From Alkalicoccobacillus plakortidis (GTDB lineage Bacteria > Bacillota > Bacilli > Bacillales > Bacillaceae_D), in contig NZ_JAMQJY010000001.1 of the NCBI RefSeq assembly GCF_023703085.1, positions 1,488,001-1,552,000 on the forward strand: a stretch of 64,000 nt of DNA. Reading direction: 5' to 3'. Positions 1 to 64,000 of this stretch are shown in pieces; positions within the stretch are counted from its first letter, which is position 1; each line of letters begins with the position of its first letter. The position numbers and the translations under genes were made by a program. Below the pieces are notes generated by a model. It was not told where the DNA came from. It saw nothing but the letters and a program-made list of their open reading frames with translations, and searched no databases.

Positions 1-162
1 TTTGAAATCCTTGAGACGTTTGTTGATGAGAACTTAGATGATTCATTAGATGTATTTATGGCTAATGATGGGTTTTTAGGAGTTTTGTATACTCCAGATG
101 AAGGCATTAAGAATATCATTCGATTTAAAGATATGCATGAAGCTGCTGCTTATTTAAATTAA
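1..162 (+). CDS. 3' end of an unidentified gene
   Basis: The reading frame is open from the first base and ends with TAA at 160-162, giving the last 53 residues of a protein whose start lies outside the window. The tail is acidic and mixed in character (DENLDDSLDVFM, then KDMHEAAAYLN) with no membrane segment. I do not recognise the family. A strong hairpin terminator follows directly, which supports this being a true gene end. Confidence 0.6.
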   Translation, partial: FEILETFVDENLDDSLDVFMANDGFLGVLYTPDEGIKNIIRFKDMHEAAAYLN

Positions 163-169
163 CAAATAA

Positions 170-211
170 AAGTCTAACCTACCATTTATGATGAGGGTTA
201 GACTTTTTTAT
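170..211. terminator. Rho-independent terminator
   Basis: A 10-bp perfect stem (AAGTCTAACC with GGTTAGACTT) is followed by a T-run on the + strand and has an A-run before it. It can therefore serve both the gene ending at 162 and the minus-strand gene ending at 219. Confidence 0.85.
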
Positions 212-218
212 TTGTCTA

Positions 219-425
219 TTAAGTAATATTGATATCATAATCCCCAACTGTTTCATTTTTCTTTATTAACTGTCCATCATTCACCATACTATCAATGATT
301 TCATAAGCCTCAAATGATTCTATGTTTCTTGATTCGATGATCTTTTCGGCTACTTCAACTTTTGTTGTCGTTCCGTTATGAATAATCTCTAATATCTCTT
401 CTTCAATCTTCGCTTTTTCAGCCAT
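219..425 (-). CDS. Small hypothetical protein, winged-helix-like
   Basis: This 68-residue protein begins MAEKAKIEEEILEI. I chose the start at 425 because GGAGG lies 8 nt upstream. ATGs further upstream (440, 446) stay in frame but the first has no room for a ribosome-binding site. The charged helices followed by a short beta-rich end (GQLIKKNETVGDYDINIT) look like a small winged-helix fold, but no family is recognised and no DNA-binding role is claimed. It ends at the shared terminator. Confidence 0.6.
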   Translation of the reverse strand: MAEKAKIEEEILEIIHNGTTTKVEVAEKIIESRNIESFEAYEIIDSMVNDGQLIKKNETVGDYDINIT

Positions 426-586
426 CTGCAAAACCTCCATTTTCATCTCCTTATACCCTTATTCAGAATAGTAAAAACATAAAAAGCTGTAAAAAAAAAT
501 AGATCTTTTGATCCGGTATGTTTGTATGTTTTTAGTTTCTTTGTATTGGGTATAGATGTCTATCATATTATTTCAGGAGGTACATA

Positions 587-796
587 ATGAGTGTAACTAG
601 TAGCAAATTATTAGATGGATTTATCGCAGGACTACTAACGGCCTTTCTCCTTACTATGAAGGATTTAATGATGTATCAATCAGTAAACTGGACTCTTACC
701 TTAATCATCGCATCAGCTGTTCTTCTTCTTTTTTCAATCGTTCTTCCTTTTTTAAGAAGAAGACCTCAAACTCATCGTAGGAGAGTTGTTGGGTAG
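587..796 (+). CDS. Small membrane protein, unknown function
   Basis: 69 residues with a strong Shine-Dalgarno (AGGAGG) 7 nt before ATG. Two hydrophobic segments (about residues 8-25 and 36-56) are followed by a very basic tail (RRRPQTHRRRVV), so the tail should lie in the cytoplasm. It converges with the small gene at 799-936, only 2 bp away. I do not recognise the family. Confidence 0.65.
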   Translation: MSVTSSKLLDGFIAGLLTAFLLTMKDLMMYQSVNWTLTLIIASAVLLLFSIVLPFLRRRPQTHRRRVVG

Positions 797-798
797 GA

Positions 799-936
799 TC
801 ACTCTTTTTTACCAAGCTTCTCTCGCAAAAGATCAATTAATTCTTGATTTTGTTCATTTGCCTTGCTAAGTTTGCGTTCGATTGCAAACAATGTAGACAT
901 TAGCAAGGCAAATGCAATAATGATCATAATAAACAA
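799..936 (-). CDS. Small single-pass membrane protein with coiled coil
   Basis: A 45-residue frame starting at TTG 936, with AGAGGTG about 6 nt upstream. An in-frame ATG at 927 is too far from that site. One hydrophobic segment (FIMIIIAFALLMSTLFAI) is followed by a charged heptad-like helix (ERKLSKANEQNQELIDLLREK). This is a common layout for tiny Bacillus membrane-anchored coiled-coil proteins of unknown role. The call rests on layout and ribosome-binding site only. Confidence 0.5.
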   Translation of the reverse strand: MFIMIIIAFALLMSTLFAIERKLSKANEQNQELIDLLREKLGKKE

Positions 937-961
937 ACTCTCACCTCTCACCTCTTACCTA

Positions 962-1396
962 TCAACGATTTTCCTGCCACAACACACAGCCTGCTTCACT
1001 ATGTTTCGTTTCTTCTGTTATGTCGTAGCTAACCTCATTAGAATGTATCTTTACATCCTTCTCACAAAACTGTTTAACGTGCTTCCCTTCTTTTGACAAA
1101 CCATAATAATAGAAGACATCTGGTTCATCTTTAAAAGTAACCTTATATTGTCCTTGATAATAGTCATGATTGATAAGATATTTAGGCTCCGTATAGGTCG
1201 ATTCAATAAGATCTCGATCTTTGTATCCTTGTTCAGACAAATGGTCTGGAACATGTTGATTCATTAACCATTGGGTATAAGGATTTCCGTTGTTTACTGC
1301 GTAAATGATGCCAATTGGGATGAATATGATAATTACTACAGCCACAATAATGAATAGGAAAAGAATAGTTCTTACGCTTTTCTCAATTCGAAACAT
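962..1396 (-). CDS. DUF3139-like membrane-anchored protein
   Basis: 144 residues. The start at 1396 has AAAGGTGG 7 nt upstream; an earlier ATG lacks a site. One N-terminal transmembrane helix (about residues 10-34) is followed by an extracytoplasmic domain with a YKVTFKDEPDVFYYYG stretch typical of DUF3139 proteins, and two cysteines (one in QFCEKD, one near the end) that could form a disulfide. Function is unknown in the family. The family assignment comes from remembered pattern similarity, not a search. Confidence 0.6.
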   Translation of the reverse strand: MFRIEKSVRTILFLFIIVAVVIIIFIPIGIIYAVNNGNPYTQWLMNQHVPDHLSEQGYKDRDLIESTYTEPKYLINHDYYQGQYKVTFKDEPDVFYYYGLSKEGKHVKQFCEKDVKIHSNEVSYDITEETKHSEAGCVLWQENR

Positions 1397-1449
1397 CACA
1401 CGACCACCTTTTTTACATATCATACCACTTACATGTAGAAAGTTGTATT

Positions 1450-1491
1450 AAAAAAACAGCAAACGACCCTAAGTTTAGTTTAGGATCGTTC
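1450..1491 (-). terminator. Rho-independent terminator
   Basis: A stem (AACGATCCTAA with one mismatch against its partner) is followed on the minus strand by TTTGCTG and a T-run. It lies downstream of the small minus-strand gene at 1535-1693. Confidence 0.7.
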
Positions 1492-1534
1492 GCCTTTATG
1501 GGTATCCGTATACATCTATTTCAGCTTTATTAAT

Positions 1535-1693
1535 CTAAATAAATCTATCTAAAATAAACCAAAAAACAGCACCCACGATTCCTGCTACTAACGACGTAAC
1601 AACGGTTTCTAGCTGTAATTTTTTGTGTTTAACCACATCTAAAATAATCCATCCTAAAAAGATGGCCACGCCAAATATAATTGCTGTGCTCAT
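1535..1693 (-). CDS. Small two-helix membrane protein
   Basis: 52 residues, beginning MSTAIIFGVAIFLGW and ending FWFILDRFI. Two hydrophobic helices are separated by a short basic linker (VVKHKKLQLE). The site before the ATG is modest (GTGGGGA). The frame ends just before a hairpin terminator. I do not recognise a family. Confidence 0.6.
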   Translation of the reverse strand: MSTAIIFGVAIFLGWIILDVVKHKKLQLETVVTSLVAGIVGAVFWFILDRFI

Positions 1694-1754
1694 CGATTTC
1701 CCCACTCTACACTGTTTTTGTCAGTGTAACAGGTAGGGACTCTAAAGACAATTC

Positions 1755-2171
1755 TTATGGAAGAAGCAGCGACTCCACTTCTTTAATAAGATTTTGAGCG
1801 ACGGGTACATATTTCTCATCAACTTCCCCGTCTTTTTTTACGGGCTCGGAAAATTGGTTAACAATACTGCTTACTTGTAAAGGGACAGAACCACTTGAGG
1901 TATAGTCATCAAGGTCATCTTGATATTGATGAGCGAGGATAAATGGTGTATCTAGTGTGACAGTTGTTCCTTTTTGTCCTAACTCTCCATATTTCGTATG
2001 GAACGGGATTCGAAGAACAGTATAACCGTTTTCTTGATCGATTGTGTAATCCAGGTATCCATGATCATATTCCCAATTACTTCCGATCGTATATCCAATT
2101 GGTTTTAACTGATCTTCAAGTAATGCTAGCTTAAAGGTTTCCCCTATAATTGATGATTGTAGTGGAATCAT
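1755..2171 (-). CDS. yugN: YugN-like family protein
   Basis: 138 residues beginning MIPLQSSIIGETF, a soluble protein with no signal peptide or membrane segment. B. subtilis YugN starts the same way and sits in the same place just upstream of pgi, so synteny and sequence agree. Function is unknown in the family. AAAGGAG lies 9 nt before the ATG. The gene is monocistronic here, with small unknown genes between it and pgi. Confidence 0.8.
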   Translation of the reverse strand: MIPLQSSIIGETFKLALLEDQLKPIGYTIGSNWEYDHGYLDYTIDQENGYTVLRIPFHTKYGELGQKGTTVTLDTPFILAHQYQDDLDDYTSSGSVPLQVSSIVNQFSEPVKKDGEVDEKYVPVAQNLIKEVESLLLP

Positions 2172-2324
2172 AATTCATTTCTCCTTTTAAAAATAGTAGT
2201 CGTTTTAGTATCTCTAAAAAGGAGTTGTTTATGTGATTGGTGAATTATGTAGAGCAAGAGGAGTTGCGGAAGGGATTGTTATGTAATAGAGAGCAGTACT
2301 CTCTAATTGAGCTAATTCTGAAGG

Positions 2325-2483
2325 TCATTCAACCGGCAATTGATCATGAGTTAGAATATCTTCATAGAATATAATGTCTGCTTGTATACAGGCTTTTAAA
2401 TTATCACTCGTTGCTTCCTGATATTCTGACTTTAGCTTCATTAACTCACGTGTGAACATATAAACATCATGTTGTTTAATCAT
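2325..2483 (-). CDS. Small hypothetical protein
   Basis: A 52-residue frame (starts MIKQHDVYMFTRELMK, ends THDQLPVE) preceded by GGAGAGGGACATA directly before ATG 2483. It is mainly helical and charged, with no membrane segment, and includes a YQEATSDNLKACIQADI stretch. It lies between yugN and pgi. No family recognised. Confidence 0.55.
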   Translation of the reverse strand: MIKQHDVYMFTRELMKLKSEYQEATSDNLKACIQADIIFYEDILTHDQLPVE

Positions 2484-2647
2484 TATGTCCCTCTCCTAAA
2501 TCGTTATTCCCATTAATATAGGTATTCCCCAATTTCTTTTTTTTACACGTATATTTCCGAATTCTATACTGAGTGCCTCAATAGATTGTGACGATTAATT
2601 GGTGTACACTATTCTTATGGAATATTTTTTACGGAAGGAAACTCACC

Positions 2648-2803
2648 ATGATGAAAAATGCTGAAGGTTTAGGAATGGTTGCTGGATTGGTCATTGGAAT
2701 GACTATTGGCATCACCACTGAAAATATTGCTTTAGGAATAGGCGTAGGCATAGCGATTGGAGTTATTGCCTCTGTACTATTTTCAAGAAAAAAAGAACAG
2801 TAA
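2648..2803 (+). CDS. Small glycine-rich membrane protein
   Basis: 51 residues starting MMKNAEGLGMV, with GGAAGGA 8 nt upstream. The body is almost entirely hydrophobic and carries regularly spaced glycines (GLVIGMTIGITT..GIGVGIAIGV), a glycine-zipper-like pattern of two packed helices, ending in a basic FSRKKEQ tail. The function is unknown. It ends at a hairpin shared with pgi. Confidence 0.6.
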   Translation: MMKNAEGLGMVAGLVIGMTIGITTENIALGIGVGIAIGVIASVLFSRKKEQ

Positions 2804-2805
2804 TA

Positions 2806-2836
2806 AAAAACGCAGCCGATTTAAGCTGCGTTTTCT
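2806..2836. terminator. Bidirectional terminator
   Basis: Stem AACGCAGC/GCTGCGTT with A-run and T-run on the two sides, between the convergent ends of the small + strand gene and pgi. Confidence 0.85.
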
Positions 2837-2843
2837 TAATTTC

Positions 2844-4189
2844 TTATAGTCTTTTTTCAAGCTCTTCTTTTTCTTTTTCATAACCTTTTTTACCAAGTAA
2901 TGCAAACATATTGCGTTTGTAATCTTCTACTCCAGGCTGGTTAAATGGATTTACACCTAATAGGTACCCACTAATGCCACACGCTTTTTCAAAGAAATAT
3001 ACTAGGTATCCAAAGTGATATTCATTAAGTTCTGGAATGTTTACCACAAGATTTGGAACGCCACCATCCGTATGAGCTAGCATAGTGCCTTGGAAAGCTT
3101 TTTTATTTACAAAGTCCATTGTTTGTCCTGAGATGTAGTTTAAGCCATCAAGATCGGAATCCGCTTTCTCGATTACAATCTCTTCACGAACACTTTGAAC
3201 GTTTAATACAGTTTCAAATAGGTTTCTACGTCCATCCTGCACATATTGTCCCATTGAATGTAGATCTGTTGAGAAGTCAACGGATGCTGGAATAGACCTT
3301 TGTGATCCTTTCCTTCGCTTTCACCAAAGAGCTGTTTCCACCACTCTGATACAAAGTGTAAGGAAGGCTCATAGTTCACAAATAGCTCTGTTGTTTTACC
3401 TTTGTTATAAAGAAGATTGCGAATCGCAGCATATTGATAGGCTTCATTCTCTTCTAGTTTTGGATTGCTATAAGCTTTTCTCGCAGCTGCTGCGCCTTCA
3501 AGCATTGACTGAATGTTTAAGCCGCTTACTGCAATTGGAAGCAAACCTACAGCCGTCAGTACGGAGAAACGTCCACCAACATCATCTGGAATGACAAACG
3601 ATTCATAGCCTTCTTCTGTAGCTAATGTCTTTAGAGCACCTCTTTTGCTATCAGTTGTTGCATAGATACGTTTTCTCGCCTCTGACTTACCGTACTTCTG
3701 TTCAAGAAACTCACGGAATATGCGGAAGGCAATAGCTGGCTCTGTTGTTGTTCCTGATTTAGAAATCACATTTACAGATACATCCTTGTCACCAAGAAGA
3801 TCAAACAGGTCTTTTACATAAGTAGAGCTAATATTTTGTCCGACAAAAAAGATTTGTGGTGATTTACGATCTTCTGATGCCAGCGTGTTATAAAAGCTAT
3901 GTGTCAACGCTTCAATTGCTGCGCGAGCACCTAAGTAAGATCCGCCAATCCCGACAACTAACAAGACATCAGAGTCTTTACGGATTTTTGTTGCTGCTTT
4001 TTCAATTCGTGCAAACTCTTCTTTATCATAATTAACAGGAAGGTCAATCCAACCTAAGTAGTCGTTCCCTGCTCCTGTGCCATTATGTAAAGAATGATGC
4101 GCTGCCTCTACTGCTGGTGCTAAGTTTTGAACTTCTTGTTCATTAAAGAAAGATAGTGCTTGCGAATATTGAAATGTAACGTTCTCCAT
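2844..4189 (-). CDS. pgi: Glucose-6-phosphate isomerase (frameshift, likely artefact)
   Basis: Interconverts glucose-6-phosphate and fructose-6-phosphate in glycolysis. The N-terminal frame (to about 3291) carries the sugar-isomerase core, including [27 protein letters not shown] and [14 protein letters not shown]. The C-terminal frame resumes at [16 protein letters not shown] and runs to the stop. Restoring one G in GCTGG at 3286-3290 gives one continuous protein of about 448 residues, the usual length for Bacillus. Start ATG 4189 has GGGAGG about 10 nt upstream. The neighbours yugN and yugJ match the B. subtilis order. I judge the frameshift a sequence error rather than a pseudogene. Confidence 0.9.
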
Positions 4190-4277
4190 CTTTGAAGAAC
4201 CTCCCTTAATCTCTAGTATGTATATATATTAACTTTACCGAACAGGCTTACAAAAAACAAGAGTAACAAATGGTAAA

Positions 4278-4299
4278 ATGGCGGGATTAAACCCGCCAT
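4278..4299 (-). terminator. Terminator of the alcohol dehydrogenase gene
   Basis: Perfect 8-bp stem ATGGCGGG/CCCGCCAT with a 6-nt loop, followed on the minus strand by a short T-rich stretch. It lies 10 bp after the stop of the dehydrogenase gene. Confidence 0.7.
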
Positions 4300-4308
4300 C
4301 AACTGAAA

Positions 4309-5469
4309 TTATAAAGCAGCAGTAAGTATTTTTGCTGTAGCTTCTTTATCTAACACTGCATATCGACCAAACTCACCATTTGCAGCCGCAATACCTGCCA
4401 TGCGATCCACTTGGCTCTCATCAATATCGTAATCGGCTAGTCGGTTTGGTGCACCAAGGCTTGTCCAGAATTCGCTTAGCTTTTGAATTCCTTCCTCTGC
4501 AATTTCTTTATCCGTTTTTCCTTCTGGATCCACATCAAAAACTCTAACTGCAAGCTGCACGTGAGGTTTTGGGTTGTCATCAATACTATTTCTTAACCAA
4601 TGAGGGAAGATAATAGCGAGTCCTCCTGCATGAGGGATATCGGATACAGCGGACACAGCATGCTCGATGTTGTGTGATCCCCAATCTCCTCTTGCACCCA
4701 TTTGTGTGACACCATTTAGAGCCATTGTTCCACAATATAAAATGGTTCCACGGTGTTCCAGGTTGTCAGGGTCTTCGAGAAGCTTAGGTGCTGTTTCAAT
4801 AACTGTTTTTAGGATAGATTCACAGATACGATCCTGAAGTGGTGTGTTCTCTACACGATTAAAATATGCCTCAAGCACGTGGCTCATCATATCAACCATT
4901 CCATAAACGGTTTGGTCGCGCGGAACCGATACTGTGTTTTTAGGATCAAGAATAGAGAATGTAGGGAATGAATATGGACTTCCCCAACCAATTTTCTCGT
5001 TTGTATCCCAGTTTGTGATAACAGACCCTGCGTTCATTTCAGATCCAGTTGCCGCAAGAGTAAGGATCGTTCCAAATGGAAGGGCACCAGTTGCTGTTTC
5101 TTTTTTCGTAATGATATCCCAAATATCCCCTTCATAACGAGCTCCTACAGCAATCGCTTTTGTTGCGTCGATAACACTACCCCCACCTACTGCAAGGATA
5201 AATTCAATATCATTCTCCTTACATAGCTCAATACCTCGACGAACGGTTTTTAGACGTGGGTTCGGTTCAATACCTGCTAACTCCGTCACATTGGCTCCAG
5301 CCTGCTGTAGCTGATCTATTGTTTTATCATACAAGCCATTTTTCTTGATACTACCTCCGCCATAAACAAGCAAAATTTTAGCATCTTTTGGTAACTGGGC
5401 TGCAAGTTCATTTGTTTGATCAATTCCATATATAAGTCTTGTTGGGTTATAAAACGTAAATGTTTCCAT
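4309..5469 (-). CDS. yugJ: Iron-dependent alcohol (butanol) dehydrogenase, YugJ-type
   Basis: 386 residues, the normal length for group III iron-containing alcohol dehydrogenases; these reduce aldehydes with NAD(P)H. Visible are the nucleotide-binding GGGSIKKNG and [15 protein letters not shown] segments and the metal ligands in [10 protein letters not shown] and [20 protein letters not shown] (one Asp and three His). The ribosome-binding site GAGGAGG is 7 nt before ATG. B. subtilis has yugJ/yugK at this place, next to pgi. The physiological substrate cannot be read from the sequence. Confidence 0.9.
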
Positions 5470-5676
5470 GAATGTACCTCCTCTTTCCTTCTATAGATAT
5501 CCTAATCAGTTCTCTACTGTATGTAAAGAATTATGCTTGAGGCTATAGTGTGACCAATCAAATTAAGAAGTAATCATCCACCATGCATAATTTTGCCCTT
5601 AGTTTCTCATTCTAATGAAGAAGCACACCCTCACATCGACGGTTGTGCAAATCCTACAACAACGGAGGTGATTGAT

Positions 5677-5904
5677 GTGAGTGGCATTCAACGGACTGCT
5701 CTTGTACTAGCCATTATTGGAGCAATCAACTGGGGACTTATTGGTTTTTTCCGATTTGACTTAGTCGCAGCTTTATTTGGCGGTCAAGCAGCGGCATTCT
5801 CAAGAGTAATATATGCTTTAGTTGGATTAGCAGGGCTTTATTGTATTTCAATTCTGTTCAAGCCCGATGAAGAAATTGAACGGATTCCTGAAACCGAACG
5901 TTAA
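5677..5904 (+). CDS. yuzA: DUF378 small membrane protein YuzA
   Basis: 75 residues from GTG 5677, which has GGAGG 8 nt upstream. An in-frame ATG at 5593 would add 28 hydrophilic residues with no ribosome-binding site. Two hydrophobic helices (TALVLAIIGAINWGLIGFF and VIYALVGLAGLYCISILF) surround FDLVAALFGG, the DUF378 signature. B. subtilis yuzA lies at the same spot before yugI. Function unknown. Confidence 0.85.
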   Translation: MSGIQRTALVLAIIGAINWGLIGFFRFDLVAALFGGQAAAFSRVIYALVGLAGLYCISILFKPDEEIERIPETER

Positions 5905-6013
5905 TGGATAAATGGCATAGAGGTGTACATTGGTACGCCTCTATTTTTGTTTTAAAAAAAGCGCTATAGTAGAAGTATAAGGTGAACATATAAAAGACAT
6001 TTGAGAATTGAGA

Positions 6014-6160
6014 TTCTGCAGTTTCTCCGCTACCGGGATGGGGGGCACGCTTTCCGTGGGAGGGCGTTAAACTAAACCGGCTACGCCGTTTCATTTTAAC
6101 CTTGCCCTTTAGTCCCGTTGGAGTCGGCCTCCCCCATCCCGTCCGCTTGTGAGAGCTTCT
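6014..6160. repeat. GC-rich imperfect palindrome (intergenic repeat-like)
   Basis: A block much richer in G+C than its surroundings. CGGGATGGGGG at 6034-6044 faces CCCCCATCCCG at 6131-6141. Inside this pair GTGGGAGGGC faces GCCCTTTAGTCCC, and a small CGGCTACGCCG hairpin sits near the centre. The layout recalls the extragenic palindromic repeats scattered in Bacillaceae genomes. That resemblance is from memory and was not searched. No coding frame is supported here. Confidence 0.6.
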
Positions 6161-6610
6161 TGCATGCTTACTAGCTAAATTTACTTGGTTGATTTATTTA
6201 GTGTTTATTAGTAACAAACCGAGATAGTGCGCGAATGGATCTAAAATAAAAAGCAATCTACGCACAAGAAAGAGAAAATTCCCTACGTGACCTGCAAGAA
6301 TACGATGCTAAAATGTATGTATTCATTTATTAGAAATAACTCGAAGTACGATTACTCGTACGTTTAAACAGAAAATACTCTTTTGCCTATCTTATTAAAA
6401 GTTCTTGGAAATAAGTAAACGAATGAATAGCAAGACTAACAATTTGAATCAATGCACCAAGCTACAGTAGACCTTAGCTAACTTGTAGTTAACTCAAGCA
6501 CTTAATAATCAGCCCAAACAACCGTAGGAATTAGTCTGACCTATCTCCCCCCCAGGTGCGAAGTGTGTGTTCGAAGTAATATTGAAACATTTTAATACTC
6601 GCCTCTATTC
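6161..6610. other. Long stretch without recognisable gene
   Basis: No frame with a start, ribosome-binding site and plausible protein was found on either strand. There is a C-run at 6546-6553. It may be decayed sequence linked to the adjacent palindromic repeat. Confidence 0.5.
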
Positions 6611-6612
6611 CA

Positions 6613-6647
6613 AAAAAAAAGAGCCTCTACATAAGTAGAAACTCTTT
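6613..6647 (-). terminator. Terminator of yugI
   Basis: Stem AGAGTTTCTAC with GTAGAGGCTCT (one internal mismatch pair) followed by nine T on the minus strand, 17 bp after the yugI stop. Confidence 0.85.
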
Positions 6648-6663
6648 TGGTAAACGAGCAATA

Positions 6664-7095
6664 TTATTTCTTAGCACGTTTGTTAAGGTCTGCTTGGATC
6701 TCGTTAGACTGCTTCAACCACTCTTTAAGCTTGTCTTCAAGTGTGTTAAAGCCTTGCTTTTGTTGTTGCTGTTGTGGTTTACGTGAACCGCCACCACCGT
6801 AGCTTCCACCACCGCCGCCGCTTGGACGAGGTTTGCTCGCAGGACGAGCTGGTGCTTCTTGAGTAGCACGAATTGATAGAGAAATTTTTCCAGAGTTCTC
6901 ATCAACAGAGATAACTTTTACTTTCACTTCATCTCCAACTGTAAGAACATCATTGATATCCTTAACAAATCCGTGAGCCACCTCCGAAATGTGTACTAAT
7001 CCTTGTTTTTGCTCGTCAATTGCAACGAAAGCACCAAAAGGTTTAATACCTGTGATTTTTCCTTCGATGATACTTCCTACTTCATAATTAGCCAT
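6664..7095 (-). CDS. yugI: S1-domain RNA-binding protein YugI (general stress protein 13)
   Basis: 143 residues. Residues 1-75 form one S1 RNA-binding domain (YEVGSIIEGKITGIKPFGAFVAI, GLVHISEVAHGFV, KVKVISVDE.SGKISLSI). The rest is a low-complexity linker rich in Gly, Ser and Gln ending in a charged helix (LEDKLKEWLKQS). I chose the start at MANYEVG (7095), which is where B. subtilis YugI begins, with GGGAG about 10 nt upstream; an ATG two codons earlier is possible. The family associates with ribosomes or RNA; the exact role is unclear. Confidence 0.85.
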   Translation of the reverse strand: MANYEVGSIIEGKITGIKPFGAFVAIDEQKQGLVHISEVAHGFVKDINDVLTVGDEVKVKVISVDENSGKISLSIRATQEAPARPASKPRPSGGGGGSYGGGGSRKPQQQQQKQGFNTLEDKLKEWLKQSNEIQADLNKRAKK

Positions 7096-7242
7096 GCACA
7101 TACATCTCCCAACTATTTTTTAACCTTTTGATTTTAACATAGGTTTGTGATTTATGCAAAAAACGTTTAGCTCGAGCATTTTGCCCTTTTTTGGTCCTTA
7201 TTTTATCGTATAAACGGAATCTTATTAGCTTAAACCTTAAAT

Positions 7243-8381
7243 TTAGATTTCTAATCGGCCCTTTTTTAATCCTGCTTTTTGTAGGGTGATGTTAAGGTCA
7301 CGTTTTAACTGTTCAACCTTGTAAGCTTGACGCTTTTCAAGCAATGTAATGACTCGTCCAGACTTGCCCACTCGTCCAGTTCTGCCTGACCGATGTAAAT
7401 ATGAGTCTGCTTCAGATGGTGCATCTAATTGAATGATATGTGTCACATCATCTACATCTAAGCCACGAGCAGCTATGTCCGTTGCGACAAGAATATGTAA
7501 CTCTCCTTGTCTGAAAGCCTTTAGAACCTTTTCGCGTTCTTGTTTTGAACTATCTGATGACAAAGAAGCCGCTTTGAGCCCTCTGTATTTAAATTTTTCT
7601 GTAGTTTCGGTTAATCTTTCCAACTGATTCACGAATACGATTCCTTTTTGGATATCTTCTGCATAAATCAGTTTGCGCACCGTATCAATTTTGTCACGAG
7701 CTTCACATTCGACATAATAATGAGAGACCTGCTCTGTATTCACTAACTGACCAGTCGCTTCAATTTGAACGGTAAATGGAGCAAAGGTGGCCGTTTTTTC
7801 CGATAATGTTTCAGGAATGGTCGCCGATACAAATAAAAATTGTTTGTCCCTTCCAATTCGTTTAGAGATCTCAGTTACGGCGTCCCAGGAAGATTTCTCC
7901 GCAAGCATACGATCTGCTTCATCTACCGTTACACATAAAACGTCTTTTAACTTTAACTTCTTTAATTGAATCAGCTCTAATATGCGCCCAGGTGTGCCGA
8001 CTGCAATATGTGGCTTTTGCTTCTTAAGCTTGTCCAAGCTTGGCGATTAATATTTGCTCCACCTATAAATGCAGCAATTTCAAGCGGCTGATTTGCAGAT
8101 AGTTGTTTTGCGACTTCTAAAATTTGCATCGCAAGCTCCTGTGTAGGTGCGAGCACAACTGCTTGCAGGTTTTTTTCAGAAGCATCCACTCGAGTGAGGA
8201 TCGGTAATAAATAAGCTAAGGTTTTGCCTGTCCCTGTTTGTGAACGAGCAATAATACTCTGACCTTCCAACGCCTCTGGGATCATCTTCTGTTGAATATC
8301 TGTTGGTTCACTAATATTTATTTTGTTTAAGGACTCTTGTAGGAATTCAGGTAGTTGATCAAACGGAAATTTTGTACTCAT
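7243..8381 (-). CDS. yfmL: DEAD-box RNA helicase, YfmL-like (frameshift, likely artefact)
   Basis: The N-terminal frame carries the Q motif and Walker A (ARSQTGTGKTLAYLLP), APTQELA and GGANINRQ. The other frame continues with LDKLKKQKPHIAVGTPGRI, motif II DEADRM, SAT, and the helicase C domain (ATDIAARGLDVDDV, HRSGRTGRVGKSG). The break lies in CCAAGCTTGG at 8034-8043. Reading it as CCAGCTGG restores Arg-Gln-Leu-Asp-Lys and a protein of about 378 residues, the size of B. subtilis YfmL. The motif II residues DEAD are intact. Probably an RNA helicase acting in ribosome assembly or cold growth, as for YfmL; that role is by analogy. Confidence 0.85.
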
Positions 8382-8414
8382 ACATTCTCTGCCACACTTT
8401 CTATTCGTTCTATT

Positions 8415-9197
8415 TTACGACTCTACTTTACGTAGCTGTTCTGCTTCATTCTCTGTTAACAAACCCAGTTGATCAATAAAATCCTGCGCAAATGATCCAT
8501 ATCCTTGATTTTTTGTTTTGTCATACGCCTTCTCGGCAGCCGCCCCATAAAAGGAGACAGCATATGCTGCAGCTTCTGCATAGTCCGATTTATTTACAGT
8601 AGAAACAAATGCAGCAACTACCCCACCAAGTAAACATCCAGTTCCAACAACTTTGGTTAACCACTCATGTCCGTTAGAAACTAAATAGAGACGTTCTCCG
8701 TCTGTAATGGTGTCAACATCTCCTGTTAAAACGGCCACACAGGAATACTGCTCTGCAACCTTTTTGGCTACGGCTTGCTTATCTCCATCTAGAGAACCAT
8801 CTACTCCTTTTACCACACCACTCATGCCAACAAGAGCAGCCATTTCTCCAGCATTACCACGTACAATCGAAACATCTACTTCTTTAAGGATCTGGTGACA
8901 GATGTCCGTTCTAAAAGCAGTAGCTCCTGCTCCAACCGGGTCAAGAATGACAGGTTTTCCGGCTTTGTTTGCTGCTTTACCCGCCAAAATCATCGCTTCC
9001 GTTAATTCCACAGAAGGTGTTCCAATATTAAGCAATAGTGCACCTGCAGCCGTTGCCATATCCTGAACTTCTTCTTTGGCGTAGGCCATTACTGGTGATG
9101 AACCTATAGCCAGTAAGCCATTTGCTGTATACGTTGTGACAACCATATTAGTCATACAGTGGATAAGTGGATTCATTTCTTTTAATTGATTTAACAT
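8415..9197 (-). CDS. thiM: Hydroxyethylthiazole kinase ThiM
   Basis: 260 residues. Phosphorylates 4-methyl-5-(2-hydroxyethyl)thiazole in the salvage branch of thiamine synthesis. Family features seen are NPLIHCMTNMVVTTYTANGLLAIGSSPVMA at the N-terminus, LLLNIGTPS, KPVILDPVGAGAT, VRGNAGE and the catalytic-site VGTGCLLGG near residue 190. The start at 9197 has AAGGGGG about 8 nt upstream; upstream in-frame codons lack a site. No other thi gene and no TPP riboswitch are seen nearby, so it looks like a stand-alone salvage gene inserted between the helicase and alaT. Confidence 0.92.
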   Translation of the reverse strand: MLNQLKEMNPLIHCMTNMVVTTYTANGLLAIGSSPVMAYAKEEVQDMATAAGALLLNIGTPSVELTEAMILAGKAANKAGKPVILDPVGAGATAFRTDICHQILKEVDVSIVRGNAGEMAALVGMSGVVKGVDGSLDGDKQAVAKKVAEQYSCVAVLTGDVDTITDGERLYLVSNGHEWLTKVVGTGCLLGGVVAAFVSTVNKSDYAEAAAYAVSFYGAAAEKAYDKTKNQGYGSFAQDFIDQLGLLTENEAEQLRKVES

Positions 9198-9235
9198 TAG
9201 GATATCCCCCTTGGTACTGACACATGAAGAAACCA

Positions 9236-9259
9236 CTTATCAGATTCAGATCTAATAAG
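9236..9259 (-). terminator. Hairpin after alaT (possible terminator)
   Basis: Stem CTTATTAGAT facing ATCTGATAAG with one mismatch and a 4-nt loop, 12 bp past the alaT stop. It is followed on the minus strand by TGGTTTCTTC, so the T-run is poor. Confidence 0.45.
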
Positions 9260-9270
9260 CAGCCTCTTGC

Positions 9271-10452
9271 TTACGCATATTTTGTTAAAAACCGATCTAA
9301 TCTAGTCATTGCTTCCTGCAAATTATCCATGGAGGTTGCATAAGAACATCGAATGTAGCCTTCTCCGCCTTTTCCAAACACATGTCCTGGAACCACTGCA
9401 ACACGCTCTTCAAGAAGCAGCTTTTCAGCAAATTCTTCTGAGGTAAACCCTGTGTTTCCAACAGATGGGAAGGCATAAAATGCACCTCCGGGAGAATGAC
9501 ACGGAAGTCCAATCTCTGCAAATGTCTTCACTACATAATTACGTCGCTGACGATAGGCATCACGCATATGCTGAAGATCTTCCATTCCGTTTTCTAAGGC
9601 TTCAATCGCACCATATTGAGCCATTGTCGGCGCACACATTAACGTGTATTGATGGATTTTTAACATAGCAGCTAATATATCAGGTGGTGCCAAAACAAAT
9701 CCTAATCGCCACCCAGTCATTGCAAATGATTTGGAAAAACCTGATATTAAGATTGTTCGATCTTTCATATCACCTATTTCCGCGATACTCACATGGGGCT
9801 CATCATAAGAAAGCTCTGCATAAATTTCATCTGAAAACACGAGTAAATTATGTTCTTCCGCCAATTTAGCAATGCCTTCTAATTCTTCGCGACCAACTGT
9901 AGAGCCTGTTGGATTATTAGGAAAACAAATCATGAGTGCTTTTGTTCTTGGTGTAATCGCTTCTTTAATTAATTCAGCCGTTACTTTAAAATTATCTTCA
10001 ATACCTGTTCGAATGGGCACGGGTACCCCTCCCGCCATTGAAACCAATGAACGATAGGATACAAAGGTCGGCTCAACGATAATCACTTCATCGCCTAGAT
10101 TTAGAATGGCACGCATACCAATATCGATGGCTTCACTGGCTCCGACTGTCACTAATACTTCTGTATCAGGATCATAGGAAACAGAAAAACGAGTTTCCAT
10201 ATAATCAGCAATAGCACGTCGAAGTTCAATCACACCCGCATTTGCAGAATAGGAAGTGAACCCTCGTTCTAAGGAAGAGATACTTGCCTCTCTCACTTTC
10301 CAAGGTGTAACAAAGTCAGGTTCACCTACACCAAGTGAGATGACGTTTTCCATAGTAGACGCCAAATCAAAAAAACGACGGATGCCTGAAGGAGGTATTT
10401 CTTGTACTCGATCTGATAATCTTGATGTTCGATTCATACTGATAGAACTCAT
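9271..10452 (-). CDS. alaT: Alanine aminotransferase AlaT (class I/II PLP enzyme)
   Basis: 393 residues, fold-type I aminotransferase. Visible are the substrate-binding SLGVGEPDFVTPW, the PLP contacts PNNPTGS and SDEIYAELSY, the Schiff-base lysine in SGFSKSFAMTGWRLG and the C-terminal GHVFGKGGEGYIRCSYA. Closely matches B. subtilis AlaT (YugH), which makes alanine from pyruvate and glutamate. Its start overlaps the alaR stop in an ATGA, with GGTGG 7 nt upstream, so the two are translationally coupled. Confidence 0.9.
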   Translation of the reverse strand: MSSISMNRTSRLSDRVQEIPPSGIRRFFDLASTMENVISLGVGEPDFVTPWKVREASISSLERGFTSYSANAGVIELRRAIADYMETRFSVSYDPDTEVLVTVGASEAIDIGMRAILNLGDEVIIVEPTFVSYRSLVSMAGGVPVPIRTGIEDNFKVTAELIKEAITPRTKALMICFPNNPTGSTVGREELEGIAKLAEEHNLLVFSDEIYAELSYDEPHVSIAEIGDMKDRTILISGFSKSFAMTGWRLGFVLAPPDILAAMLKIHQYTLMCAPTMAQYGAIEALENGMEDLQHMRDAYRQRRNYVVKTFAEIGLPCHSPGGAFYAFPSVGNTGFTSEEFAEKLLLEERVAVVPGHVFGKGGEGYIRCSYATSMDNLQEAMTRLDRFLTKYA

Positions 10453-10943
10453 GGAGACACCACCATACGGCGATCTTTATCAGGTTCATCAAAAACAACA
10501 CCATCATGCTTATATTTTTTTAATTGAAAATGTGTAGTTGTTGAAATAACTGAGTCAATCGTTGACAATTTGTCAGAAACAAATCGAGCACTCTCTGACA
10601 TCGTTTTGCTTTCAATAACTACAGACAAATCATAGGCTCCTGACATGAGATACAAGGCCTGCACTTCTGGGAATCGGTAGATACGTTCTGCTACCTCATC
10701 AAAACCAACACCACGCTTAGGCGTTACTTTTACATCAATAACGGCTGTAACACCTTCTTGATCACGTACTTTGGTCCAGTCAATGACAGCTGAATAACTG
10801 AGGATCACTCGCTTCTTCTCCAACTGTTGAAGGTATTCCTTTACTTCTTCTTCTGTAACCTCTACCATTTTAGCTAAGATCGGTATCTCTACGCGACCAT
10901 TTGATTCAATTATATGGAGAATTTCAATTGCTTTTTGATCCAT
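10449..10943 (-). CDS. alaR: Lrp/AsnC-family regulator AlaR
   Basis: 164 residues. An N-terminal helix-turn-helix (IESNGRVEIPILAKMVEVTEEEVKEYLQQLEKKRVI) is followed by an AsnC/RAM ligand-binding domain (VAERIYRFPEVQALYLMSGAYDLSVVIE). First gene of the alaR-alaT operon, overlapping alaT by 4 bp, as in B. subtilis, where AlaR activates alaT. GGAAGGGG precedes the ATG. The effector is probably alanine, by analogy. Confidence 0.9.
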   Translation of the reverse strand: MDQKAIEILHIIESNGRVEIPILAKMVEVTEEEVKEYLQQLEKKRVILSYSAVIDWTKVRDQEGVTAVIDVKVTPKRGVGFDEVAERIYRFPEVQALYLMSGAYDLSVVIESKTMSESARFVSDKLSTIDSVISTTTHFQLKKYKHDGVVFDEPDKDRRMVVSP

Positions 10944-11058
10944 AATGATGTCCCCTTCCTACCCAAGGATGTTATCTCTACATTTTGTATATCATAACAT
11001 AGTGAACAACATTGAACGAATACTCTTTTTTACATTTTACTAAGATCCTATATCCAAT

Positions 11059-11674
11059 ATGGAGGTGCTTCACATCGAAAAAACGTCAAAATCTAAAAAC
11101 AAAGTAGCTTTAATTATTATAGATATGATCAATGCGATGGATTTTGAAGACGGTGATAAACTTTTGGAACAGGCATTGCCTTGTGCAGAAAACATTGCTG
11201 ATTTAAAAAGGCGTACAAAGGATGCTGGAATTCCAACGATCTATGTGAATGATAATTATGGTAGGTGGCAATCCGATTTTAAAGAAATTGTGGAGTATAT
11301 AATAGAGAATGACACACGTGGTCGACAGATTACTGAGTTATTAAAACCAAGCTGAGGAGGACTATTTTGTTTTAAAGCCAAAGTTCTCTGGATTTTTTGC
11401 GACTCCTCTGCACTTGTTACTCGAACATTTAAAGGTTGAAACTGTTATTATGACAGGCGTAGCAGGAAATATGTGTGTTCATTTCACTGCGAATGATGCC
11501 TATATGCGCGACTATAAAATTTATGTTCCTGAGAATTGTACTGCCTCCAATACAACGCCTGCGAATGAGGAGGCCTTGCATTTAATACGTGACGTCCTAA
11601 AAGGCAGTATCACCCCATCATCGCAGTTGTCGTTTAAAGGAGATACGTCAAACGATATTATTGATCAAGGGTAG
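11059..11674 (+). CDS. Isochorismatase-family cysteine hydrolase (frameshift, likely artefact)
   Basis: Two frames join into one protein of about 204 residues. The first has the catalytic Asp in ALIIIDMINAMDF. The second has the catalytic Lys region (LKPKFSGFFATPL) and the nucleophile Cys in MTGVAGNMCVHFTANDA with the cis-peptide VAG before it. The break is a CCAAGC at 11347-11352; reading CCAGC gives KPAEEDYF and restores the frame. Start is uncertain: ATG 11059 has no site, whereas GGAGGTG lies 6 nt before an ATC codon at 11074, where an ATG would be expected. Substrate unknown. Confidence 0.75.
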
Positions 11675-11770
11675 TGAGAGGGTATGTAGGACAAGGAGGC
11701 TCACCAACCCGCCCTGCGGGGTGCGGAGTGTATGGCCGGAGCGGGTAGCCCTACTCCATTCATTTTAAGG
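11675..11770. other. GC-rich intergenic element
   Basis: A short GC-rich block (CCCGCCCTGCGGGG, later CCGGAGCGGG) in an AT-rich setting, between the hydrolase stop and the terminator. It may be a remnant of an extragenic repeat like the one at 6014-6160, but the sequences do not obviously match. Confidence 0.35.
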
Positions 11771-11773
11771 GAC

Positions 11774-11809
11774 AAAAAACCGAATCCTCATTTGAGGGTT
11801 CGGTTTTTT
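11774..11809. terminator. Bidirectional terminator
   Basis: Long stem AAAAAACCGAATCCTCA facing TGAGGGTTCGGTTTTTT with a 3-nt loop, A-run and T-run. It serves the hydrolase (+) and probably luxS (-). Confidence 0.9.
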
Positions 11810-11861
11810 GTTAGCTAAATCATTTTTGTCCAAGCGCCTTCACGATATCACGTGTCTAACT

Positions 11862-12332
11862 TTAGTAGATCTCGCGTAACGTTTCTTTATCTTGATTCAA
11901 CCAGTACTTCATTAACTTCTTTGCACCTTCTAAATCATGCAATTTCGCTTGTCCGCATTGCTTTTCAGTTGCTGCTGGTACTTCTTCAATCTCAAGCGAG
12001 TACTTCATCGTTTCTTCTAAAATATCAATAATCTCGTCTACAGACGGAGTTCCGTGCATAATAAGATAAAATCCCGTTTGGCAGCCCATTGGTGATAAAT
12101 CCACCACATCAAAATGGTTATAGGGTTCTGCAAAGCGGCGAATATTTAAGGCAAGCAAATGCTCCATTGTGTGAATAACATCAGGTTTCATTGCTCCTTT
12201 GTTCGGTTGAATAAAACGAATATCAAACTTACGCACTTCTCCATCTGATCCCACTTTAATCGTACCGCATGGCCGAACAAACGGTGCCTTTACAATGGTA
12301 TGATCCAGTTCAAAGCTTTCCACAGTTGGCAA
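11862..12332 (-). CDS. luxS: S-ribosylhomocysteine lyase LuxS
   Basis: 156 residues. Cleaves S-ribosylhomocysteine to homocysteine and DPD, the precursor of autoinducer-2, in the activated methyl cycle. The metal site HTMEHLLA (HxxEH), the third ligand Cys in [10 protein letters not shown] and the active-site Cys in MGCQTGFYL are all present. I start at TTG 12332 ([10 protein letters not shown] follows) with AAAGGAG 8 nt upstream, matching the usual LuxS N-terminus. The GTG three codons earlier abuts that site and is unlikely. Confidence 0.95.
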
Positions 12333-12387
12333 GCTGATCACTCCTTTGGTTGTTATTTGATTAGTATATCTAAGAAGGACTTTGTTG

Positions 12388-12801
12388 TCACTTGCTCTGT
12401 TTTAAAAAACTTGTTTCTTCTGTTTGTACTTCATGTTCATCTGCAAATTCTTTAAGATCTTGAATAAAATCTACTGGTTGAAAACGATGTAATTTGAGCC
12501 TAAAGCCTTTTTGCAATTGAACTAAGGCAATAGTTTGACGAGAAGACGTAATAAAGGTGATCTTGTTGATCGAATCAGCTGTGACCTTTCGCTGAATGAG
12601 TGTCATTCTCCCTAGATTGTACTTAAAGATAAGCGTATTCTCATCAATAATAAGCGTATAGTGGGAAAACATAATCATTAGAAATAAAACGGCTAAAACA
12701 ATAAAAAGAATTGTAAACGGATTTACTTGATATATCGCATAGAATAAAGACATTACAAATAACAAAATCCATAGAAATTTTGGTTCCCGTGCTTTATACA
12801 T
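12388..12801 (-). CDS. Two-helix membrane protein with PH-like domain
   Basis: 137 residues, with GGGGGAG before the ATG. Two transmembrane helices (about residues 8-25 and 28-47) are followed by a beta-rich cytoplasmic region ([31 protein letters not shown]) and a polar tail. This is the layout of bacterial PH-like (YdbS/YyaB-type) membrane proteins. The assignment is by layout, and function is unknown. No clear partner genes. Confidence 0.6.
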
Positions 12802-12925
12802 TGTTGAAACTCCCCCAACATTTATTTTCTCTTCTTTTTATTATACAGGAGTTTAGCATTGGGAAAAGAAGGGGATTTAAATCAAAAGAACTCATCTACA
12901 CTTACTTAATCAAAGGATGATGAAT

Positions 12926-13750
12926 ATGCGAAAAAGAGAAAGTTCCTTTTCAAAACAGCTTATTAATAAGCTAAAAACCGACCCTATTCCAGATTGGTCA
13001 GCAACGCTTGCCTATTATTTTATGCTCTCGATCTTCCCGCTCATCATTTTTTTGTTAGCGATTATTCCTTACTTTGATTTAGATAATACAGTCATTGAAG
13101 GTTTTATAGGTGATTATTTACCTGAAGAAATAGGCTCGCTTTTTTCTGAGACCATTATAGAAACGGTTAATCAACCATCGGGTGGACTGCTTTCATTTGG
13201 TATCTTGGCAACTATTTGGTCAGCTTCTAATGGTTTAAATGCACTTATGCGTGCCATTAATCGTTCGTATGACATTGAGGAAACACGTAACTTTGTGAAA
13301 ATGCGCCTATTCTCAATCATTCTTACGATTGGTATGATCTCAACCATTGTCGTTACGCTGATTATGCCTGTTTTCGGTACCGTTATTATCAACTTTCTGG
13401 AGACATATTTAGCAATGCCAGAAGCAACAGCTTCCTTGCTCAATGTATTACGTTATCCTGTTGGTGTTGTGTTCATGATCTTGTTGTTAACGCTTATTTA
13501 TTGGATTTCTCCTAATGTAAAGTTGAAATTTAAAGAAGTAATCATTGGGGCTGTTATAGCTACTCTTGGTTGGCAGCTTGTTTCCTTCTTTTTCTCTTTA
13601 TATATCAGTAACTTCGCCAATTATTCAGCAACGTACGGTAGTCTTGGTGGTGTGATCATTCTTATGCTTTGGTTCTTTATTACAGGCATCATGCTTGTAT
13701 TAGGAGGGCAAATCAACGCCGTCATCTACCAACGAAAACGATTTATCTAA
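12926..13750 (+). CDS. YihY/BrkB-family inner membrane protein
   Basis: 274 residues with about six transmembrane helices and the family landmarks WSATLAYYFMLSIFPLIIFLLAI, GILATIWSASNGLNALMRAINRSYD and YGSLGGVIILMLWFFITGIMLVLGGQINA. Once annotated as ribonuclease BN, the family is now regarded as membrane proteins of unclear function. AAAGG lies 9 nt before ATG 12926; two earlier in-frame ATGs crowd that site. B. subtilis YfkH is the likely relative. Confidence 0.85.
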   Translation: MRKRESSFSKQLINKLKTDPIPDWSATLAYYFMLSIFPLIIFLLAIIPYFDLDNTVIEGFIGDYLPEEIGSLFSETIIETVNQPSGGLLSFGILATIWSASNGLNALMRAINRSYDIEETRNFVKMRLFSIILTIGMISTIVVTLIMPVFGTVIINFLETYLAMPEATASLLNVLRYPVGVVFMILLLTLIYWISPNVKLKFKEVIIGAVIATLGWQLVSFFFSLYISNFANYSATYGSLGGVIILMLWFFITGIMLVLGGQINAVIYQRKRFI

Positions 13751-13837
13751 CTTTTTTTCTTGGATATGTATATTATCTTTTCAAAAGGGAAAGGATGGTA
13801 GCAGATCGCAACCTAGAAAAAAAGGAGTTGTTAAGAC

Positions 13838-14110
13838 ATGAACAAATCAGAACTTATCCATGCAGTAGCTGAACGTGCTCAACTAACTAAAAAGGATGCT
13901 GGATCAGCCATTCAATCGGCTTTTGATATTATTTCAGAATCTCTAGAAAAGGGAGAAACTGTTCAATTGATTGGTTTCGGAAACTTTGAAGTACGAGAAC
14001 GTGCAGCTAGAAAAGGCCGCAACCCTCAAACCGGTGAAGAAATTAATATTGCCGCTACAAAAACACCTGCTTTTAAAGCCGGAAAACAGTTAAAAGACGC
14101 TGTGAAATAA
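13838..14110 (+). CDS. hbs: DNA-binding protein HU
   Basis: 90 residues, full length. Histone-like nucleoid protein that bends and wraps DNA non-specifically as a homodimer. The signature [24 protein letters not shown], containing the DNA-binding arm with its proline, and the N-terminal [21 protein letters not shown] are typical of Bacillus HBsu. AAAGGAG lies 11 nt before the ATG. A strong terminator follows. It may be one of two HU genes, since hbs lies elsewhere in B. subtilis. Confidence 0.93.
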
Positions 14111-14126
14111 GTGAATCTAACAACTG

Positions 14127-14161
14127 AAAAAGCCAATGGATACGAAATCCATTGGCTTTTT
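14127..14161. terminator. Bidirectional terminator
   Basis: Stem AAAAAGCCAATGGAT with ATCCATTGGCTTTTT, a very short loop and T-run, between the convergent hbs and pepA ends. Confidence 0.9.
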
Positions 14162-14169
14162 TTGATTTA

Positions 14170-15665
14170 TTAGTTAGCTGAATGTGAAGAAACAAGTCTG
14201 GTAAGAGTACGTGCCATGACGCCAGTTGCACCAAGCTTGTCCATTGGCTGTTGATTTGTCCTGCCATGCAGTTCCAGCAATATCCAGGTGAACCCATGGT
14301 GTATTTTCAACAAACTCTCCAATAAATAAACCAGCTGTAATACTACCACCAAGCTCGTCCTGGTGCATTATTAAGGTCCGCAACATTACTCGTTTTAAGC
14401 ATATTTTTATATGGCTTATGGCTAGGTAACTGCCAAATCCATTCACCAGCTGTCTCAGAAGCTTCTGTAACCTTTTGCATCCATGCATCGTTATTTGTAA
14501 TCGCTCCAGTTGTATAATCTCCTAAAGCGACCACTACAGCTCCTGTAAGAGTTGCAACATCAACTAGGTAATCAACGCCAAGCTGACGAGCGTACGCAAC
14601 ACCATCTGCAAGAATTAAGCGACCTTCTGCATCCGTATTACGAATTTCGATCGTTTTACCTGTCATCGCACGAATCACATCACCCGGCTTCAAAGCAGAG
14701 CCATTAATCATATTCTCTGCTGAAGGGATAACCGCTACAACATTTACTTTTGGTTTAAGTTGACCAATAGACTCCATAGCTCCAAGTACAGCACCTGCGC
14801 CACCCATGTCCATTTTCATTTCATGCATTCCCGCAGTTGGCTTAAGTGATACTCCACCTGCATCAAATGTCATTCCCTTACCAACTAAACCAATTGCATT
14901 CTCCCACTTGTCTGTCCCTTGATATGTTAAGACAATCATTTTGGCAGGTTGATCACTTCCCGCTGTAACAGCAAGTAACGCACCCATACCAAGTCTCTTC
15001 ATGTCTTCTTCCTCAAGAACCTCAATCTTAAAACCATAACGCTCAGATAGTTTCTGCGCTTCCTCAGCTAAATCTGTAGGTGTTAAAAGATTTGCAGGTG
15101 TATTTACAAGTGTTCTTGCGTAATTTGTACCCTCTGCATAAGCTTTTCCCTCTTCAGCCGCGTCTACAACATCTTCAGAAGCATTTGTATAAAGAGTAAC
15201 AGATTCTACTTTTTTATCTGGTTTATTTGACTTTTCCTTATAATCAACAACTTCATATGTACTTAAGGCTAATCCTTCACCAATTAAAAAAGCAAGTTCG
15301 CTTACACTGATATCATCCGTTTGCAACGCATCCACGCTGATCGCAACATCCGTTACACGATCTTCATTTAGTTTTTTACCAATCTTGCCTACAAGATCAC
15401 GAATTCCTTGAGCATCCAATTCATTTTTGTTGCCTAAGCCAATTGTATATACAGTAGCTGTTTTCGCTTGACCAAATGTATAAAATGAACGAAGCTCTCC
15501 CTTATCAGATGAAAGCAATCCTTGTTTCTTTAATTCACCTATTTGGCCATTCACGATTTCGTTAAGCTCAGAAGCTCCTGAATCTAATTCCCCATTTTTT
15601 AATAGTCCAATAACAAACACGTCATGTGTTGCTTCTTTTGAAAACTGTGCCGCTTGTTTATACAA
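14170..15665 (-). CDS. pepA: Leucyl aminopeptidase (two frameshifts, likely artefact)
   Basis: M17 cytosolic aminopeptidase that releases N-terminal residues using two divalent metals. The long frame carries [26 protein letters not shown] and the family signature [13 protein letters not shown]. It then breaks at GCTTGG near 14349-14354 (NNAPGRA) and again at 14231-14236. Reading both as GCTGG restores [17 protein letters not shown] and [16 protein letters not shown] up to TAA 14170, a normal 497 residues. Start is TTG 15665 with AAGGAGGGG upstream. B. subtilis has pepA (yuiE) beside yuiD, as here. Confidence 0.92.
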
Positions 15666-15821
15666 ACTAACCCCTCCTTATTATTACACTAGTATAACAT
15701 GTTTTGCTAAAAAACAGCGTAATCTAATATTGACTATCTTTTTAATCTATAAGGTGACTGTGCTATAATAATGGTAATGAATACGTGATTTTGTTTCGTA
15801 GGAAAGGACGTCATTGCATAC

Positions 15822-16289
15822 ATGGAGATTTTGCAAAACTTCCCTTTATGGTCTGCATTAATTGCCATCATTGTGGCTCAATTTATTAAAATCCCCCTAG
15901 CTTTTATTGCAACAAGAAAGCTTAACTTTGAACTTTTCACCAGCACCGGTGGCATGCCTAGCTCTCACTCTGCAGCTGTTACTGCCTTATCTACAGCCGT
16001 TGCCATTGAACTTGGTCTTGATTCCCCTGTATTTGCAGCAACAGCCATTCTAGGTATCATTGTGATGTTTGATGCAACAGGAGTCAGAAGACACGCTGGT
16101 TATCATGCAACCGTTCTTAATCAACTCGTTGCTGATTTTAACAAGCTAGTTGATGAGGTCAAGTCATGGCCGAAAAAAGAAGATGCAGACAAACTAAAAG
16201 AACTACTAGGCCATCAGCCAATTGAAGTATTTTTTGGAGCTCTACTCGGCGTATTTTTAACACTTGGTTTATATGCTTGGATTTTCTAA
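15822..16289 (+). CDS. yuiD: Divergent PAP2-family membrane protein YuiD
   Basis: 155 residues, with several membrane helices and the conserved STGGMPSSHSAAVTALSTAVA and FDATGVRRHAG stretches. These correspond to the SxxxH and RxxxxxH parts of the acid phosphatase/VanZ-related PAP2 fold. Matches B. subtilis YuiD in sequence, length and position next to pepA. The likely substrate is a lipid phosphate, which is not established. The ribosome-binding site AAAGGAC is about 12 nt before ATG. Confidence 0.88.
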   Translation: MEILQNFPLWSALIAIIVAQFIKIPLAFIATRKLNFELFTSTGGMPSSHSAAVTALSTAVAIELGLDSPVFAATAILGIIVMFDATGVRRHAGYHATVLNQLVADFNKLVDEVKSWPKKEDADKLKELLGHQPIEVFFGALLGVFLTLGLYAWIF

Positions 16290-16292
16290 ATG

Positions 16293-16335
16293 AAAAAGGC
16301 AAGAATTCGATTAAATACGAATTCTTGCCTTTTTT
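16293..16335. terminator. Bidirectional terminator
   Basis: Stem AAAAAGGCAAGAATTCG with CGAATTCTTGCCTTTTT, loop of 8 nt, directly after yuiD. Confidence 0.9.
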
Positions 16336-16386
16336 CTTTTCTATAGATAAAAGACCTTTTCACAAATGAAAGGGTCTCAGACAGTT

Positions 16387-17108
16387 TTAAGAATCAATTT
16401 GTCCTCTAAATACTTGAACAGCTTCATCTTCATTCATCGCTTCTAGTTCTTCTTGGCTTAATGAACCCGATCCTTTTTCTACAATAAAGACATCCAGTTC
16501 TTTTTTACCCAAGCGTTCATAGACGTCATCAACTGTATGATAATATAAGTCAATTTTGTCACCTTTAATAGCTGAACCGGTATCTGCCACTACCCCATAT
16601 CCATAACCCGGAATGAAAAGAACCGTACCGATTGGGAAGACATTTGTATCAGCTGCAATAGTTGAAAAGACGTCTCTTGTAACGGGTACACCTGAGAAAG
16701 TTATGCCATATGCTTCATCGCCAGGAACCTTTCCAGTCGACTCATATCCCGCCGTATAACCAGTGGCTTCCACATGATGCACGGGGTACTTCGACCAGTC
16801 TTCCAAGCGAATCAAGTGCACTTTGTTCTGTTTCTTCAGCAGTAACCTGCTCTGACAAGATAGCTTGAGCCGTTTGATATTGTGGTAGCTGTTTTTTAGC
16901 TAGAGACACCTGTTTGTATGGATAATTTGCAGCTTGGATATGTCACCTGTTCAGATTTGGTTAATTGGGTTCGCACCCATGTATTTACCTGTTCTGCCTG
17001 AACACCAGATATGGTTGTAAATGTTGCCCAAATTGCAATAACTAGCAATACACTCATAATTGCTCGACTTGTAATGTTTCTTGTATGGCGCCTTTTTGGC
17101 ATATTCAA
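16387..17108 (-). CDS. yuiC: 3D-domain cell-wall protein YuiC (two frameshifts, likely artefact)
   Basis: Three frames join into about 239 residues. An N-terminal signal anchor ([21 protein letters not shown]) is followed by a polar linker and a C-terminal 3D domain ([43 protein letters not shown]), named for conserved aspartates and related to MltA-type peptidoglycan lytic enzymes. Frames switch at GCTTGG 16932-16937 and CCAAGC 16803-16808; restoring GCTGG/CCAGC makes one open frame (YPAANYPY, then [21 protein letters not shown]). Start TTG 17108 has AGGAG 9 nt upstream. B. subtilis yuiC occupies the same place. Confidence 0.82.
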
Positions 17109-17186
17109 GAATACTCACTCCTCTCACAGAACAGCTTCTCCAAAATATAGAAGAAGTATTCATATGAGAGAAACTACGTAAACACT

Positions 17187-17504
17187 CTAAAACATCTGAT
17201 ACCCTCGAACACGCAGCATCTTAATAACAATGCCCGCTACAATAGAACCCACCAAACCAAACGAAAGAACAAGATGGTCCACTACTTTTAAATTAATTAA
17301 AGCGGTTCCCAAGTTCTGAAGCTCAAGAATAGGTTGAGTAAAATAACTTCCAAACGGACTTTGATTCACAATAATCAGCACAACAAGCGGATATATAAAA
17401 GCCATCAGCCATGTTGAACGCAACAGCATATTTAACAAGAAACCGATTCCAAAAAACATAACTAAAAAAATCAGCATCGAAATGACCAGCTGCGGAATAT
17501 TCAT
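17187..17504 (-). CDS. yuiB: YuiB-like membrane protein
   Basis: 105 residues, mostly hydrophobic, with three or four transmembrane helices (IPQLVISMLIFLVMFFGIGFLL, WLMAFIYPLVVLIIV, LVLSFGLVGSIVAGIVI). AAGGAGTG precedes the ATG. Matches YuiB by position between yuiC and ndh and by composition. Function unknown. Confidence 0.8.
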   Translation of the reverse strand: MNIPQLVISMLIFLVMFFGIGFLLNMLLRSTWLMAFIYPLVVLIIVNQSPFGSYFTQPILELQNLGTALINLKVVDHLVLSFGLVGSIVAGIVIKMLRVRGYQMF

Positions 17505-17611
17505 TGTTGCTTCACTCCTTATCTTCTCTACTAGTTTACAAAAAGGAGTAGAATTCAGTCAATCTAATGTTTTAAGAAGATCGTTACAGAGACTCTGTCT
17601 GTATAGAAATG

Positions 17612-18338
17612 AGCAAGACGGATGCTGTGGTTAGCACGAGGTTTGGGCTTTTTAGCAAGACCTTGCGGTGGTTACTAAGACATATTGTGTTCTCTCTAAG
17701 ATCTGACTTCTGTTACCAAGCGAGATCTCCTTCTCTCCAAGACCTGACCGCTGTTTCCAAGTGAGATCTCCTTCTTTCCAAGATCTCGCCGCTGTTACCA
17801 AGCTAGATCTCCTTCTTTCCAAGACCTTACCCCTGTTACCAAGCGGGATCTCTTCCTCTCCAAGACCTGACCTCTGTTACCAAGAGGGATCTCTTCCTCT
17901 CCAAGACCTGACCTCTGTTACCAAGAGGGATCTCTTTCTCTCCAAGACCTCGCTGCTGTTACCAAGCGAAATCTCCTTCTCTCCAAGACCTGACCCCTGT
18001 TATCAAGCGGAATCTCCTTCTCTCCAAGACCTTACCCCTGTTACCAAGCGGGATCTCCTTCTCTCCAAGACCTTACCCCTATTACCAAGCGAAATCTCCT
18101 TCTCTCCAAGACCTTACCCCTGTTATCAAGCGGAATCTCTTTCTCTCCAAGACCCTGCCCCTGTTACCAAGCGAAATCTCCTCCTGTCCAAGACCTGCCC
18201 TCTGTTACCAAGAGAAATCTCTTCCTCTCCATGACCTGACCCCTGTTTCCAAGAGAATTCTCTTTCTCTCCAAGACACTGCCCCTGTTTCCAAGCGAGAT
18301 TACGTACTTAGCAAGAGGTCACTTCGGTTACCAACAAA
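17612..18338 (-). repeat. Phased CTTGG array A (CCAAG on + strand), ~35 copies every 20-21 bp
   Basis: A short motif, ACCAAG/TCCAAG on the + strand (CTTGG on the minus strand), recurs with spacing alternating 20 and 21 bp. The final G falls at 17700, 17720, 17741, 17761, 17782, 17802, 17823, 17843, 17864, 17884, 17905 and so on to 18294. Two motifs make a 41-bp unit whose intervening bases (gacctgacccctgtt, then cgagatctccttctct) are also semi-conserved. A + strand open frame across it is a by-product of the 41-bp period (41-residue period) and is not called as a gene. The array lies between the ndh 3' end and the yuiB start. Confidence 0.9.
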
Positions 18339-18376
18339 AAAAGAGAAACGAACAACAAATATTGTCCATTTCTCGC
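18335..18376 (-). terminator. Terminator of ndh
   Basis: On the minus strand GAGAAA and TTTCTC pair across a long loop and are followed by seven T, 23 bp past the ndh stop. Confidence 0.6.
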
Positions 18377-18398
18377 ATCTATATTTTAGTTTTTAAAA

Positions 18399-19598
18399 TT
18401 AAAATGGTTTCTTCCCTTTTTTCAATACGAGGCCTACTCCACCTAAAAGAAGAAGGTAGCGGTTATCAATCATTTTTTTCATGAAGTTTGCTGTTCCGCC
18501 GTATAGTTTTCGTGATCCTACAGCTCCAATGGCTTCTTTACCTCCAAGTGAGGCAACTGTTCCTTTGATATCTGGTTTAAAGGTTTTTAGTTCTCCGCCG
18601 TTTATTAAGGCGTTCAAATTGCTGGCACAGATTTCAGCCATCTGCATGGCAATTTGTGCTGTTGGTGGGTATGGTCGGTTAATTTCTTCGTTAATGATCA
18701 GGGCACAGTCTCCGATGATGAAGATATTGTCATGTCCTGGGGCACGAAGTTCTGGTTCGACTTTGATTCGTCCACGCATGTTATCGAATCCTGAGCGTTC
18801 AATGATGGAGCTTCCACGAACACCTGTCGCCCATACTACAGTTGAAGCTTTTATTTCTTCGCCTTCTCCTACTACAACTCCAGAATCTGTTACTTCTTTG
18901 ATTGGCGTGTTGATTTTAAATTCAACGCCACGGCTTTCTAGTAGATTCATTGCATACTCTACTAGTTCTGGATCAAATCCAGGTAGTGCGGTAGGGGCTG
19001 CTTCTACTACGTATAGTTTCACTTTTTCACGAGCAATATCATACTGTTTGCATAACTGTGGAACGCGCTCAGACAACTCACCGATAAATTCAATTCCTGT
19101 AAATCCTGCTCCTGCTACAGCAAAGGTAAGTAATCCTTCTTCTTTTTCTACTTGATTATTGTATTTCGCAAAACAGTTTTCAATGTGATCTTTAATTTGA
19201 CGTGCACCATTCACTGTCCATTTGCTGTACGCATGTTCTTTTACACCTGGTACTCCAAAGGTTTCAGCTTCTGCTCCAAGTCCAACAACTAAATAATCGT
19301 AGTCAAGCTCTCCGTCTTTTAGTAGAACTTTTTTTTCTTCTGTTTTAATTTCAACAACTTCATCCTGAACAAAATTGATTTTACGAAAATCTACTACGCT
19401 TTTGATTGGCATTCTTGTTTTTTCAGGTAGCATCGTTCCTGCTGCGGGTTCATGTAACCATGTTGTTTGATAATGGTAATCATGCTTATTTACAAGCGTG
19501 ATTTTTGCTTCATTATCTCCCATTTTTTTCTGAAGCCTCGTTGCTGTGATCATTCCACCATAACCTGCGCCAAGAATGACAATATGCGGCTTATTCAC
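18399..19598 (-). CDS. ndh: Type II NADH dehydrogenase (YumB/Ndh)
   Basis: 399 residues. Membrane-associated, non-proton-pumping NADH:menaquinone oxidoreductase. The FAD site [17 protein letters not shown] is at residues 6-22, the NADH site [17 protein letters not shown] at about 157, and VIWATGVRG and FIIGDCALI follow. The C-terminal amphipathic and hydrophobic end ([25 protein letters not shown]) is the membrane-binding part. GTG start with GGAAGTG just upstream. In B. subtilis yumB is next to yumC, as here. Confidence 0.9.
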
Positions 19599-19861
19599 GA
19601 TATCACTTCCATCAGTTTATTTTATAAGTGCGTTTTATGTGATCTATTTCACGAACTAATATACAAAGATACGTTTGTACTAAATCCGACGCAAAATAGA
19701 CACATCTTATCTACATCCTATGATATGTGTTTTCTCCAGACTTTTCAACATTTTTCGTGTGATTTATGAAAGAAGTTCTAACATAGCCTTATCTGCTTCC
19801 TACATTATATGAGAATGCTAATCTTAATTTAAGAAAAACAAGTGAAAAAGATTCTCATCCT

Positions 19862-19890
19862 TTGTTTTTCCTTTTAAGTACAGCTATAAT
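19862..19890 (+). promoter_or_regulatory. SigA-type promoter of yumC
   Basis: TTGTTT at 19862 and TATAAT at 19885 with a 17-bp spacer, 35 bp before the yumC start. Upstream, ATGAGAAT (19809) and ATTCTCAT (19850) form a distant inverted pair with a loosely Fur-box-like look. Confidence 0.65.
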
Positions 19891-19925
19891 GGATAAGGCA
19901 GGTAATAATTCGGAGGTGTCTAAAC

Positions 19926-20918
19926 ATGTCAGAGCAAGAAGATTTATTTGATATAACGATCATCGGGGGAGGGCCAACTGGCTTATTCGCTGCTTTTTAT
20001 GCAGGCATGCGTAAAGCTAAGGTGAAAATTATTGAAAGTATGCCGCAGTTAGGTGGACAGCTTTCAGCCCTTTACCCTGAAAAATATATATATGATGTTG
20101 CAGGATTTCCTAAGGTGAAAGCTCAGGATCTTATTGAACAGTTAACCATTCAAGCGCAACAATTTAACCCTGAAATCGTACTTGAGCAGGCTGTTTCAGA
20201 ATTAACGAAACAAGATGATGAAACATTTATAATTACAACAGATAAAGAAACTCATTATTCTAAAGCCGTTATCATTACAGCAGGAGCGGGTGCATTCCAA
20301 CCTCGCCGTCTTCAACTAGAAGGTGCTGAAGCATATGAACAGACAAACCTACATTACTTTATAAAAGACTTAAGTGAATTTGCTGGAAAACGTGTGGTTG
20401 TATTAGGTGGAGGAGATTCGGCATTAGACTGGTCTCTAATGCTTGAACCACTAGCAAAAGAAGTAACAATCGTACACCGTCGTGATAAGTTCCGTGCGCA
20501 TGAGCATAGTGTGCAGTTGCTTGAAGAATCCAATGTGAACATCGTTACTCCATATGAAATTACTGGCCTTAACGGAGAAAATGGTGCCATAACTCAAGTT
20601 GAGTTAAGTGAAGTGAAGGGTGAAGGCAAAAAAACAATTGATGTTGATGCCCTTATTGTTAATTACGGATTTGTTTCCTCGCTTGGCCCAATTAAAGAAT
20701 GGGGTCTTGAGATTGAGAAGAATTCCATTGTGGTGAATACAAAAATGGAGACAAATATTAAAGGGATTTACGGTGCCGGCGACATTTGTACCTATGATGG
20801 AAAGGTAAAGCTGATTGCAACAGGATTTGGTGAAGCTCCAACGGCTGTTAACAATGCAAAAGCGTATATTGATCCAAAAGCACGGGTATTTCCAGGACAC
20901 AGTACAAGCTTATTTTAA
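19926..20918 (+). CDS. yumC: Ferredoxin/flavodoxin--NADP+ reductase YumC
   Basis: 330 residues, thioredoxin-reductase-like FNR. The FAD motif [16 protein letters not shown] is near the N-terminus, the NADPH motif [15 protein letters not shown] at about 155-170 with [11 protein letters not shown] after it, and [32 protein letters not shown] closes the FAD site. It lacks the CxxC of true thioredoxin reductases, consistent with FNR. Strong site CGGAGGTG 8 nt before ATG, own promoter and terminator. Confidence 0.93.
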
Positions 20919-20929
20919 AATAAAACAAC

Positions 20930-20967
20930 AAAACCTGCTGATTATGTAAGCTAATCAGCAGGTTTTT
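20930..20967. terminator. Bidirectional terminator
   Basis: Stem AAAACCTGCTGATTA facing TAATCAGCAGGTTTTT, between the convergent yumC and mtlD genes. Confidence 0.9.
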
Positions 20968-20975
20968 GTATGGTT

Positions 20976-22097
20976 TTATATAAGCGCTTGGATTAATGGG
21001 TGGTTCTCTTCTAATCCAGTTACTTGAATTAGCGTTTCTTTTTTTCCTTTTTCTTTAAGTAGCTTCTGTAGCTCCTGGCTCTCAGTATCATCAGCCACGT
21101 CAAAATGAAGGGCTGCTTCAATGACTTCAAGAAGCACGCTTGGGACTTGACCTTGATCAAACAACATTCTTGCCGGTTTGATTAAGCGATCGTTAAAGCC
21201 AAGTTTACGGATTGGTCCTCGCCCAACTCGCACAATGTCATCTGAAAGATACGGATTCTCAAAACGTCCAATAATCTTTGTGATGTAGGCTTCATGTTCA
21301 GCTTTGTCAAAACCATATTCTTGGACAAGCACGAGTTTGGTCTCATTTAAACCTGCTTGAACCTTATGTTTCACGTCTTGATCTTCCATCGCTTCTTTAA
21401 TCGTTGTTAAGCCTTTTTCATAACCAAAATACGCGGCTAAAGCATGTCCCGTATTAACAGTGAACAGCTTACGTTCAATAAAAGGAATGAGATCATCTAC
21501 GTACGTCACGCCTTCAATCGCTGCATTGTCACCTTTTAATGATGGCTTTTCAACTACCCACTCAAAAAATGGTTCAACGGAAACAGCAAGAATATCTTCG
21601 TTTTTTTGATTAGGAACAATACGATCAACTGCGGCATCAGCAAAACCGGTTTTCTGAATGATGGTTGCCCACTCTGATTCAGAAACCTGATCCTTTGTAT
21701 ATTCCTTTAATGTCGATGTCGCACGGATAGCATTTTCACAAGCGATTACATCGACTGGTTTAGCATCTGCTGCACGTTGCTTTAGCCCTTTCGCCAATGT
21801 TGGTGCAATGAATTTAAGAACAGTAGGACCAACAGCCGTTGTAATTAAATCAGCTGTAGCAATCTCATGTACTAAGGCATCTTCTTCTTGATTACTATGA
21901 AGTCCACGAACACCTGTAACAAGCTCCTGTCCTCCTTCTTCACTAGCAATTGTAACTGTATATTCTCCACGGTTATTTAATTCAGATATCACAGCTTCAT
22001 TTACATCTGCAAATACTACCTCGTAACCTGCACGGCTTAAAAGGGCGCCAATAAATCCGCGCCCAATATTACCTGCTCCAAAATGTACAGCTTTCAT
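20976..22097 (-). CDS. mtlD: Mannitol-1-phosphate 5-dehydrogenase
   Basis: 373 residues. Oxidises mannitol-1-phosphate to fructose-6-phosphate with NAD+. The N-terminal Rossmann motif HFGAGNIGRGFIGALLSRAGY and the polyol dehydrogenase signature KLFTVNTGHALAAYFGY, with the catalytic Lys and the conserved Asn-x-x-His, are present. Last gene of the mtl operon; its ATG overlaps the mtlF stop by one base (TAATG), so it is translationally coupled. Confidence 0.95.
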   Translation of the reverse strand: MKAVHFGAGNIGRGFIGALLSRAGYEVVFADVNEAVISELNNRGEYTVTIASEEGGQELVTGVRGLHSNQEEDALVHEIATADLITTAVGPTVLKFIAPTLAKGLKQRAADAKPVDVIACENAIRATSTLKEYTKDQVSESEWATIIQKTGFADAAVDRIVPNQKNEDILAVSVEPFFEWVVEKPSLKGDNAAIEGVTYVDDLIPFIERKLFTVNTGHALAAYFGYEKGLTTIKEAMEDQDVKHKVQAGLNETKLVLVQEYGFDKAEHEAYITKIIGRFENPYLSDDIVRVGRGPIRKLGFNDRLIKPARMLFDQGQVPSVLLEVIEAALHFDVADDTESQELQKLLKEKGKKETLIQVTGLEENHPLIQALI

Positions 22098-22534
22098 TAT
22101 TCATTCACCTCTGAGAAAAATGCAAGCACTTCATCAGATGTTTTAGATGTTAATAACTTCTCAACATTTTCTTCCTCGGAGCAAGCAATCGCGATTTTTG
22201 ATAGGATCTCTAAATGTTCGTTTCCTTTTCCTGCAATGCCAATAACAAGACGGACATCATTTCCATCCCAATCAATTGCGTCGTTATAAAGAAGAATGGA
22301 GATTCCTGATTCCTTCACTTCCCCTTTTGCTTCCTCTGTACCATGAGGAATCGCAAGCATATTCCCCATAAATGTAGATGTTAATTCTTCACGTTCGTGC
22401 ATTTTTGCTACATATTCAGCCGTCACGTATCCACGCTCAGACAGAAGTGTTCCTGCCTCTTCAATGGCTTCTTTTTTTGTTTTAGCTTGTGCATTTACTA
22501 CAATATTGTCTTGTTTCAGAATAGAATTTGTCAT
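22097..22534 (-). CDS. mtlF: Mannitol-specific PTS enzyme IIA
   Basis: 145 residues. Phosphocarrier that passes phosphate from HPr to the EIIB domain of MtlA. The phosphorylated His is in AIPHGTEEAKGEVKESGISIL, with ADLVTAEY-like N-terminal helix features of the fructose/mannitol IIA family. Overlaps mtlR by 4 bp (ATGA) and mtlD by 1 bp. Confidence 0.94.
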   Translation of the reverse strand: MTNSILKQDNIVVNAQAKTKKEAIEEAGTLLSERGYVTAEYVAKMHEREELTSTFMGNMLAIPHGTEEAKGEVKESGISILLYNDAIDWDGNDVRLVIGIAGKGNEHLEILSKIAIACSEEENVEKLLTSKTSDEVLAFFSEVNE

Positions 22535-24627
22535 AATTTGTGCACTCCTTTTTGTACTAGCTTTTGAATATATTCAAAACAATGCTGACTAATTAGTTTC
22601 TTAATCTCTGCCTCTGTGCCAGTTTCCATGATGCGTGTATGTTCATCACTTGAGATGAGCATCACACTTAAGCTACTTAGCAAATCAAGCAGGTTCTGGT
22701 TGGCATCAATTGGTGCCAACATTAAAATGACCCTATTTACAATGACGGGCTTATCACCCATCGAGGCAAGAGATTCTTCCACATCAAGTCGAAGCATTGT
22801 AAAGACCGGTTTTAATACTTGCTCTGTTCTAGTATGAAATAAAGCCAGATTTGTATCAGGTATTCCAAGTCCACCTAAACGTTCTCGTTGTAGTAGGGCT
22901 TCAAAAACAGGAACTGCATCCGTTACACAACCTGCTTCTTCAAGTTCTGTACAAACATGAGCAAGAGCCTCGTCCATTACTTTACCCTTTTTTAGGGAAA
23001 ATGAATCTATTATTAACGCAACATCCTGGCTAAGCAGTGATAACTGTTCAAAAAACGTTTCAGGTATATTAGCTCCAACCATTTTTTGCTCATTTGCTAC
23101 AGGTCGACTTACAATTGGACGCTTTTTCTTTACTGATTTAATATGCTGCCTTATTTGTTCCGTTTCTTCTTTTGATAAAAATGGTTTCACTAAAAAATAT
23201 TGCTCACTTTGAGTTAAGGGTACAGTTGAGATAATGAGATCGTAGTACCTGGCTTCGTGTTTATTAAAATCAAATAACGAAACATTGTCGATCTGTTCAA
23301 TTTCTGGGAACTCTTTCTCAAGTCGACTTGCTAAGAGTTTTGATGAGCCGATCCCACTTGAGCAGATAACCATAGCCTTCAAAGGATTTTTTTGATTTTG
23401 TCGTTCAATAGCAGAACCAAAATGCATCACTAAAAACCCAATCTCTTCCTCAGGGACAATTAGTGGATCAAACACTTTCTCCGTTACTTCTTTAACTCGT
23501 TTATATAAACTGGCGTAGTTTTGCTTAATTCTTTCAAGTAAAGGATTATGAATTTTCATCCCATGATTCATTCTGTAAAGCGCCGGCTCAAGATGTGAAA
23601 TCAGCCCCGGATATAGAGAATGATCGTCAAAACTAAGCTCCAGATTGTTTTCCATTTGTTTAATAAGACGATCTGCATAATAAGAGAGTTCAGTGTACTC
23701 TTCATTATTAAATAAATTGTACTCCTTTTGAATCTTTGCTCCTCGAAGATGCATAACAATGTAGCCAATCTCTTCTTCAGGAATGGAGATAGAGAAAATA
23801 TTTTCTAAAGAAATCGCTAATGTTTTGGCTAACTCATACACTGTTTCCTGTTGCAATTCGGATAATTGTTCTTCATCCATTTGCACTTTCTCACCCTGCT
23901 GAATTCGTTCAATCGCCAATGCTAAATGAACAATAAGCCCAATATAAGAGGAGTCGGCCATTTGCCCATTAGAATGTGTCCGAAGATCCTCAACCGCTTC
24001 TTGAACACGTTGGATTTTTTTTGCGTCTACAATATCAAGTAAACGCTCTGAGATTGATTCAGTTTCTGATTGATCAGAAGAGTAGTCTCCTACTGAGTGA
24101 TAAAAATTACTCTCACTAATATTCTCAGTGATTAAACGGCTTAAACTACGTCTGATATTTGTTTCAGAGCCTGCTACCTCAACTCCATACCCGCGACGCC
24201 TTATGAGAGTTAGGTGATATGAAGATAGCCACTCTTCGACTTTTGTCAAATCATGGCTGACTGTTGCAACTGTTACATTTAATTCTTCTGCAAGAGAAAA
24301 AAGCTTTACTGGCTCCTGCTTTTCAAGCAAGGCTACAAGTAAAAGCAACTGTCGTTCTTCAGGAGTATATTCACTTGGCTCCAACGAAGCTAAATCATTC
24401 TTTAATTGAATAAGATCCTCTTGTGCTCCAAGAATCTGATATCCCTTCGTCAAATCTTTATGTAAAGTGAGGTCATAGTCTGACATGACCCCACTCAAGC
24501 CTTTTAGATCTCGTTGAATTGTTCTAGTACTAACATCAAGAGAAGAGGCTAATTCACGTAAATCTAATTGATTCTGCTCATTAAGTAGAAGTTTTAACAG
24601 CTGTCTTTCTCTAGCTGGAATATACAT
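22531..24627 (-). CDS. mtlR: Mannitol operon transcriptional activator MtlR
   Basis: 698 residues, the full size of Bacillus MtlR. The order is an N-terminal HTH (ELASSLDVSTRTIQRDLKGL), a second HTH (LNVTVATVSHDLTKVEEWL), two PTS-regulated PRD domains with conserved His (LIVHLALAIER, IGYIVMHLRGA, LISHLEPALYR, IGFLVMHFGSA), an EIIB-Gat-like domain with CSSGIGSSK, and a C-terminal EIIA-like domain. Phosphorylation by HPr and MtlF sets its activity in known relatives. It sits inside the operon, between mtlA and mtlF. Confidence 0.94.
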   Translation of the reverse strand: MYIPARERQLLKLLLNEQNQLDLRELASSLDVSTRTIQRDLKGLSGVMSDYDLTLHKDLTKGYQILGAQEDLIQLKNDLASLEPSEYTPEERQLLLLVALLEKQEPVKLFSLAEELNVTVATVSHDLTKVEEWLSSYHLTLIRRRGYGVEVAGSETNIRRSLSRLITENISESNFYHSVGDYSSDQSETESISERLLDIVDAKKIQRVQEAVEDLRTHSNGQMADSSYIGLIVHLALAIERIQQGEKVQMDEEQLSELQQETVYELAKTLAISLENIFSISIPEEEIGYIVMHLRGAKIQKEYNLFNNEEYTELSYYADRLIKQMENNLELSFDDHSLYPGLISHLEPALYRMNHGMKIHNPLLERIKQNYASLYKRVKEVTEKVFDPLIVPEEEIGFLVMHFGSAIERQNQKNPLKAMVICSSGIGSSKLLASRLEKEFPEIEQIDNVSLFDFNKHEARYYDLIISTVPLTQSEQYFLVKPFLSKEETEQIRQHIKSVKKKRPIVSRPVANEQKMVGANIPETFFEQLSLLSQDVALIIDSFSLKKGKVMDEALAHVCTELEEAGCVTDAVPVFEALLQRERLGGLGIPDTNLALFHTRTEQVLKPVFTMLRLDVEESLASMGDKPVIVNRVILMLAPIDANQNLLDLLSSLSVMLISSDEHTRIMETGTEAEIKKLISQHCFEYIQKLVQKGVHKL

Positions 24628-24651
24628 GAACTCCCCTCCTCTTTTGTGATG

Positions 24652-26421
24652 TTATTTTAAACGATCAATGAGTTCATCGTACTTCGGACTGTTCATGAAG
24701 TTCTCAACTGAAATGTGCTCTGCATTAGGTTGCTTTTGTTTCGCACGATCTGTTAAGTCCTTGTGAGTTACAACAACATCCGCATCGGCCGGAATATTGC
24801 TAATAGATGTATTCGATACTGACACATCAAGCTCAGCTTTTTTCACTTTGTTTTTAAGAATTGATGCACCCATTGCACTTGATCCCATTCCAGCATCACA
24901 TGCAAAGATGATCTTCTGAATGTCTTCTTTTGATTTCTGACCATCAACAGCTGCAGGTACAGAAGTCTCGCTGCTACCGTTTTGAAGCTCTTCAATGATT
25001 TCATTATAACGCGGGCTGTTCATGAAGTTATCTACTGATACATGAATAGCATCCGATTTTTTTGATTTTGCACGATCGGTTAAATCTTTGTGTGTAATGA
25101 CAAGGTCAGCATCATCAGGGATATTACTAATAGATGTGTTGATAACCTCAGTATCAAGGCCTGCTTTCTTCACACGATCACGCATGATTGATGCACCCAT
25201 CGCACTTGATCCCATTCCAGCATCACATGCAAAGACAATTTTGTTTACGTCTGCGTATGAAGCTGTTTTATTTTCAGAACTTGAACCATTAAGAGATGCA
25301 GAAACACCGCTCTTTTTGCCTTTCATTGCTTCCATTTTGCTTGTTGCATCAGCAAGATTTTCTTCCTCACCTTTGCGGTCGAACTTAAGGATTAATGAAC
25401 CTATTGCAAAAGATACTGCTGCAGCTGCAAGCACTCCTAGAAGGACGTAAAAGTAATCACCGGGTGCTGCAAGTCCAATAATAGGAATAATACTTCCTGG
25501 AGATGCAGGGCTAACTAGACCAACATCAAATGCGCTAAAAACAAATACACCAGTCATTCCACCAAAGATAACTGCAAGAAACATTAGTGGTTTCATTAGT
25601 ACATACGGGAAGTAAATTTCATGAATACCACCGAAGAAGTGAATAACACCTGCACCATACGCTGAAGCTTTAGATGCTCCCTTACCAAAGAACATAAATG
25701 CAAGTAAAACACCAATACCAGGACCTGGATTAGCTTCCAAAAGATAAAAAATTGATTTTCCGGTTTCTCTTACTTGTTCAATCGAGATAGGTGTTAAAAT
25801 CCCATGATTAATGGCATTGTTTAGGAACATAACCTTTGCAGGCTCAATGAAAATACTTGCTAAAGGTAATAATCCCAAGCCAATAATGGTTTCAGCTCCA
25901 AGACCCATTAAAGTTGTTAATCCAGATACAAGTGGAGCAACAGCTAATGAACCAAAGCAAGCTAAGATAACGGCTAGGATACCAGCAGAGAAGTTGTTAA
26001 CTAACATCTCAAAACCTTGTTTCACCTTACCGTCTAACTTTTGATCGACTTTCTTAATTAAATAACCACCTAGTGGACCCATGATCATGGCACCAATAAA
26101 CATTGGAACATCTGTTGCTGCAATGACACCCATTGTCGCCGTCGCACCAACAACCCCACCTCGGAAATCGTGGAGAATTCGACCACCAGTAAATGCGATT
26201 AACAGTGGAAGAAGATATGTGATCATCGGGCTAACCATTGCTTCTAGAAACGAAACGGACTCAGCTGGCGAGCTACCTTCACCATAGTAAGCAGTTACGC
26301 CTGCAAAAATTGCAGTAATAATTCCCCATGCAATAAATGCACCGATATTTGGCATAATCATGCTACTAAGATTACTACCGAACTTTTGAATCTTTGAACG
26401 AATGCTGGTTTTTTCTGCCAT
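24652..26421 (-). CDS. mtlA: Mannitol PTS permease EIICB with duplicated EIIB domain
   Basis: About 589 residues instead of the roughly 480 usual for a Bacillus MtlA with one EIIB. Residues about 1-345 form the membrane EIIC channel (GAFIAWGIITAIFAG, HFFGGIHEIYFPYVLMKP carrying the GIHE motif). Two EIIB domains then follow in tandem, each with the phosphocysteine in FACDAGMGSSAMGAS and each ending NFMNSPxY. The copies are near-identical in places but differ at many positions, joined by an Ala/Ser-rich linker. Start at 26421 has GGGGG 7 nt upstream; 26424 is also possible. First gene of the operon. Confidence 0.94.
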   Translation of the reverse strand: MAEKTSIRSKIQKFGSNLSSMIMPNIGAFIAWGIITAIFAGVTAYYGEGSSPAESVSFLEAMVSPMITYLLPLLIAFTGGRILHDFRGGVVGATATMGVIAATDVPMFIGAMIMGPLGGYLIKKVDQKLDGKVKQGFEMLVNNFSAGILAVILACFGSLAVAPLVSGLTTLMGLGAETIIGLGLLPLASIFIEPAKVMFLNNAINHGILTPISIEQVRETGKSIFYLLEANPGPGIGVLLAFMFFGKGASKASAYGAGVIHFFGGIHEIYFPYVLMKPLMFLAVIFGGMTGVFVFSAFDVGLVSPASPGSIIPIIGLAAPGDYFYVLLGVLAAAAVSFAIGSLILKFDRKGEEENLADATSKMEAMKGKKSGVSASLNGSSSENKTASYADVNKIVFACDAGMGSSAMGASIMRDRVKKAGLDTEVINTSISNIPDDADLVITHKDLTDRAKSKKSDAIHVSVDNFMNSPRYNEIIEELQNGSSETSVPAAVDGQKSKEDIQKIIFACDAGMGSSAMGASILKNKVKKAELDVSVSNTSISNIPADADVVVTHKDLTDRAKQKQPNAEHISVENFMNSPKYDELIDRLK

Positions 26422-26485
26422 CATTGTTCCCCCTTTTTACTAATGAATTAAATAAATGCTATTTCATATTCCTATTTTATATGGT

Positions 26486-26499
26486 TGTAAACGCTTCAT
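26486..26499. promoter_or_regulatory. cre-like site upstream of mtlA
   Basis: On the minus strand ATGAAGCGTTTACA shares the AAGCGTT..ACA core of catabolite-responsive elements bound by CcpA, 65 bp before the mtlA start. The outer left half matches poorly, so this is tentative. Confidence 0.35.
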
Positions 26500-26623
26500 T
26501 CAACCAAATGTTTATGCAGTTTCGTCACATCTCGCCGCGACAACATTTAATAACTTTATACCTATGTAATATTCAAACTTGTCTTACTTTTAACGTTCCC
26601 TTTCATAAACAATCATAATCATA

Positions 26624-26661
26624 AAAAAACCATTTAACAAAGACCTGCTAAATGGTTTTTT
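26624..26661. terminator. Terminator of yutM
   Basis: Stem AAAAACCATTTA facing TAAATGGTTTTTT with flanking A- and T-runs, 20 bp past the yutM stop. Confidence 0.85.
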
Positions 26662-26680
26662 TAATGAATATCTAATTTGT

Positions 26681-27034
26681 TTAGCAATCACCTGGCGCTC
26701 CTGCGTTAGTAGCTGTACGGAAAGACGTACCGCACCCACACGAAGCAATGGCATTTGGATTATCAATCGTAAATCCTCCGCCCATCAAATTCTGCTTATA
26801 ATCTATAACTAATCCTTTAATGACTGGAGCACTTTCCTCATCAACTAGTACGGATAATCCATTAATTTCTACCTTCGTATCTTGGGGTGACTGTTCGTTA
26901 TCAAAACCCATGCCGTAAGAAAGACCGCTACATCCGCCACCTTTTACTCCAACTCGAAGCATAAGTGTGTCATCTTCTTCAGCTTTCATCATTTCTTTTA
27001 TATGGCCAACCGCTGCATCTGTTAATGTAATCAT
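26681..27034 (-). CDS. yutM: HesB/IscA-type Fe-S carrier YutM
   Basis: 117 residues, A-type iron-sulfur carrier. The three conserved cysteines are in VKGGGCSGLSYG (Cys34 region) and IASCGCGTSFR. Delivers or assembles Fe-S clusters on target proteins; B. subtilis YutM is the counterpart. Its neighbours here include other Fe-S proteins (MqnE, LipA, YutI). Confidence 0.92.
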   Translation of the reverse strand: MITLTDAAVGHIKEMMKAEEDDTLMLRVGVKGGGCSGLSYGMGFDNEQSPQDTKVEINGLSVLVDEESAPVIKGLVIDYKQNLMGGGFTIDNPNAIASCGCGTSFRTATNAGAPGDC

Positions 27035-27090
27035 GATTACCCTCCTATCATTTCACTATATGCTTATTATAGTACGATAGGTATACAATC

Positions 27091-27273
27091 TCAACCAACC
27101 TGCCTTTTTCTAGCCAACTTAGCAAGTAAACAAGTATGAAGCCTGTCTAATTCCTGGCTAAAGTAGAGGACCTGAGGATGATTCAAACCAAATTCACCAG
27201 CTGCGTCAACCATTTTTTGTCTAGTATGTTCAATCTGTTCTTCAAACGATTCAGTTGTACAGTAGCTACACAT
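27091..27273 (-). CDS. Spo0E-family aspartyl-phosphate phosphatase-like protein
   Basis: 60 residues with the Spo0E signature SQELDRLH (serine-glutamine-glutamate-leucine-aspartate) near residue 39, preceded by a helix (EEQIEHTRQKMVDAAGEFG). Family members dephosphorylate Spo0A-P and delay sporulation. The extra N-terminal CSYC pair is less usual. AGGAGG precedes the ATG. Whether it acts on Spo0A or another response regulator is not known. Confidence 0.75.
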   Translation of the reverse strand: MCSYCTTESFEEQIEHTRQKMVDAAGEFGLNHPQVLYFSQELDRLHTCLLAKLARKRQVG

Positions 27274-27556
27274 AACTAATCCTCCTTTATGATAACCATT
27301 AAAAGGAAACTTGTTACTTTTAGTCTACTAAAATGTACCTGCATATGCAATCATATTTGCATTTTTTATTCTATCAGTTTCCTTTTGAATCACTATATTT
27401 TTACAACAATTCATTAACTATAAGGCACAAGTCTTTAAATCAGCAGATGACGGTAGTATAATAGTGTGTGATTACACAATATCATGATTAATTATATAGA
27501 ATGTAATCCAGCTTGGCCGCCGAGATCGGTCAACTAGAGAGCAGGAGATGAATCGG

Positions 27557-28651
27557 ATGAGCATATTGTTAACTGATACAAAGCTTGAAGGTATCAAAGA
27601 AAAGGTTCTTCACGGAGAACGATTAACGATTGAAGATGGACTATATTTATATGAAACACCTGATCTACTTGGTGTTGCACAACTTGCAAATCAAGTAAAT
27701 CTTAAGAAAAACGGAGATAATGTCTATTTCATTCAGAATATGTACATTAATCCAACCAACGTATGTGAAGCTTCATGTAGTTTCTGTGGATTTAAGCGCA
27801 AGCCAGGCCAGGAAGGCGCTTATACAATGGATTCAGAAGCTCTACTTAACTATGTTGGCGAACGTTGGAATGACAATATCCGTGAGTTTCATATTGTTGG
27901 AGGGCACAACGTTGAGGTAGGTTTTGAATACTATCTTGATACGATCCGTACACTTAAGAAACACTACCCTAGTGCAACTGTTAAAGCATATACAGGTGCT
28001 GAAATTGAGTTCTTTTCACGTATTTCTGGCCTAAGTATGAAGGGTGTATTAGAAGAACTTATCAAAGCTGGTCTTGACACGCTCCCTGGTGGTGGAGCTG
28101 AGATTCTAACTGAAAACTACCGTGCAAAAATGAGTCCTGATAAAGCATCAACAGACCAATGGCTTGAGGCACATGAAATTGCTCATTCTCTTGGTTTGCG
28201 TACTCATGCAACGATGTTATATGGTTCAATCGAATCTAAAGAAGAACGTTTGATTCATATGGATCGTGTACGTCAGCTTCAGGATCGTACAAATGGCTTT
28301 ATGGTTTTCATCCCACTAGCTATGCAACCGCGTAGTGTAAATGCAAACCTTAAACGTAGAACATCAGCTTTTGATGATATGCGTACATTAGCGATTAGTC
28401 GTTTGATGTTAGATAACTTTGACCATATTAAGGCATATTGGATTAATATCGGTGTTCAACTAACACAGATGGCTCTTACATTTGGATCGAGTGATATTCA
28501 CGGTACCTTAATTGAAGAGCGTATTTCCCATTCAGTTGGAGCACTTACATCTTCAGGTATTACCCGCGATGAGCTCATTCACTTAATTAAGAGTGCGAAT
28601 AAGACACCGATTGAGCGCGATACGTTCTATAATGTAATTAAAACGTACTAA
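27557..28651 (+). CDS. mqnE: Aminofutalosine synthase MqnE
   Basis: 364 residues, radical-SAM enzyme that joins a chorismate-derived enolpyruvate unit to SAM in the futalosine pathway to menaquinone. The cluster motif CEASCSFC (CxxxCxxC) is near residue 70, followed by FHIVGGHNVEVGFEYYLDTI, GAEIEFFSRISG and LPGGGAEI. Start at 27557 has GGAG 9 nt upstream; an ATG three codons earlier overlaps that site. B. subtilis uses the classical Men pathway, so this gene marks the lineage as different. Confidence 0.92.
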   Translation: MSILLTDTKLEGIKEKVLHGERLTIEDGLYLYETPDLLGVAQLANQVNLKKNGDNVYFIQNMYINPTNVCEASCSFCGFKRKPGQEGAYTMDSEALLNYVGERWNDNIREFHIVGGHNVEVGFEYYLDTIRTLKKHYPSATVKAYTGAEIEFFSRISGLSMKGVLEELIKAGLDTLPGGGAEILTENYRAKMSPDKASTDQWLEAHEIAHSLGLRTHATMLYGSIESKEERLIHMDRVRQLQDRTNGFMVFIPLAMQPRSVNANLKRRTSAFDDMRTLAISRLMLDNFDHIKAYWINIGVQLTQMALTFGSSDIHGTLIEERISHSVGALTSSGITRDELIHLIKSANKTPIERDTFYNVIKTY

Positions 28652-28690
28652 AAAAAACGCAGTGGACAATTTTGCCCACTGCGTTTTTCT
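28652..28690. terminator. Bidirectional terminator
   Basis: Stem AAAACGCAGTGGACA with TGCCCACTGCGTTTTT between the convergent mqnE and dapF genes. Confidence 0.9.
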
Positions 28691-28697
28691 TATCGCT

Positions 28698-29546
28698 TTA
28701 TAAAAGCCATTCACCTTCACAAATCGTTTCAGCCGCACCATTCATCAGAACATCTCCGTTTTCTAACCAAGTTATCAAAAGATCTCCTCCTAATAAATGT
28801 ACTGTTACTTCATTATCTCTTTGTGAATAGCCGTTTAATATAGATGCAACAACAGCTGCACAGGCACCCGTTCCACACGCCTGCGTAATTCCCGTTCCGC
28901 GTTCCCAGACGCGAAAATGTAGTTCATCCTCTTTTACAATTTGTACATATTCAACATTTACCCATTCAGGAAAACGTTCGTGTTTCTCAAGTGTTGGTCC
29001 AACCTGCATAAGAGGAACAGATTGAATATCCTCGGTAAAAATAACCGCATGTGGATTTCCCATCGAAACGGCTGTTAGACGAACTTCCTGCTCTCCAAGA
29101 TCAAATGATTCATTCACAACCTGATCCACTGCAGAACCAATCATTGGGATTGCGGATCTACTCAGTCTTGGCGCACCCATATTTACCGTAACGGTTGGAA
29201 CTTTATTTTGTTCATTTGGATGAACAGTGGCCTCCACTAACCCGCCTTTTGTTTGGATGTTAAAAACCGTTTGATTTACATATCCATTCTCATATGCAAA
29301 TTTAGCCACACAGCGCAAACCATTTCCACAGTTCATTGCTTCAGAACCATCATTGTTAAAAACACGCATGCTAATTTCTGCTGTATCGGATGGACCAATC
29401 AAAATCATTCCATCTGAACCAATTCCGTTATTTTTATCAGATACTTTTACAGCTAACCTAGGTAGATCATGCTCTTCCAGCGTTTCCTTAAATAAATCTA
29501 CATAAATATAACTATTACCTAAACCATGCATTTTTGTGAATTTCAT
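28698..29546 (-). CDS. dapF: Diaminopimelate epimerase
   Basis: 282 residues. Converts LL- to meso-diaminopimelate for lysine and peptidoglycan. Both catalytic cysteines are visible, in [13 protein letters not shown] and [11 protein letters not shown], and the N-terminus [16 protein letters not shown] is standard. Overlaps the preceding small gene by one base. B. subtilis dapF (yutL) lies in the same neighbourhood. Confidence 0.95.
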
Positions 29547-29794
29547 TATTTCCGATCCTCCCTAAGCGCCTGATTTGTCCAAAAGTAGTCTTCATCTGCC
29601 TCTAAAATGATTAATCTAGCATGACAACAAGGTAAGTTTAATTGCTTTTTTATACCTTCTTTGGCTTCCTCTAAATCTCTGTTTTTCATATGTGTCAATA
29701 CCTGATCTTCTCCGCAAAACGGGCATTCGTGCAGGTATACATCATTAAATTGTTTCTCATAGGGCCAAGAATGAGAAAACGGGATTAGTGGCAT
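29546..29794 (-). CDS. Small Cys-motif protein coupled to dapF
   Basis: 82 residues with CPFCG at about residue 24 and CCHAR at about 56, which could bind zinc. GAGGAGG precedes the ATG, and the stop shares a base with the dapF start, so both are co-translated. I do not recognise a named family. A structural zinc site is inferred from the cysteines only. Confidence 0.7.
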
Positions 29795-29820
29795 ATGTGT
29801 GACCTCCTCATTGGTTTCAC

Positions 29821-29849
29821 AAAAAAACTTCTAGTATCTGCTAGAAGTC
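29821..29849 (-). terminator. Terminator of yuzB
   Basis: On the minus strand ACTTCTAG pairs with CTAGAAGT and is followed by seven T, 6 bp after the yuzB stop. Confidence 0.85.
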
Positions 29850-29854
29850 ATTAA

Positions 29855-30091
29855 TTAAAACATTGGATTTTCCTCAAGAAAAACATATATATTCGCCACT
29901 AGTTCATCGGCTGTATTACCTGAGACAAGTTCACCGTTCACAAGTGCATACGGGCCCATCGAACATTCTCCACAGTGGCTTAAACATCCATAATCTATAA
30001 TATCCAAATTCGGATCTTTTTCGAGTTGTTCCATTGCACCTTGAGATTCACTCGCAAGATTACTGAAACAAAACTCAATAATTGGTCTCAT
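29855..30091 (-). CDS. yuzB: DUF1450 protein YuzB
   Basis: 78 residues, [16 protein letters not shown]... with conserved Cys in IEFCFSN and CLSHCGEC, and the ending [14 protein letters not shown]. This is nearly the same pattern as B. subtilis YuzB. Possibly a thioredoxin-like or metal-binding small protein; function unknown. Confidence 0.9.
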
Positions 30092-30173
30092 CTTTTCACC
30101 TCAAATTTCTACCTATAGACTACCTTTTAGAAAAAAAGAAGTCAATGATCAGTCACTATCAGGCAAATTGACC

Positions 30174-30202
30174 TTGTTTTCTCCTTGTATGGTCGGTATA
30201 AT
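30174..30202 (+). promoter_or_regulatory. Promoter of the tetR-yutJ pair
   Basis: TTGTTT at 30174-30179 and TATAAT at 30197-30202 with a 17-bp spacer, upstream of the TetR-family gene. Confidence 0.65.
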
Positions 30203-30208
30203 TTAAAA

Positions 30209-30222
30209 ATGACCGGGGTCAT
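30209..30222. promoter_or_regulatory. Putative TetR operator palindrome
   Basis: ATGACC and GGTCAT arms around a GG spacer, just after the -10 box and before the Shine-Dalgarno AAGGAG. The position suits autoregulation by the TetR protein encoded next. Inference only. Confidence 0.45.
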
Positions 30223-30236
30223 CTAAGGAGAGAGCG

Positions 30237-30805
30237 ATAAGTGAAACAGCAAGTGAAAAAGGTAGAAACAAAAAAAGAATTGAAAACGCTGCACTTACTC
30301 TTTTTAGAGAAAAAGGGTTTGATCGTACAACTGTACAAGAAATCACAACCGCAGCTCGTGTAGCTAAAGGAACCTTTTTTAATTATTTTCCTACCAAAGA
30401 ATCAATTATGCACTCCTTAGCAAAGGAAAGACTAAGTAGCGTAATGAGGTATATTCGAAAATATCCTCGGAATCAGTTACAGCTTTCTAATCGAATTCAT
30501 TCATACTTATACTTTATCCTAGACGAATACGACCAACATCCTACTCTAACTATTCAGATTTGGCGTTGTGTTCTTGATGATGAGCACTTGCTTTTAGCTC
30601 ACTGGCGCGAATTACTTCAAACAGCCCTGACTCGCGATGAAATTTATGCCGAAACAGATATTGAACTTTGGGCACATATTATTCATTCTCATGTTTCCTA
30701 TGGTATTCACCTGTATTCTAAAGAACCTACACGTATACGATTATTAAATCGCGTAATGACGTTAGTCGAAGCAAGTTTATCAGCCATTATCGCGAAAAGG
30801 AGTAA
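30237..30805 (+). CDS. TetR-family regulator (start and end disturbed)
   Basis: The HTH region (RIENAALTLFREKGFDRTTVQEITTAARVAKGTFFNYFPTKE) and an all-helical C-terminal domain form a normal TetR of about 188 residues. AAGGAG stands 6 nt before ATA 30237, where ATG-Ser-Glu would be typical. Alternatively GTG 30241 is the start if the A7 run at 30270 has lost one A. The frame then runs without a stop into yutJ; one extra A in GCGAAAAGG at 30793-30799 would end it as AKKE-stop at 30805. I therefore treat the fusion as apparent and give separate genes. The ligand is unknown. Confidence 0.7.
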
Positions 30806-30812
30806 ACCTTAC

Positions 30813-31880
30813 ATGGAAAAACTAGTTATTCTAGGTGCTGGTTATGGCGGAATGCGTGTTATGCAGCGACTTCTTCCAAATGACCTGCCAAAAAATGTTG
30901 AGATTACGTTAATTGATCGCTTGCCCTACCATTGTTTAAAAACAGAATATTATGCTCTCGCTGCAGGTACTGCCGCAGATCATCATTTACGCGTTGCCTT
31001 TCCTGAAGACTCTCGTTTAAAAGTAACATATGCTAACGTCGATTCAATTGAACTTGAAGAAAAAGCAGTGATCCTCGAGAGCGGAGAGTCTGTTCCATAC
31101 GATAAGCTCATTGTTGGACTTGGTTGCGAAGACAAATATCATGGCGTTCCAGGCGCCAAAGAACATGCTTATAGTATTCAAACAATGGGAGCCACTCGTA
31201 AGACTTATGAAGCCCTAAACAACGTTCGTCCGGAAGGAATCGTATCGATTGTAGGCGGTGGCTTAAGTGGTGTCGAATTAGCAAGTGAACTTCGCGAAAG
31301 TCGACCTGATTTAACCATCAAATTGTTCGACCGTGGTGAAATGATTTTATCTGCATTCCCACGCAAACTAAGCACGTATGTACAAGGATGGTTCGTTGAC
31401 CATGGTGTTGACATCATCAATAAATCAAATATCACAAAAGTAGAACCCGATGCTATCTATAATCATGACGAACGAATTGAAGTCGATGCAGTTATTTGGA
31501 CAGCAGGCATTCAACCAGTTGAAGTCGTACGGAACTTAGACGTAGCAAAAGATTCCGCAGGTCGTATCGAATTAACCCCACAACATTTTCTTCCCGGTAA
31601 CGAAGATGTATTTGTAGTAGGTGACTGTGCGAGCCTGCCTCATGCCCCAAGTGCGCAGCTAGCAGAAGGGCAGGCCGAACAAATTGTTCAGATCCTCAAG
31701 GCACAGTGGAACGGAGAAGCCTTACCTGAACAGCTGCCAAAAATTAAACTAAAAGGTGTACTAGGTTCACTAGGCAAAAAGCACGGATTTGGCCTTATGG
31801 GCGAACGTACATTACTCGGACGAGTCCCCCGCGTATTAAAAAGTGGTGTGCTTTGGATGTACAAGTATCACTCAGGATGA
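30813..31880 (+). CDS. yutJ: NADH dehydrogenase-like protein YutJ
   Basis: 355 residues, the exact length of B. subtilis YutJ. The FAD motif [16 protein letters not shown] is at the start, the NADH motif VSIVGGGLSGVELASEL in the middle, and the C-terminal VVGDCASLPHAPSAQLAEGQAEQIVQIL is conserved. Probably a type II NADH:quinone oxidoreductase-like flavoprotein; the electron acceptor is not proven. AAAAGGAG lies 10 nt before ATG 30813, inside the end of the TetR gene, so the two are co-transcribed. Confidence 0.9.
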   Translation: MEKLVILGAGYGGMRVMQRLLPNDLPKNVEITLIDRLPYHCLKTEYYALAAGTAADHHLRVAFPEDSRLKVTYANVDSIELEEKAVILESGESVPYDKLIVGLGCEDKYHGVPGAKEHAYSIQTMGATRKTYEALNNVRPEGIVSIVGGGLSGVELASELRESRPDLTIKLFDRGEMILSAFPRKLSTYVQGWFVDHGVDIINKSNITKVEPDAIYNHDERIEVDAVIWTAGIQPVEVVRNLDVAKDSAGRIELTPQHFLPGNEDVFVVGDCASLPHAPSAQLAEGQAEQIVQILKAQWNGEALPEQLPKIKLKGVLGSLGKKHGFGLMGERTLLGRVPRVLKSGVLWMYKYHSG

Positions 31881-31887
31881 ATAGACC

Positions 31888-31923
31888 AAAAAGCAGTAGC
31901 CCGGCCGGCTACTGCTTTTTTTC
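31888..31923 (+). terminator. Terminator of yutJ
   Basis: Stem AAAAAGCAGTAGCC with GGCTACTGCTTTTT around a GC-rich loop, then a T-run, 8 bp after the stop. Confidence 0.9.
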
Positions 31924-31953
31924 ATGGAGGTGCGGGCGGAAGTGCCGTTGCGT

Positions 31954-32286
31954 CTTGTTATGTAGGGAGCGGGCTTGGTGTTGGGAGTGCGAGCTTGGTG
32001 TTGACCGCTCCGGCTTGGTGTTGGTCGCTCCGGCTTGGTGCGGTGCTCTCGAGCTTGGTGTTTAGGTGTTTTCTCTTAGTGTTAAGGACGTTTCTCTTGG
32101 TATCTCAGCATACTTCTTAGTGAGGAGGCCTCCTATCTTGCTATTAGCATCCTCTTCTTGCCATACTCCGAATCAAGCTTGGTGTTCACAAATTCTCTCT
32201 TGGTACCACTTTCCCTCTCTTACTAAATCTAGATCTGTCTTGGTGGGTCAGCTCATCGTCTTGATTATGGAGCCCCCCTTCTTGCT
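31954..32286 (+). repeat. Phased CTTGG array B1, 17 copies every 20-21 bp
   Basis: CTTGG or close variants (CTTAG, CTTGC, CTTAC, CTTGA) begin at 31954, 31974, 31994, 32014, 32034, 32054, 32075, 32096, 32116, 32137, 32157, 32178, 32199, 32219, 32239, 32260 and 32281. Spacing is always 20 or 21 bp. The first units read CGGCTTGGTGTTGGTCGCTC-like and are more alike; later ones diverge outside the motif. It lies on the coding strand after yutJ, between convergent genes. Open frames across it are not credible genes. Confidence 0.92.
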
Positions 32287-32307
32287 AAACTCCAAATGCC
32301 CTCATAC

Positions 32308-32342
32308 GATAGAAAAATGGACATTTTTCTTCCTTATTTCAT
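32308..32342. repeat. Array tail element, copy 1
   Basis: A 35-bp block with a 9-bp inverted repeat (AGAAAAATG/CATTTTTCT, loop GA) followed by TCCTTATTTCAT. Recurs at 32624-32658 with only the 2-nt loop changed. Confidence 0.85.
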
Positions 32343-32370
32343 TTGAATTAGATCTTTGATGCAGTTGGGT

Positions 32371-32602
32371 CTTGATGTGTTGGCTTTGTTCTTGGTGTCA
32401 AAGTCATATCTCTTGGCACACCCCCACCCGTCTTGGTGCTCCGCCATTCGTTCTTGTTATAGACACCATCTTCTTGCCAAACTTCCCATCCAGCTTGGTT
32501 TTCCCCGACTTACTCTTGCCAAGACTTTCACTCTCTTGCTAAATCGAAATCGATCTTGGTTCTCCGCCTATCCGTCTTACTCACAAAGCACTTCTTCTTG
32601 CA
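32371..32602 (+). repeat. Phased CTTGG array B2, 12 copies every 20-21 bp
   Basis: CTTGG and variants begin at 32371, 32391, 32412, 32432, 32453, 32473, 32494, 32515, 32535, 32555, 32576 and 32597. Same spacing rule and orientation as array B1, and it ends in the same tail element, so the module (array plus tail) is duplicated in tandem. Confidence 0.92.
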
Positions 32603-32623
32603 AAACCCAAAATCCCTTATTCA

Positions 32624-32658
32624 GATAGAAAAATGTTCATTTTTCTTCCTTATTTCAT
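32624..32658. repeat. Array tail element, copy 2
   Basis: Identical to the block at 32308-32342 except for the hairpin loop (TT instead of GA). It reaches the last base of the convergent yuzD gene. Confidence 0.85.
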
Positions 32659-32969
32659 CAGACAGCCGCTTCAACCTTAGCTGACACACTTTTGAGATTT
32701 GGATTTCCTTCTGCAATAACTTCTCCATTTAATACGACGAGTGGATAAAAGTATTCATCATTTAAGATGGCTTCAGAGAATGATTCTTGTTCTTCTCCGT
32801 TTGGATTCTCGATATCCACATATAAAACTTCTAACCCAATGTCGGGGAATTTTCTACTTAATGCTGCTTCTAACCATTCCTTTGTTTCTAATGCACTTGG
32901 CAGATGTACACAGCTTGCACATTTCTGTTCAGCACCGTATACAGTCACTATTATTCCGATAGTACTCAC
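32658..32969 (-). CDS. yuzD: DUF1462 protein YuzD
   Basis: 103 residues with a thioredoxin-like CASC motif in YGAEQKCASCVHLPSALET and the conserved end VLNGEVIAEGNPNLKSV. B. subtilis YuzD is the same and sits beside yutI. Likely a thiol-disulfide or Fe-S-related small protein. Start GTG 32969 is close to its GAGAGGA site; a slightly later GTG is possible. Confidence 0.87.
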   Translation of the reverse strand: MSTIGIIVTVYGAEQKCASCVHLPSALETKEWLEAALSRKFPDIGLEVLYVDIENPNGEEQESFSEAILNDEYFYPLVVLNGEVIAEGNPNLKSVSAKVEAAV

Positions 32970-33150
32970 TTCCTCTCATAAGCAGATTACCTAATAATGA
33001 TAAAAGATTCAATAAAAGAATCTGATTTGAAGAGCTACTTGTTTTATTTACCTAATCAAACTGTGAGAACAATTCTCGAAAAAATACTTCAGGATAATGG
33101 ATTTTTTTCGTTATGGCGATTATAATAGGGTAAGAAAGGAGTGTTGACCC

Positions 33151-33390
33151 ATGGAAACAAGTACTGATATGTTAGAAGAAGTACAAGAAGTATTAGAGAA
33201 GCTTCGTCCTTTTTTACTTCGTGACGGTGGAGATGTTGAGCTCGTAGGAATTGAAGATGGTATTGTACGTGTACGTCTATTAGGCGCATGCGGATCTTGC
33301 CCAAGTTCAACGATTACTCTAAAAGCGGGTATTGAACGCGCGCTTCTTGAGGAAGTACCTGGAGTAAAAGAGTTAGAGCAAGTATTTTAA
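33151..33390 (+). CDS. yutI: NifU-like Fe-S protein YutI
   Basis: 79 residues, a stand-alone NifU C-terminal (Nfu) domain: [48 protein letters not shown] with the cluster-binding CGSC. A carrier for iron-sulfur clusters. AAAGGAG is 12 nt before ATG. Monocistronic, with its own terminator. Confidence 0.93.
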
Positions 33391-33398
33391 TAAAGATT

Positions 33399-33430
33399 AA
33401 ACGCCTGGTCATCAGACCAGGCGTTTTTTT
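33399..33430. terminator. Bidirectional terminator
   Basis: Perfect stem AAACGCCTGGTC/GACCAGGCGTTT with a 4-nt loop between yutI and the convergent SplA-like gene. Confidence 0.92.
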
Positions 33431-33433
33431 TAA

Positions 33434-33664
33434 TTACATCATAAATTGATCATACAGTTGTTCAGCTGCTTCGTAGGTTGCAAAGATGGCGTCATCCTCT
33501 TCAATTGGATGATAATAATCATAGAGAAGTAATGACAATACGGATGGGTCCATAGGATCCCGAGCAATTGTTGCTTCTTGGATCGTTGCAACAGTTGGCG
33601 TGTGAGGATTTCTGTAGATAATATAAACGGACTGCCCTTCATATAAGCTATTTACATCTAACAT
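33434..33664 (-). CDS. SplA-domain small regulator
   Basis: 76 residues starting MLDVNSLYEGQSVYIIYRNPHTPTV. I chose the start at 33664, with GGAGGTG 6 nt upstream; a longer frame begins at 33709. The VYIIYRNPH..ATIQEA..LLLYDYYHP..DDAIF pattern matches the SplA family as I remember it. In B. subtilis SplA is a negative regulator of spore photoproduct lyase (splAB). No splB is adjacent here, so the target is unknown. Confidence 0.65.
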   Translation of the reverse strand: MLDVNSLYEGQSVYIIYRNPHTPTVATIQEATIARDPMDPSVLSLLLYDYYHPIEEDDAIFATYEAAEQLYDQFMM

Positions 33665-33739
33665 CTCATCCACCTCCAGCCTATTTGAGTTCAGCCGTAG
33701 TATATGCAATGAATTCGTAAATATTCCTTATTAGCACTT

Positions 33740-34642
33740 TTATTTTGTTATTACCTGAACTCCATCACTCGCCGGGCTTAACACATCGATTTCAATACCC
33801 TCAAATGCCTGACTAATTTTATCTGCCACTTGTTGACCATAACCTTGTTTGGTAATACATAAAATCGTTGGTCCAGCGCCACTTAACGCAGCTCCGTAAA
33901 TATCCTCTTGAGTAGAGGCGTACGTTAATGCCTCGTCTAAAAGAGGGATTAATTGTTTACGATAAGGCTGATGATACAGATCTTTACCCATCATCTCGCC
34001 AGCTAATTTCCAGTCACCTGTTAAAGCGGCGGCCGTCAGTACATTGCCTATACTACCAGCCTTAACAGCTTCTGCAAAAGCTAGTTGACTCGGCAATACG
34101 CCCCGTGCCGTTTTAGTTAATACCTCATTTTTCGGAATCAGGCAAACGAGATCGATCTCTGGAACTCCAGCAGCTATCACATGTGTAGACTCTTCACTAT
34201 GCGTACCAATAACAAGTCCGCCATAGACAGAGGCTGCTACATTATCGGGATGACCTTCCCAAAGACTAGCAATACGAACTTTCTCTGCAGGCGTTACCGA
34301 TTCTTTATAGAAAAAACAACCGAGCTCTATGCCTGCTACAATTGCGGCTGCACTACTTCCAAGTCCACGCGCCAATGGAATATTACTCGTCATCACAACA
34401 TGGCATGGGGGAATTACTACTCCGAATAACTTGCCAACATGCTTCGCTACCTCACAAACAAGGTTCGTTTCATCAGGTGGAATACCTATTAGATCCTCAG
34501 AATCAGAGGAGAAAAACCACTCTTCTGCTGTTTGCACATTCAGTTCAAGATAACGACTAACAGCTAAGCCAATTGAATCAAAACCTGGTCCCAGATTCGC
34601 CGTGCTACCTGGAACCTTTATTTGAAAAGACACAGCATTCAT
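33740..34642 (-). CDS. thrB: Homoserine kinase
   Basis: 300 residues, GHMP kinase. Phosphorylates homoserine for threonine synthesis. The N-terminal KVPGSTANLGPGFDSIGLA, the ATP loop NIPLARGLGSSAAAIVAGIE and the C-terminal GAALSGAGPTILC are the family landmarks. Its ATG shares a base with the thrC stop (TAATG), so it is translated together with thrC. Confidence 0.95.
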   Translation of the reverse strand: MNAVSFQIKVPGSTANLGPGFDSIGLAVSRYLELNVQTAEEWFFSSDSEDLIGIPPDETNLVCEVAKHVGKLFGVVIPPCHVVMTSNIPLARGLGSSAAAIVAGIELGCFFYKESVTPAEKVRIASLWEGHPDNVAASVYGGLVIGTHSEESTHVIAAGVPEIDLVCLIPKNEVLTKTARGVLPSQLAFAEAVKAGSIGNVLTAAALTGDWKLAGEMMGKDLYHQPYRKQLIPLLDEALTYASTQEDIYGAALSGAGPTILCITKQGYGQQVADKISQAFEGIEIDVLSPASDGVQVITK

Positions 34643-35708
34643 TACTGAGTCACACCTTGTTTAAGATGGGCAAGGAAAGCTTCTTTTTCGTTTGGAAGTA
34701 ATGTTGGTTTTACTTTTACACTTTCAATGGCGGTTGCTTGGATCCTTTAATCCATTTCCTGTTAGTACACAAACCACTTTTGATCCCTTTTTAATTTCAC
34801 CAGAATCAATTTGCTTCTTTAAGCCTGCAAGAGAAGCAGCAGAAGCAGGTTCTGCAAATACGCCTTCTTTAGTTGCCAACGTCTGATATGCTTCAATAAT
34901 TTCTTCATCTGTTACAAAGTCAATTTTACCATTCGATTCGTTGACGGCTGAAACAGCCTTATCCCAGCTGCCTGGATTCCCGATACGAATAGCTGTTGCG
35001 ATTGTTTCTGGGTCTTCAATGACTTCATCACGAACAATTGCTGCTGCTCCCTCTGCTTCGAACCCTCTCATTTGAGGCAGACCGGTGCCTTTTGCTTCAT
35101 GATATTCCTTGAAACCTTTCCAATAAGCGGTGATGTTCCCGGCATTACCAACCGGAATACACAAAACATCTGGCGCTTGTCCAAGTGCGTCGCATACTTC
35201 AAAAGCGGCTGTTTTTTGTCCTTCAATGCGGTATGGATTCACTGAATTAACAAGTGTAATGGGCTCAACTTCACTGATGGCACGTACGATGTCCAATGCG
35301 TGGTCAAAGTTCCCTTGAATTTCAAGGACCTCAGCACCATACATAACGGCTTGAGCTAGCTTACCAAGAGCTATTTTGCCTTCTGGAATAACAACAATAC
35401 AACGAAGTCCTGCGCGTGCACCATAAGCTGCGGCGGCTGCAGACGTATTGCCAGTAGATGCGCAAATAATTGCTTTACTGCCTTCTTCTTTTGCTTTTGC
35501 CACTGCCATAACCATGCCTCGATCTTTAAAAGATCCTGTCGGGTTAGCACCCTCGTACTTTACGTGAATGTCTACTCCCCATTCTTTTGAAAGGCGTTCT
35601 AGTGGGACAAGTGGAGTATCACCTTCTGATAACGATAATGATGGTGTGTTCTCTGATACTGGTAAAAACTCCGCGTATTCTTTAATAAGACCTTTCCAAG
35701 CTACTCAT
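34642..35708 (-). CDS. thrC: Threonine synthase (two frameshifts, likely artefact)
   Basis: PLP enzyme that converts phosphohomoserine to threonine. The main frame carries [33 protein letters not shown] and LTGNGLKDP. The N-terminal frame needs GCTGG instead of GCTTGG at 35696-35701 (giving [16 protein letters not shown] and the PLP-lysine segment GSFKDRGM), and the C-terminal frame needs CCAGC at 34736-34741 (giving [17 protein letters not shown]). Both repairs give a full 355-residue protein ending at 34642. AAGGGGG precedes the ATG. Middle gene of hom-thrC-thrB. Confidence 0.93.
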
Positions 35709-35709
35709 G

Positions 35710-37005
35710 TTAATTTCCCCCTTCAACGCAATAACTGCTCTCTACTGACTCAACTACCTCAACATTTCCTAATCGTTCTAGCAAACCATCGAATGTCTTT
35801 TTACTTGTTTTATGAGTCACAACAATAATCTCTGCCAATTCTTCTCCTTCAACCGGCAACTGTAAAAGCTTTTCAAAACTTACGTCAAATTCAGCAAACA
35901 GTGCAGTAATAGCTGAAAACGTTCCTGTCTGATCGAGGACTCTAAGTCTGATAAAATATTGAGAGTCAATTTCATCTGCTGATTTTAGTTTCTTTTCATT
36001 CATTGGTGCAAGCACACTTTTTCCGTTAACACCAAGTCTCATGTTTTTCATAACCGTTACTAAGTCAGATACAACAGCGGTTGCTGTCGGAAGTGACCCT
36101 GCTCCAGGACCGTAAAACATCGTCTCCCCGACGGCCTCACCGTGAATATAAACAGCGTTATATTCATTGTGAACAGAAGATAAAGGATGCTCATTTGGTA
36201 ATAAAGTCGGACGCACACTAACATCAATTTTGCCTTTTGTACGATCGGCAATCCCAATTAGCTTCATTGTGTAACCAAGTCTTTCAGCATATTGAAGATC
36301 GACATCTGAGACACTGCTAATTCCCTCAACAGACACATCTGCTAAACTAACTGGCGCAGAGAATCCAAGTGTTGCTAGAATCGCCATTTTTCTTGCCGCA
36401 TCTAAACCTTCAACATCAGCAGTTGGATCACTCTCTGCAAAACCAAGCTCTTGAGCCTGTTTTAATACATCATCATAAGAGCTACCTTTTGTGCTCATCT
36501 TTGTTAGAATATAATTTGTTGTTCCATTCACGATGCCCATGATTTTTGTAATACGATCAGCTGATAATCCATCAGATAAACTGCGTAGAATAGGAATTCC
36601 ACCTGCAACACTTGCTTCATAATACAAATCACAGTTGTATTCCACCGCCGTTTTTAACAGTTCAGCGCCGTGAATGGCCATTAAGTCTTTGTTGGCCGTG
36701 ACAACATGTTTATGATTGGAAAGAGCCGTTAGTAACCACTCTTTTGTTTGTTCAACTCCACCGATCACTTCAACAATGACATCGATTTCTTCATCATTAA
36801 GCACTTCTTGTGGATCTTCGGTTAAGAGCGCATCTTGGAATGAATTCTCTCTAAGCTTTTGTTTGTTGCGCACAAGAACTTTTTTAATTTCAACTGGACA
36901 GCCTACTTGATGCTGTAACTCTTTTTGGTGGCGTGTAATAATAGACGCCACACCTGTTCCAACTGTTCCTAGTCCAAGAAGTCCTACTTTTACAGACTCT
37001 TCCAC
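35710..37005 (-). CDS. hom: Homoserine dehydrogenase
   Basis: 431 residues. Reduces aspartate semialdehyde to homoserine. The order is an NAD(P) motif (VGLLGLGTVGTGVASII), the catalytic domain (VEGLDAARKMAILA; NGTTNYILTKM), then a C-terminal ACT domain (RLRVLDQTGTFSAITALFAEFDVSFEKL) that usually senses threonine. I start at GTG 37005, spaced for GGGAG; ATG 37020 adds five residues. First gene of the operon; thrC follows after 1 bp. Confidence 0.95.
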   Translation of the reverse strand: MEESVKVGLLGLGTVGTGVASIITRHQKELQHQVGCPVEIKKVLVRNKQKLRENSFQDALLTEDPQEVLNDEEIDVIVEVIGGVEQTKEWLLTALSNHKHVVTANKDLMAIHGAELLKTAVEYNCDLYYEASVAGGIPILRSLSDGLSADRITKIMGIVNGTTNYILTKMSTKGSSYDDVLKQAQELGFAESDPTADVEGLDAARKMAILATLGFSAPVSLADVSVEGISSVSDVDLQYAERLGYTMKLIGIADRTKGKIDVSVRPTLLPNEHPLSSVHNEYNAVYIHGEAVGETMFYGPGAGSLPTATAVVSDLVTVMKNMRLGVNGKSVLAPMNEKKLKSADEIDSQYFIRLRVLDQTGTFSAITALFAEFDVSFEKLLQLPVEGEELAEIIVVTHKTSKKTFDGLLERLGNVEVVESVESSYCVEGGN

Positions 37006-37060
37006 AACTCCCACTCCCATCTAATCTCTATAAAAATACAATTGTATATATATAAAGGAC

Positions 37061-37089
37061 ATTATAGACCTGATTCCAACTTAAAACAA
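37061..37089 (-). promoter_or_regulatory. SigA-type promoter of hom-thrC-thrB
   Basis: On the minus strand TTGTTT (37089-37084) and TATAAT (37066-37061) with a 17-bp spacer, 56 bp before the hom start. Confidence 0.75.
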
Positions 37090-37135
37090 GAACCTTCTGA
37101 AAGTTTAAGAAACGACGACTTAATCTAATGCAAAA

Positions 37136-37168
37136 CAAAAACCGTTCCTATAAAAGAAGCGGTTTTGT
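37136..37168 (-). terminator. Terminator of yutH
   Basis: On the minus strand AAAACCGCTTC faces GAACGGTTTT (one mismatch), followed by TTGTTTTG, just after the yutH stop. Confidence 0.75.
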
Positions 37169-37172
37169 CTAC

Positions 37173-38207
37173 TTAGAGCCAATCTACTTTTGGAAATCCG
37201 GTTGGTGTATTAGGAAGATAACGTTCCTCTGCAAACCGGTGTAGAAATGTCTCATTTACTTTTTCTTGAGCAATAAGGTCCAAAAAGCTTTGGCCAAGTT
37301 TCTGCTGATCAATTGGAATCTGGCAGCGGTAATAATCCTCAATCGTTTCAAAATAATGAACAGGATATAATAATCTTGAAAACATTAACCGCCAACTAGC
37401 AGGTGTTATCGATTGATGTCTCTGATAGCCTTCGAAAAAATCTTGAGCATCTTTCCAATTCCGTTGACTGGATAGCTGATACCTGCGATTGCGTAACCAT
37501 TCAGCTAGATCTCTTGCCGGATGATCATAGACAAATGCAGTTGGTGGCTTAATCATTGCTCCATTTGATGAAAGTGAGATCCATGCTTTGTCTGAAAAAC
37601 GCCGATGACATAACGTTCCCGCTAGATATTCATTTCCTGTCCCGTCCAAATCTGTATCAACGACGTATTGAATGGCATTCTCTGATAAGCCCATAAAATA
37701 TGGATACGTGGTTAAAAACGTTTCATCAACCACATTTCGTGGGCCTTGCATGTATAATTCTTCATACCAATTTTCAAGTTGCTCAAGCCTAGTCGTCCAA
37801 ATGGTGCCCCACTGTCCAAACAATTCTTGTTGCCCCACTCTTGACTGAACCTGCCTACCAAATTGATGCCAGGACGCCAAATGCTCTCCAATACCTCTCC
37901 CATCAGTAGGCAATGGTTGCATTCTAAGCTGATTAGGCTGAGGTAACTGGCACAGATACATCTCCACCCCTTCAACTAAGCTAAAATTCGCTCCTTGAGC
38001 GGTTTGGATTAACTCAGGAACCGATGTATCACCAGCACTACGCAAGAATGAAACAAATGTAAGCATATCTGTTTCGTCAGACGCACTTTCATCTTTAGGG
38101 AAGAGGATGTATGCAATTCCTCCAGCTTCAAAACACTCATACCCATCAATTTTAAACCGTTTTTCACTGTAAAGTCGATAACTGTCATAAATGTTCCGCT
38201 CAAACAT
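37173..38207 (-). CDS. yutH: Spore coat-associated protein YutH (CotS-like)
   Basis: 344 residues, beginning MFERNIYDSYRLYSEKRF with GAGGAGGG 7 nt upstream (38207); longer starts are not supported. It resembles the kinase-like fold of CotS/YutH spore coat proteins (GEHLASWHQFGRQVQ; FVYDHPARDLAEWLRNRRY; LMFSRLLYPVHYF). B. subtilis YutH is in the same place between hom and yutG. Probably made in the mother cell and incorporated in the coat. Not shown to be an active kinase. Confidence 0.85.
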   Translation of the reverse strand: MFERNIYDSYRLYSEKRFKIDGYECFEAGGIAYILFPKDESASDETDMLTFVSFLRSAGDTSVPELIQTAQGANFSLVEGVEMYLCQLPQPNQLRMQPLPTDGRGIGEHLASWHQFGRQVQSRVGQQELFGQWGTIWTTRLEQLENWYEELYMQGPRNVVDETFLTTYPYFMGLSENAIQYVVDTDLDGTGNEYLAGTLCHRRFSDKAWISLSSNGAMIKPPTAFVYDHPARDLAEWLRNRRYQLSSQRNWKDAQDFFEGYQRHQSITPASWRLMFSRLLYPVHYFETIEDYYRCQIPIDQQKLGQSFLDLIAQEKVNETFLHRFAEERYLPNTPTGFPKVDWL

Positions 38208-38319
38208 AGTTACCCTCCTCACATCCTGTTTCATTATAAATAGTCTATGACCCAGTCGCATAAAATGTGTACAGCAATCGTAGACTAAACAAAATCATTT
38301 GGATAAAAGGAGAGTCGAT

Positions 38320-38859
38320 ATGGAAGAAGTCAGCCCGCAAGACGCGCTTGAGGCAAAAGCAAGAGACTTGCTACTAAAAAGAGGCGTAACAATCGATCAT
38401 ATTGCTGAACTAGTTCATTTTCTGCAAAGTGCCTATCATCCACAACTTACACTTGATCTATGTAAGGAAAATATAGAAAGAGTGCTTTCAAAACGCGAAG
38501 TGCAGAATGCCATACTAACAGGCATTCAGCTAGACATCTTAACTGAGCAAAAGCTCCTTGAACAACCATTACAAGGGATCCTTGAACGAGATGAAGGTCT
38601 GTATGGCATTGATGAGATTATTGCTCTATCCATTGTTAATATATATGGATCAATTGGATTTACGAACTATGGCTATGTTGATAAATTAAAGCCCGGTATC
38701 TTAAAACAGTTGAACAACAAGATAGAAGGTGTCTGTCACACGTTTCTTGATGATATTGTTGGTGCCATTGCAGCCGCTGCATCAAGCAGACTTGCACATA
38801 GTCTGGAAGCCAAGTCCTTTACTCAGAAAACGCCCATTCAGCAAGAGAATGATGAGTAA
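38320..38859 (+). CDS. yutG: Phosphatidylglycerophosphatase A-like protein YutG
   Basis: 179 residues, soluble PgpA-like family. Visible are ARDLLLKRGVTIDHIAELV, IALSIVNIYGSIGFTNYGYVDKLKPGILK and a C-terminal DDIVGAIAAAASSRLAH. The start at 38320 has AAAGGAG about 8 nt upstream. The 3' end overlaps convergent yutF by 41 bp. B. subtilis YutG has the same neighbours. Confidence 0.85.
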   Translation: MEEVSPQDALEAKARDLLLKRGVTIDHIAELVHFLQSAYHPQLTLDLCKENIERVLSKREVQNAILTGIQLDILTEQKLLEQPLQGILERDEGLYGIDEIIALSIVNIYGSIGFTNYGYVDKLKPGILKQLNNKIEGVCHTFLDDIVGAIAAAASSRLAHSLEAKSFTQKTPIQQENDE

Positions 38860-39586
38860 ACGTTGGTTTGACTTCAATGGATAGAAGGTCTTCTTCTGAT
38901 GTTACACCTGAAAATACGAGCAATGTATCAAGACCCGCGTGAATGCCAGCTAAGATATCCGTTTGATAATTATCGCCAACCATAATGGTTTCATCTGGAC
39001 TTGTTCCTAATACATCTAGTGCTTGATTAATAATGATGGCCTCTGGTTTACCTGCAAAGATAGGAAGGGTATTGGAGGCTGTGGCAATCGCTGCAACAAT
39101 CGACCCGTTGCCCGGTACCAATCCTTCTTCACTTGGAATCGCATTATCTTTGTTAGTAGCAATAAATGTTGCTCCCTTTTGAATGAGAAGTGAGGCTTGT
39201 TTAATCTTTTGATAACTAACCTCTCGATCTAAACCTACTACGACATAGTCAACATCCTCTGTCGCCTCTATATGCCCAGCTTGAGATAGTGCCTCTCGTA
39301 AACCATTTTCTCCAACAATAAAAACACGAGCATTTGGTTTCTGTTCCGTAATGAATGCAGCTGTTGCCATACCAGATGTAAAAACATCCTCTTTTTCTGC
39401 CGGTATCAAAAAGTTCTGCAAGTGAGCAGCCACATCTTTTGGCGTTTTTGTTGAGTTGTTGGTCACAAATAAATAAGGAAGATCCCTCTTTTTCAGCTCT
39501 TTCACAAATTCTACTGCTTCAGGAATAGCTGTGTTTCCACGATACATTGTGCCATCTAAATCAAGTAAATACCCTTTATAGTTCAT
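38819..39586 (-). CDS. yutF: HAD-superfamily hydrolase YutF (class IIA phosphatase)
   Basis: 255 residues. HAD motif I in LLDLDGTMYRGNTAIPEA, motif II in FVTNNSTKTPKD, and the C-terminal motifs III and IV in GKPEA..and MVGDNYQTDILAGIHAGLDTLLVFSGVT. The NagD/p-nitrophenylphosphatase type; YutF of B. subtilis dephosphorylates small sugar or nucleotide phosphates in vitro. Overlaps yutG at the 3' ends. Confidence 0.9.
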   Translation of the reverse strand: MNYKGYLLDLDGTMYRGNTAIPEAVEFVKELKKRDLPYLFVTNNSTKTPKDVAAHLQNFLIPAEKEDVFTSGMATAAFITEQKPNARVFIVGENGLREALSQAGHIEATEDVDYVVVGLDREVSYQKIKQASLLIQKGATFIATNKDNAIPSEEGLVPGNGSIVAAIATASNTLPIFAGKPEAIIINQALDVLGTSPDETIMVGDNYQTDILAGIHAGLDTLLVFSGVTSEEDLLSIEVKPTFTHHSLAEWAFSE

Positions 39587-39606
39587 CCTTCATTTCCTTT
39601 CTCATA

Positions 39607-39632
39607 TAAAAAGCCGCCCTCTAGGACGGCTT
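39607..39632 (-). terminator. Terminator of the SufR-like gene
   Basis: On the minus strand AAGCCGTCC pairs with GGGCGGCTT (one mismatch) and is followed by TTTTTATATG; it overlaps the stop codon. Confidence 0.75.
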
Positions 39633-40275
39633 AATTAGCTGAAGTTGTTTGTTTCTTTATGGTATATACACAGTGTGCATCACCATTCTCTGCCATACAA
39701 GCCGTACGTTCTACCTCATTTGTATCAAGTAACTCCTTAAACAATCGCTTTTCACATGCACATGCAACTGGATACGACTTGGCTACGTGAGCAATTGGAC
39801 AATTGTATTCAATAAATTCATACGAACCATCCTCTTTTTCAGTCCAATTCACCATATATCCTTGTTCATTTTGAATATCGGCTAATGCCTGTACACGTTC
39901 TCCCAGACTACCTGTTACAATTGATTGATACGACTGATGAAGGCGTTCGTGACGTTTGTTAAATAGCTGATTAATCGTATCAGCCCCATACATCATCCGT
40001 AAATCATCTAAAAAGCCTAATGATAAATGACTATAGTTTCGTGGGAAATTCTCATTTCCTTGTTCTGTTAAATAAAATTTATGAACTGGCCGTCCCATTG
40101 TTTGGCGAACCACACGGGACGTAATTAATTGCTCTTCTTCTAAACCACGCAAGTGACGTCTTACCGCCATTTCTGTAATATTGAGCTCTGCGGCAAGCTC
40201 TGCTGTAGTCAGCTCGTGCTTACGCTTTAACAGGGTTAAAACAGTTGAACGAGTTGACGTTGTTTGGTCTCTCAT
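39631..40275 (-). CDS. SufR-like Fe-S-sensing transcription regulator
   Basis: 214 residues. N-terminal winged helix (TTAELAAELNITEMAVRRHLRGLEEEQLITSRVV..GRPVHKFYLTEQGNENFP), then a C-terminal domain whose cysteines (NCPIAHVA..ACACEKRLF..RTACMAENGDAHCVY) match the cluster ligands of SufR-type regulators. Such proteins sense Fe-S status and control cluster assembly genes; targets here are not known. Start 40275 has GGTGG 8 nt upstream. Confidence 0.8.
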   Translation of the reverse strand: MRDQTTSTRSTVLTLLKRKHELTTAELAAELNITEMAVRRHLRGLEEEQLITSRVVRQTMGRPVHKFYLTEQGNENFPRNYSHLSLGFLDDLRMMYGADTINQLFNKRHERLHQSYQSIVTGSLGERVQALADIQNEQGYMVNWTEKEDGSYEFIEYNCPIAHVAKSYPVACACEKRLFKELLDTNEVERTACMAENGDAHCVYTIKKQTTSAN

Positions 40276-40336
40276 TCCGTCCACCACCTTACGTTTATTG
40301 TAAGCGACGGATGTTCTTTTTGTAAAACGACAACTC

Positions 40337-40783
40337 TTAGTCAGTTTTTGGCAAGAAAGCAGAAACTGGCCCTAGTTCGTTTTCTACATATAAACGGACC
40401 TTCGAAGGAAATGCCGTTAATGCTTGCCAATGTGTACATAACAAGTCGTACAAGTTGTCATGATCGATTGTGCCTGTTGTTTGAATGATTTCTTTTCTAC
40501 ATTGCACAATTTGTTTTAGTGACTCTCCATGTTCATTGCTAATGACTTTTTCATCGATTAATATATCAACAATGTCCGCATAACTGCCTGGATCACGCAT
40601 GATGAATCCATCAATGATACTGTTCCCAACATCAATAATGGATTCGATTAATAAATAACAAACACGCTCTAAGGCTAATTCTTCAATTGCACGATTTCGT
40701 TTTTGTAACTGGTCAATGAGTGGAAAAAGTGATTCCATATAGTCCAAGGTTTCATCTATTTTTTTTCGATCAACAAAATACAC
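40337..40783 (-). CDS. yutE: DUF86/HepT-like protein YutE
   Basis: 148 residues, alpha-helical HEPN-superfamily HepT-like protein. I start at GTG 40783 (YFVDRKKIDETL) with AAAGGATG 6-7 nt upstream, which is where B. subtilis YutE starts. Conserved VCYLLIESIIDVGNSIIDGFIMRDPGSYADI and ENELGPVSAFLP. No partner nucleotidyltransferase (MntA) is next to it and the RxxxxH RNase motif is not evident, so it may not be a toxin. Confidence 0.85.
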   Translation of the reverse strand: MYFVDRKKIDETLDYMESLFPLIDQLQKRNRAIEELALERVCYLLIESIIDVGNSIIDGFIMRDPGSYADIVDILIDEKVISNEHGESLKQIVQCRKEIIQTTGTIDHDNLYDLLCTHWQALTAFPSKVRLYVENELGPVSAFLPKTD

Positions 40784-40861
40784 GTGTATCATCCTTTCAA
40801 CTAAAAACGCGCCAAAATAAATTCATACTCACTGGGCACCCTACGAACACAGGGGGTTCTT

Positions 40862-41125
40862 ATGACAAAAAAACAAAATCAAGCCGAGTATCATGATTTT
40901 AAAAATGTTGAAGCTATGCATAACTATGTGATTCCAGAAGCTACTCCTGAAGGTCCGTATGGTTCGCCTTATGGAGAGAATTCACCTGTCGAAGGAAAAA
41001 GTACGGAGTGGAAGCCTGGACAGCGAACATACAGTGCCTTTAACTATGTAAATAAAGACTTACACCAGCACACTCCTAGGAAGTATCCTGGGCATCACCC
41101 TCCGCACGATTCAACCTCAGACTAA
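40862..41125 (+). CDS. Small hydrophilic protein
   Basis: 87 residues, rich in Pro, Gly, Tyr and His (PEATPEGPYGSPYGENSP; HTPRKYPGHHPPHD), no signal or membrane segment. AGGGGG lies 5 nt before ATG. Looks like a Bacillaceae small cytosolic or spore-associated protein. I do not recognise the family by name. Confidence 0.65.
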   Translation: MTKKQNQAEYHDFKNVEAMHNYVIPEATPEGPYGSPYGENSPVEGKSTEWKPGQRTYSAFNYVNKDLHQHTPRKYPGHHPPHDSTSD

Positions 41126-41147
41126 ATTCACAAGTAAAATAGGGGGC

Positions 41148-41465
41148 TTATTTGCCCTCTTTTTGTTTGCTTTTGTTTCCTTTTTCAGTCCGCTTTTTCA
41201 CTCGTTTGACGACAAAATAGGCGCAGCCAAAGTTACAGTATTCATATAAGTAATCAGGTAGCGTACTTATTTTTGAATCGTACGTTGATTTCTTATGTTT
41301 GTCTTCAAAGAAACCTCTGAGGCGCAATTGATTATAACCCCAGTCACCTACAATATAATCGTATTTATTTAAAATATCGCTGTATCGCGATTTGAAGGCT
41401 TCTTCGTCCCATCCTTCTTTTATATCCTCAACGACTTCAAACTGAAGTTCTTGAATTGTGACCAA
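41148..41465 (-). CDS. yutD: DUF1027 protein YutD
   Basis: 105 residues: YDYIVGDWGYNQLRLRGFFED, ISTLPDYLYEYCNFGCAYFVVKRVK is the YutD signature, with two Cys and a basic Lys-rich tail. Start TTG 41465 has AGAGGTG 6 nt upstream. Follows the B. subtilis order (yutE, yutD, lipA). Function unknown. Confidence 0.88.
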   Translation of the reverse strand: MVTIQELQFEVVEDIKEGWDEEAFKSRYSDILNKYDYIVGDWGYNQLRLRGFFEDKHKKSTYDSKISTLPDYLYEYCNFGCAYFVVKRVKKRTEKGNKSKQKEGK

Positions 41466-41539
41466 CGCGTACACCTCTCACGTTTCATTTTTTCCATTGT
41501 ATCATACGCAGACATTGGCAGGAAATGTTCTCTCAAGTA

Positions 41540-41583
41540 AAAAAAGATAGCTAATGCGTACGTTCCACACACAAGCTATCCTG
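41540..41583 (-). terminator. Terminator of lipA
   Basis: On the minus strand GATAGCT pairs with AGCTATC (long loop) and is followed by seven T. Confidence 0.8.
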
Positions 41584-41596
41584 ATTATTTGTTTAC

Positions 41597-42517
41597 TTAT
41601 TTTACAGCTGATTCATTTTGAACTTTTCTAGCTTCTTCATTAACTTGAGCCTGATTCACTTGCTCATCTGCATGGTAGGACGAACGAACCAAAGGACCTG
41701 CTTCACAATGGCTGAATCCTTTACTCATTGCAATTTCACGAAGCTCAGCAAATTCATCTGGATGATAATATTTTTGAACCTTTAGGTGTTTTTTTGTTGG
41801 TTGCAAGTACTGACCAATCGTCATGATGTTGACGTTATTTGCACGTAAGTCATCCATCGTTTCAATGATTTCTTCCTTGGTTTCACCTAGTCCAATCATC
41901 AAACTAGATTTAGTTGGAATATCCTCATGCATTTCCTTTGCACGACGGAGAAATTCAAGCGTGCGATCATACGTTGCACGGGCGCGAACTCTTGGTGATA
42001 AGCGACGTACCGTTTCAATATTATGGTTCATTATATTAGGTCGTGCATTCATTAATGTTTGTAGACTATTCTCATTTCCAAGCATGTCTGAAGGTAAGAC
42101 TTCAATTGTGCAGAAAGGGTTTTTGCGACGAATAGCACGAACAGTTTCTGCAAATACCTCAGAACCGCCATCCTTAAGATCGTCTCTGGCAACAGCTGTA
42201 ATGACGACATGTTTCAGTCCCATATCACTCACTGAATCTGCAACACGTTCCGGTTCTTGTAAGTCTAACTCTGTGGGAAGGCCTGTTTTGACTGCACAAA
42301 ATCTGCAGGCCCTTGTACAAGTATCACCTAGTATCATAAATGTTGCTGTTTTCCTTACAGCCCAACACTCATGGATGTTAGGACACCGTGCTTCCTCACA
42401 TACCGTATGTAGTTTTTTTTCACGCATCATTTTTTTCAGGCCTGTATAAGATTCATTGATATTAAGCTTAATTTTAAGCCACTCCGGCTTGCGAATATGC
42501 TCTTCTTTCTTTGCCAA
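41597..42517 (-). CDS. lipA: Lipoyl synthase
   Basis: 306 residues, radical-SAM enzyme inserting two sulfurs into octanoyl groups to make lipoate. The auxiliary cluster motif [12 protein letters not shown] and the SAM-cluster motif CTRACRFC are both intact, followed by [14 protein letters not shown] and GLGETKEEI; the conserved [13 protein letters not shown] lies near the end. I start at TTG 42517 ([12 protein letters not shown]), as in B. subtilis; ATG 42529 would add four residues. Fe-S supply by YutM/YutI is plausible. Confidence 0.94.
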
Positions 42518-42698
42518 CCTACTCACCATCCTTACTATTCATATCTATTTTAGTATTCATTCTTTTCTTACTTTATCACGAACTAGTCTATTAAGCCAAA
42601 CCACCTATTCAAAAAAATTCCCAATCTTTCACTGCAATATTTCTTATTGGAAAGCTCAAACTACAGACATTACCCTTGATTGAAAGGAGCAGCTCTAA

Positions 42699-43700
42699 AT
42701 GAACCGCAACCGTCTTTTTTTTATCTGTATTACTGTTCTTATATGTGTACAAATGCTGCTTCCTCAAACAGGAGTAGCAGTAGAGCAAACCAATACAACT
42801 TATGAAGATCGGATGAACCTTTATAAAAAAACAGAAACACTTACAAATGTGCCTTGGCATTACCTTGCAGCTGTTGACACCTACGAACGAGGACTTAGAA
42901 AAGCGCTTCGTGACCGTGATGAAGAGCAAGGTCTAATCTCCATCTTTTACTCGCCATCACAATGGTCAGGTCCTCTAAATCCAGACCTAGGAGACACCAA
43001 TCCGCTATCAATTAACGTTTTTGGAGGAGTGGGTCTGGATGGAGATGGAGATGGAATTGCTGATCGCTTTAATGATGCTGATATTCTATTTACATTTGCT
43101 CATTTTTTAGAGAAATACGGATTTAAAGAAGAAGATATGCGTATCGCGCTATGGGAATATTATAAGCGTGAACAATCGGTAAACATTGTTCAATCACACG
43201 CCAGGACCTACAAAGAATTAGGAAGACTAGACCTTCATGACCACAGCTTTGTGATGCCTTTACACGCCAACTATAGCTACCGAAGTACCTGGGGAGCAAA
43301 ACGTGGCTTGGGGCGGCCGTCGTATACATGAAGGCACAGATCTATTTGCAGGTTATGGCGTACCGATTCAATCTACTTCTTACGGGACTGTTGAATTAAT
43401 TGGGTGGAATAACTACGGTGGTTGGAGAGTCGGCATACGTGATTTAGATAACATCTATCATTATTATGCCCACCTTAGCGGCTTTGAAAAAGGATTAGAA
43501 AAAGGAGACGTCGTTAAGCCAGGACAAGTGGTTGGATACTGCGGAAGCTCTGGATACGGAAAACCAGGCACACAAGGTAAATTCCCTCCCCATCTGCATT
43601 ATGGCATGTATCGTGACAACGGAGTGACCGAATGGTCCTTTGATCCGTACCCACTATTAAAAAGCTGGAGAGACAAGCTTATAAGAATAGGAAGAGGTAA
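42699..43700 (+). CDS. lytH: LytH-like M23 peptidase (two frameshifts, likely artefact)
   Basis: About 333 residues after repair. An N-terminal signal anchor (LFFICITVLICVQMLL) is followed by a helical region and a LytM/M23 metallopeptidase domain: HEGTDLFAGYGVPI (zinc ligands His and Asp), HYYAHLSGFEKG and PPHLHYGMY (HxH). The frame breaks at GCTTGG 43306-43311; GCTGG restores KRGWGGRRIHEG. Near the end one G is missing from GCTGG 43664-43668; GCTGGG gives KSWERQ and a stop at 43700. In B. subtilis LytH trims cortex muropeptides during sporulation and lies next to yunB. Confidence 0.87.
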
Positions 43701-43786
43701 GGATGGAGTATCCTCCTGGAAAACCACCACTCGAGAGTCAATCGCCACGTTCAGCTCTATGACAATCCTCTGCAAATTTTTTATAA

Positions 43787-43836
43787 AAAACAAACGACGA
43801 ACGTTCCTCAATAAAGGAATGTTCGCCGCTTTGCTT
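43787..43836. terminator. Bidirectional terminator
   Basis: Stem CGACGAACGTTCCT with AGGAATGTTCGCCG (two mismatches), A-run upstream and TTTGC downstream, between lytH and the convergent transporter genes. Confidence 0.8.
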
Positions 43837-43869
43837 TGTCTATTTACTTTTGTTCCCGTATGGGTGAGT

Positions 43870-43989
43870 TTACTTCATTTCAGCTTTTCTTCGTTTGGTT
43901 GCTTTTCTAGCATTAAGGATGCTGAATACTAATCCGCCCCAAATGATGGTTGTACTTAAAATAAGCATGATAATGGCACTAGTACTCAT
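43870..43989 (-). CDS. MetS-type small subunit of NSS transporter
   Basis: A 39-residue single-helix protein (MSTSAIIMLILSTTIIWGGLVFSILNARKA, basic tail). Its ATG shares a base with the stop of the large transporter gene (TAATG). This is the layout of MetS, the small partner needed by MetP-type methionine/alanine NSS importers. It is easy to miss because of its size. Confidence 0.8.
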   Translation of the reverse strand: MSTSAIIMLILSTTIIWGGLVFSILNARKATKRRKAEMK

Positions 43990-45515
43990 TAGTCATCGTT
44001 CCCTTCTTTTTGAATCTGTTCAATCGTCAGTTTATTTTTGCCTGTCTTCCACTTAATCGCAGTAATGATAAATCCAACAACAATTGCAAGTATCGCTACA
44101 GTCCAACCGAACATGATAAGGAAGCTAGTTGGATAGTCCTCATAATTTGTTGTTAGGTTTGTCACCAAGTTTTGTATAAGCATAACTCCCAATACAAGTG
44201 GTGTCACAATCGTAAGACAAAATGTCCACCATCCACCAATTTGAAAATCAGAAACGCTATTGGCGTGATCTTTTAATTCAGGTAACTTACGTAGGATCCA
44301 TGCAACGACTATAACCGATATGAGACCTGATACAGCAATTCCAAAATTATTAATAAAATAATCGACTGTATCTAACACACGGATTCCGTTTTGAGTAGTA
44401 TAGATTAAAGAAATAATCGCTGAGAGTCCTCCACCAAAAATAACTGCCTTTGTGCGACTCACATTAAACTTATCTTGAATTCCTGCTACATATGTTTCAA
44501 CTATAGAAATTAATGAGGTTAACCCTGCAAGTACTAAGCATCCAAAAAACAGTACTCCAAAGAACTCATTAAAACCTGGAAATGTGCTAATGATTTGTGG
44601 AAATACTACAAAGGCAAGACCGATTCCTCCTGTTGCTACTTCATTAACCCCTACTCCATTTTGTACAGCCATAAAGCCAAGAACAGAGAAAACACCGATC
44701 CCTGCTAAAATTTCAAAGCCTGAGTTACTAAACCCTGCAATAAATGCATTATTATTTATATCCGCTTTTTTCGGTAAATAACTTGCATAAGTAATCATGA
44801 TAGCAAATGCCACTGATAGACTAAAGAAAATATGTCCATATGCCGCAACCCAAACGGCTTGGCTCGCGAAGGCCTTCCCAATCTGGTTTAAAGAATGCAT
44901 CTAATCCTGTCATCGCACCTTCAAGCGTCAATGCACGAATCACAATACACAAGAACATAATAACTAACGCTTGGAATAATAATTCGATTGGCAAGCTCAA
45001 TTCCTCGTTTTACTCCTTTAAATAAAACACCAAGTGTGACAAGCCATACAAGGATAAGCGGTATTAATATACCTGGTACGATTGAGCCCATGTCATTGGC
45101 TGATGCTGTTGCATGTAAAAATGAATTAAAGAAAAAGCTGTCTGGGTCGTCCCCCCAAGCTTAAATTAAATGAAAAAATAGTATAGGATAATGCCCATGC
45201 AATAATTACAGAATAATATGTAGAAATAACAAATGCTATTGCAACCTGCCACCATCCCATTCCTTCAGCCTTCTTATTAAGTCTTGCATAGGTAAGTGGA
45301 GAGGATCCCCGGAACCGCTGACCGAGTGAGAATTCCATTATTAAAATAGGTATCCCTGCTGTTAATAAAGCAAACAAATACGGAATTAAAAAAGCGCCTC
45401 CTCCGTTTTCATATGCTACATAGGGAAATCTCCAAATATTCCCCAACCCTACTGCTGAGCCAATCGCTGCAAGGATAAAACCTGCCCTTGACCCCCACTG
45501 TTCTCTTTCTGCCAT
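43989..45515 (-). CDS. Sodium-dependent (NSS) amino-acid transporter, MetP-like (three frameshifts, likely artefact)
   Basis: Neurotransmitter:sodium symporter family, about 507 residues and 12 helices after repair. The start REQWGSRAGFILAAIGSAVGLGNIWRFPYVAYENGGGAF holds the family sodium/substrate site. Frame switches fall at CCAAGC/GCTTGG 45155-45160, 44969-44974 and 44857-44862. Each CCAGC/GCTGG repair continues the protein (LSWGDDPDSFF; IIPALVIMFLCIVIRALTLEGAM; EPAVWVAAYGHIFFSLS). With the small subunit gene it probably imports methionine or another neutral amino acid with Na+. Confidence 0.87.
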
Positions 45516-45832
45516 ATTGTTCCAAACTCCCTTCAACTCGTTAAAAATTGCCAAACATTTAGTCAAAATGATCTGACAATTAAGATTGGACATAATTTAT
45601 TAATATCAAGTGTTAACTGCCATCACAATGTCAACTATTTATTATAGGCATGCATCTTACAATTGTCAAAGTTAGTTATAACCAATTTTCATTTTAGAAT
45701 TTAATGTTTAAGAACATAAAGTTAAGGGAACTTTAGTATGTTACCTAATTTTGTATACATTCAGTATCTAATATGAGAGAATGAAGTAACAGCTTCACGA
45801 TGGGCTGAATCGATATCGAGGAGTGTGACCCC

Positions 45833-46015
45833 GTGTACAAAGTAACTCGTACTGTAAAAGGGGTAACAGAGACTCTGAAGGATTCAAACAGCCATTTGGA
45901 TAAAACCTTTACAGATTCTGTTGCCGCAGAATTGTTGGCAAAGAAACTGAACGCAAACACATTGATGAACACTGAACATTGGACCGTACAGTCCGTTAGT
46001 TTGACTAGTCAATAA
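45833..46015 (+). CDS. Small hypothetical protein
   Basis: 60 residues, starting at GTG (YKVTRTVKGVTETLKDS) with GAGGAG about 10 nt upstream. Soluble, with beta-like start and end around a helix (DSVAAELLAKKLNANTL). No family recognised. A terminator hairpin and the CTTGG array C follow. Confidence 0.55.
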   Translation: MYKVTRTVKGVTETLKDSNSHLDKTFTDSVAAELLAKKLNANTLMNTEHWTVQSVSLTSQ

Positions 46016-46094
46016 GTGGCTGCTTGTTGGTAACAAATTAATTGGAATTTCATAAAAAAAGGAGGCTGGAACAGAAATGTTTCAGCTATCAGAT

Positions 46095-46144
46095 AAACCG
46101 AATCGATATGTTGATTACCTCACATATATTGATTCGGTTTTTTG
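46095..46144. terminator. Terminator-like hairpin
   Basis: AAACCGAATCGATATG faces CATATATTGATTCGGTTT, followed by a T-run on the + strand. Probably ends the small gene at 45833. Confidence 0.75.
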
Positions 46145-46238
46145 TTCTTCAAAAATAAGTGATTGGACATATATAAAGCTGCAGCTGGATGTTGGTGATT
46201 CAAATTGTTTGTCATCTCACCGGTAGTAGCAGAGAGGT

Positions 46239-46490
46239 CTTGGTGTTTTGCGGTGTGTATTGGTGCTGTAGAGGTCTCTTGGTGTGATGTAAGAGGTTCT
46301 TACTATTGCTTCCCTTTCTCTTGCTAGTAAGGAGTGGCTCTTGGTTCCATTGCTTTTTTTCTTTGTGTAGCTGTTCTTTGCTTAGTAACAGATGGATTGC
46401 TCTTGATTTTTCATCAGGTTCTTTTGCTATGGCAGCTAGGATCTTGATGTATTGACTATCTAGCTTGGTTTGAGCATGTGTGTTTCTTGG
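46239..46490 (+). repeat. Phased CTTGG array C, ~13 copies about every 20-21 bp
   Basis: CTTGG, CTTAC, CTTGC, CTTAG, CTTGA and similar begin near 46239, 46259, 46278, 46299, 46320, 46340, 46361, 46381, 46402, 46422, 46443, 46464 and 46486. The spacing is the same as in arrays A and B with small irregularities (19-22). It lies between convergent 3' ends; frames across it are not called. Confidence 0.8.
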
Positions 46491-46547
46491 TATTTCCCTC
46501 ACCCCTGCTCCTATCTTTATTAAAATCCACCAACACGTAAAAAGATT

Positions 46548-46584
46548 AAAGACGAATGATCCTAATACAGGATCATTCGTCTTT
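46548..46584. terminator. Terminator of the NhaC-type gene
   Basis: A perfect 16-bp inverted repeat (AAAGACGAATGATCCT and its complement) with a 5-nt loop, 25 bp after the stop. Confidence 0.85.
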
Positions 46585-46608
46585 ATAGGGACTATTCAGC
46601 TCTTTAAG

Positions 46609-48208
46609 CTAGATGGTTTTCTGCGTTTTTTTAATAATCATAACGACTACAAACAGCGCAACAATAGAGATACATACAGCGGCAATGGTTCCAAGTAATG
46701 GAAGCAACATAAATCCAAGAGCTGCGACAACTGCTGCGAGGATTGCATATGGAAGCTGTGTCATCACGTGGTCGATGTGGTGACTTCCAGATCCTGCAGC
46801 TGATAGAATCGTTGTATCCGAAATAGGTGAAATGTGATCTCCAAAAATAGACCCCGCAAGCACGGCAGCAAGCATTGGTAATAACAGCGCACTATCAACA
46901 GTCGCACCCATATCTCCTGCAATCGGTAGAAGGATTGCAAATGTTCCCCAAGATGTTCCTGTTGAGATAGCTGATATGCCTGCGATGAGAAATAGCATAA
47001 CAGGAAGTAAAAATGGCGGAATACCATCACTTACGAGTGAAGCTAGATAGGCTCCTGTTCCAAGATCTCCAATGATTGCACTAATTGTCCAAGCCAAAAG
47101 TAAAATCAACACAGCGGGCATCATGGATTTTGCCCCAAGCTATAGCAACCGTCCAAACGTCCTTTGCTTTGGGTTTCGTTAAGACTGTACAAAAAAGAGC
47201 TGTGAGTAGTCCAATTATTGCACCATAAAGTAACGAACGTGATATGTCTGTAAATTCAAGTATAGACAACATGCTAACAGCTTGCCCTTCATCCTGAGCT
47301 CCTGTAACTCCTGTAATCATCAAAAAGCTTACAGTAACAATAACAAGTGTTAAGATAGGCAAGATTAAATAGCTGATTCGTCCTTTTTGTTCTCCCGCTC
47401 CTGTCTCAGCAGAACCCTCTGGCTCTCCTTTTGACAAATCATAAAGAACGCCTTCTCGTACTGCTAGATCTTCATGCTTTTTCATTAAGCCAAAATCAAA
47501 CTTGTATAACGCTACAATAAATACCAAGGATAAGGCTGTAATCGCATATAGATTCATTGGCACCATCATTAGAAACGCTTGAAAAGCACCGTATTCAGTA
47601 ATTCCATTTTTATCTAAAATCCCTGCAATAATCGTAATAATATACGCTCCCAAGCTAGATAGCGGCACAATAACACAAATAGGAGCGGCCGTTGAGTCTA
47701 CATAATAAGCAAGCTTAGCTCTAGAAATACGATGACGGTCTGTTACAGGACGACTAACGTTTCCGACGGTTAAGCTGTTAAAGTAGTCATCAATAAAGAT
47801 AATGAAGCCAAGTACGATCGGCAATAACTGAGCACCCGTACGTGTTTTGATTCGTTTGACAGCCCATTCACCAAAAGCAGTGCTACCTCCTGAAAACGAG
47901 ATAAAGGAAGCCACCATACCAAGTAGAATCAAAAAGAGTAGGATAAAGAATTCCCAGTCATTTATGGCAAAGCCACTTCCCGCAATAGCACTTGCTATGC
48001 CTCCAACTGTTACAGGCTCTGCAACTTCATAACTAAAAAATAACGAACTGATAATATGAAGCAGCTCGATGCCTGCCTTTGGAACGGAGAAATCATAAAG
48101 CATAAGCGCTCCAAGAATAATGCTTACTCCTAGAGACAATAAGACCTTTCTCGTTAAAATAACTAAAATAAGGGCTAGAAGTGGTGGAATAATTGAATAA
48201 ATGTCCAT
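46609..48208 (-). CDS. NhaC-family transporter under a lysine riboswitch, LysW-like (frameshift, likely artefact)
   Basis: About 532 residues and 11-12 helices after repair. NhaC-family landmarks are SFSGGSTAFGEWAVKR, IIFIDDYFNSLTVGNVSRPVTDRHRISRAKLAYYVDSTAAPICV and GSIFGDHISPISDTTILSAAGSGSHHIDHV. The frame switches at CCAAGC 47135-47140; CCAGC gives VAIAGAKSMMPAVLI. A lysine riboswitch lies directly upstream, which argues for lysine transport (the LysW-type proposal for NhaC members with L-boxes) rather than Na+/H+ exchange. Direction of transport is not settled by the sequence; off-switch control favours import. Confidence 0.85.
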
Positions 48209-48242
48209 GTATAAGATTCCTTTCTATTATCTTGATCAAAAA

Positions 48243-48468
48243 ATAAGGGCCATCATGGATATCCCATGATGGCCCTCTGCACGCATAAGCAGCCTTACAA
48301 TGATGATAGTCCTCCACAGCCGTCAAGCTGTGACAGTCCAGTACTTATTAAATACTGGCCCAATAGAACAGTTTTGCAGACTCGTTCTATTTCGGCAAAT
48401 CTTCCTTTTTGTTTGTATCATCGCTGCCGCTCAACAAACTTACTCATAAGATTTGCGCCTCTACCCCA
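48243..48468 (-). ncRNA. Lysine riboswitch (L-box) with terminator
   Basis: On the minus strand the leader shows the L-box landmarks in order: GAGGCGCAAAT, AGTAAG, AAGATTTGCCGAAATAG, and TACTGGACTGTCACAG with CTGTGGAGGACT. It ends in a strong hairpin (AGGGCCATCATGG with CCATGATGGCCCT, 48245-48275) and a T-rich tail 35 bp before the NhaC-type gene. Lysine binding should stabilise the terminator and shut off the transporter. Confidence 0.9.
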
Positions 48469-48558
48469 TATGTAATGAGGCTTTTGCTATTTAATTTAAA
48501 TCAACCTGTATACCTTATCATAAAGCTAATCGTCGTTCAATAGGGAAACAAGATAAAT

Positions 48559-49335
48559 CTAATCTACTGATTCTTCTGGTTCTTCGACGTCTTCTGGTGT
48601 TACAACTGGAGCTGGCATAATTGCTCCACCACCACCCTCCATATAATAGTTTGGCACTGGCCCCGTAATGACTGAAAAGCCGACCGGCAGTGTTACACTA
48701 ATTGTGTCCGTTGTAATGGCAAATGGAATAATGACCTCGACGTCAATATCGATATCAATATTTAAGGACACACGAGTACTATTAATATTGACTCGTTCTA
48801 CTTTATCATTCATATTCACTTTTACGTGACTAATTGTTTGAAACCGAACTGGAATCGTTGGTCCAAGATCGGCTAATAGTGAGTTATTTAACGCACGACC
48901 AAGTGGAATCTCATAAAGGATCGCGCTATCACCCTCGACTACCTTCTCTCCCTCACGATTTAAGTGACCGGCCTTCAATTGGTCAAGTTGATCATGCACC
49001 TCAGACAGTGTTTCACCAAGAATTCGATTATACTCACCAGCATCAAAACTGAGCATGGTGACGTAGCCACTATCATCTTTATCAATGACTAACAATTCAT
49101 CCATATTAATCGTTTGACCAAGCTTATTATTCAACGCCCCCTCAAGAGAGTGGGTCGCAATATTTTTAATCTCTATCTCAGCAATTTGCGTTAAGACAGG
49201 ACGGATTTTCTGGTCTATCAGCCAGATCCCTTGGTAGGTCATGACAATAAAAATGAGTGTGGATAGCAGCAGGACATACCGAAATGGCAGTGGACCTTTT
49301 TGCTTTGTACGTCGTATGGGCCGTCTATTTATCAT
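48559..49335 (-). CDS. yunB: Sporulation protein YunB
   Basis: 258 residues. One N-terminal transmembrane helix (FRYVLLLSTLIFIVMTYQGIWLI) is followed by an extracytoplasmic domain with AIEIKNIATHSLEGALNNKLG-like and ALNNSLLADLGPTIPVRFQTISHVKV stretches typical of YunB, and an acidic tail. B. subtilis YunB is needed for sporulation (engulfment stage) and lies beside lytH. Start 49335 has GGGGG 8 nt upstream. Confidence 0.88.
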   Translation of the reverse strand: MINRRPIRRTKQKGPLPFRYVLLLSTLIFIVMTYQGIWLIDQKIRPVLTQIAEIEIKNIATHSLEGALNNKLGQTINMDELLVIDKDDSGYVTMLSFDAGEYNRILGETLSEVHDQLDQLKAGHLNREGEKVVEGDSAILYEIPLGRALNNSLLADLGPTIPVRFQTISHVKVNMNDKVERVNINSTRVSLNIDIDIDVEVIIPFAITTDTISVTLPVGFSVITGPVPNYYMEGGGGAIMPAPVVTPEDVEEPEESVD

Positions 49336-49338
49336 GCC

Positions 49339-49386
49339 AAAAACCCCCTCCACTATTATCTCTATGCAGCGAGAAGGGGGTTTTGA
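49339..49386 (-). terminator. Terminator of dfrA
   Basis: On the minus strand AAAACCCCCT and AGGGGGTTTTT pair across a loop; the second arm also contains the yunB ribosome-binding site. Confidence 0.75.
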
Positions 49387-49405
49387 CCTATTTCTTTAAA
49401 CAACC

Positions 49406-49891
49406 TTAGACGCGATCATATACCTCGTATTGATGCTTGTGTTTATTTTTCTCGTCAACAACACCTTCACGGCTTGAAACGAGCTTCCATTCTTCTTCTG
49501 GCACTTCAGGGAAAAACGTATCCCCATGAAACACACCTTCAATACGAGTGACATACATACGATCTGCCTTGTCCATAAACAACTTAAAAAGCTCAGTTCC
49601 ACCAATAACGAAATTTTCTTCATTTGGGTTGAACAATGCCTCTGCTTCTTCTATTGTATGTACCACTTCACAGCCTTCAGCCTGATAATCATTATTCCGT
49701 GTAACAATAATATTCCGGCGGTGAGGAAGAGGTTTTTTATCTAGTGAATCAAATGTTTTACGCCCCATCACAATCGTATGATGTTTGGTTGTATCCTTAA
49801 AAAACTGAAAATCAGCAGGTAAATGCCAAGGTAAATCATTGTTTTTCCCAATCGCACGTTCTTCATCCATTGCAAATATAAATGAGATCAT
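49406..49891 (-). CDS. dfrA: Dihydrofolate reductase
   Basis: 161 residues. Reduces dihydrofolate with NADPH. ISFIFAMDEERAIGKNNDLPWHLPADFQFFKDTT holds the catalytic acidic residue and the Trp-His-Leu loop, MGRKTFDSL and RRNIIVTRN the NADPH site, and FVIGGTELF the second loop. Start 49891 has GGAGGAG about 6 nt upstream. No thyA is adjacent; it sits between yunB and yunC, an insertion relative to B. subtilis. Confidence 0.94.
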   Translation of the reverse strand: MISFIFAMDEERAIGKNNDLPWHLPADFQFFKDTTKHHTIVMGRKTFDSLDKKPLPHRRNIIVTRNNDYQAEGCEVVHTIEEAEALFNPNEENFVIGGTELFKLFMDKADRMYVTRIEGVFHGDTFFPEVPEEEWKLVSSREGVVDEKNKHKHQYEVYDRV

Positions 49892-49953
49892 TCTTTTCTC
49901 CTCCAGTCTTTTTATAGCTTGTCCCCAAATGACTAAGTAAGGATAGATCATCC

Positions 49954-50277
49954 TCACTTAGCTTCTGGTGTGATTCCATGCAGCAATAGCATAGCGTCAC
50001 TGCCAATTGTGCCCTTTTTGACGCCTTTTTCTTCAGCAGCCAAGGTTACAGATTCAAGCGGTGCATCCAGCAGTTGATCAATCGTTCGTACACCAACTGC
50101 GCGTCCGGCAAGAATGCCGCGTTCTTTTAGCTTCTCATTAAGTAAGCCAACATCTAAGGCTCCACACATAATATAGCCATCTGCACCTGTAACCGCCATA
50201 AAATTTGTTTTGGGTAGCTTAACTGTTATCGCTGTAAATCCAATACCCTGAATGGTAATCGGCTGAACTTCAATCAC
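49954..50277 (-). CDS. yunC: DUF1805 protein YunC
   Basis: 107 residues from GTG 50277 with AAAGGGG 8 nt upstream. The core VKLPKTNFMAV.GADGYIMCGALDVGLLNEKLKERGILAGRAVGVRTIDQLLDAPLESVT is nearly the B. subtilis YunC sequence. Function unknown. Confidence 0.9.
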   Translation of the reverse strand: MIEVQPITIQGIGFTAITVKLPKTNFMAVTGADGYIMCGALDVGLLNEKLKERGILAGRAVGVRTIDQLLDAPLESVTLAAEEKGVKKGTIGSDAMLLLHGITPEAK

Positions 50278-50332
50278 ACAGAACACCCCTTTCTCCACAT
50301 TCTATGGAGGCCAGATACGGTGTGTTCCAAGT

Positions 50333-51697
50333 TTATAATTGATTCAGCTTCCACGCGAGAATATCACGTAGGAATTCCGGCATTAAATAGGTTTTGTCTT
50401 CGGCATCTGTTAGCTCGGGATATAAGAATCCAAACGTGTACATATCCAGTGTTGCAAGTCTGTATTCTGCTTCTAAATCAAGTGGTTCACCAAGAATGGA
50501 GATCGAGCGGACCAATTCTTCATTCTCAGCATCATATTCAACAGAAACACCTGTATAGATCATCTTGCCAAGTACCTGTCCGCGAAATCCAAAGCCTTTT
50601 AACTCAAGATTGATTAATTCTAAGCTTGATGCACGTTCAATCGTATTCTGGAGCTCCTTACCAGTCAATCGAATGACACAAGGGTTAATGGGGTGAGGAC
50701 AAATCTGATGGATTTCTCCTCGTGTGAGCTGCCCCTTCGGCAAGTCACTTAACAAAACGCCTGCATTAAGCATGCCTATCGATTCGCCACACCACTCTGT
50801 TAAGCCATCACACAGCAAACGTGTCGCTGTTGTTTCTTTATACCAATCCACTGCAAGCGGCATCGGCAAAACGGCCATAGGTTGTTTGAGAATCTCATCC
50901 GACCGCTTTTTTGCTTCAAGTAGATAGGTCATTGTCTCTGGATCAGATGGCAGCTCTTTTGCTTCATGCAAAACGGCCACAGACTCTTGCAAGTGATTGT
51001 TATCATCAAATGTTAATGTAACCTCACCAAGATAATGACCATGTTTGCCTGCCTGTACAATTAATGTGTCTTGAATACGCTCACCCTGTTCAAGCACGTG
51101 ATGGGTGTGTGCCCCAATGATTACATCAATTCCGCGTATCTCTTGGGCAATCTTCTCATCTTTAAACAAACCAAGATGAGATAGTAAAACCAATACATCT
51201 ACTTGCGGTTTTAATAACTTTACCTGTTCCGTTATGCATTGTGTAAGGTCCAACACACTCCAACCCAGCTTCTCATAAAAATGAGAGAGCGGCGCGGTCA
51301 GACCAAATAACCCAACTTTCAAACCATTTTCCATGGTCCGAATGGTTGAAGGAATAGACCAATCTGGTTGATCGCCGTTCTCTTCCATTAGATTTGCTAA
51401 TAGTATTGGAAATGTGGCTTCTTGATAAAGCTCACCTAACTGCTCTTTTGAAAAAGTAACGCCTTCGTTATTACCTATTGTTGCATAATCCACACCCGCC
51501 ATATTGAGCAGGTCCATATTCGCTTTGCCATCTGTCGCCTCTGTTATAGAGTGACTTCGATCGGCATGATCCCCTAAATCAACGAATAATGAATCCTTGG
51601 TACGATGTTCCTTTACATATCGAACAATTCCTGGCCACTGATTAAAATCACTATGAATATCATTCGTATGAAAAAGAGTGAGATGCTTGTGTCCCAT
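50333..51697 (-). CDS. yunD: Metallophosphoesterase/5'-nucleotidase-like YunD
   Basis: 454 residues without a signal peptide. The N-terminal calcineurin-like domain has TLFHTNDIHSDF, DLGDHADRS, TIGNNEG, LLSHLGLFKDE and GAHTHH metal ligands; a C-terminal 5'-nucleotidase domain follows (LLCDGLTEWCGESIGMLNAGVL; RGEIHQICPHP). Likely hydrolyses nucleotides or sugar nucleotides in the cytoplasm. Matches B. subtilis yunD by position. Confidence 0.9.
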   Translation of the reverse strand: MGHKHLTLFHTNDIHSDFNQWPGIVRYVKEHRTKDSLFVDLGDHADRSHSITEATDGKANMDLLNMAGVDYATIGNNEGVTFSKEQLGELYQEATFPILLANLMEENGDQPDWSIPSTIRTMENGLKVGLFGLTAPLSHFYEKLGWSVLDLTQCITEQVKLLKPQVDVLVLLSHLGLFKDEKIAQEIRGIDVIIGAHTHHVLEQGERIQDTLIVQAGKHGHYLGEVTLTFDDNNHLQESVAVLHEAKELPSDPETMTYLLEAKKRSDEILKQPMAVLPMPLAVDWYKETTATRLLCDGLTEWCGESIGMLNAGVLLSDLPKGQLTRGEIHQICPHPINPCVIRLTGKELQNTIERASSLELINLELKGFGFRGQVLGKMIYTGVSVEYDAENEELVRSISILGEPLDLEAEYRLATLDMYTFGFLYPELTDAEDKTYLMPEFLRDILAWKLNQL

Positions 51698-51729
51698 TAT
51701 GATCCCCCTCCCGAGCGTCTTCGTTCGTT

Positions 51730-52552
51730 TTACCCATTCATGCCTTGATAGATCAACCGTATGGCAATAATGACCATAAAAATACGTAGAATAAAAATTA
51801 ATCGATCACTAGAAATTCGGCGATTAATAGCCGCTCCTAGTTGTCCGCCGAACCAAGCTCCTGGCACAAGTGCCAAAGCATAAAGCCAGTTAATATGACC
51901 AGCTGCCATGTGAGATATCGAACCAATAAAAGCTGATACCAGAATCACAAACATAGATGTAGCTACGGCCAGATGAGCGGGAAATCCAAACAGAATGATC
52001 ATAATAGGTACCATTAATGCTCCTCCACCTACACCAAAGAGGCTTGGAGATAATCCCTACAAAGAAGCTAAGGACTATCGCAAATACTGGCTGATAGCCA
52101 TATGTAAATTCCTTACCTTCATGATCTATGACAGTACGTTTATACCCTTTTGGTCGAAGCGGCATCGGCTTCAGATATTTTCTAATAAAAAAGGTGAATG
52201 CAACCACTAACATAAAAATTCCAAAATACATTAAAAAGTCATCTGTATTTACAGCTTGGTTAATTAAGACACCACAGATAGCACCAGGAATAATACCAAT
52301 TGAAAAAATAGCTCCACTTTTAAAATCAATTGTTTTTTGTTTGGCATACGCAACCGTTGATGAAATACCTGTAAAAATCATAATTAATAAGGATGTACCT
52401 GCAGCAACCTGCGGACTAACATCGTTTAGGATCGGCAGCACACCATCTAATGTTAATAGTGCGGGTACAACAATAATACCTCCACCAAGTCCCATTAAAC
52501 TACCGACTGTACCAGCCGCCAAGCCTATAACCACCAACAATAACCAACTCAT
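51730..52552 (-). CDS. yunE: TauE/SafE-family membrane permease YunE (frameshift, likely artefact)
   Basis: 273 residues and about eight helices after repair, the B. subtilis YunE length. TauE signature GLAAGTVGSLMGLGGGIIVVPAL occurs at the start and repeats after the break (SLFGVGGGALMVPIMIILFGFP). The frame switches at GCTTGG 52042-52047; GCTGG gives FVGIISSLFGVGGG. The family exports sulfur-containing or other small anions; the substrate here is unknown. Confidence 0.88.
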
Positions 52553-52591
52553 TATGACAACCCTTCTTACTACATGTGTGATAACTCTACA

Positions 52592-53431
52592 TCATTCAAA
52601 TAAATCGAGCTGACGCGGTGCCAAACCCTCATACTTAATGCCTAAAGCTTCAATAAACTGCTTTGCATTATCTGCCGCATCTCCGCCTGAATTATTATTA
52701 AAAATGACATAGATATTTTTACATTTCTTCTCTAATTCTAATACATTATGCCGCCACTCTTCCAGCTCTGTTTCATTATAACGATATAAATAGCGTACTT
52801 CACGCCATTTACCGTCTTTTGTATCATTCCAACCATAAACATTTCGACCATGAAGCCTAACTAGAGTTTTTGTTGAATGAGTTGGATGTAGCACCGTTGG
52901 TATGGACCCATTACCTGCCTGAGGCTCATCACAGATAGAATGAATCCAACCTTCTTCTTCCATAAAAGCAAGTGTACGTTCTCTCATCGATTCACTAAAC
53001 CAGCTCTGATTACGAAACTCAAGCGCAACTGGAAAGCCACTCAGCTTCTCCTTCACATAGCGTACCCATTGAACATTCTCTTTACGACAATCAAACCATG
53101 GTGGAAACTGACAAAGCACCATCGCAAGCTTTGAACCAAGCGGTTGCAAAGAGTCAATAAAAGCCGTGAACATTGCTTCTTTATCCTCAAACGGACCAAA
53201 CCCATTCTGATGACCCGTCATGCATTGATAGGCTTTTACTATAAATGAAAACGAATCCGGGGTTTCAGCCGCCCACTTCGCCATCGTTTTCTCTGGCTGC
53301 ACTGCATAAAAGGACGAATCCAACTCCACAATAGGAAAATGCCCCGCATACGTGATTAGCTTCTGTGACAACGGTATCCCCTCATATAATGAATCATGAT
53401 CTCCCCAGCCTGTTAACCCGATGTAGATCAT
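52592..53431 (-). CDS. yunF: DUF72 protein YunF
   Basis: 279 residues, TIM-barrel-like DUF72 family: IYIGLTGWGDHDSLYEG, HFPIVELDSSFYAVQPEKTMAKWAAETPDSFSFIVKAYQCMTGH, LCQFPPWFDC and YVIFNNNSGGDAADNAKQFIEALGI. Same as B. subtilis YunF, last of the yunB-F run. Biochemical role unknown. Confidence 0.9.
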   Translation of the reverse strand: MIYIGLTGWGDHDSLYEGIPLSQKLITYAGHFPIVELDSSFYAVQPEKTMAKWAAETPDSFSFIVKAYQCMTGHQNGFGPFEDKEAMFTAFIDSLQPLGSKLAMVLCQFPPWFDCRKENVQWVRYVKEKLSGFPVALEFRNQSWFSESMRERTLAFMEEEGWIHSICDEPQAGNGSIPTVLHPTHSTKTLVRLHGRNVYGWNDTKDGKWREVRYLYRYNETELEEWRHNVLELEKKCKNIYVIFNNNSGGDAADNAKQFIEALGIKYEGLAPRQLDLFE

Positions 53432-53468
53432 ACTGTTAACTCCTTTATCTTATATGTATATCAATAGA

Positions 53469-53500
53469 CGAAAAGCGAATCCGCTAGGACTCGCTTTTTA
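53469..53500 (-). terminator. Terminator of the lost DinB gene
   Basis: AAAAGCGAATCC faces GGACTCGCTTTT (one mismatch), with T-run on the minus strand. It stands downstream of the pseudogene at 53510-53730 and upstream of yunF. Confidence 0.8.
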
Positions 53501-53509
53501 CCTATCCAT

Positions 53510-53730
53510 TACTGGTTTGCGCTTCATACATTTTCACTTTATCATAATACTCTTTTTTGATTGGAGCAAGTTTTGATCATCGTCATTTGTTCCTTACTCA
53601 TTGATATGACAAGATACGTTTGATTGCTTTAATCTGACCACAGTGGTTCATTTCATCTTCCATAACATGAAACCAAAGATAATAATAGTTAATCGGGATC
53701 CCGCTATCCTTTATCCTAACCGCCTCCTTA
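53510..53730 (-). pseudogene. C-terminal remnant of a DinB/DUF664-family gene
   Basis: Translating the minus strand from about 53725 to a stop at 53598 gives GIPINYYYLWFHVMEDEMNHCGQIKAI, the C-terminal metal-ligand helix of the DinB-like four-helix family (HxxxH-type ligands), but the N-terminal two thirds are missing. After the stop a further coding-like piece (LAPIKKEYYDKVKMYEAQT) follows in a shifted frame. The remaining terminator supports a former gene here. Confidence 0.65.
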
Positions 53731-54005
53731 ACTTATTTATAACTCTAGCATGATTGAATAAATATCCTAGTCTTAAATCCAACATCTAAAAATGGTATAA
53801 TAAGGGTAGTAATTAAAGACTCTAGAACGATCTACATATATAGATGTTCAGATAAATCAATTGAGGTAGTTGTTTTAGGAGTTCAAAACTAGTACGATTA
53901 GCCGTATATCAAGGTTTTTACAGGGATCACATTAATCTGTTATTTCCCTTTTAAATTTGATCGACAGAGATATAGAATGATCAATATGTTGTTAGGAAGT
54001 GGCTT

Positions 54006-54896
54006 ATGAAAGAATACAGCTTAATGATACTCGGAACCTTTTTCTTCGCTTTTTCCGTTTCCATATTTGCGATGCCAAACTCCCTTGCGGAGGGCGGAGT
54101 GGTTGGGCTTGCCCTTTTGCTTTATTTTGGACTTGGCTGGTCGCCAACCCTTGTCACCCTTATTGCCAATGGTGTGATCCTACTCATTGGTTATCGTTAT
54201 CTTCCCAAATCAATGATTGTCAAATCAATCATTACAGTTCCACTATTTTCATTTTTCTTATTTCTTCTAGCAGATATTGCGAATCCAATTGATGACCCAC
54301 TTCTCGCTGCATTATATACTGGTGTATTTACCGGGATAGGATTTGGCTTTATCTTTCGCTCAGGAAGCACAATGAGTGGGACTTCTACCATTGCCAAAAT
54401 GCTAAATTATAAATTTGGCTTGGAACTCACAGGCACAAACTTTGTTCTAGATACACTTGTTGTATTAGCAGGAATTCTAGTGATTGGTCCATTGTTAACC
54501 ATGTACACAGTCGTAGCGCTTTTTATTGGAAAACGTGTGACTGATTACGTATTAGAAGGATTTGAATCCAAAAAAATTGTTCATATCTTCTCCAATCAAC
54601 ATGAATCCATCGCACGATCTATCCAAAAAAACCTAGGTGCACACGCAACCATCTTGCAAGGAAAAAATTATGACATAAACGAAGAAGAAAACCTCGTTTA
54701 TGTTGTCGTAAAAAAACAACAATTGTTCTTCTTGAAAAAATTAATTAGAGAAATTGACATAGATGCTTTTACTGTTGTCCACACAGTAAAAGACGTAAGT
54801 GGTGGCTCATTTAATAAAGCTCATTACCCAACACAAGTAACATTTAGCAGTGAAAAAGAAGAGAAAAAGTTCTATAAAGAGCAGGCGGAGGACTAA
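54006..54896 (+). CDS. YitT-family membrane protein (DUF161/DUF2179)
   Basis: 296 residues. Five to six transmembrane helices in residues 1-175 (MPNSLAEGGVVGLALLL, GSTMSGTSTIAKMLNYKFG are family motifs) and a cytoplasmic DUF2179 domain (KKIVHIFSNQHESIARSI...VVKKQQLFFLKKLIREID..AFTVVHTVKDVSGGSF). Function unknown; the family is often present in many copies in bacilli. The ribosome-binding site (GGAAGTGGCTT) is weak. Confidence 0.88.
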   Translation: MKEYSLMILGTFFFAFSVSIFAMPNSLAEGGVVGLALLLYFGLGWSPTLVTLIANGVILLIGYRYLPKSMIVKSIITVPLFSFFLFLLADIANPIDDPLLAALYTGVFTGIGFGFIFRSGSTMSGTSTIAKMLNYKFGLELTGTNFVLDTLVVLAGILVIGPLLTMYTVVALFIGKRVTDYVLEGFESKKIVHIFSNQHESIARSIQKNLGAHATILQGKNYDINEEENLVYVVVKKQQLFFLKKLIREIDIDAFTVVHTVKDVSGGSFNKAHYPTQVTFSSEKEEKKFYKEQAED

Positions 54897-55074
54897 GTTT
54901 GATGAAACAAAAAGGAGGACTCATGAAAACTACCATGTGTTCTCTTTTTTTATTGTCAGAAGTGCTCTTGAAACTCACTCATGTTTGATAGGAACAACCA
55001 AGCGAATTCTCTTTTCATCTAAATTATCATATGTTAGCTTTGAAAGCGTGAAAGTTGAGAAGGAGTCGATATAT

Positions 55075-55260
55075 TTGAGTGAATTACTTTTATCTAGAAG
55101 GTTTATCCCTGTATATTTTATAGTAGGATTCTTAGGTGTCTTGTTGTTTAGAACATTAGACTTTTCTTGGATAGAAGTTTTTATGGTAACATTTCTATGC
55201 TTTTTAGTAGGTATCATTTCGTTTATGCAGAACTTTGTGCTTGGGAAAGACCAAAGATAA
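55075..55260 (+). CDS. Small two-helix membrane protein
   Basis: 61 residues from TTG 55075, which has AAGGAG 9 nt upstream. Two helices (FIPVYFIVGFLGVLLF and VFMVTFLCFLVGIISFM) with a short FSW linker. A longer frame upstream overlaps yitT and lacks a site. No family recognised. A terminator follows. Confidence 0.6.
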   Translation: MSELLLSRRFIPVYFIVGFLGVLLFRTLDFSWIEVFMVTFLCFLVGIISFMQNFVLGKDQR

Positions 55261-55263
55261 GAA

Positions 55264-55294
55264 AAAACGAGCCAAAAAAGGACTCGTTTTTTTA
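55264..55294 (+). terminator. Terminator
   Basis: AAACGAGCC faces GGACTCGTTT (one bulge) followed by seven T. Confidence 0.8.
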
Positions 55295-55496
55295 TTTAAA
55301 CTCTTCTATTTAATTTCACGTCAAATCTCGATGTAATTACAATAGGTCACTGTCTCTTTACTACTTTACTTGAGGATAAACCAATACCCGCTTACATCGC
55401 AAAACAAAAAATACACGATTACCTAACCAAATAACCCAATAAATAGGATATAATAAAAGCTGTAAATTCATCTACTATTTTTAAAGGAGCTTTCCA

Positions 55497-56429
55497 TTGA
55501 AGAAGTTTGCTATTACATTATCATCTATTATGATCATTGGGTTAACAGTAGGTATGGTTATGCAGCAAGAAGCTATGACCACATTAACTACACAGACTCA
55601 ATCTGAAAAGCTAGCAGAGCAGGTTCAGGAGGCTGAAGAGCAAGAACCAGTTGCACCGGTTACAGATCAAGTTGTTGATTATTCGATAAATAATGAAGAG
55701 TTTCTGGTGACATTTGATCAAGGAGAGAATTGGATCGGTGTCCCTATCGAACCACAAACACTGTTTACTGGCGAGTACACTGGCAGTCAACAGGAATTAA
55801 TAAATGATAGCTATGTGTTAACGAATGATCGAGCGATTTTTCTATATGCTGTTAATCAGGGTAACGGTATAACTGTTCACACCATATCAACAACCGATCA
55901 AGGCCAATCCTGGCAAGAGACACCCATTAGTAATATTGAATCTAGGCCAACTCTACGTTTTAGAAAAATGGATCTATTAAATGAGCAATTTGGATATTTG
56001 ATTTTCTCGGGAGAACGTACGATGTCTAGTGAATCAGGTTACGTCTACCTAACAAATGATGGTGGCGAAAGCTGGACGTTAGTTGGTATACCTGACACGC
56101 TCCGACTTATAGCAGATGGTGGCTTTATCAATGAATCTACTGGATTTCTCTCCTATGGCACCATTAACCCTGATGCTCCTGACCTGTATGTGACAAATGA
56201 TGCAGGAACAAGCTGGACATGGTCAGAAGTTCATGTTCCAGACGAATACGGAGAGATCTTTGTTCAAGCGGAAGCACCTTTTATGCGCGATGATCAATAC
56301 ATTCTGCATGTGAATCAAGGTCCAAACGGTGATTATTTGGGTGGTCGAGTGAAAGGCGAATTTCATTCTGAAGATGAAGGATTGACGTGGGAGTTTGTTG
56401 AGGAGGTAGAGCCAGATGAACTTCATTAA
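55497..56429 (+). CDS. Exported Asp-box (BNR-repeat) protein
   Basis: 310 residues, TTG start with AAAGGAG 7 nt upstream. Signal peptide or anchor (KKFAITLSSIMIIGLTVGMVM) and an acidic linker precede a beta-propeller-like body with at least five Asp boxes of the S/T-x-D-x-G-x-x-W type: FDQGENW, TDQGQSW, NDGGESW, NDAGTSW and EDEGLTW. Such repeats occur in sialidases and many non-enzymatic surface proteins; no catalytic sialidase residues are visible. Overlaps the next gene by 14 bp. Confidence 0.8.
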   Translation: MKKFAITLSSIMIIGLTVGMVMQQEAMTTLTTQTQSEKLAEQVQEAEEQEPVAPVTDQVVDYSINNEEFLVTFDQGENWIGVPIEPQTLFTGEYTGSQQELINDSYVLTNDRAIFLYAVNQGNGITVHTISTTDQGQSWQETPISNIESRPTLRFRKMDLLNEQFGYLIFSGERTMSSESGYVYLTNDGGESWTLVGIPDTLRLIADGGFINESTGFLSYGTINPDAPDLYVTNDAGTSWTWSEVHVPDEYGEIFVQAEAPFMRDDQYILHVNQGPNGDYLGGRVKGEFHSEDEGLTWEFVEEVEPDELH

Positions 56430-57273
56430 AAAGAAACGGAAAATCATAGCTGCTTTGTTGGTACTCATTTCGTGTGGCCTATTTATTTTGCAAATGGGTT
56501 ATCTCTTTCTACCTAGCTTGATTGGACGAGAAGTTGAATATGTTCACAATCAGCTTTTTTATCTTATTAATATTTCCTGCATACTTAGCTTAGCCGTATC
56601 TTACCTTCTCTACTTTCAATTAATAAAAAAGTGGCTCATCATCGGTGGGAGTATTTTCAGTTTATTTATAGCGGTAAACAGCTATCTAATGTACTCTACA
56701 AGCCAAGAAGTAATTAACACTGTAAGCTTCTCTCCAGATGGTAATCATACACTTGTTTTAAAACAGGATATAGAAAATGGAGAAATCATCTACTACCGTG
56801 AAAATTATTATTTTCTAGCAAGACCCCTTCAAAGAATCACTGCAAGTGAACGTGAATTACACGTCAAATGGCTTGCAAGTGACGTTGCTGCTGTAACCTA
56901 TCAAGATGCTAACCATAACATCCAACAGTACATAGCCACATATGGCGATCGCGGCGAAAGTTCCTATTACAATGTCGGACCTGAAATTCATGGTGAATGG
57001 CAAGATGGAGAAACGAGGGTAATCAGTGGGCCTGAAGGTATTCTTGTAGAAGACAATGGGCAGAGACAGAGGTTCGGCTTGGAAGACATTCAGCAGTACG
57101 GAACATTAGCGATTGTCTTAAGCGATGGGAATAATGCAGCTTGGACGATTGCGTTAGCTGAAAACTTTAAGGCCCAAAGAGATTCACCTACAGCGCAGCC
57201 AGGAAATATCAGGATTTATGGAGCTACGATTGGTGATGGTGAGGTTAGGACGCTTGAGAGGGTAGGAGATTAA
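56416..57273 (+). CDS. Membrane protein with extracytoplasmic domain, partner of Asp-box protein
   Basis: 285 residues. Three helices (about 9-31, 45-66, 71-92) are followed by an extracytoplasmic beta-rich domain starting VSFSPDGNHTLVLKQD, reminiscent of a WD40/TolB blade. Its start lies inside the end of the Asp-box gene, so the two are coupled and may form one surface complex. No family recognised. Confidence 0.7.
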   Translation: MNFIKKKRKIIAALLVLISCGLFILQMGYLFLPSLIGREVEYVHNQLFYLINISCILSLAVSYLLYFQLIKKWLIIGGSIFSLFIAVNSYLMYSTSQEVINTVSFSPDGNHTLVLKQDIENGEIIYYRENYYFLARPLQRITASERELHVKWLASDVAAVTYQDANHNIQQYIATYGDRGESSYYNVGPEIHGEWQDGETRVISGPEGILVEDNGQRQRFGLEDIQQYGTLAIVLSDGNNAAWTIALAENFKAQRDSPTAQPGNIRIYGATIGDGEVRTLERVGD

Positions 57274-57311
57274 TGGAGATGTCTTTTATCTTATGACCAA
57301 AAATAATTGAG

Positions 57312-57342
57312 AAAAAGCGAGTTCCTATGGGTCCCGCTTTTT
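57312..57342 (+). terminator. Terminator
   Basis: AAAAAGCGAGTTCC faces GTCCCGCTTTTT, imperfect, with T-run. Confidence 0.7.
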
Positions 57343-57462
57343 CTATCCTTATATTGCCAACACAAAAGCCCACACATATTAAAACAGCACCTAAACAAAG
57401 CCTTATGTTAGAACTTTGAGGCATTGATTAAGTCATATTGAATGATGATAGTCCTAGAATAT

Positions 57463-57494
57463 CGGTCGACCGTCGTCTATATGAATGTTATAAT
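57463..57494 (+). promoter_or_regulatory. Promoter with overlapping palindrome
   Basis: TATAAT at 57489-57494; the perfect 10-bp palindrome CGGTCGACCG at 57463-57472 covers the place of the -35 box. This suggests an operator before the hydrolase gene. Confidence 0.4.
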
Positions 57495-57531
57495 GAAAGC
57501 GATATCTTTAAAATGATCAGGAGGTTATATA

Positions 57532-58446
57532 GTGAGCTCAATTCTTAAAGAACTTGAATCACATGTCAATCACCATCAAGCTAGAGTAAAAGGTACATCA
57601 TTACATTATGTTACAGGTGGATTAGAAACTGGGCCTGTTTGCGTCTTGCTTCATGGGTTCCCTCAGAATTGGTTGACATGGCGTTATGTCATTCCGAAGC
57701 TTCTATCCACCCATAAAGTGATTGCCATTGATTTAAAAGGATATGGAGAATCTGATAAGCCTAGTGATATGGAAAGCTATGATACTAGTATTGTAGCGAG
57801 TGAAATATACGAACTCTTACAGTATTTAAAAATCAAAGAAGCACTAATTGTTGGACATGATCGTGGTGCCAGGATAGCAAGAAGGCTAGCTTTAAACTCT
57901 CCAGATGTGGTAGCAGGCCTTATTTTTATTGACATTTTGCCAACAGAGTACATTTATGGAGATTTATCAGCAGCTGATGCAGCGACAAAATATTGGCATT
58001 GGACATTTCAAGTAGTTAACGGGCTTCCTGAAGAACTAATTAAAGGAAAAGAGGATATCTATCTAAAATTTTTATTGAGTAGAGGTGATGGTTTATTTAA
58101 TTTATTACAAAGCGATGGATCATGGGAAGCATACTTAAAATCATGGATGCAACCAGGTGCCGTTTTAGGTGCTCTTAATGACTACAGAGCAACGTATCAT
58201 ATTGATCTGCCACGTTATGAGATCGAAGCTACTTCTAAAAGGATGCTTGATAAAAAGACACTGATTCTATGGGGAGAGCAAGGAAACTTACACAGTTTGC
58301 CTGTTTTAGATGTGTGGAAGCGCTCAATTACAAACATTACTGGTCATCAAATATCTGGATGTGGCCATTATATTCCCGAAGAGAGACCAGATGAAGTTGC
58401 AAATCATATTAAACAATTTTCAAAATCCATTAACTGGTCAGAATAA
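57532..58446 (+). CDS. Alpha/beta hydrolase, dehalogenase/epoxide-hydrolase-like
   Basis: 304 residues, GTG start with AGGAGG 7 nt upstream. Oxyanion motif LLHGFPQNWLTWR, nucleophile elbow VGHDRGARIARRLAL with an Asp nucleophile (GHDRG) as in haloalkane dehalogenases and epoxide hydrolases, catalytic His in GCGHYIPEERP, and a cap domain between. The substrate is unknown. Single gene with own promoter and terminator. Confidence 0.85.
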   Translation: MSSILKELESHVNHHQARVKGTSLHYVTGGLETGPVCVLLHGFPQNWLTWRYVIPKLLSTHKVIAIDLKGYGESDKPSDMESYDTSIVASEIYELLQYLKIKEALIVGHDRGARIARRLALNSPDVVAGLIFIDILPTEYIYGDLSAADAATKYWHWTFQVVNGLPEELIKGKEDIYLKFLLSRGDGLFNLLQSDGSWEAYLKSWMQPGAVLGALNDYRATYHIDLPRYEIEATSKRMLDKKTLILWGEQGNLHSLPVLDVWKRSITNITGHQISGCGHYIPEERPDEVANHIKQFSKSINWSE

Positions 58447-58482
58447 GCCTTACACCCCTCCCCTTCTCCAAACGACTCCATA

Positions 58483-58518
58483 GAAAAAAGCGAATCCCTA
58501 AGGACTCGCTTCTTTTTT
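58483..58518 (+). terminator. Terminator of the hydrolase gene
   Basis: AAAAAAGCGAATCC faces GGACTCGCTT with a short loop and a T-rich tail. Confidence 0.8.
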
Positions 58519-58878
58519 CTATTATTACCCGATTGAACCTTCCATTTCGAACTTGATTAATTAGGGATTTCAGAGTGTATCAAAACTAACTGGAATCCCT
58601 TGTTTTTCATAGTTTATTACATTGTACTTATAATAGTATATCAAGAGATATCAATCTTCATCGGCACAAAATCGGCACGTTTTTCATATCCCCATTGACA
58701 TAACTCACAAATTTGTACTCTATATTAGCAGAGCTCTGACTGGAATACTAACATTCTTATATGGGCAATTTGCAAAAGTTGCTAAAGAAACAGCTAAAAA
58801 GGGATTAAATTGACATTTTAGGGATTAGTTGTTCTGTACGGACATATGAATTATACTTGCATTAAGGAAGCAAATTCA
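58519..58878. other. Intergenic stretch, possible remnants
   Basis: No complete gene. ATCGGCAC occurs twice in 20 bp (58659-58680). A frame from about 58690 to TGA 58814 ends ...GQFAKVAKETAKKGLN and could be the tail of a lost gene, but it has no start or recognisable domain. Confidence 0.35.
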
Positions 58879-59097
58879 ATGTTCGAGGGAATGATTAACA
58901 TCATTGAAATTTTGATATATATTTTTGACGATATTATTTTTGATAATTTTCTTTTCTGGTTTGTATGGTTACCTCTTATACTTGCACTCTCAATAAAAGC
59001 ACTTTGTAAACAAGAGAATGTAAAACCGATAAGATCTTTGTTAATATTTTTAGCTGCCTACTATACTGCTAGAACAATAACTTATTTTTTTCTGTAG
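58879..59097 (+). CDS. Small membrane protein
   Basis: 72 residues from ATG 58879 with AAGGAAG 7 nt upstream. Two to three hydrophobic stretches (INIIEILIYIFDDIIF, FLFWFVWLPLILALSI, LLIFLAAYYTARTITYFF) separated by a short charged loop. AT-rich. No family recognised; it ends at a terminator. Confidence 0.5.
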   Translation: MFEGMINIIEILIYIFDDIIFDNFLFWFVWLPLILALSIKALCKQENVKPIRSLLIFLAAYYTARTITYFFL

Positions 59098-59150
59098 TAT
59101 TTATTCCATTTAAAATTGAGGATAACATCTACATAATTAATTCATTTAAA

Positions 59151-59183
59151 AAGACACAAGAATAAACTCTCGTGTCTTTCTTA
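59151..59183 (+). terminator. Terminator
   Basis: AAGACACAAG faces CTCGTGTCTT (one mismatch) with A- and T-rich flanks. Confidence 0.7.
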
Positions 59184-59296
59184 TTGAGTGGTTTTTCCTT
59201 TAAAATTTTAAGGCGATAGCGTTAAATTGTTGTGTCTTGCTGAGTATGGCAAGATGAATCATGATCGTTCTACACTGTAACTTGCCCTACTTTAAG

Positions 59297-59331
59297 AAAA
59301 AAAGTACCAAACCTCTAATTGCCTTGGTACT
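59297..59331 (-). terminator. Terminator of the original tRNA-Leu gene
   Basis: On the minus strand AGTACCAA pairs with TTGGTACT and is followed by seven T, 8 bp past the 3' end of the tRNA fragment. Confidence 0.8.
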
Positions 59332-59338
59332 ACTAGTA

Positions 59339-59392
59339 TGCAGTTGAGAGGACTCGAACCTTCACGAGTTTAACCTCACTAGGCCCTCAAAT
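59339..59392 (-). tRNA. 3' fragment of tRNA-Leu(GAG), attachment-site remnant
   Basis: Read on the minus strand: anticodon-loop TTTGAGGG, the 3' anticodon strand CCTAG, a long class II variable arm (GAG...CTC), a T arm with GGTTCGAGTCC, and the acceptor 3' strand CAACTGC plus discriminator A. The whole 5' half (acceptor 5' strand, D arm, anticodon 5' strand) is missing and CCA is not encoded. A 3' half followed by the natural terminator is what remains at the far end of an element integrated in a tRNA gene. Confidence 0.75.
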
Positions 59393-59654
59393 TTGTGTAT
59401 AGGTGTAATTGGGTATATCTACTTATTTATGGTCCATAAATGAACTCCTTTTACTCCTAATTCACTTTTAAAAAGCTTACTTAGGAAAGGGACTGGAAAG
59501 ATAAAAAACTCCTAAATTCCTAATAATAATTAGACTTTTTCTGTAAATGTTCGTCCCTTCTATAATTTTACTAGTAGTACTCAGAGTACTTTTAAATAAA
59601 GCTTCCTTCCCAAATGACTATCTCAAGCATATTAGTTCTACTTCTTTATTTACT
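59393..59654. other. AT-rich island border, no gene seen
   Basis: Between the tRNA fragment and the first HEPN gene. No start with ribosome-binding site and plausible frame on either strand. Confidence 0.4.
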
Positions 59655-61043
59655 TTAAATAGCTAATCTTCTATTAAATAATTTATTAATTGTTTTCTGA
59701 ATACTTAAGTCATCAATTCCTATATGTTTTAGAACTAAAATATAATACACCCATTCTAAAATAACGAAGTCTACTGTAACTTTTTTGTTGTAACCTTTAT
59801 CTAGATTGCCATGAGCAAAATCATTCCTTTGTTCATTTAAGCGTTCTGCTGTTACATCTGATGAATAATCCCCAGAATCAGAAATAGCGTATAAGTTTGT
59901 AATAAAAGGCTTAAGTATGGAATCATAGTCTATCAATACTTTTTCGATTCTAGATCCTAAACTATTATCACGTTGCTGGACGAGTTTCTTTAGCCCTTTA
60001 AAATACTTTTTATTTTTACCTGTATGACTTTTTATTTCTTCCTCTAAATATGCCAAAACTTTTTCTTGCAACAAATTTTTCTCGTTTTCTTCAATTAATA
60101 ATTCAACTTCCTTTTTATTTAATAACTTTTGCTGCCACTCAAATCCAGCACTAACCATTATAAATCTAGATGCTGTTATCAGAAAAAAATCATTACTGTT
60201 CTCAGGGATTTGTTCTAAATAAATTTGATCATTTAAAATCAATTTAAATAATCCCCCTATCTCCCCACTTATATCCATATAATTTATAGTTCTTTCTAAT
60301 ATCTTTTTGTTTTCAACCTTATCAGACTTGCCATAATAAAAATAATAATCAGCAACGTGCATATATTTTCCGTCCGCATCCATTTTCTTTAATTTAATTA
60401 TAGGTATATCTACATTTTTTCTATAGCTAATTAGTTTCATTAAAGTCATATATGACTTTACTAGTTTATGTGTATCTTCAATTTCTAAAGTGGAATTATT
60501 TTTAAATTGCATAGCTAACTCAGTTTTTAGACTTAGTTCTACATCTTCATTTTTGTAAGACCTAGATACATTTAATGAGCAATCATATTCTTTATTATTA
60601 TGTTCAAAAGTAAATGTCTGATGTAGCTCATTAAATGGTAGTGTAGAAAGATGGAACACACCACTGTCATTTTTATCAATTGAAAATTTAATAGCTTGAT
60701 TTTTGTTATAAAAATAATCCAATTCTTCTGATTGAAACCCTAATCTATTAAAATTCAGTACCTCACCTTTATAAATTATATACGAGCTTACTCTGCCTTT
60801 AAGAGTTTTAGTGGAATGTTTTAACAATCTAGATTGATGAATAAAAAATCTCAAATTTGAACTTTCTAAGCTAACTCCATCTATAAAGTCTAGTTTTTCT
60901 TCTTCGCGAGACATGAATATTTTCAAGTCTTCTCCAAAGAATCCATTTCTGTTTTCAGTTTTTTCAAGTGAAATTTCAAAACTATCCTCATTAAATGTAT
61001 ATAGATATGTATCTTCGCCTAACTTTGTAAACCCTAATAACAT
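59655..61043 (-). CDS. HEPN-domain protein with unknown N-terminal domain (ApeA-like layout)
   Basis: 462 residues, AAGGAGCG 7 nt before ATG. Residues about 1-190 are beta-rich and unassigned (MLLGFTKLGEDTYLYTF..). Residues about 195-462 are helical and end with RNDFAHG at 406-411, the R-x4-H of HEPN RNases. The helix EWQQKLLNKKEVELLIEENEKN and a coiled-coil-like middle precede it. The layout (beta N-terminus, C-terminal HEPN) parallels ApeA-type anti-phage proteins, but the N-terminal domain differs from the ApeA gene next door. Divergent from that gene, 186 bp apart. Function inferred only. Confidence 0.7.
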   Translation of the reverse strand: MLLGFTKLGEDTYLYTFNEDSFEISLEKTENRNGFFGEDLKIFMSREEEKLDFIDGVSLESSNLRFFIHQSRLLKHSTKTLKGRVSSYIIYKGEVLNFNRLGFQSEELDYFYNKNQAIKFSIDKNDSGVFHLSTLPFNELHQTFTFEHNNKEYDCSLNVSRSYKNEDVELSLKTELAMQFKNNSTLEIEDTHKLVKSYMTLMKLISYRKNVDIPIIKLKKMDADGKYMHVADYYFYYGKSDKVENKKILERTINYMDISGEIGGLFKLILNDQIYLEQIPENSNDFFLITASRFIMVSAGFEWQQKLLNKKEVELLIEENEKNLLQEKVLAYLEEEIKSHTGKNKKYFKGLKKLVQQRDNSLGSRIEKVLIDYDSILKPFITNLYAISDSGDYSSDVTAERLNEQRNDFAHGNLDKGYNKKVTVDFVILEWVYYILVLKHIGIDDLSIQKTINKLFNRRLAI

Positions 61044-61229
61044 ATGATCGCTCCTTAACGTACTTTTAGCTTATTAAAGAAATTTTAGAGACTTTGAATT
61101 AAAGTAACGTGCCACTTCCATCTTACAAGTTCTGTTATACTAAAATTATACTAGTGAGCAACTATTTTCAACATTTGTTTAAAGTTAATTTAGGCGATGG
61201 CAACCATTCTACATAAAGGAGTTTCTGAA

Positions 61230-62664
61230 ATGAGTAAAAAGAAAGCTAAAGATTTCTTGATGAATGAAGAATTTGAAGTAAAAGGATATTGGTCTTTTAT
61301 TAATTCTGATTATAATGTACCAGGTAGTTTAATTTATTCAAAAGATGGTATTAAGCTTGAACTACTAGGAAATTTACACGACCATTCAATAGAACTGCTT
61401 GTAACAGAATCTAAAATAATAGATATAATTATTGGTACTTCCTTAGAAGGAGAAAAGTTTACCTTACTTAATTCCTTCACAATCAACAAAAAATTAAATT
61501 TTCCGGGATATGCAACAGAAATCTATAATGTTAGCTCTATACTCGTTGGAGAACATTTTACATCGTTAGAATCAATCACATTTTACTCAGCAAGATTTCA
61601 CCCTACTTATTTAACAAAATGGATTGGCAGAGCCCCTTTTAAAGAAAATTATGAGCATGATATAAATTCTAATGCATTAAAAAATGCAGAGCTAGTGTTT
61701 ACCGCTCCAAAAACCTTTAGATTTAATATACATTCTATTGATTCAGAGCTATCTGAAGAATTTAACTTAAATACTTCGGCAAGCATATTTGAGCATATGG
61801 GATGGAATTTTAAAAGTTATTTAAAATTAAAATTACTAAACCCTCAAGATTAGATTGGTTTCTAGATAAAATAAATGAAATTAAAGATCTTTTAAGTTTA
61901 TTTATTGGATCACCTATCTTTTATGATTCACTGACTCTCTATCTTGATCCAGAAGAAAAAAATAAGGTTTTATATTTCCGACCACAAAGAAACTATAAAT
62001 TCGATTCGAAAAAAGAGCATTTTAATTTTATCTTTACCTTTAACGATATTAGTAATTCTTTCGAAAAAATAATTAATAATTGGTTCGAGCAAAAAGAAGT
62101 ACTAAATGTAGTTAACACATTATATTTCAGTGATTTTTATAAGGAGATCTATCTTGAGACAAGCTTAATTAATGCAATTCAAACATTAGAAATTTATCAC
62201 CGAAAAAAATATAAAGGAGTACATTTTGAACCCTCAGAATATAAAGAACACTCTGAGGCAGTTTTAGAATTTATTAATACTAACATCCCTATAGAACTTC
62301 GTGATAGATTATCTGGAGGAATTAAGTTTGGAAATGAATACTCCTTAGTAAAAGGTTACGAGAAATCTTTAATGATTTCGAGGATGATACAAAAAAAATT
62401 ATTTTTGAGAGTAGTTATAAAAGAGGAAAGTTTATACAACAGATAGTGGATACTCGTAACTATCTAACTCATTACGATTCGGTAGATAAGAATAATATAA
62501 TTACAGGAAACGAGAACATGTATTACGCAATGCAAAGATTAAGAATCATTTCAACTTTAATCTTATTTAAGGAATTATCTTTAAATGAAAGCTTAATAGT
62601 TAGGAAAATCAAAGACAACCAAAAATTAAATTATATACTAACTAAAGCTAGAGAATTATTATAG
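61230..62664 (+). CDS. apeA: ApeA-family HEPN anti-phage protein (two frameshifts)
   Basis: About 478 residues if repaired. Start 61230 has AAAGGAG 8 nt upstream. The N-terminal domain (FEVKGYWSFINSDYNVPGSLIYS, then GIKLELLGNL) matches ApeA NTD1. The middle (ISNSFEKIINNWFEQKEVLNVVNTLYF; INAIQTLEIYHRK) and the C-terminal RNYLTH (about 410-415, R-x4-H) match the ApeA-like HEPN domain. Frame is lost at AAACCCTCAAG (61837-61847; one more C restores LNPSRLDWF) and at GTAAAAGG (62347-62354; one more A restores VKRLREIF). Both are homopolymer contractions, so sequence error is likely, but true inactivation is not excluded. ApeA proteins are thought to cleave RNA upon phage infection. Confidence 0.82.
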
Positions 62665-62814
62665 ATAGTCGGTTAAATAAAATTAAAAACCATATAAAAA
62701 AGAGATCCTGGGTAGGCTACTGCTCTAACACCAAAATCTCTTCTCTATTTTCTTATTTAGTATAAAATCATTATAACTAATTTTTTTTAAAAATACAACT
62801 GTAGGAGCTAATAT

Positions 62815-64000
62815 ATGCTTGCAAAATTGAATAACTCTATATTAAAGAATATTCATGGTTTTACTACCGACTCACAATGTCTATTTTATCAAAAGTTGAA
62901 TGAATTATTGTTTCATAAAACTAATTATTCATATCAGTATAAGCTCAGGAATATTCACTCTATCTTAAATGAGATATTAGAAGTAATACCTGCAATTAGA
63001 GATACTGAAATTTCTTCAAGCAATTTAAATGATCTTATTAATGAAGCTAAAACTTATTTACAGAATGATTACATAATTAGAACGTATTATTCGGATGTTC
63101 AGAAAACGTTAGTTAGGTGTCTTAAAGAAAAACCAAATAATAAGAATGAACTACTAGCACTTGAATATAGAATTAAGACTACATTAGAATTGATCACTCC
63201 TTTATACTTTAATTTAGTTATTGATAGCTTAGAAATCAGTATAAATGAGCAGAATTCACGTCAAATAGAAATATTAAATGAATTGCTCGTGACTCAATTG
63301 ATTAATAAAGGATGGTCTACAAGAGGTTTAAAAACTATATCGAATTATGTTTTCGAAAAAAAATTACAATATAATTTCGAAAGAAAATGGAGAGCATTTA
63401 AAAGAATTATTACTGAAGAAAAAACCTTATTTCATTGTTATATTGAATTTCCTCATGAAGATTATAGTGATGAACTTGACAGTAAAACAAACATACAATT
63501 CATGACAGGATTTGATATTTTAAGTACTTTTCCTAATATAAATCAAGATAACATTAAAAAAAATGGGTTGTTTATAGAAGAAAAAATCGAAGCTTTTAAA
63601 TTTGATTTACCTTCTGTGAGTCTAATTTGTGCTCAAAGCTTTGCTAAAAAACAAGCTATATTATCTTTTCATCATATGCATATCAACTTTCCTGAACACT
63701 TATATATAGTCTCACCTAACGAAAAGAGGTTAAATGTAGTTAGAGTGTTTAAAGAAACCAGTAAAAAAACGACTGACAATGAAATTGATTTTGATTACTC
63801 TTACAATATTATTCGTAATGAACTAGTTAGTAATAATGATAAAGAACGATTCACAAATTTTTTCTCTCAATATCATATATCAATTAATTCAAATTCAATT
63901 GAAAGCGAGTACTCTAGTTTATGGAGTGCTTTAGAATCACTCTTAGTAACTGGACACCATAATAATAAGATTGATCATATTAAAAGTATCATACCTTCAT
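62815..64000 (+). CDS. Large unknown protein with HEPN-like C-terminal start (truncated by window end)
   Basis: The frame is open from ATG 62815 (GGAG 8 nt upstream) to the last base, at least 395 residues. Mostly helical N-terminal half (LNNSILKNIHGFT..LRNIHSILNEILEVIPAIRD), a beta-rich middle (FHCYIEFPHEDY, LYIVSPNEKRLNVVRVF), then SEYSSLWSALESLLVTG near residue 370. The W-x-A-L-E-x-L helix is typical of the first helix of ApeA-like HEPN domains. The catalytic R-x4-H would lie beyond the window. Same orientation as apeA, 150 bp after it. Confidence 0.65.
   Translation, partial: MLAKLNNSILKNIHGFTTDSQCLFYQKLNELLFHKTNYSYQYKLRNIHSILNEILEVIPAIRDTEISSSNLNDLINEAKTYLQNDYIIRTYYSDVQKTLVRCLKEKPNNKNELLALEYRIKTTLELITPLYFNLVIDSLEISINEQNSRQIEILNELLVTQLINKGWSTRGLKTISNYVFEKKLQYNFERKWRAFKRIITEEKTLFHCYIEFPHEDYSDELDSKTNIQFMTGFDILSTFPNINQDNIKKNGLFIEEKIEAFKFDLPSVSLICAQSFAKKQAILSFHHMHINFPEHLYIVSPNEKRLNVVRVFKETSKKTTDNEIDFDYSYNIIRNELVSNNDKERFTNFFSQYHISINSNSIESEYSSLWSALESLLVTGHHNNKIDHIKSIIPS

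Follow-up and report, generated by a model that had tools for sequence, protein, structure and literature searches.

A 64,000-nucleotide stretch of the Alkalicoccobacillus plakortidis chromosome (the window) contains three intergenic arrays in which a short motif recurs on one strand every 20 or 21 bp, and such arrays, dispersed through the genome and shared by its congeners, look like an undescribed class of intergenic DNA element. We consider it fairly probable that they are blocks of phased binding sites for an oligomeric DNA-wrapping or filament-forming protein, located at the ends of transcription units. No description of 20–21 bp phased intergenic arrays in Bacillales was found among the titles and abstracts searched in the open-licence literature; an older or subscription account is possible.

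The three arrays were found where the original prediction had placed them, at 17612–18338, 31954–32602 and 46239–46490. Exact CCAAG pairs in the window number 11, 11 and 21 at distances of 20, 21 and 41 bp, and outside the arrays no distance up to 130 bp is represented by more than two CCAAG pairs. Array 1 (17612–18338, minus strand, its motif printed as CCAAG) consists of 34 chained CTTGnT units with alternating 20 and 21 bp spacing, i.e., a 41-bp dimer. Its neighbours are a YuiB-family gene (17187–17504, minus strand) and a pyridine nucleotide-disulphide oxidoreductase gene (18399–19598, minus strand), the latter followed by a terminator-like hairpin with a T run (18343–18374, minus strand), immediately after which the array begins. 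Array presence at this locus turns over inside the genus: no array follows the oxidoreductase orthologue in congeners G001, G003 and G004, and in G002 the neighbourhood differs, with an array about 3.5 kb away.

Array 2 comprises two plus-strand blocks. The first (31954–32285; 17 slots, counted by hand) follows the terminator of the gene at 30408–31880, a perfect inverted repeat with a T run (31890–31922, plus strand) that was read by eye and was not listed by the hairpin scan; on its 3′ side lies the palindrome AAAATGGACATTTT followed by TCTTCCTTA (32314–32327, plus strand). The second block (32371–32601) has exactly 12 slots, spaced by 20, 21, 20, 21, 20, 21, 21, 20, 20, 21 and 21 bp, and is followed by the palindrome AAAATGTTCATTTT (32630–32643, plus strand), just ahead of the 3′ end of a convergent DUF1462 gene (32658–32969, minus strand). 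In all five congeners this locus carries an identically oriented array built from different units. Array 3 (46239–46490, plus strand) has 13 slots, and a terminator-like hairpin of 18 pairs (46547–46585, minus strand) lies between it and minus-strand antiporter ORFs. As had been claimed, the arrays do not fit the pattern of CRISPR loci: they lack identical repeats and keep only about 6 of the 20–21 positions per unit. The parallel claim that they are not ordinary minisatellites is wrong for array 1, which Tandem Repeats Finder reports as a 41-bp repeat (14.9 copies, 86% matches); of array 2 it listed only 31993–32061, and of array 3 nothing. Plain 41-bp duplication, too, can thus build an array, an observation that counts against the phased-site reading.

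The pattern CTTGGN{15,16}CTTGG occurs at 271 places genome-wide against 20 for the reversed control pattern; the excess at 20–21 bp that had been set beforehand as a test is therefore present. CTTGG pairs at this distance were found in all five species of the genus examined, so that the predicted array family is both genome-wide and common to relatives. CTTGnT triples number 468 in the genome under study (G000) and 188, 282, 170 and 1028 in congeners G001, G002, G003 and G004, a few being coding repeats, and at most four in each of 36 other genomes of the family. A contig of Alkalicoccobacillus porphyridii (L084), with 73% DNA identity to G001 over 1485 bp, bears CTTGGTAA arrays. Other families of the order have 20–21 bp arrays built from different units, and hardly any arrays at 24–25 bp. 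Some apparent coding 21-bp repeats (e.g., L072) were among the matches listed in the contig scan.

The spacing of about two helical turns that had been predicted is also kept between species. The mean is 20.51 bp in G000 (24 arrays, 419 intervals), 20.65 bp in G003 and 20.68 bp in G001. In G000, spacings of 20 and 21 bp alternate, so the register is kept: the total length of 8 units has a variance of 0.31, whereas shuffled spacings give 1.51 (24 arrays); after removal of the two most homogeneous arrays the values are 0.44 against 1.36. The corresponding values are 1.75 against 2.21 in G003 and 2.94 against 3.60 in G001. The proposal that all motifs face one side of the helix fits G000 and is less well borne out in these two congeners, whose weak 20/21 alternation counts against the phased-site reading.

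Comparison of G003 with G001 (30 of 34 alignments used) revealed conservation of the motif and its spacing amid change at the other bases. CTT positions were changed in 1.6–3.0% of cases and the T at +5 in 4.6%, against 31% for the free positions, in agreement with the claim that bases between motifs vary freely. The periodic signal of CTTGG was likewise recovered, but what is constrained is CTTGnT, not CTTGG itself. Spacing was identical in 237 of 247 intervals, compared with 292 of 339 windows of control non-coding DNA; the free drift in relatives that was named in advance as refuting the idea was thus not seen. Selection keeps the cores and their spacing. Free positions changed faster than other non-coding DNA (31% vs. 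10%), and shuffling of units between blocks therefore adds to the contrast between core and free positions.

Unit number peaks at 12, with exactly 12 slots in 38 of 130 blocks and the runner-up, 11 slots, in 10. Copies of blocks recur with an identical order of spacings; the 12-unit blocks are partly copies of one another, and the number may therefore reflect descent. The exact palindrome AAAATGnnCATTTT occurs only beside arrays (30 of 30 occurrences) and only 3′ of blocks: 22 copies separate two blocks, 8 lie at the 3′ end of an array and none at the 5′ end. Its distance from the last core is 13–14 or 33–34 bp in 25 of 27 cases, and the exact form is present in only 17 of 82 merged loci. The original prediction contained neither the 12-unit blocks and the palindrome nor the polarity of the arrays.

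Arrays sit at gene 3′ ends and rarely between divergent genes. According to simple ORF calls, the context is convergent for 29 of 69 arrays (vs. 63 of 423) and divergent for 7 of 69 (vs. 117 of 423). The 3′ end of a gene immediately precedes many of the arrays, and among seven loci scanned, four are directly behind an rRNA operon and one behind a tRNA cluster; given these positions, a silencing role looks unlikely. An initial idea that array orientation is tied to the strand of the gene upstream was abandoned, as array and gene share a strand in 17 tandem contexts and differ in 16.

Several other explanations were weighed against phased protein-binding sites. It is somewhat unlikely that the arrays are functionless satellite DNA, arising from short units through slippage, unequal crossing-over and the duplication of whole blocks, tolerated at the 3′ ends of genes and sharing register and core through descent from one ancestor unit. 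The 41-bp tandem structure of array 1, the recurrence of blocks as copies with identical spacing order, the gain or loss of arrays among congeners and the lack of strict alternation in G003 and G001 all suit such an origin, and harm to promoters would equally explain the avoidance of divergent regions. It accommodates less readily that CTT and T are kept despite strong divergence outside the core, that spacing-changing indels occur less often than in other non-coding DNA, and that other families build arrays at 20–21 bp from different units and hardly any at 24–25 bp. A role in replication or segregation, with the arrays acting as polar fork-passage, translocase-guiding or centromere-like sites, seems to us rather more doubtful. 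Its appeal lies in polarity: in the single-contig G003 genome, 24 of 29 loci have the core directed toward oriC (p 0.0005; terminus taken as the midpoint, one interrupted array counted as two loci), G001 contig C21 gives 10 of 12, and in G282 one polarity, of opposite sign, prevails in 8 of 9 arrays examined. However, polarity is weak in G000 (17 vs. 9, p 0.17) and mixed in G208 (about 8 vs. 5 clusters, by reading), and orthologous loci are not independent. Exact CTTGG pairs crowd origin-ward in G003 among the first 100 of 116 listed, but 18 further G003 stretches chosen blind to hits gave arrays in 3 of 11 on the origin side and 2 of 7 at 1.0–2.5 Mb, and crowding near the origin was dropped.

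Gyrase or supercoil-relief sites downstream of transcription units, similar to E. coli BIMEs, would also suit the places where the arrays lie, namely after gene 3′ ends, in convergent intergenic regions and after rRNA operons; the accessible part of one study reports E. coli gyrase sites to be enriched in BIME-2 and on the downstream side of rRNA operons, with a motif of phased 10-bp G+C variation (PMC6379681). Such phasing is absent from the free positions (lag-10 autocorrelation −0.016), on which ground a strong gyrase site was set aside, and that part of the study does not attribute a sharp 6-base core to gyrase (PMC6379681); we regard this explanation as improbable. Least credible, and in our judgement very improbable, is a transcript that works as a regulatory RNA or RNA sponge and carries protein-binding motifs at regular intervals. 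The motif is indeed strand-specific within each array, but folding of 13 blocks on both strands gave no signal (z −2.2 to +2.2), Rfam matched only a lysine riboswitch elsewhere in the window and nothing at the arrays, in tandem contexts array strand shows no relation to gene strand, and the kept spacing is more in keeping with a duplex than with flexible RNA. The structured transcript once proposed as an alternative thus finds no backing in fold or strand.

REP and BIME elements occupy intergenic positions at gene 3′ ends, as the arrays do. They are also interspersed genomic repeats forming composite structures, but REPs are palindromes of alternating orientation in the accessible text (PMC2817692), whereas the arrays are direct repeats whose units gave no folding signal in the 13 blocks. 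The closest known element is STAR of Staphylococcus. By simple ORF calls the arrays are likewise interspersed intergenic direct repeats, and the available portion of the STAR description (PMC3532100) shares with them a short kept motif, variable locus-specific spacers, loci that differ between species, and expansion and contraction. Nevertheless, the arrays do not match STAR: that portion gives the motif TNTGTTGNGGCCC, spacers of 40–44 bp and mostly single-motif loci (PMC3532100), as opposed to 20 or 21 bp and often 12 motifs here, and TNTGTTGNGGCCC had no match in the window, 82 stretches from the genus and 20 from other genera. A pattern similar to the STAR start signature GTGGGACAGAAATGAT occurs eight times in 1.375 Mb, and one of these lies at most 200 bp from an array, namely array 3; a link between arrays and the CTGGGACA signature was dropped on this count.

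Two protein-bound systems offer partial parallels. In the accessible account of ParMRC (PMC4911067), parC direct repeats are bound by a ParR dimer of dimers in an extended protein–DNA structure, a manner of working that the arrays may resemble; that system is plasmid-borne beside parM and parR and has 10-bp repeats, in contrast to tens of chromosomal loci with degenerate 20–21 bp units in blocks, and no parM/parR-type genes were found among the genes near the three window arrays. RemA, a ring-forming Bacillales protein, binds periodic, poorly conserved repeats, which the available text (PMC8481266) describes as 7-bp protections separated by 3 bp (about 10 bp) and located ahead of a promoter, as opposed to 20.5 bp behind genes; RemA was set aside as the array binder on this periodicity. 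A protein that occupies the arrays is an inference of ours, and none was found, which counts against the phased-site reading.

Under the phased-site reading, the element would be a non-coding block of degenerate 20–21 bp units, 12 being the commonest number. The CTTGnT cores of its units would share one strand and lie near one helix face, some blocks being closed on the 3′ side by AAAATGnnCATTTT at one of two fixed distances. Each core would accept one protomer, giving about two helical turns per protomer. More speculatively, the loaded array might mark or insulate the end of a transcription unit, by stopping read-through or containing supercoils beside convergent genes and rRNA operons, with a polarity tied to the direction of replication. 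Besides the points already named, the rarity of the exact palindrome, the turnover of array loci within the genus, the share of unit shuffling in the contrast between core and free positions, the possible common descent of the 12-unit blocks, the weak or mixed polarity in G000 and G208 and the lack of 10-bp G+C phasing in the free positions weigh against this reading. A broader proposal is tentative, possible rather than probable: the arrays may represent an undescribed chromosomal element class of a Firmicutes order. They would be protein-bound lattices with one site per two turns and a lineage-specific motif that co-evolves with the protein. In one genus the lattice would have 12 sites as its standard length, matching either the protomers of a dodecamer or a single full wrap; it would end in a palindrome kept in phase, take its polarity from replication and serve as a physical chromosome boundary at transcription-unit ends.

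If this is true, many Bacillales chromosomes would carry tens of nucleoprotein boundaries, which have been overlooked since no more than some six bases are common to their units. Sharp predictions for footprint period, stoichiometry and the effect of half-turn insertions follow from the spacing of two turns, from the blocks of 12 sites and from the palindrome, and work in harmless strains could then directly test how neighbouring transcription units and rRNA operons are separated topologically in bacilli.

The three arrays of the original prediction were all present, at window positions 17612–18338 (array 1, motif on the minus strand), 31954–32602 (array 2, plus strand) and 46239–46490 (array 3, plus strand). 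Array 1 is flanked by a YuiB-family gene and a gene for a pyridine nucleotide-disulphide oxidoreductase; a second gene for such an oxidoreductase borders array 2, with a convergent DUF1462 gene on the other side. Array 3 separates ORFs of a sodium symporter from those of a Na+/H+ antiporter. Both neighbours of array 3 (43989–44900 with 45126–45593; 46609–47124 with 47081–48208) look interrupted; the match of the 155-aa ORF at 45126–45593 to the symporter family is limited to profile positions 1–117 of 524, and the antiporter is split across its two overlapping ORFs. A lysine riboswitch (Rfam RF00168, 121 bits, 48299–48471, minus strand) lies upstream of the latter. No promoter excess was found around the window arrays. 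The structured transcript considered initially was not supported: 13 blocks (runs of units, or slots) gave no sign of RNA structure, and the Rfam scan returned no family at any window array.

The expected genome-wide excess of the motif at 20–21 bp was confirmed. The pattern CTTGGN{15,16}CTTGG occurred 271 times in the A. plakortidis genome (G000; 4.37 Mb, 9 contigs) versus 20 for the same pattern reversed, and four congeners were likewise enriched (G001, 130/10; G002, 119/15; G003, 116/9; G004, 783/12). Triples of the refined core CTTGnT numbered 468 in G000, 188 in G001, 282 in G002, 170 in G003 and 1028 in G004, a few congener hits being coding repeats, and at most 4 in each of the 36 remaining genomes of the family. 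The G004 count, more than twice that of every other congener, represents an array expansion. A 42-bp repeat in G001 (contig C10, 114592–114891) and G002 (contig C1, 119871–120002) fits the spaced pattern and appears to be a coding repeat. When trained on G000 arrays, a weight-matrix chain caller detected 97 arrays in 1.16 Mb, versus 5 on reversed sequence.

Across 24 G000 arrays, in which some slots are missing, spacings were 20 bp (204), 21 bp (215), 19 bp (6) and 22 bp (2). The 20- and 21-bp spacings alternate; the variance of 8-unit summed length was 0.31 versus 1.51 for shuffled spacings, and leaving out the two most homogeneous arrays gave 0.44 versus 1.36. In G003 and G001 (mean spacing 20.65 and 20.68 bp), this variance was only somewhat under the shuffled value (1.75 versus 2.21 and 2.94 versus 3.60, respectively); strict alternation is thus a property of G000. 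Between these two congeners, spacing was conserved despite substitutions: 237 of 247 adjacent 20- or 21-bp spacings of G003 alignable to G001 were identical, four of the ten changes being whole-unit gains, versus 292 of 339 similar-length windows unchanged elsewhere in the non-coding DNA of these loci (p = 6e-5).

When G003 arrays were aligned to G001 (34 alignments at 16 locus pairs, less 4 alignments with array coverage below 60%), substitution was seen at 2.6%, 3.0% and 1.6% of the C, T and T, 18% of the G, 28% of the next base and 4.6% of the T at +5. The constrained core is CTTGnT, in place of the proposed CTTGG. Slots were picked by motif in G003, a choice that alone does not reduce change in G001. 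At multi-block loci the aligner may match non-orthologous blocks. Free positions differed at 31% (942/3007), about three times the 10% of control non-coding DNA (796/7652). This difference indicates that unit reshuffling contributes to the core/free contrast; since strongly divergent units retain CTT..T, selection on the core is still required. Each of the five species has an array at the array-2 locus, always oriented alike and built of differing units; that of G003 is broken by an insertion element, IS3-like by eye (stretch L285, 18300–19690). The array-1 locus has no array in G001, G003 and G004 and is rearranged in G002.

Among 130 blocks in sampled loci of five congeners, 38 had exactly 12 slots, followed by 11 slots (10 blocks). 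Many blocks of G001 and G003 share a spacing order, such as 21,21,21,20,21,20,21 or 22,21,20,21,21, and some G000 blocks have a nearly identical order, so block copies are partly homologous and the number 12 may stem both from function and from descent. All 30 copies of the palindrome AAAATGnnCATTTT in 1.375 Mb sit no more than 90 bp from an array; four control palindromes combined gave a single copy, distant from arrays. Of the 30, 22 separate neighbouring blocks and 8 follow the last block on its 3' side; none lies 5' of the first block. In 25 of 27 cases the palindrome lay 13–14 or 33–34 bp past the last core, two distances one slot apart. TTCCTTA(T) often follows. Exact copies were found at 17 of 82 merged loci.

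Gene context was assessed at 69 of 76 merged loci from three species, after exclusion of loci in five rRNA/tRNA stretches or without a called neighbour. Arrays were convergent in 29, tandem in 33 and divergent in 7 cases, compared with 63, 243 and 117 among 423 background gaps (enrichment of convergent contexts, p = 1e-6; depletion of divergent ones, p = 0.0015); as contexts came from simple ORF calls (at least 100 aa, ORFs across arrays excluded), some assignments are wrong. Within 150 bp of arrays lay 77 of 91 neighbouring 3' gene ends versus 23 of 47 5' ends, and in tandem contexts the array strand was that of the genes in 17 cases and opposite in 16. Among seven G003 loci selected for odd-looking ORF context, the Rfam scan placed four arrays immediately behind rRNA operons, and a fifth behind a tRNA cluster.

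In G003, a single contig with dnaA at its start, 24 of 29 merged loci had the core directed toward oriC (terminus taken as midpoint, interrupted array counted twice; p = 0.0005). The figures were 17 of 26 sampled loci in G000 (arm left of dnaA; p = 0.17) and 10 of 12 on contig C21 of G001, whose loci shared with G003 are not independent. Exact G003 pairs concentrate at about 0–0.83 and 3.2–3.9 Mb (first 100 of 116 listed). Clustering of arrays as such at the origin was dropped, arrays occurring in 3 of 11 origin-side 20-kb stretches and 2 of 7 at 1.0–2.5 Mb.

TTGG triples at 20–21 bp were counted in 397 genomes of the order, 150 of them also at 24–25 bp. Among these 150, at least 20 triples were found in 28 genomes at 20–21 bp versus 2 at 24–25 bp (read from tables), both including the simple repeat of G123; coding 21-bp repeats account for some of the hits. 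In 7 of the 28, the count of 20 was likewise reached by the reversed control GGTT, which overall did so in 13 genomes at 20–21 bp and 5 at 24–25 bp, a result that suggests other-motif arrays plus some simple repeats. High GGTT counts at 20–21 bp in G075, G093, G143, G153, G247 and others likewise suggest other-motif arrays. Of 246 genomes from outside the order, a single one reached 20 triples, with a simple repeat. Units differ by lineage: TTGGC..AAAAg in G282, mainly spaced by 21 bp, TTGGttGTaaa in G208, TTGGGCCgT in G024 and TTGGGC in Ureibacillus. Polarity in G282 was opposite to that in Alkalicoccobacillus, with 8 of 9 sampled arrays directed away from oriC (among matches listed for about half of 197 places), and mixed in G208 (about 8 clusters away and 5 toward, among matches listed). 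Alkalicoccobacillus porphyridii (L084, 3495–3621, behind its array) and G004 (L291, 7212–7338) share a 127-bp stretch at 97% identity, compared with only 73% identity to congeners for coding DNA in the rest of L084; the stretch may be a small mobile element.

Staphylococcal STAR elements were the closest known kind compared. The STAR motif was absent from the window and the sampled stretches of this and other genera, and the STAR start signature showed no linkage to arrays in 1.375 Mb. A dispersed CTGG[GA]ACA[GT]AA (window 46066; L285, 4660; L291, 7537; L321, 17189; L337, 9107; L339, 4625), in some copies preceding a hairpin with AATGATTC...GAATCATT, resembles that signature as excerpted from its description (PMC3532100) but is untied to arrays. 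No 10-bp G+C phasing was found at the free positions of the arrays.

Sites about two turns apart on one strand across roughly 240 bp, the conserved spacing and the end-piece at fixed distances point to duplex DNA recognized by an oligomer, which would bind about one protomer per two helical turns. As excerpted, plasmid ParR on parC (PMC4911067) is comparable in mode of working, with no claim that the arrays belong to that system. We lean towards a phased DNA binding array under selection. That the arrays are functionless satellite DNA we consider unlikely, given the selection required on the core; this reading is strengthened, and that of a phased array weakened, by the restriction of strict alternation to G000 and the lack of origin clustering.

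The polarity suggests a possible influence of replication direction, by way of either function or the mode of array growth. An action of the arrays in replication or segregation nevertheless seems improbable, and is itself weakened by both observations, origin clustering not being borne out in the 18 further G003 stretches. Array position argues for a role at transcription-unit ends, though a particular boundary function is far less assured than the binding array itself. Tentatively, and slightly less so in view of the same two observations, the arrays might represent an undescribed class of element: protein-bound two-turn lattices with a 12-site standard, a palindromic end-piece and a polarity set by replication, which would act as boundaries at the ends of transcription units.
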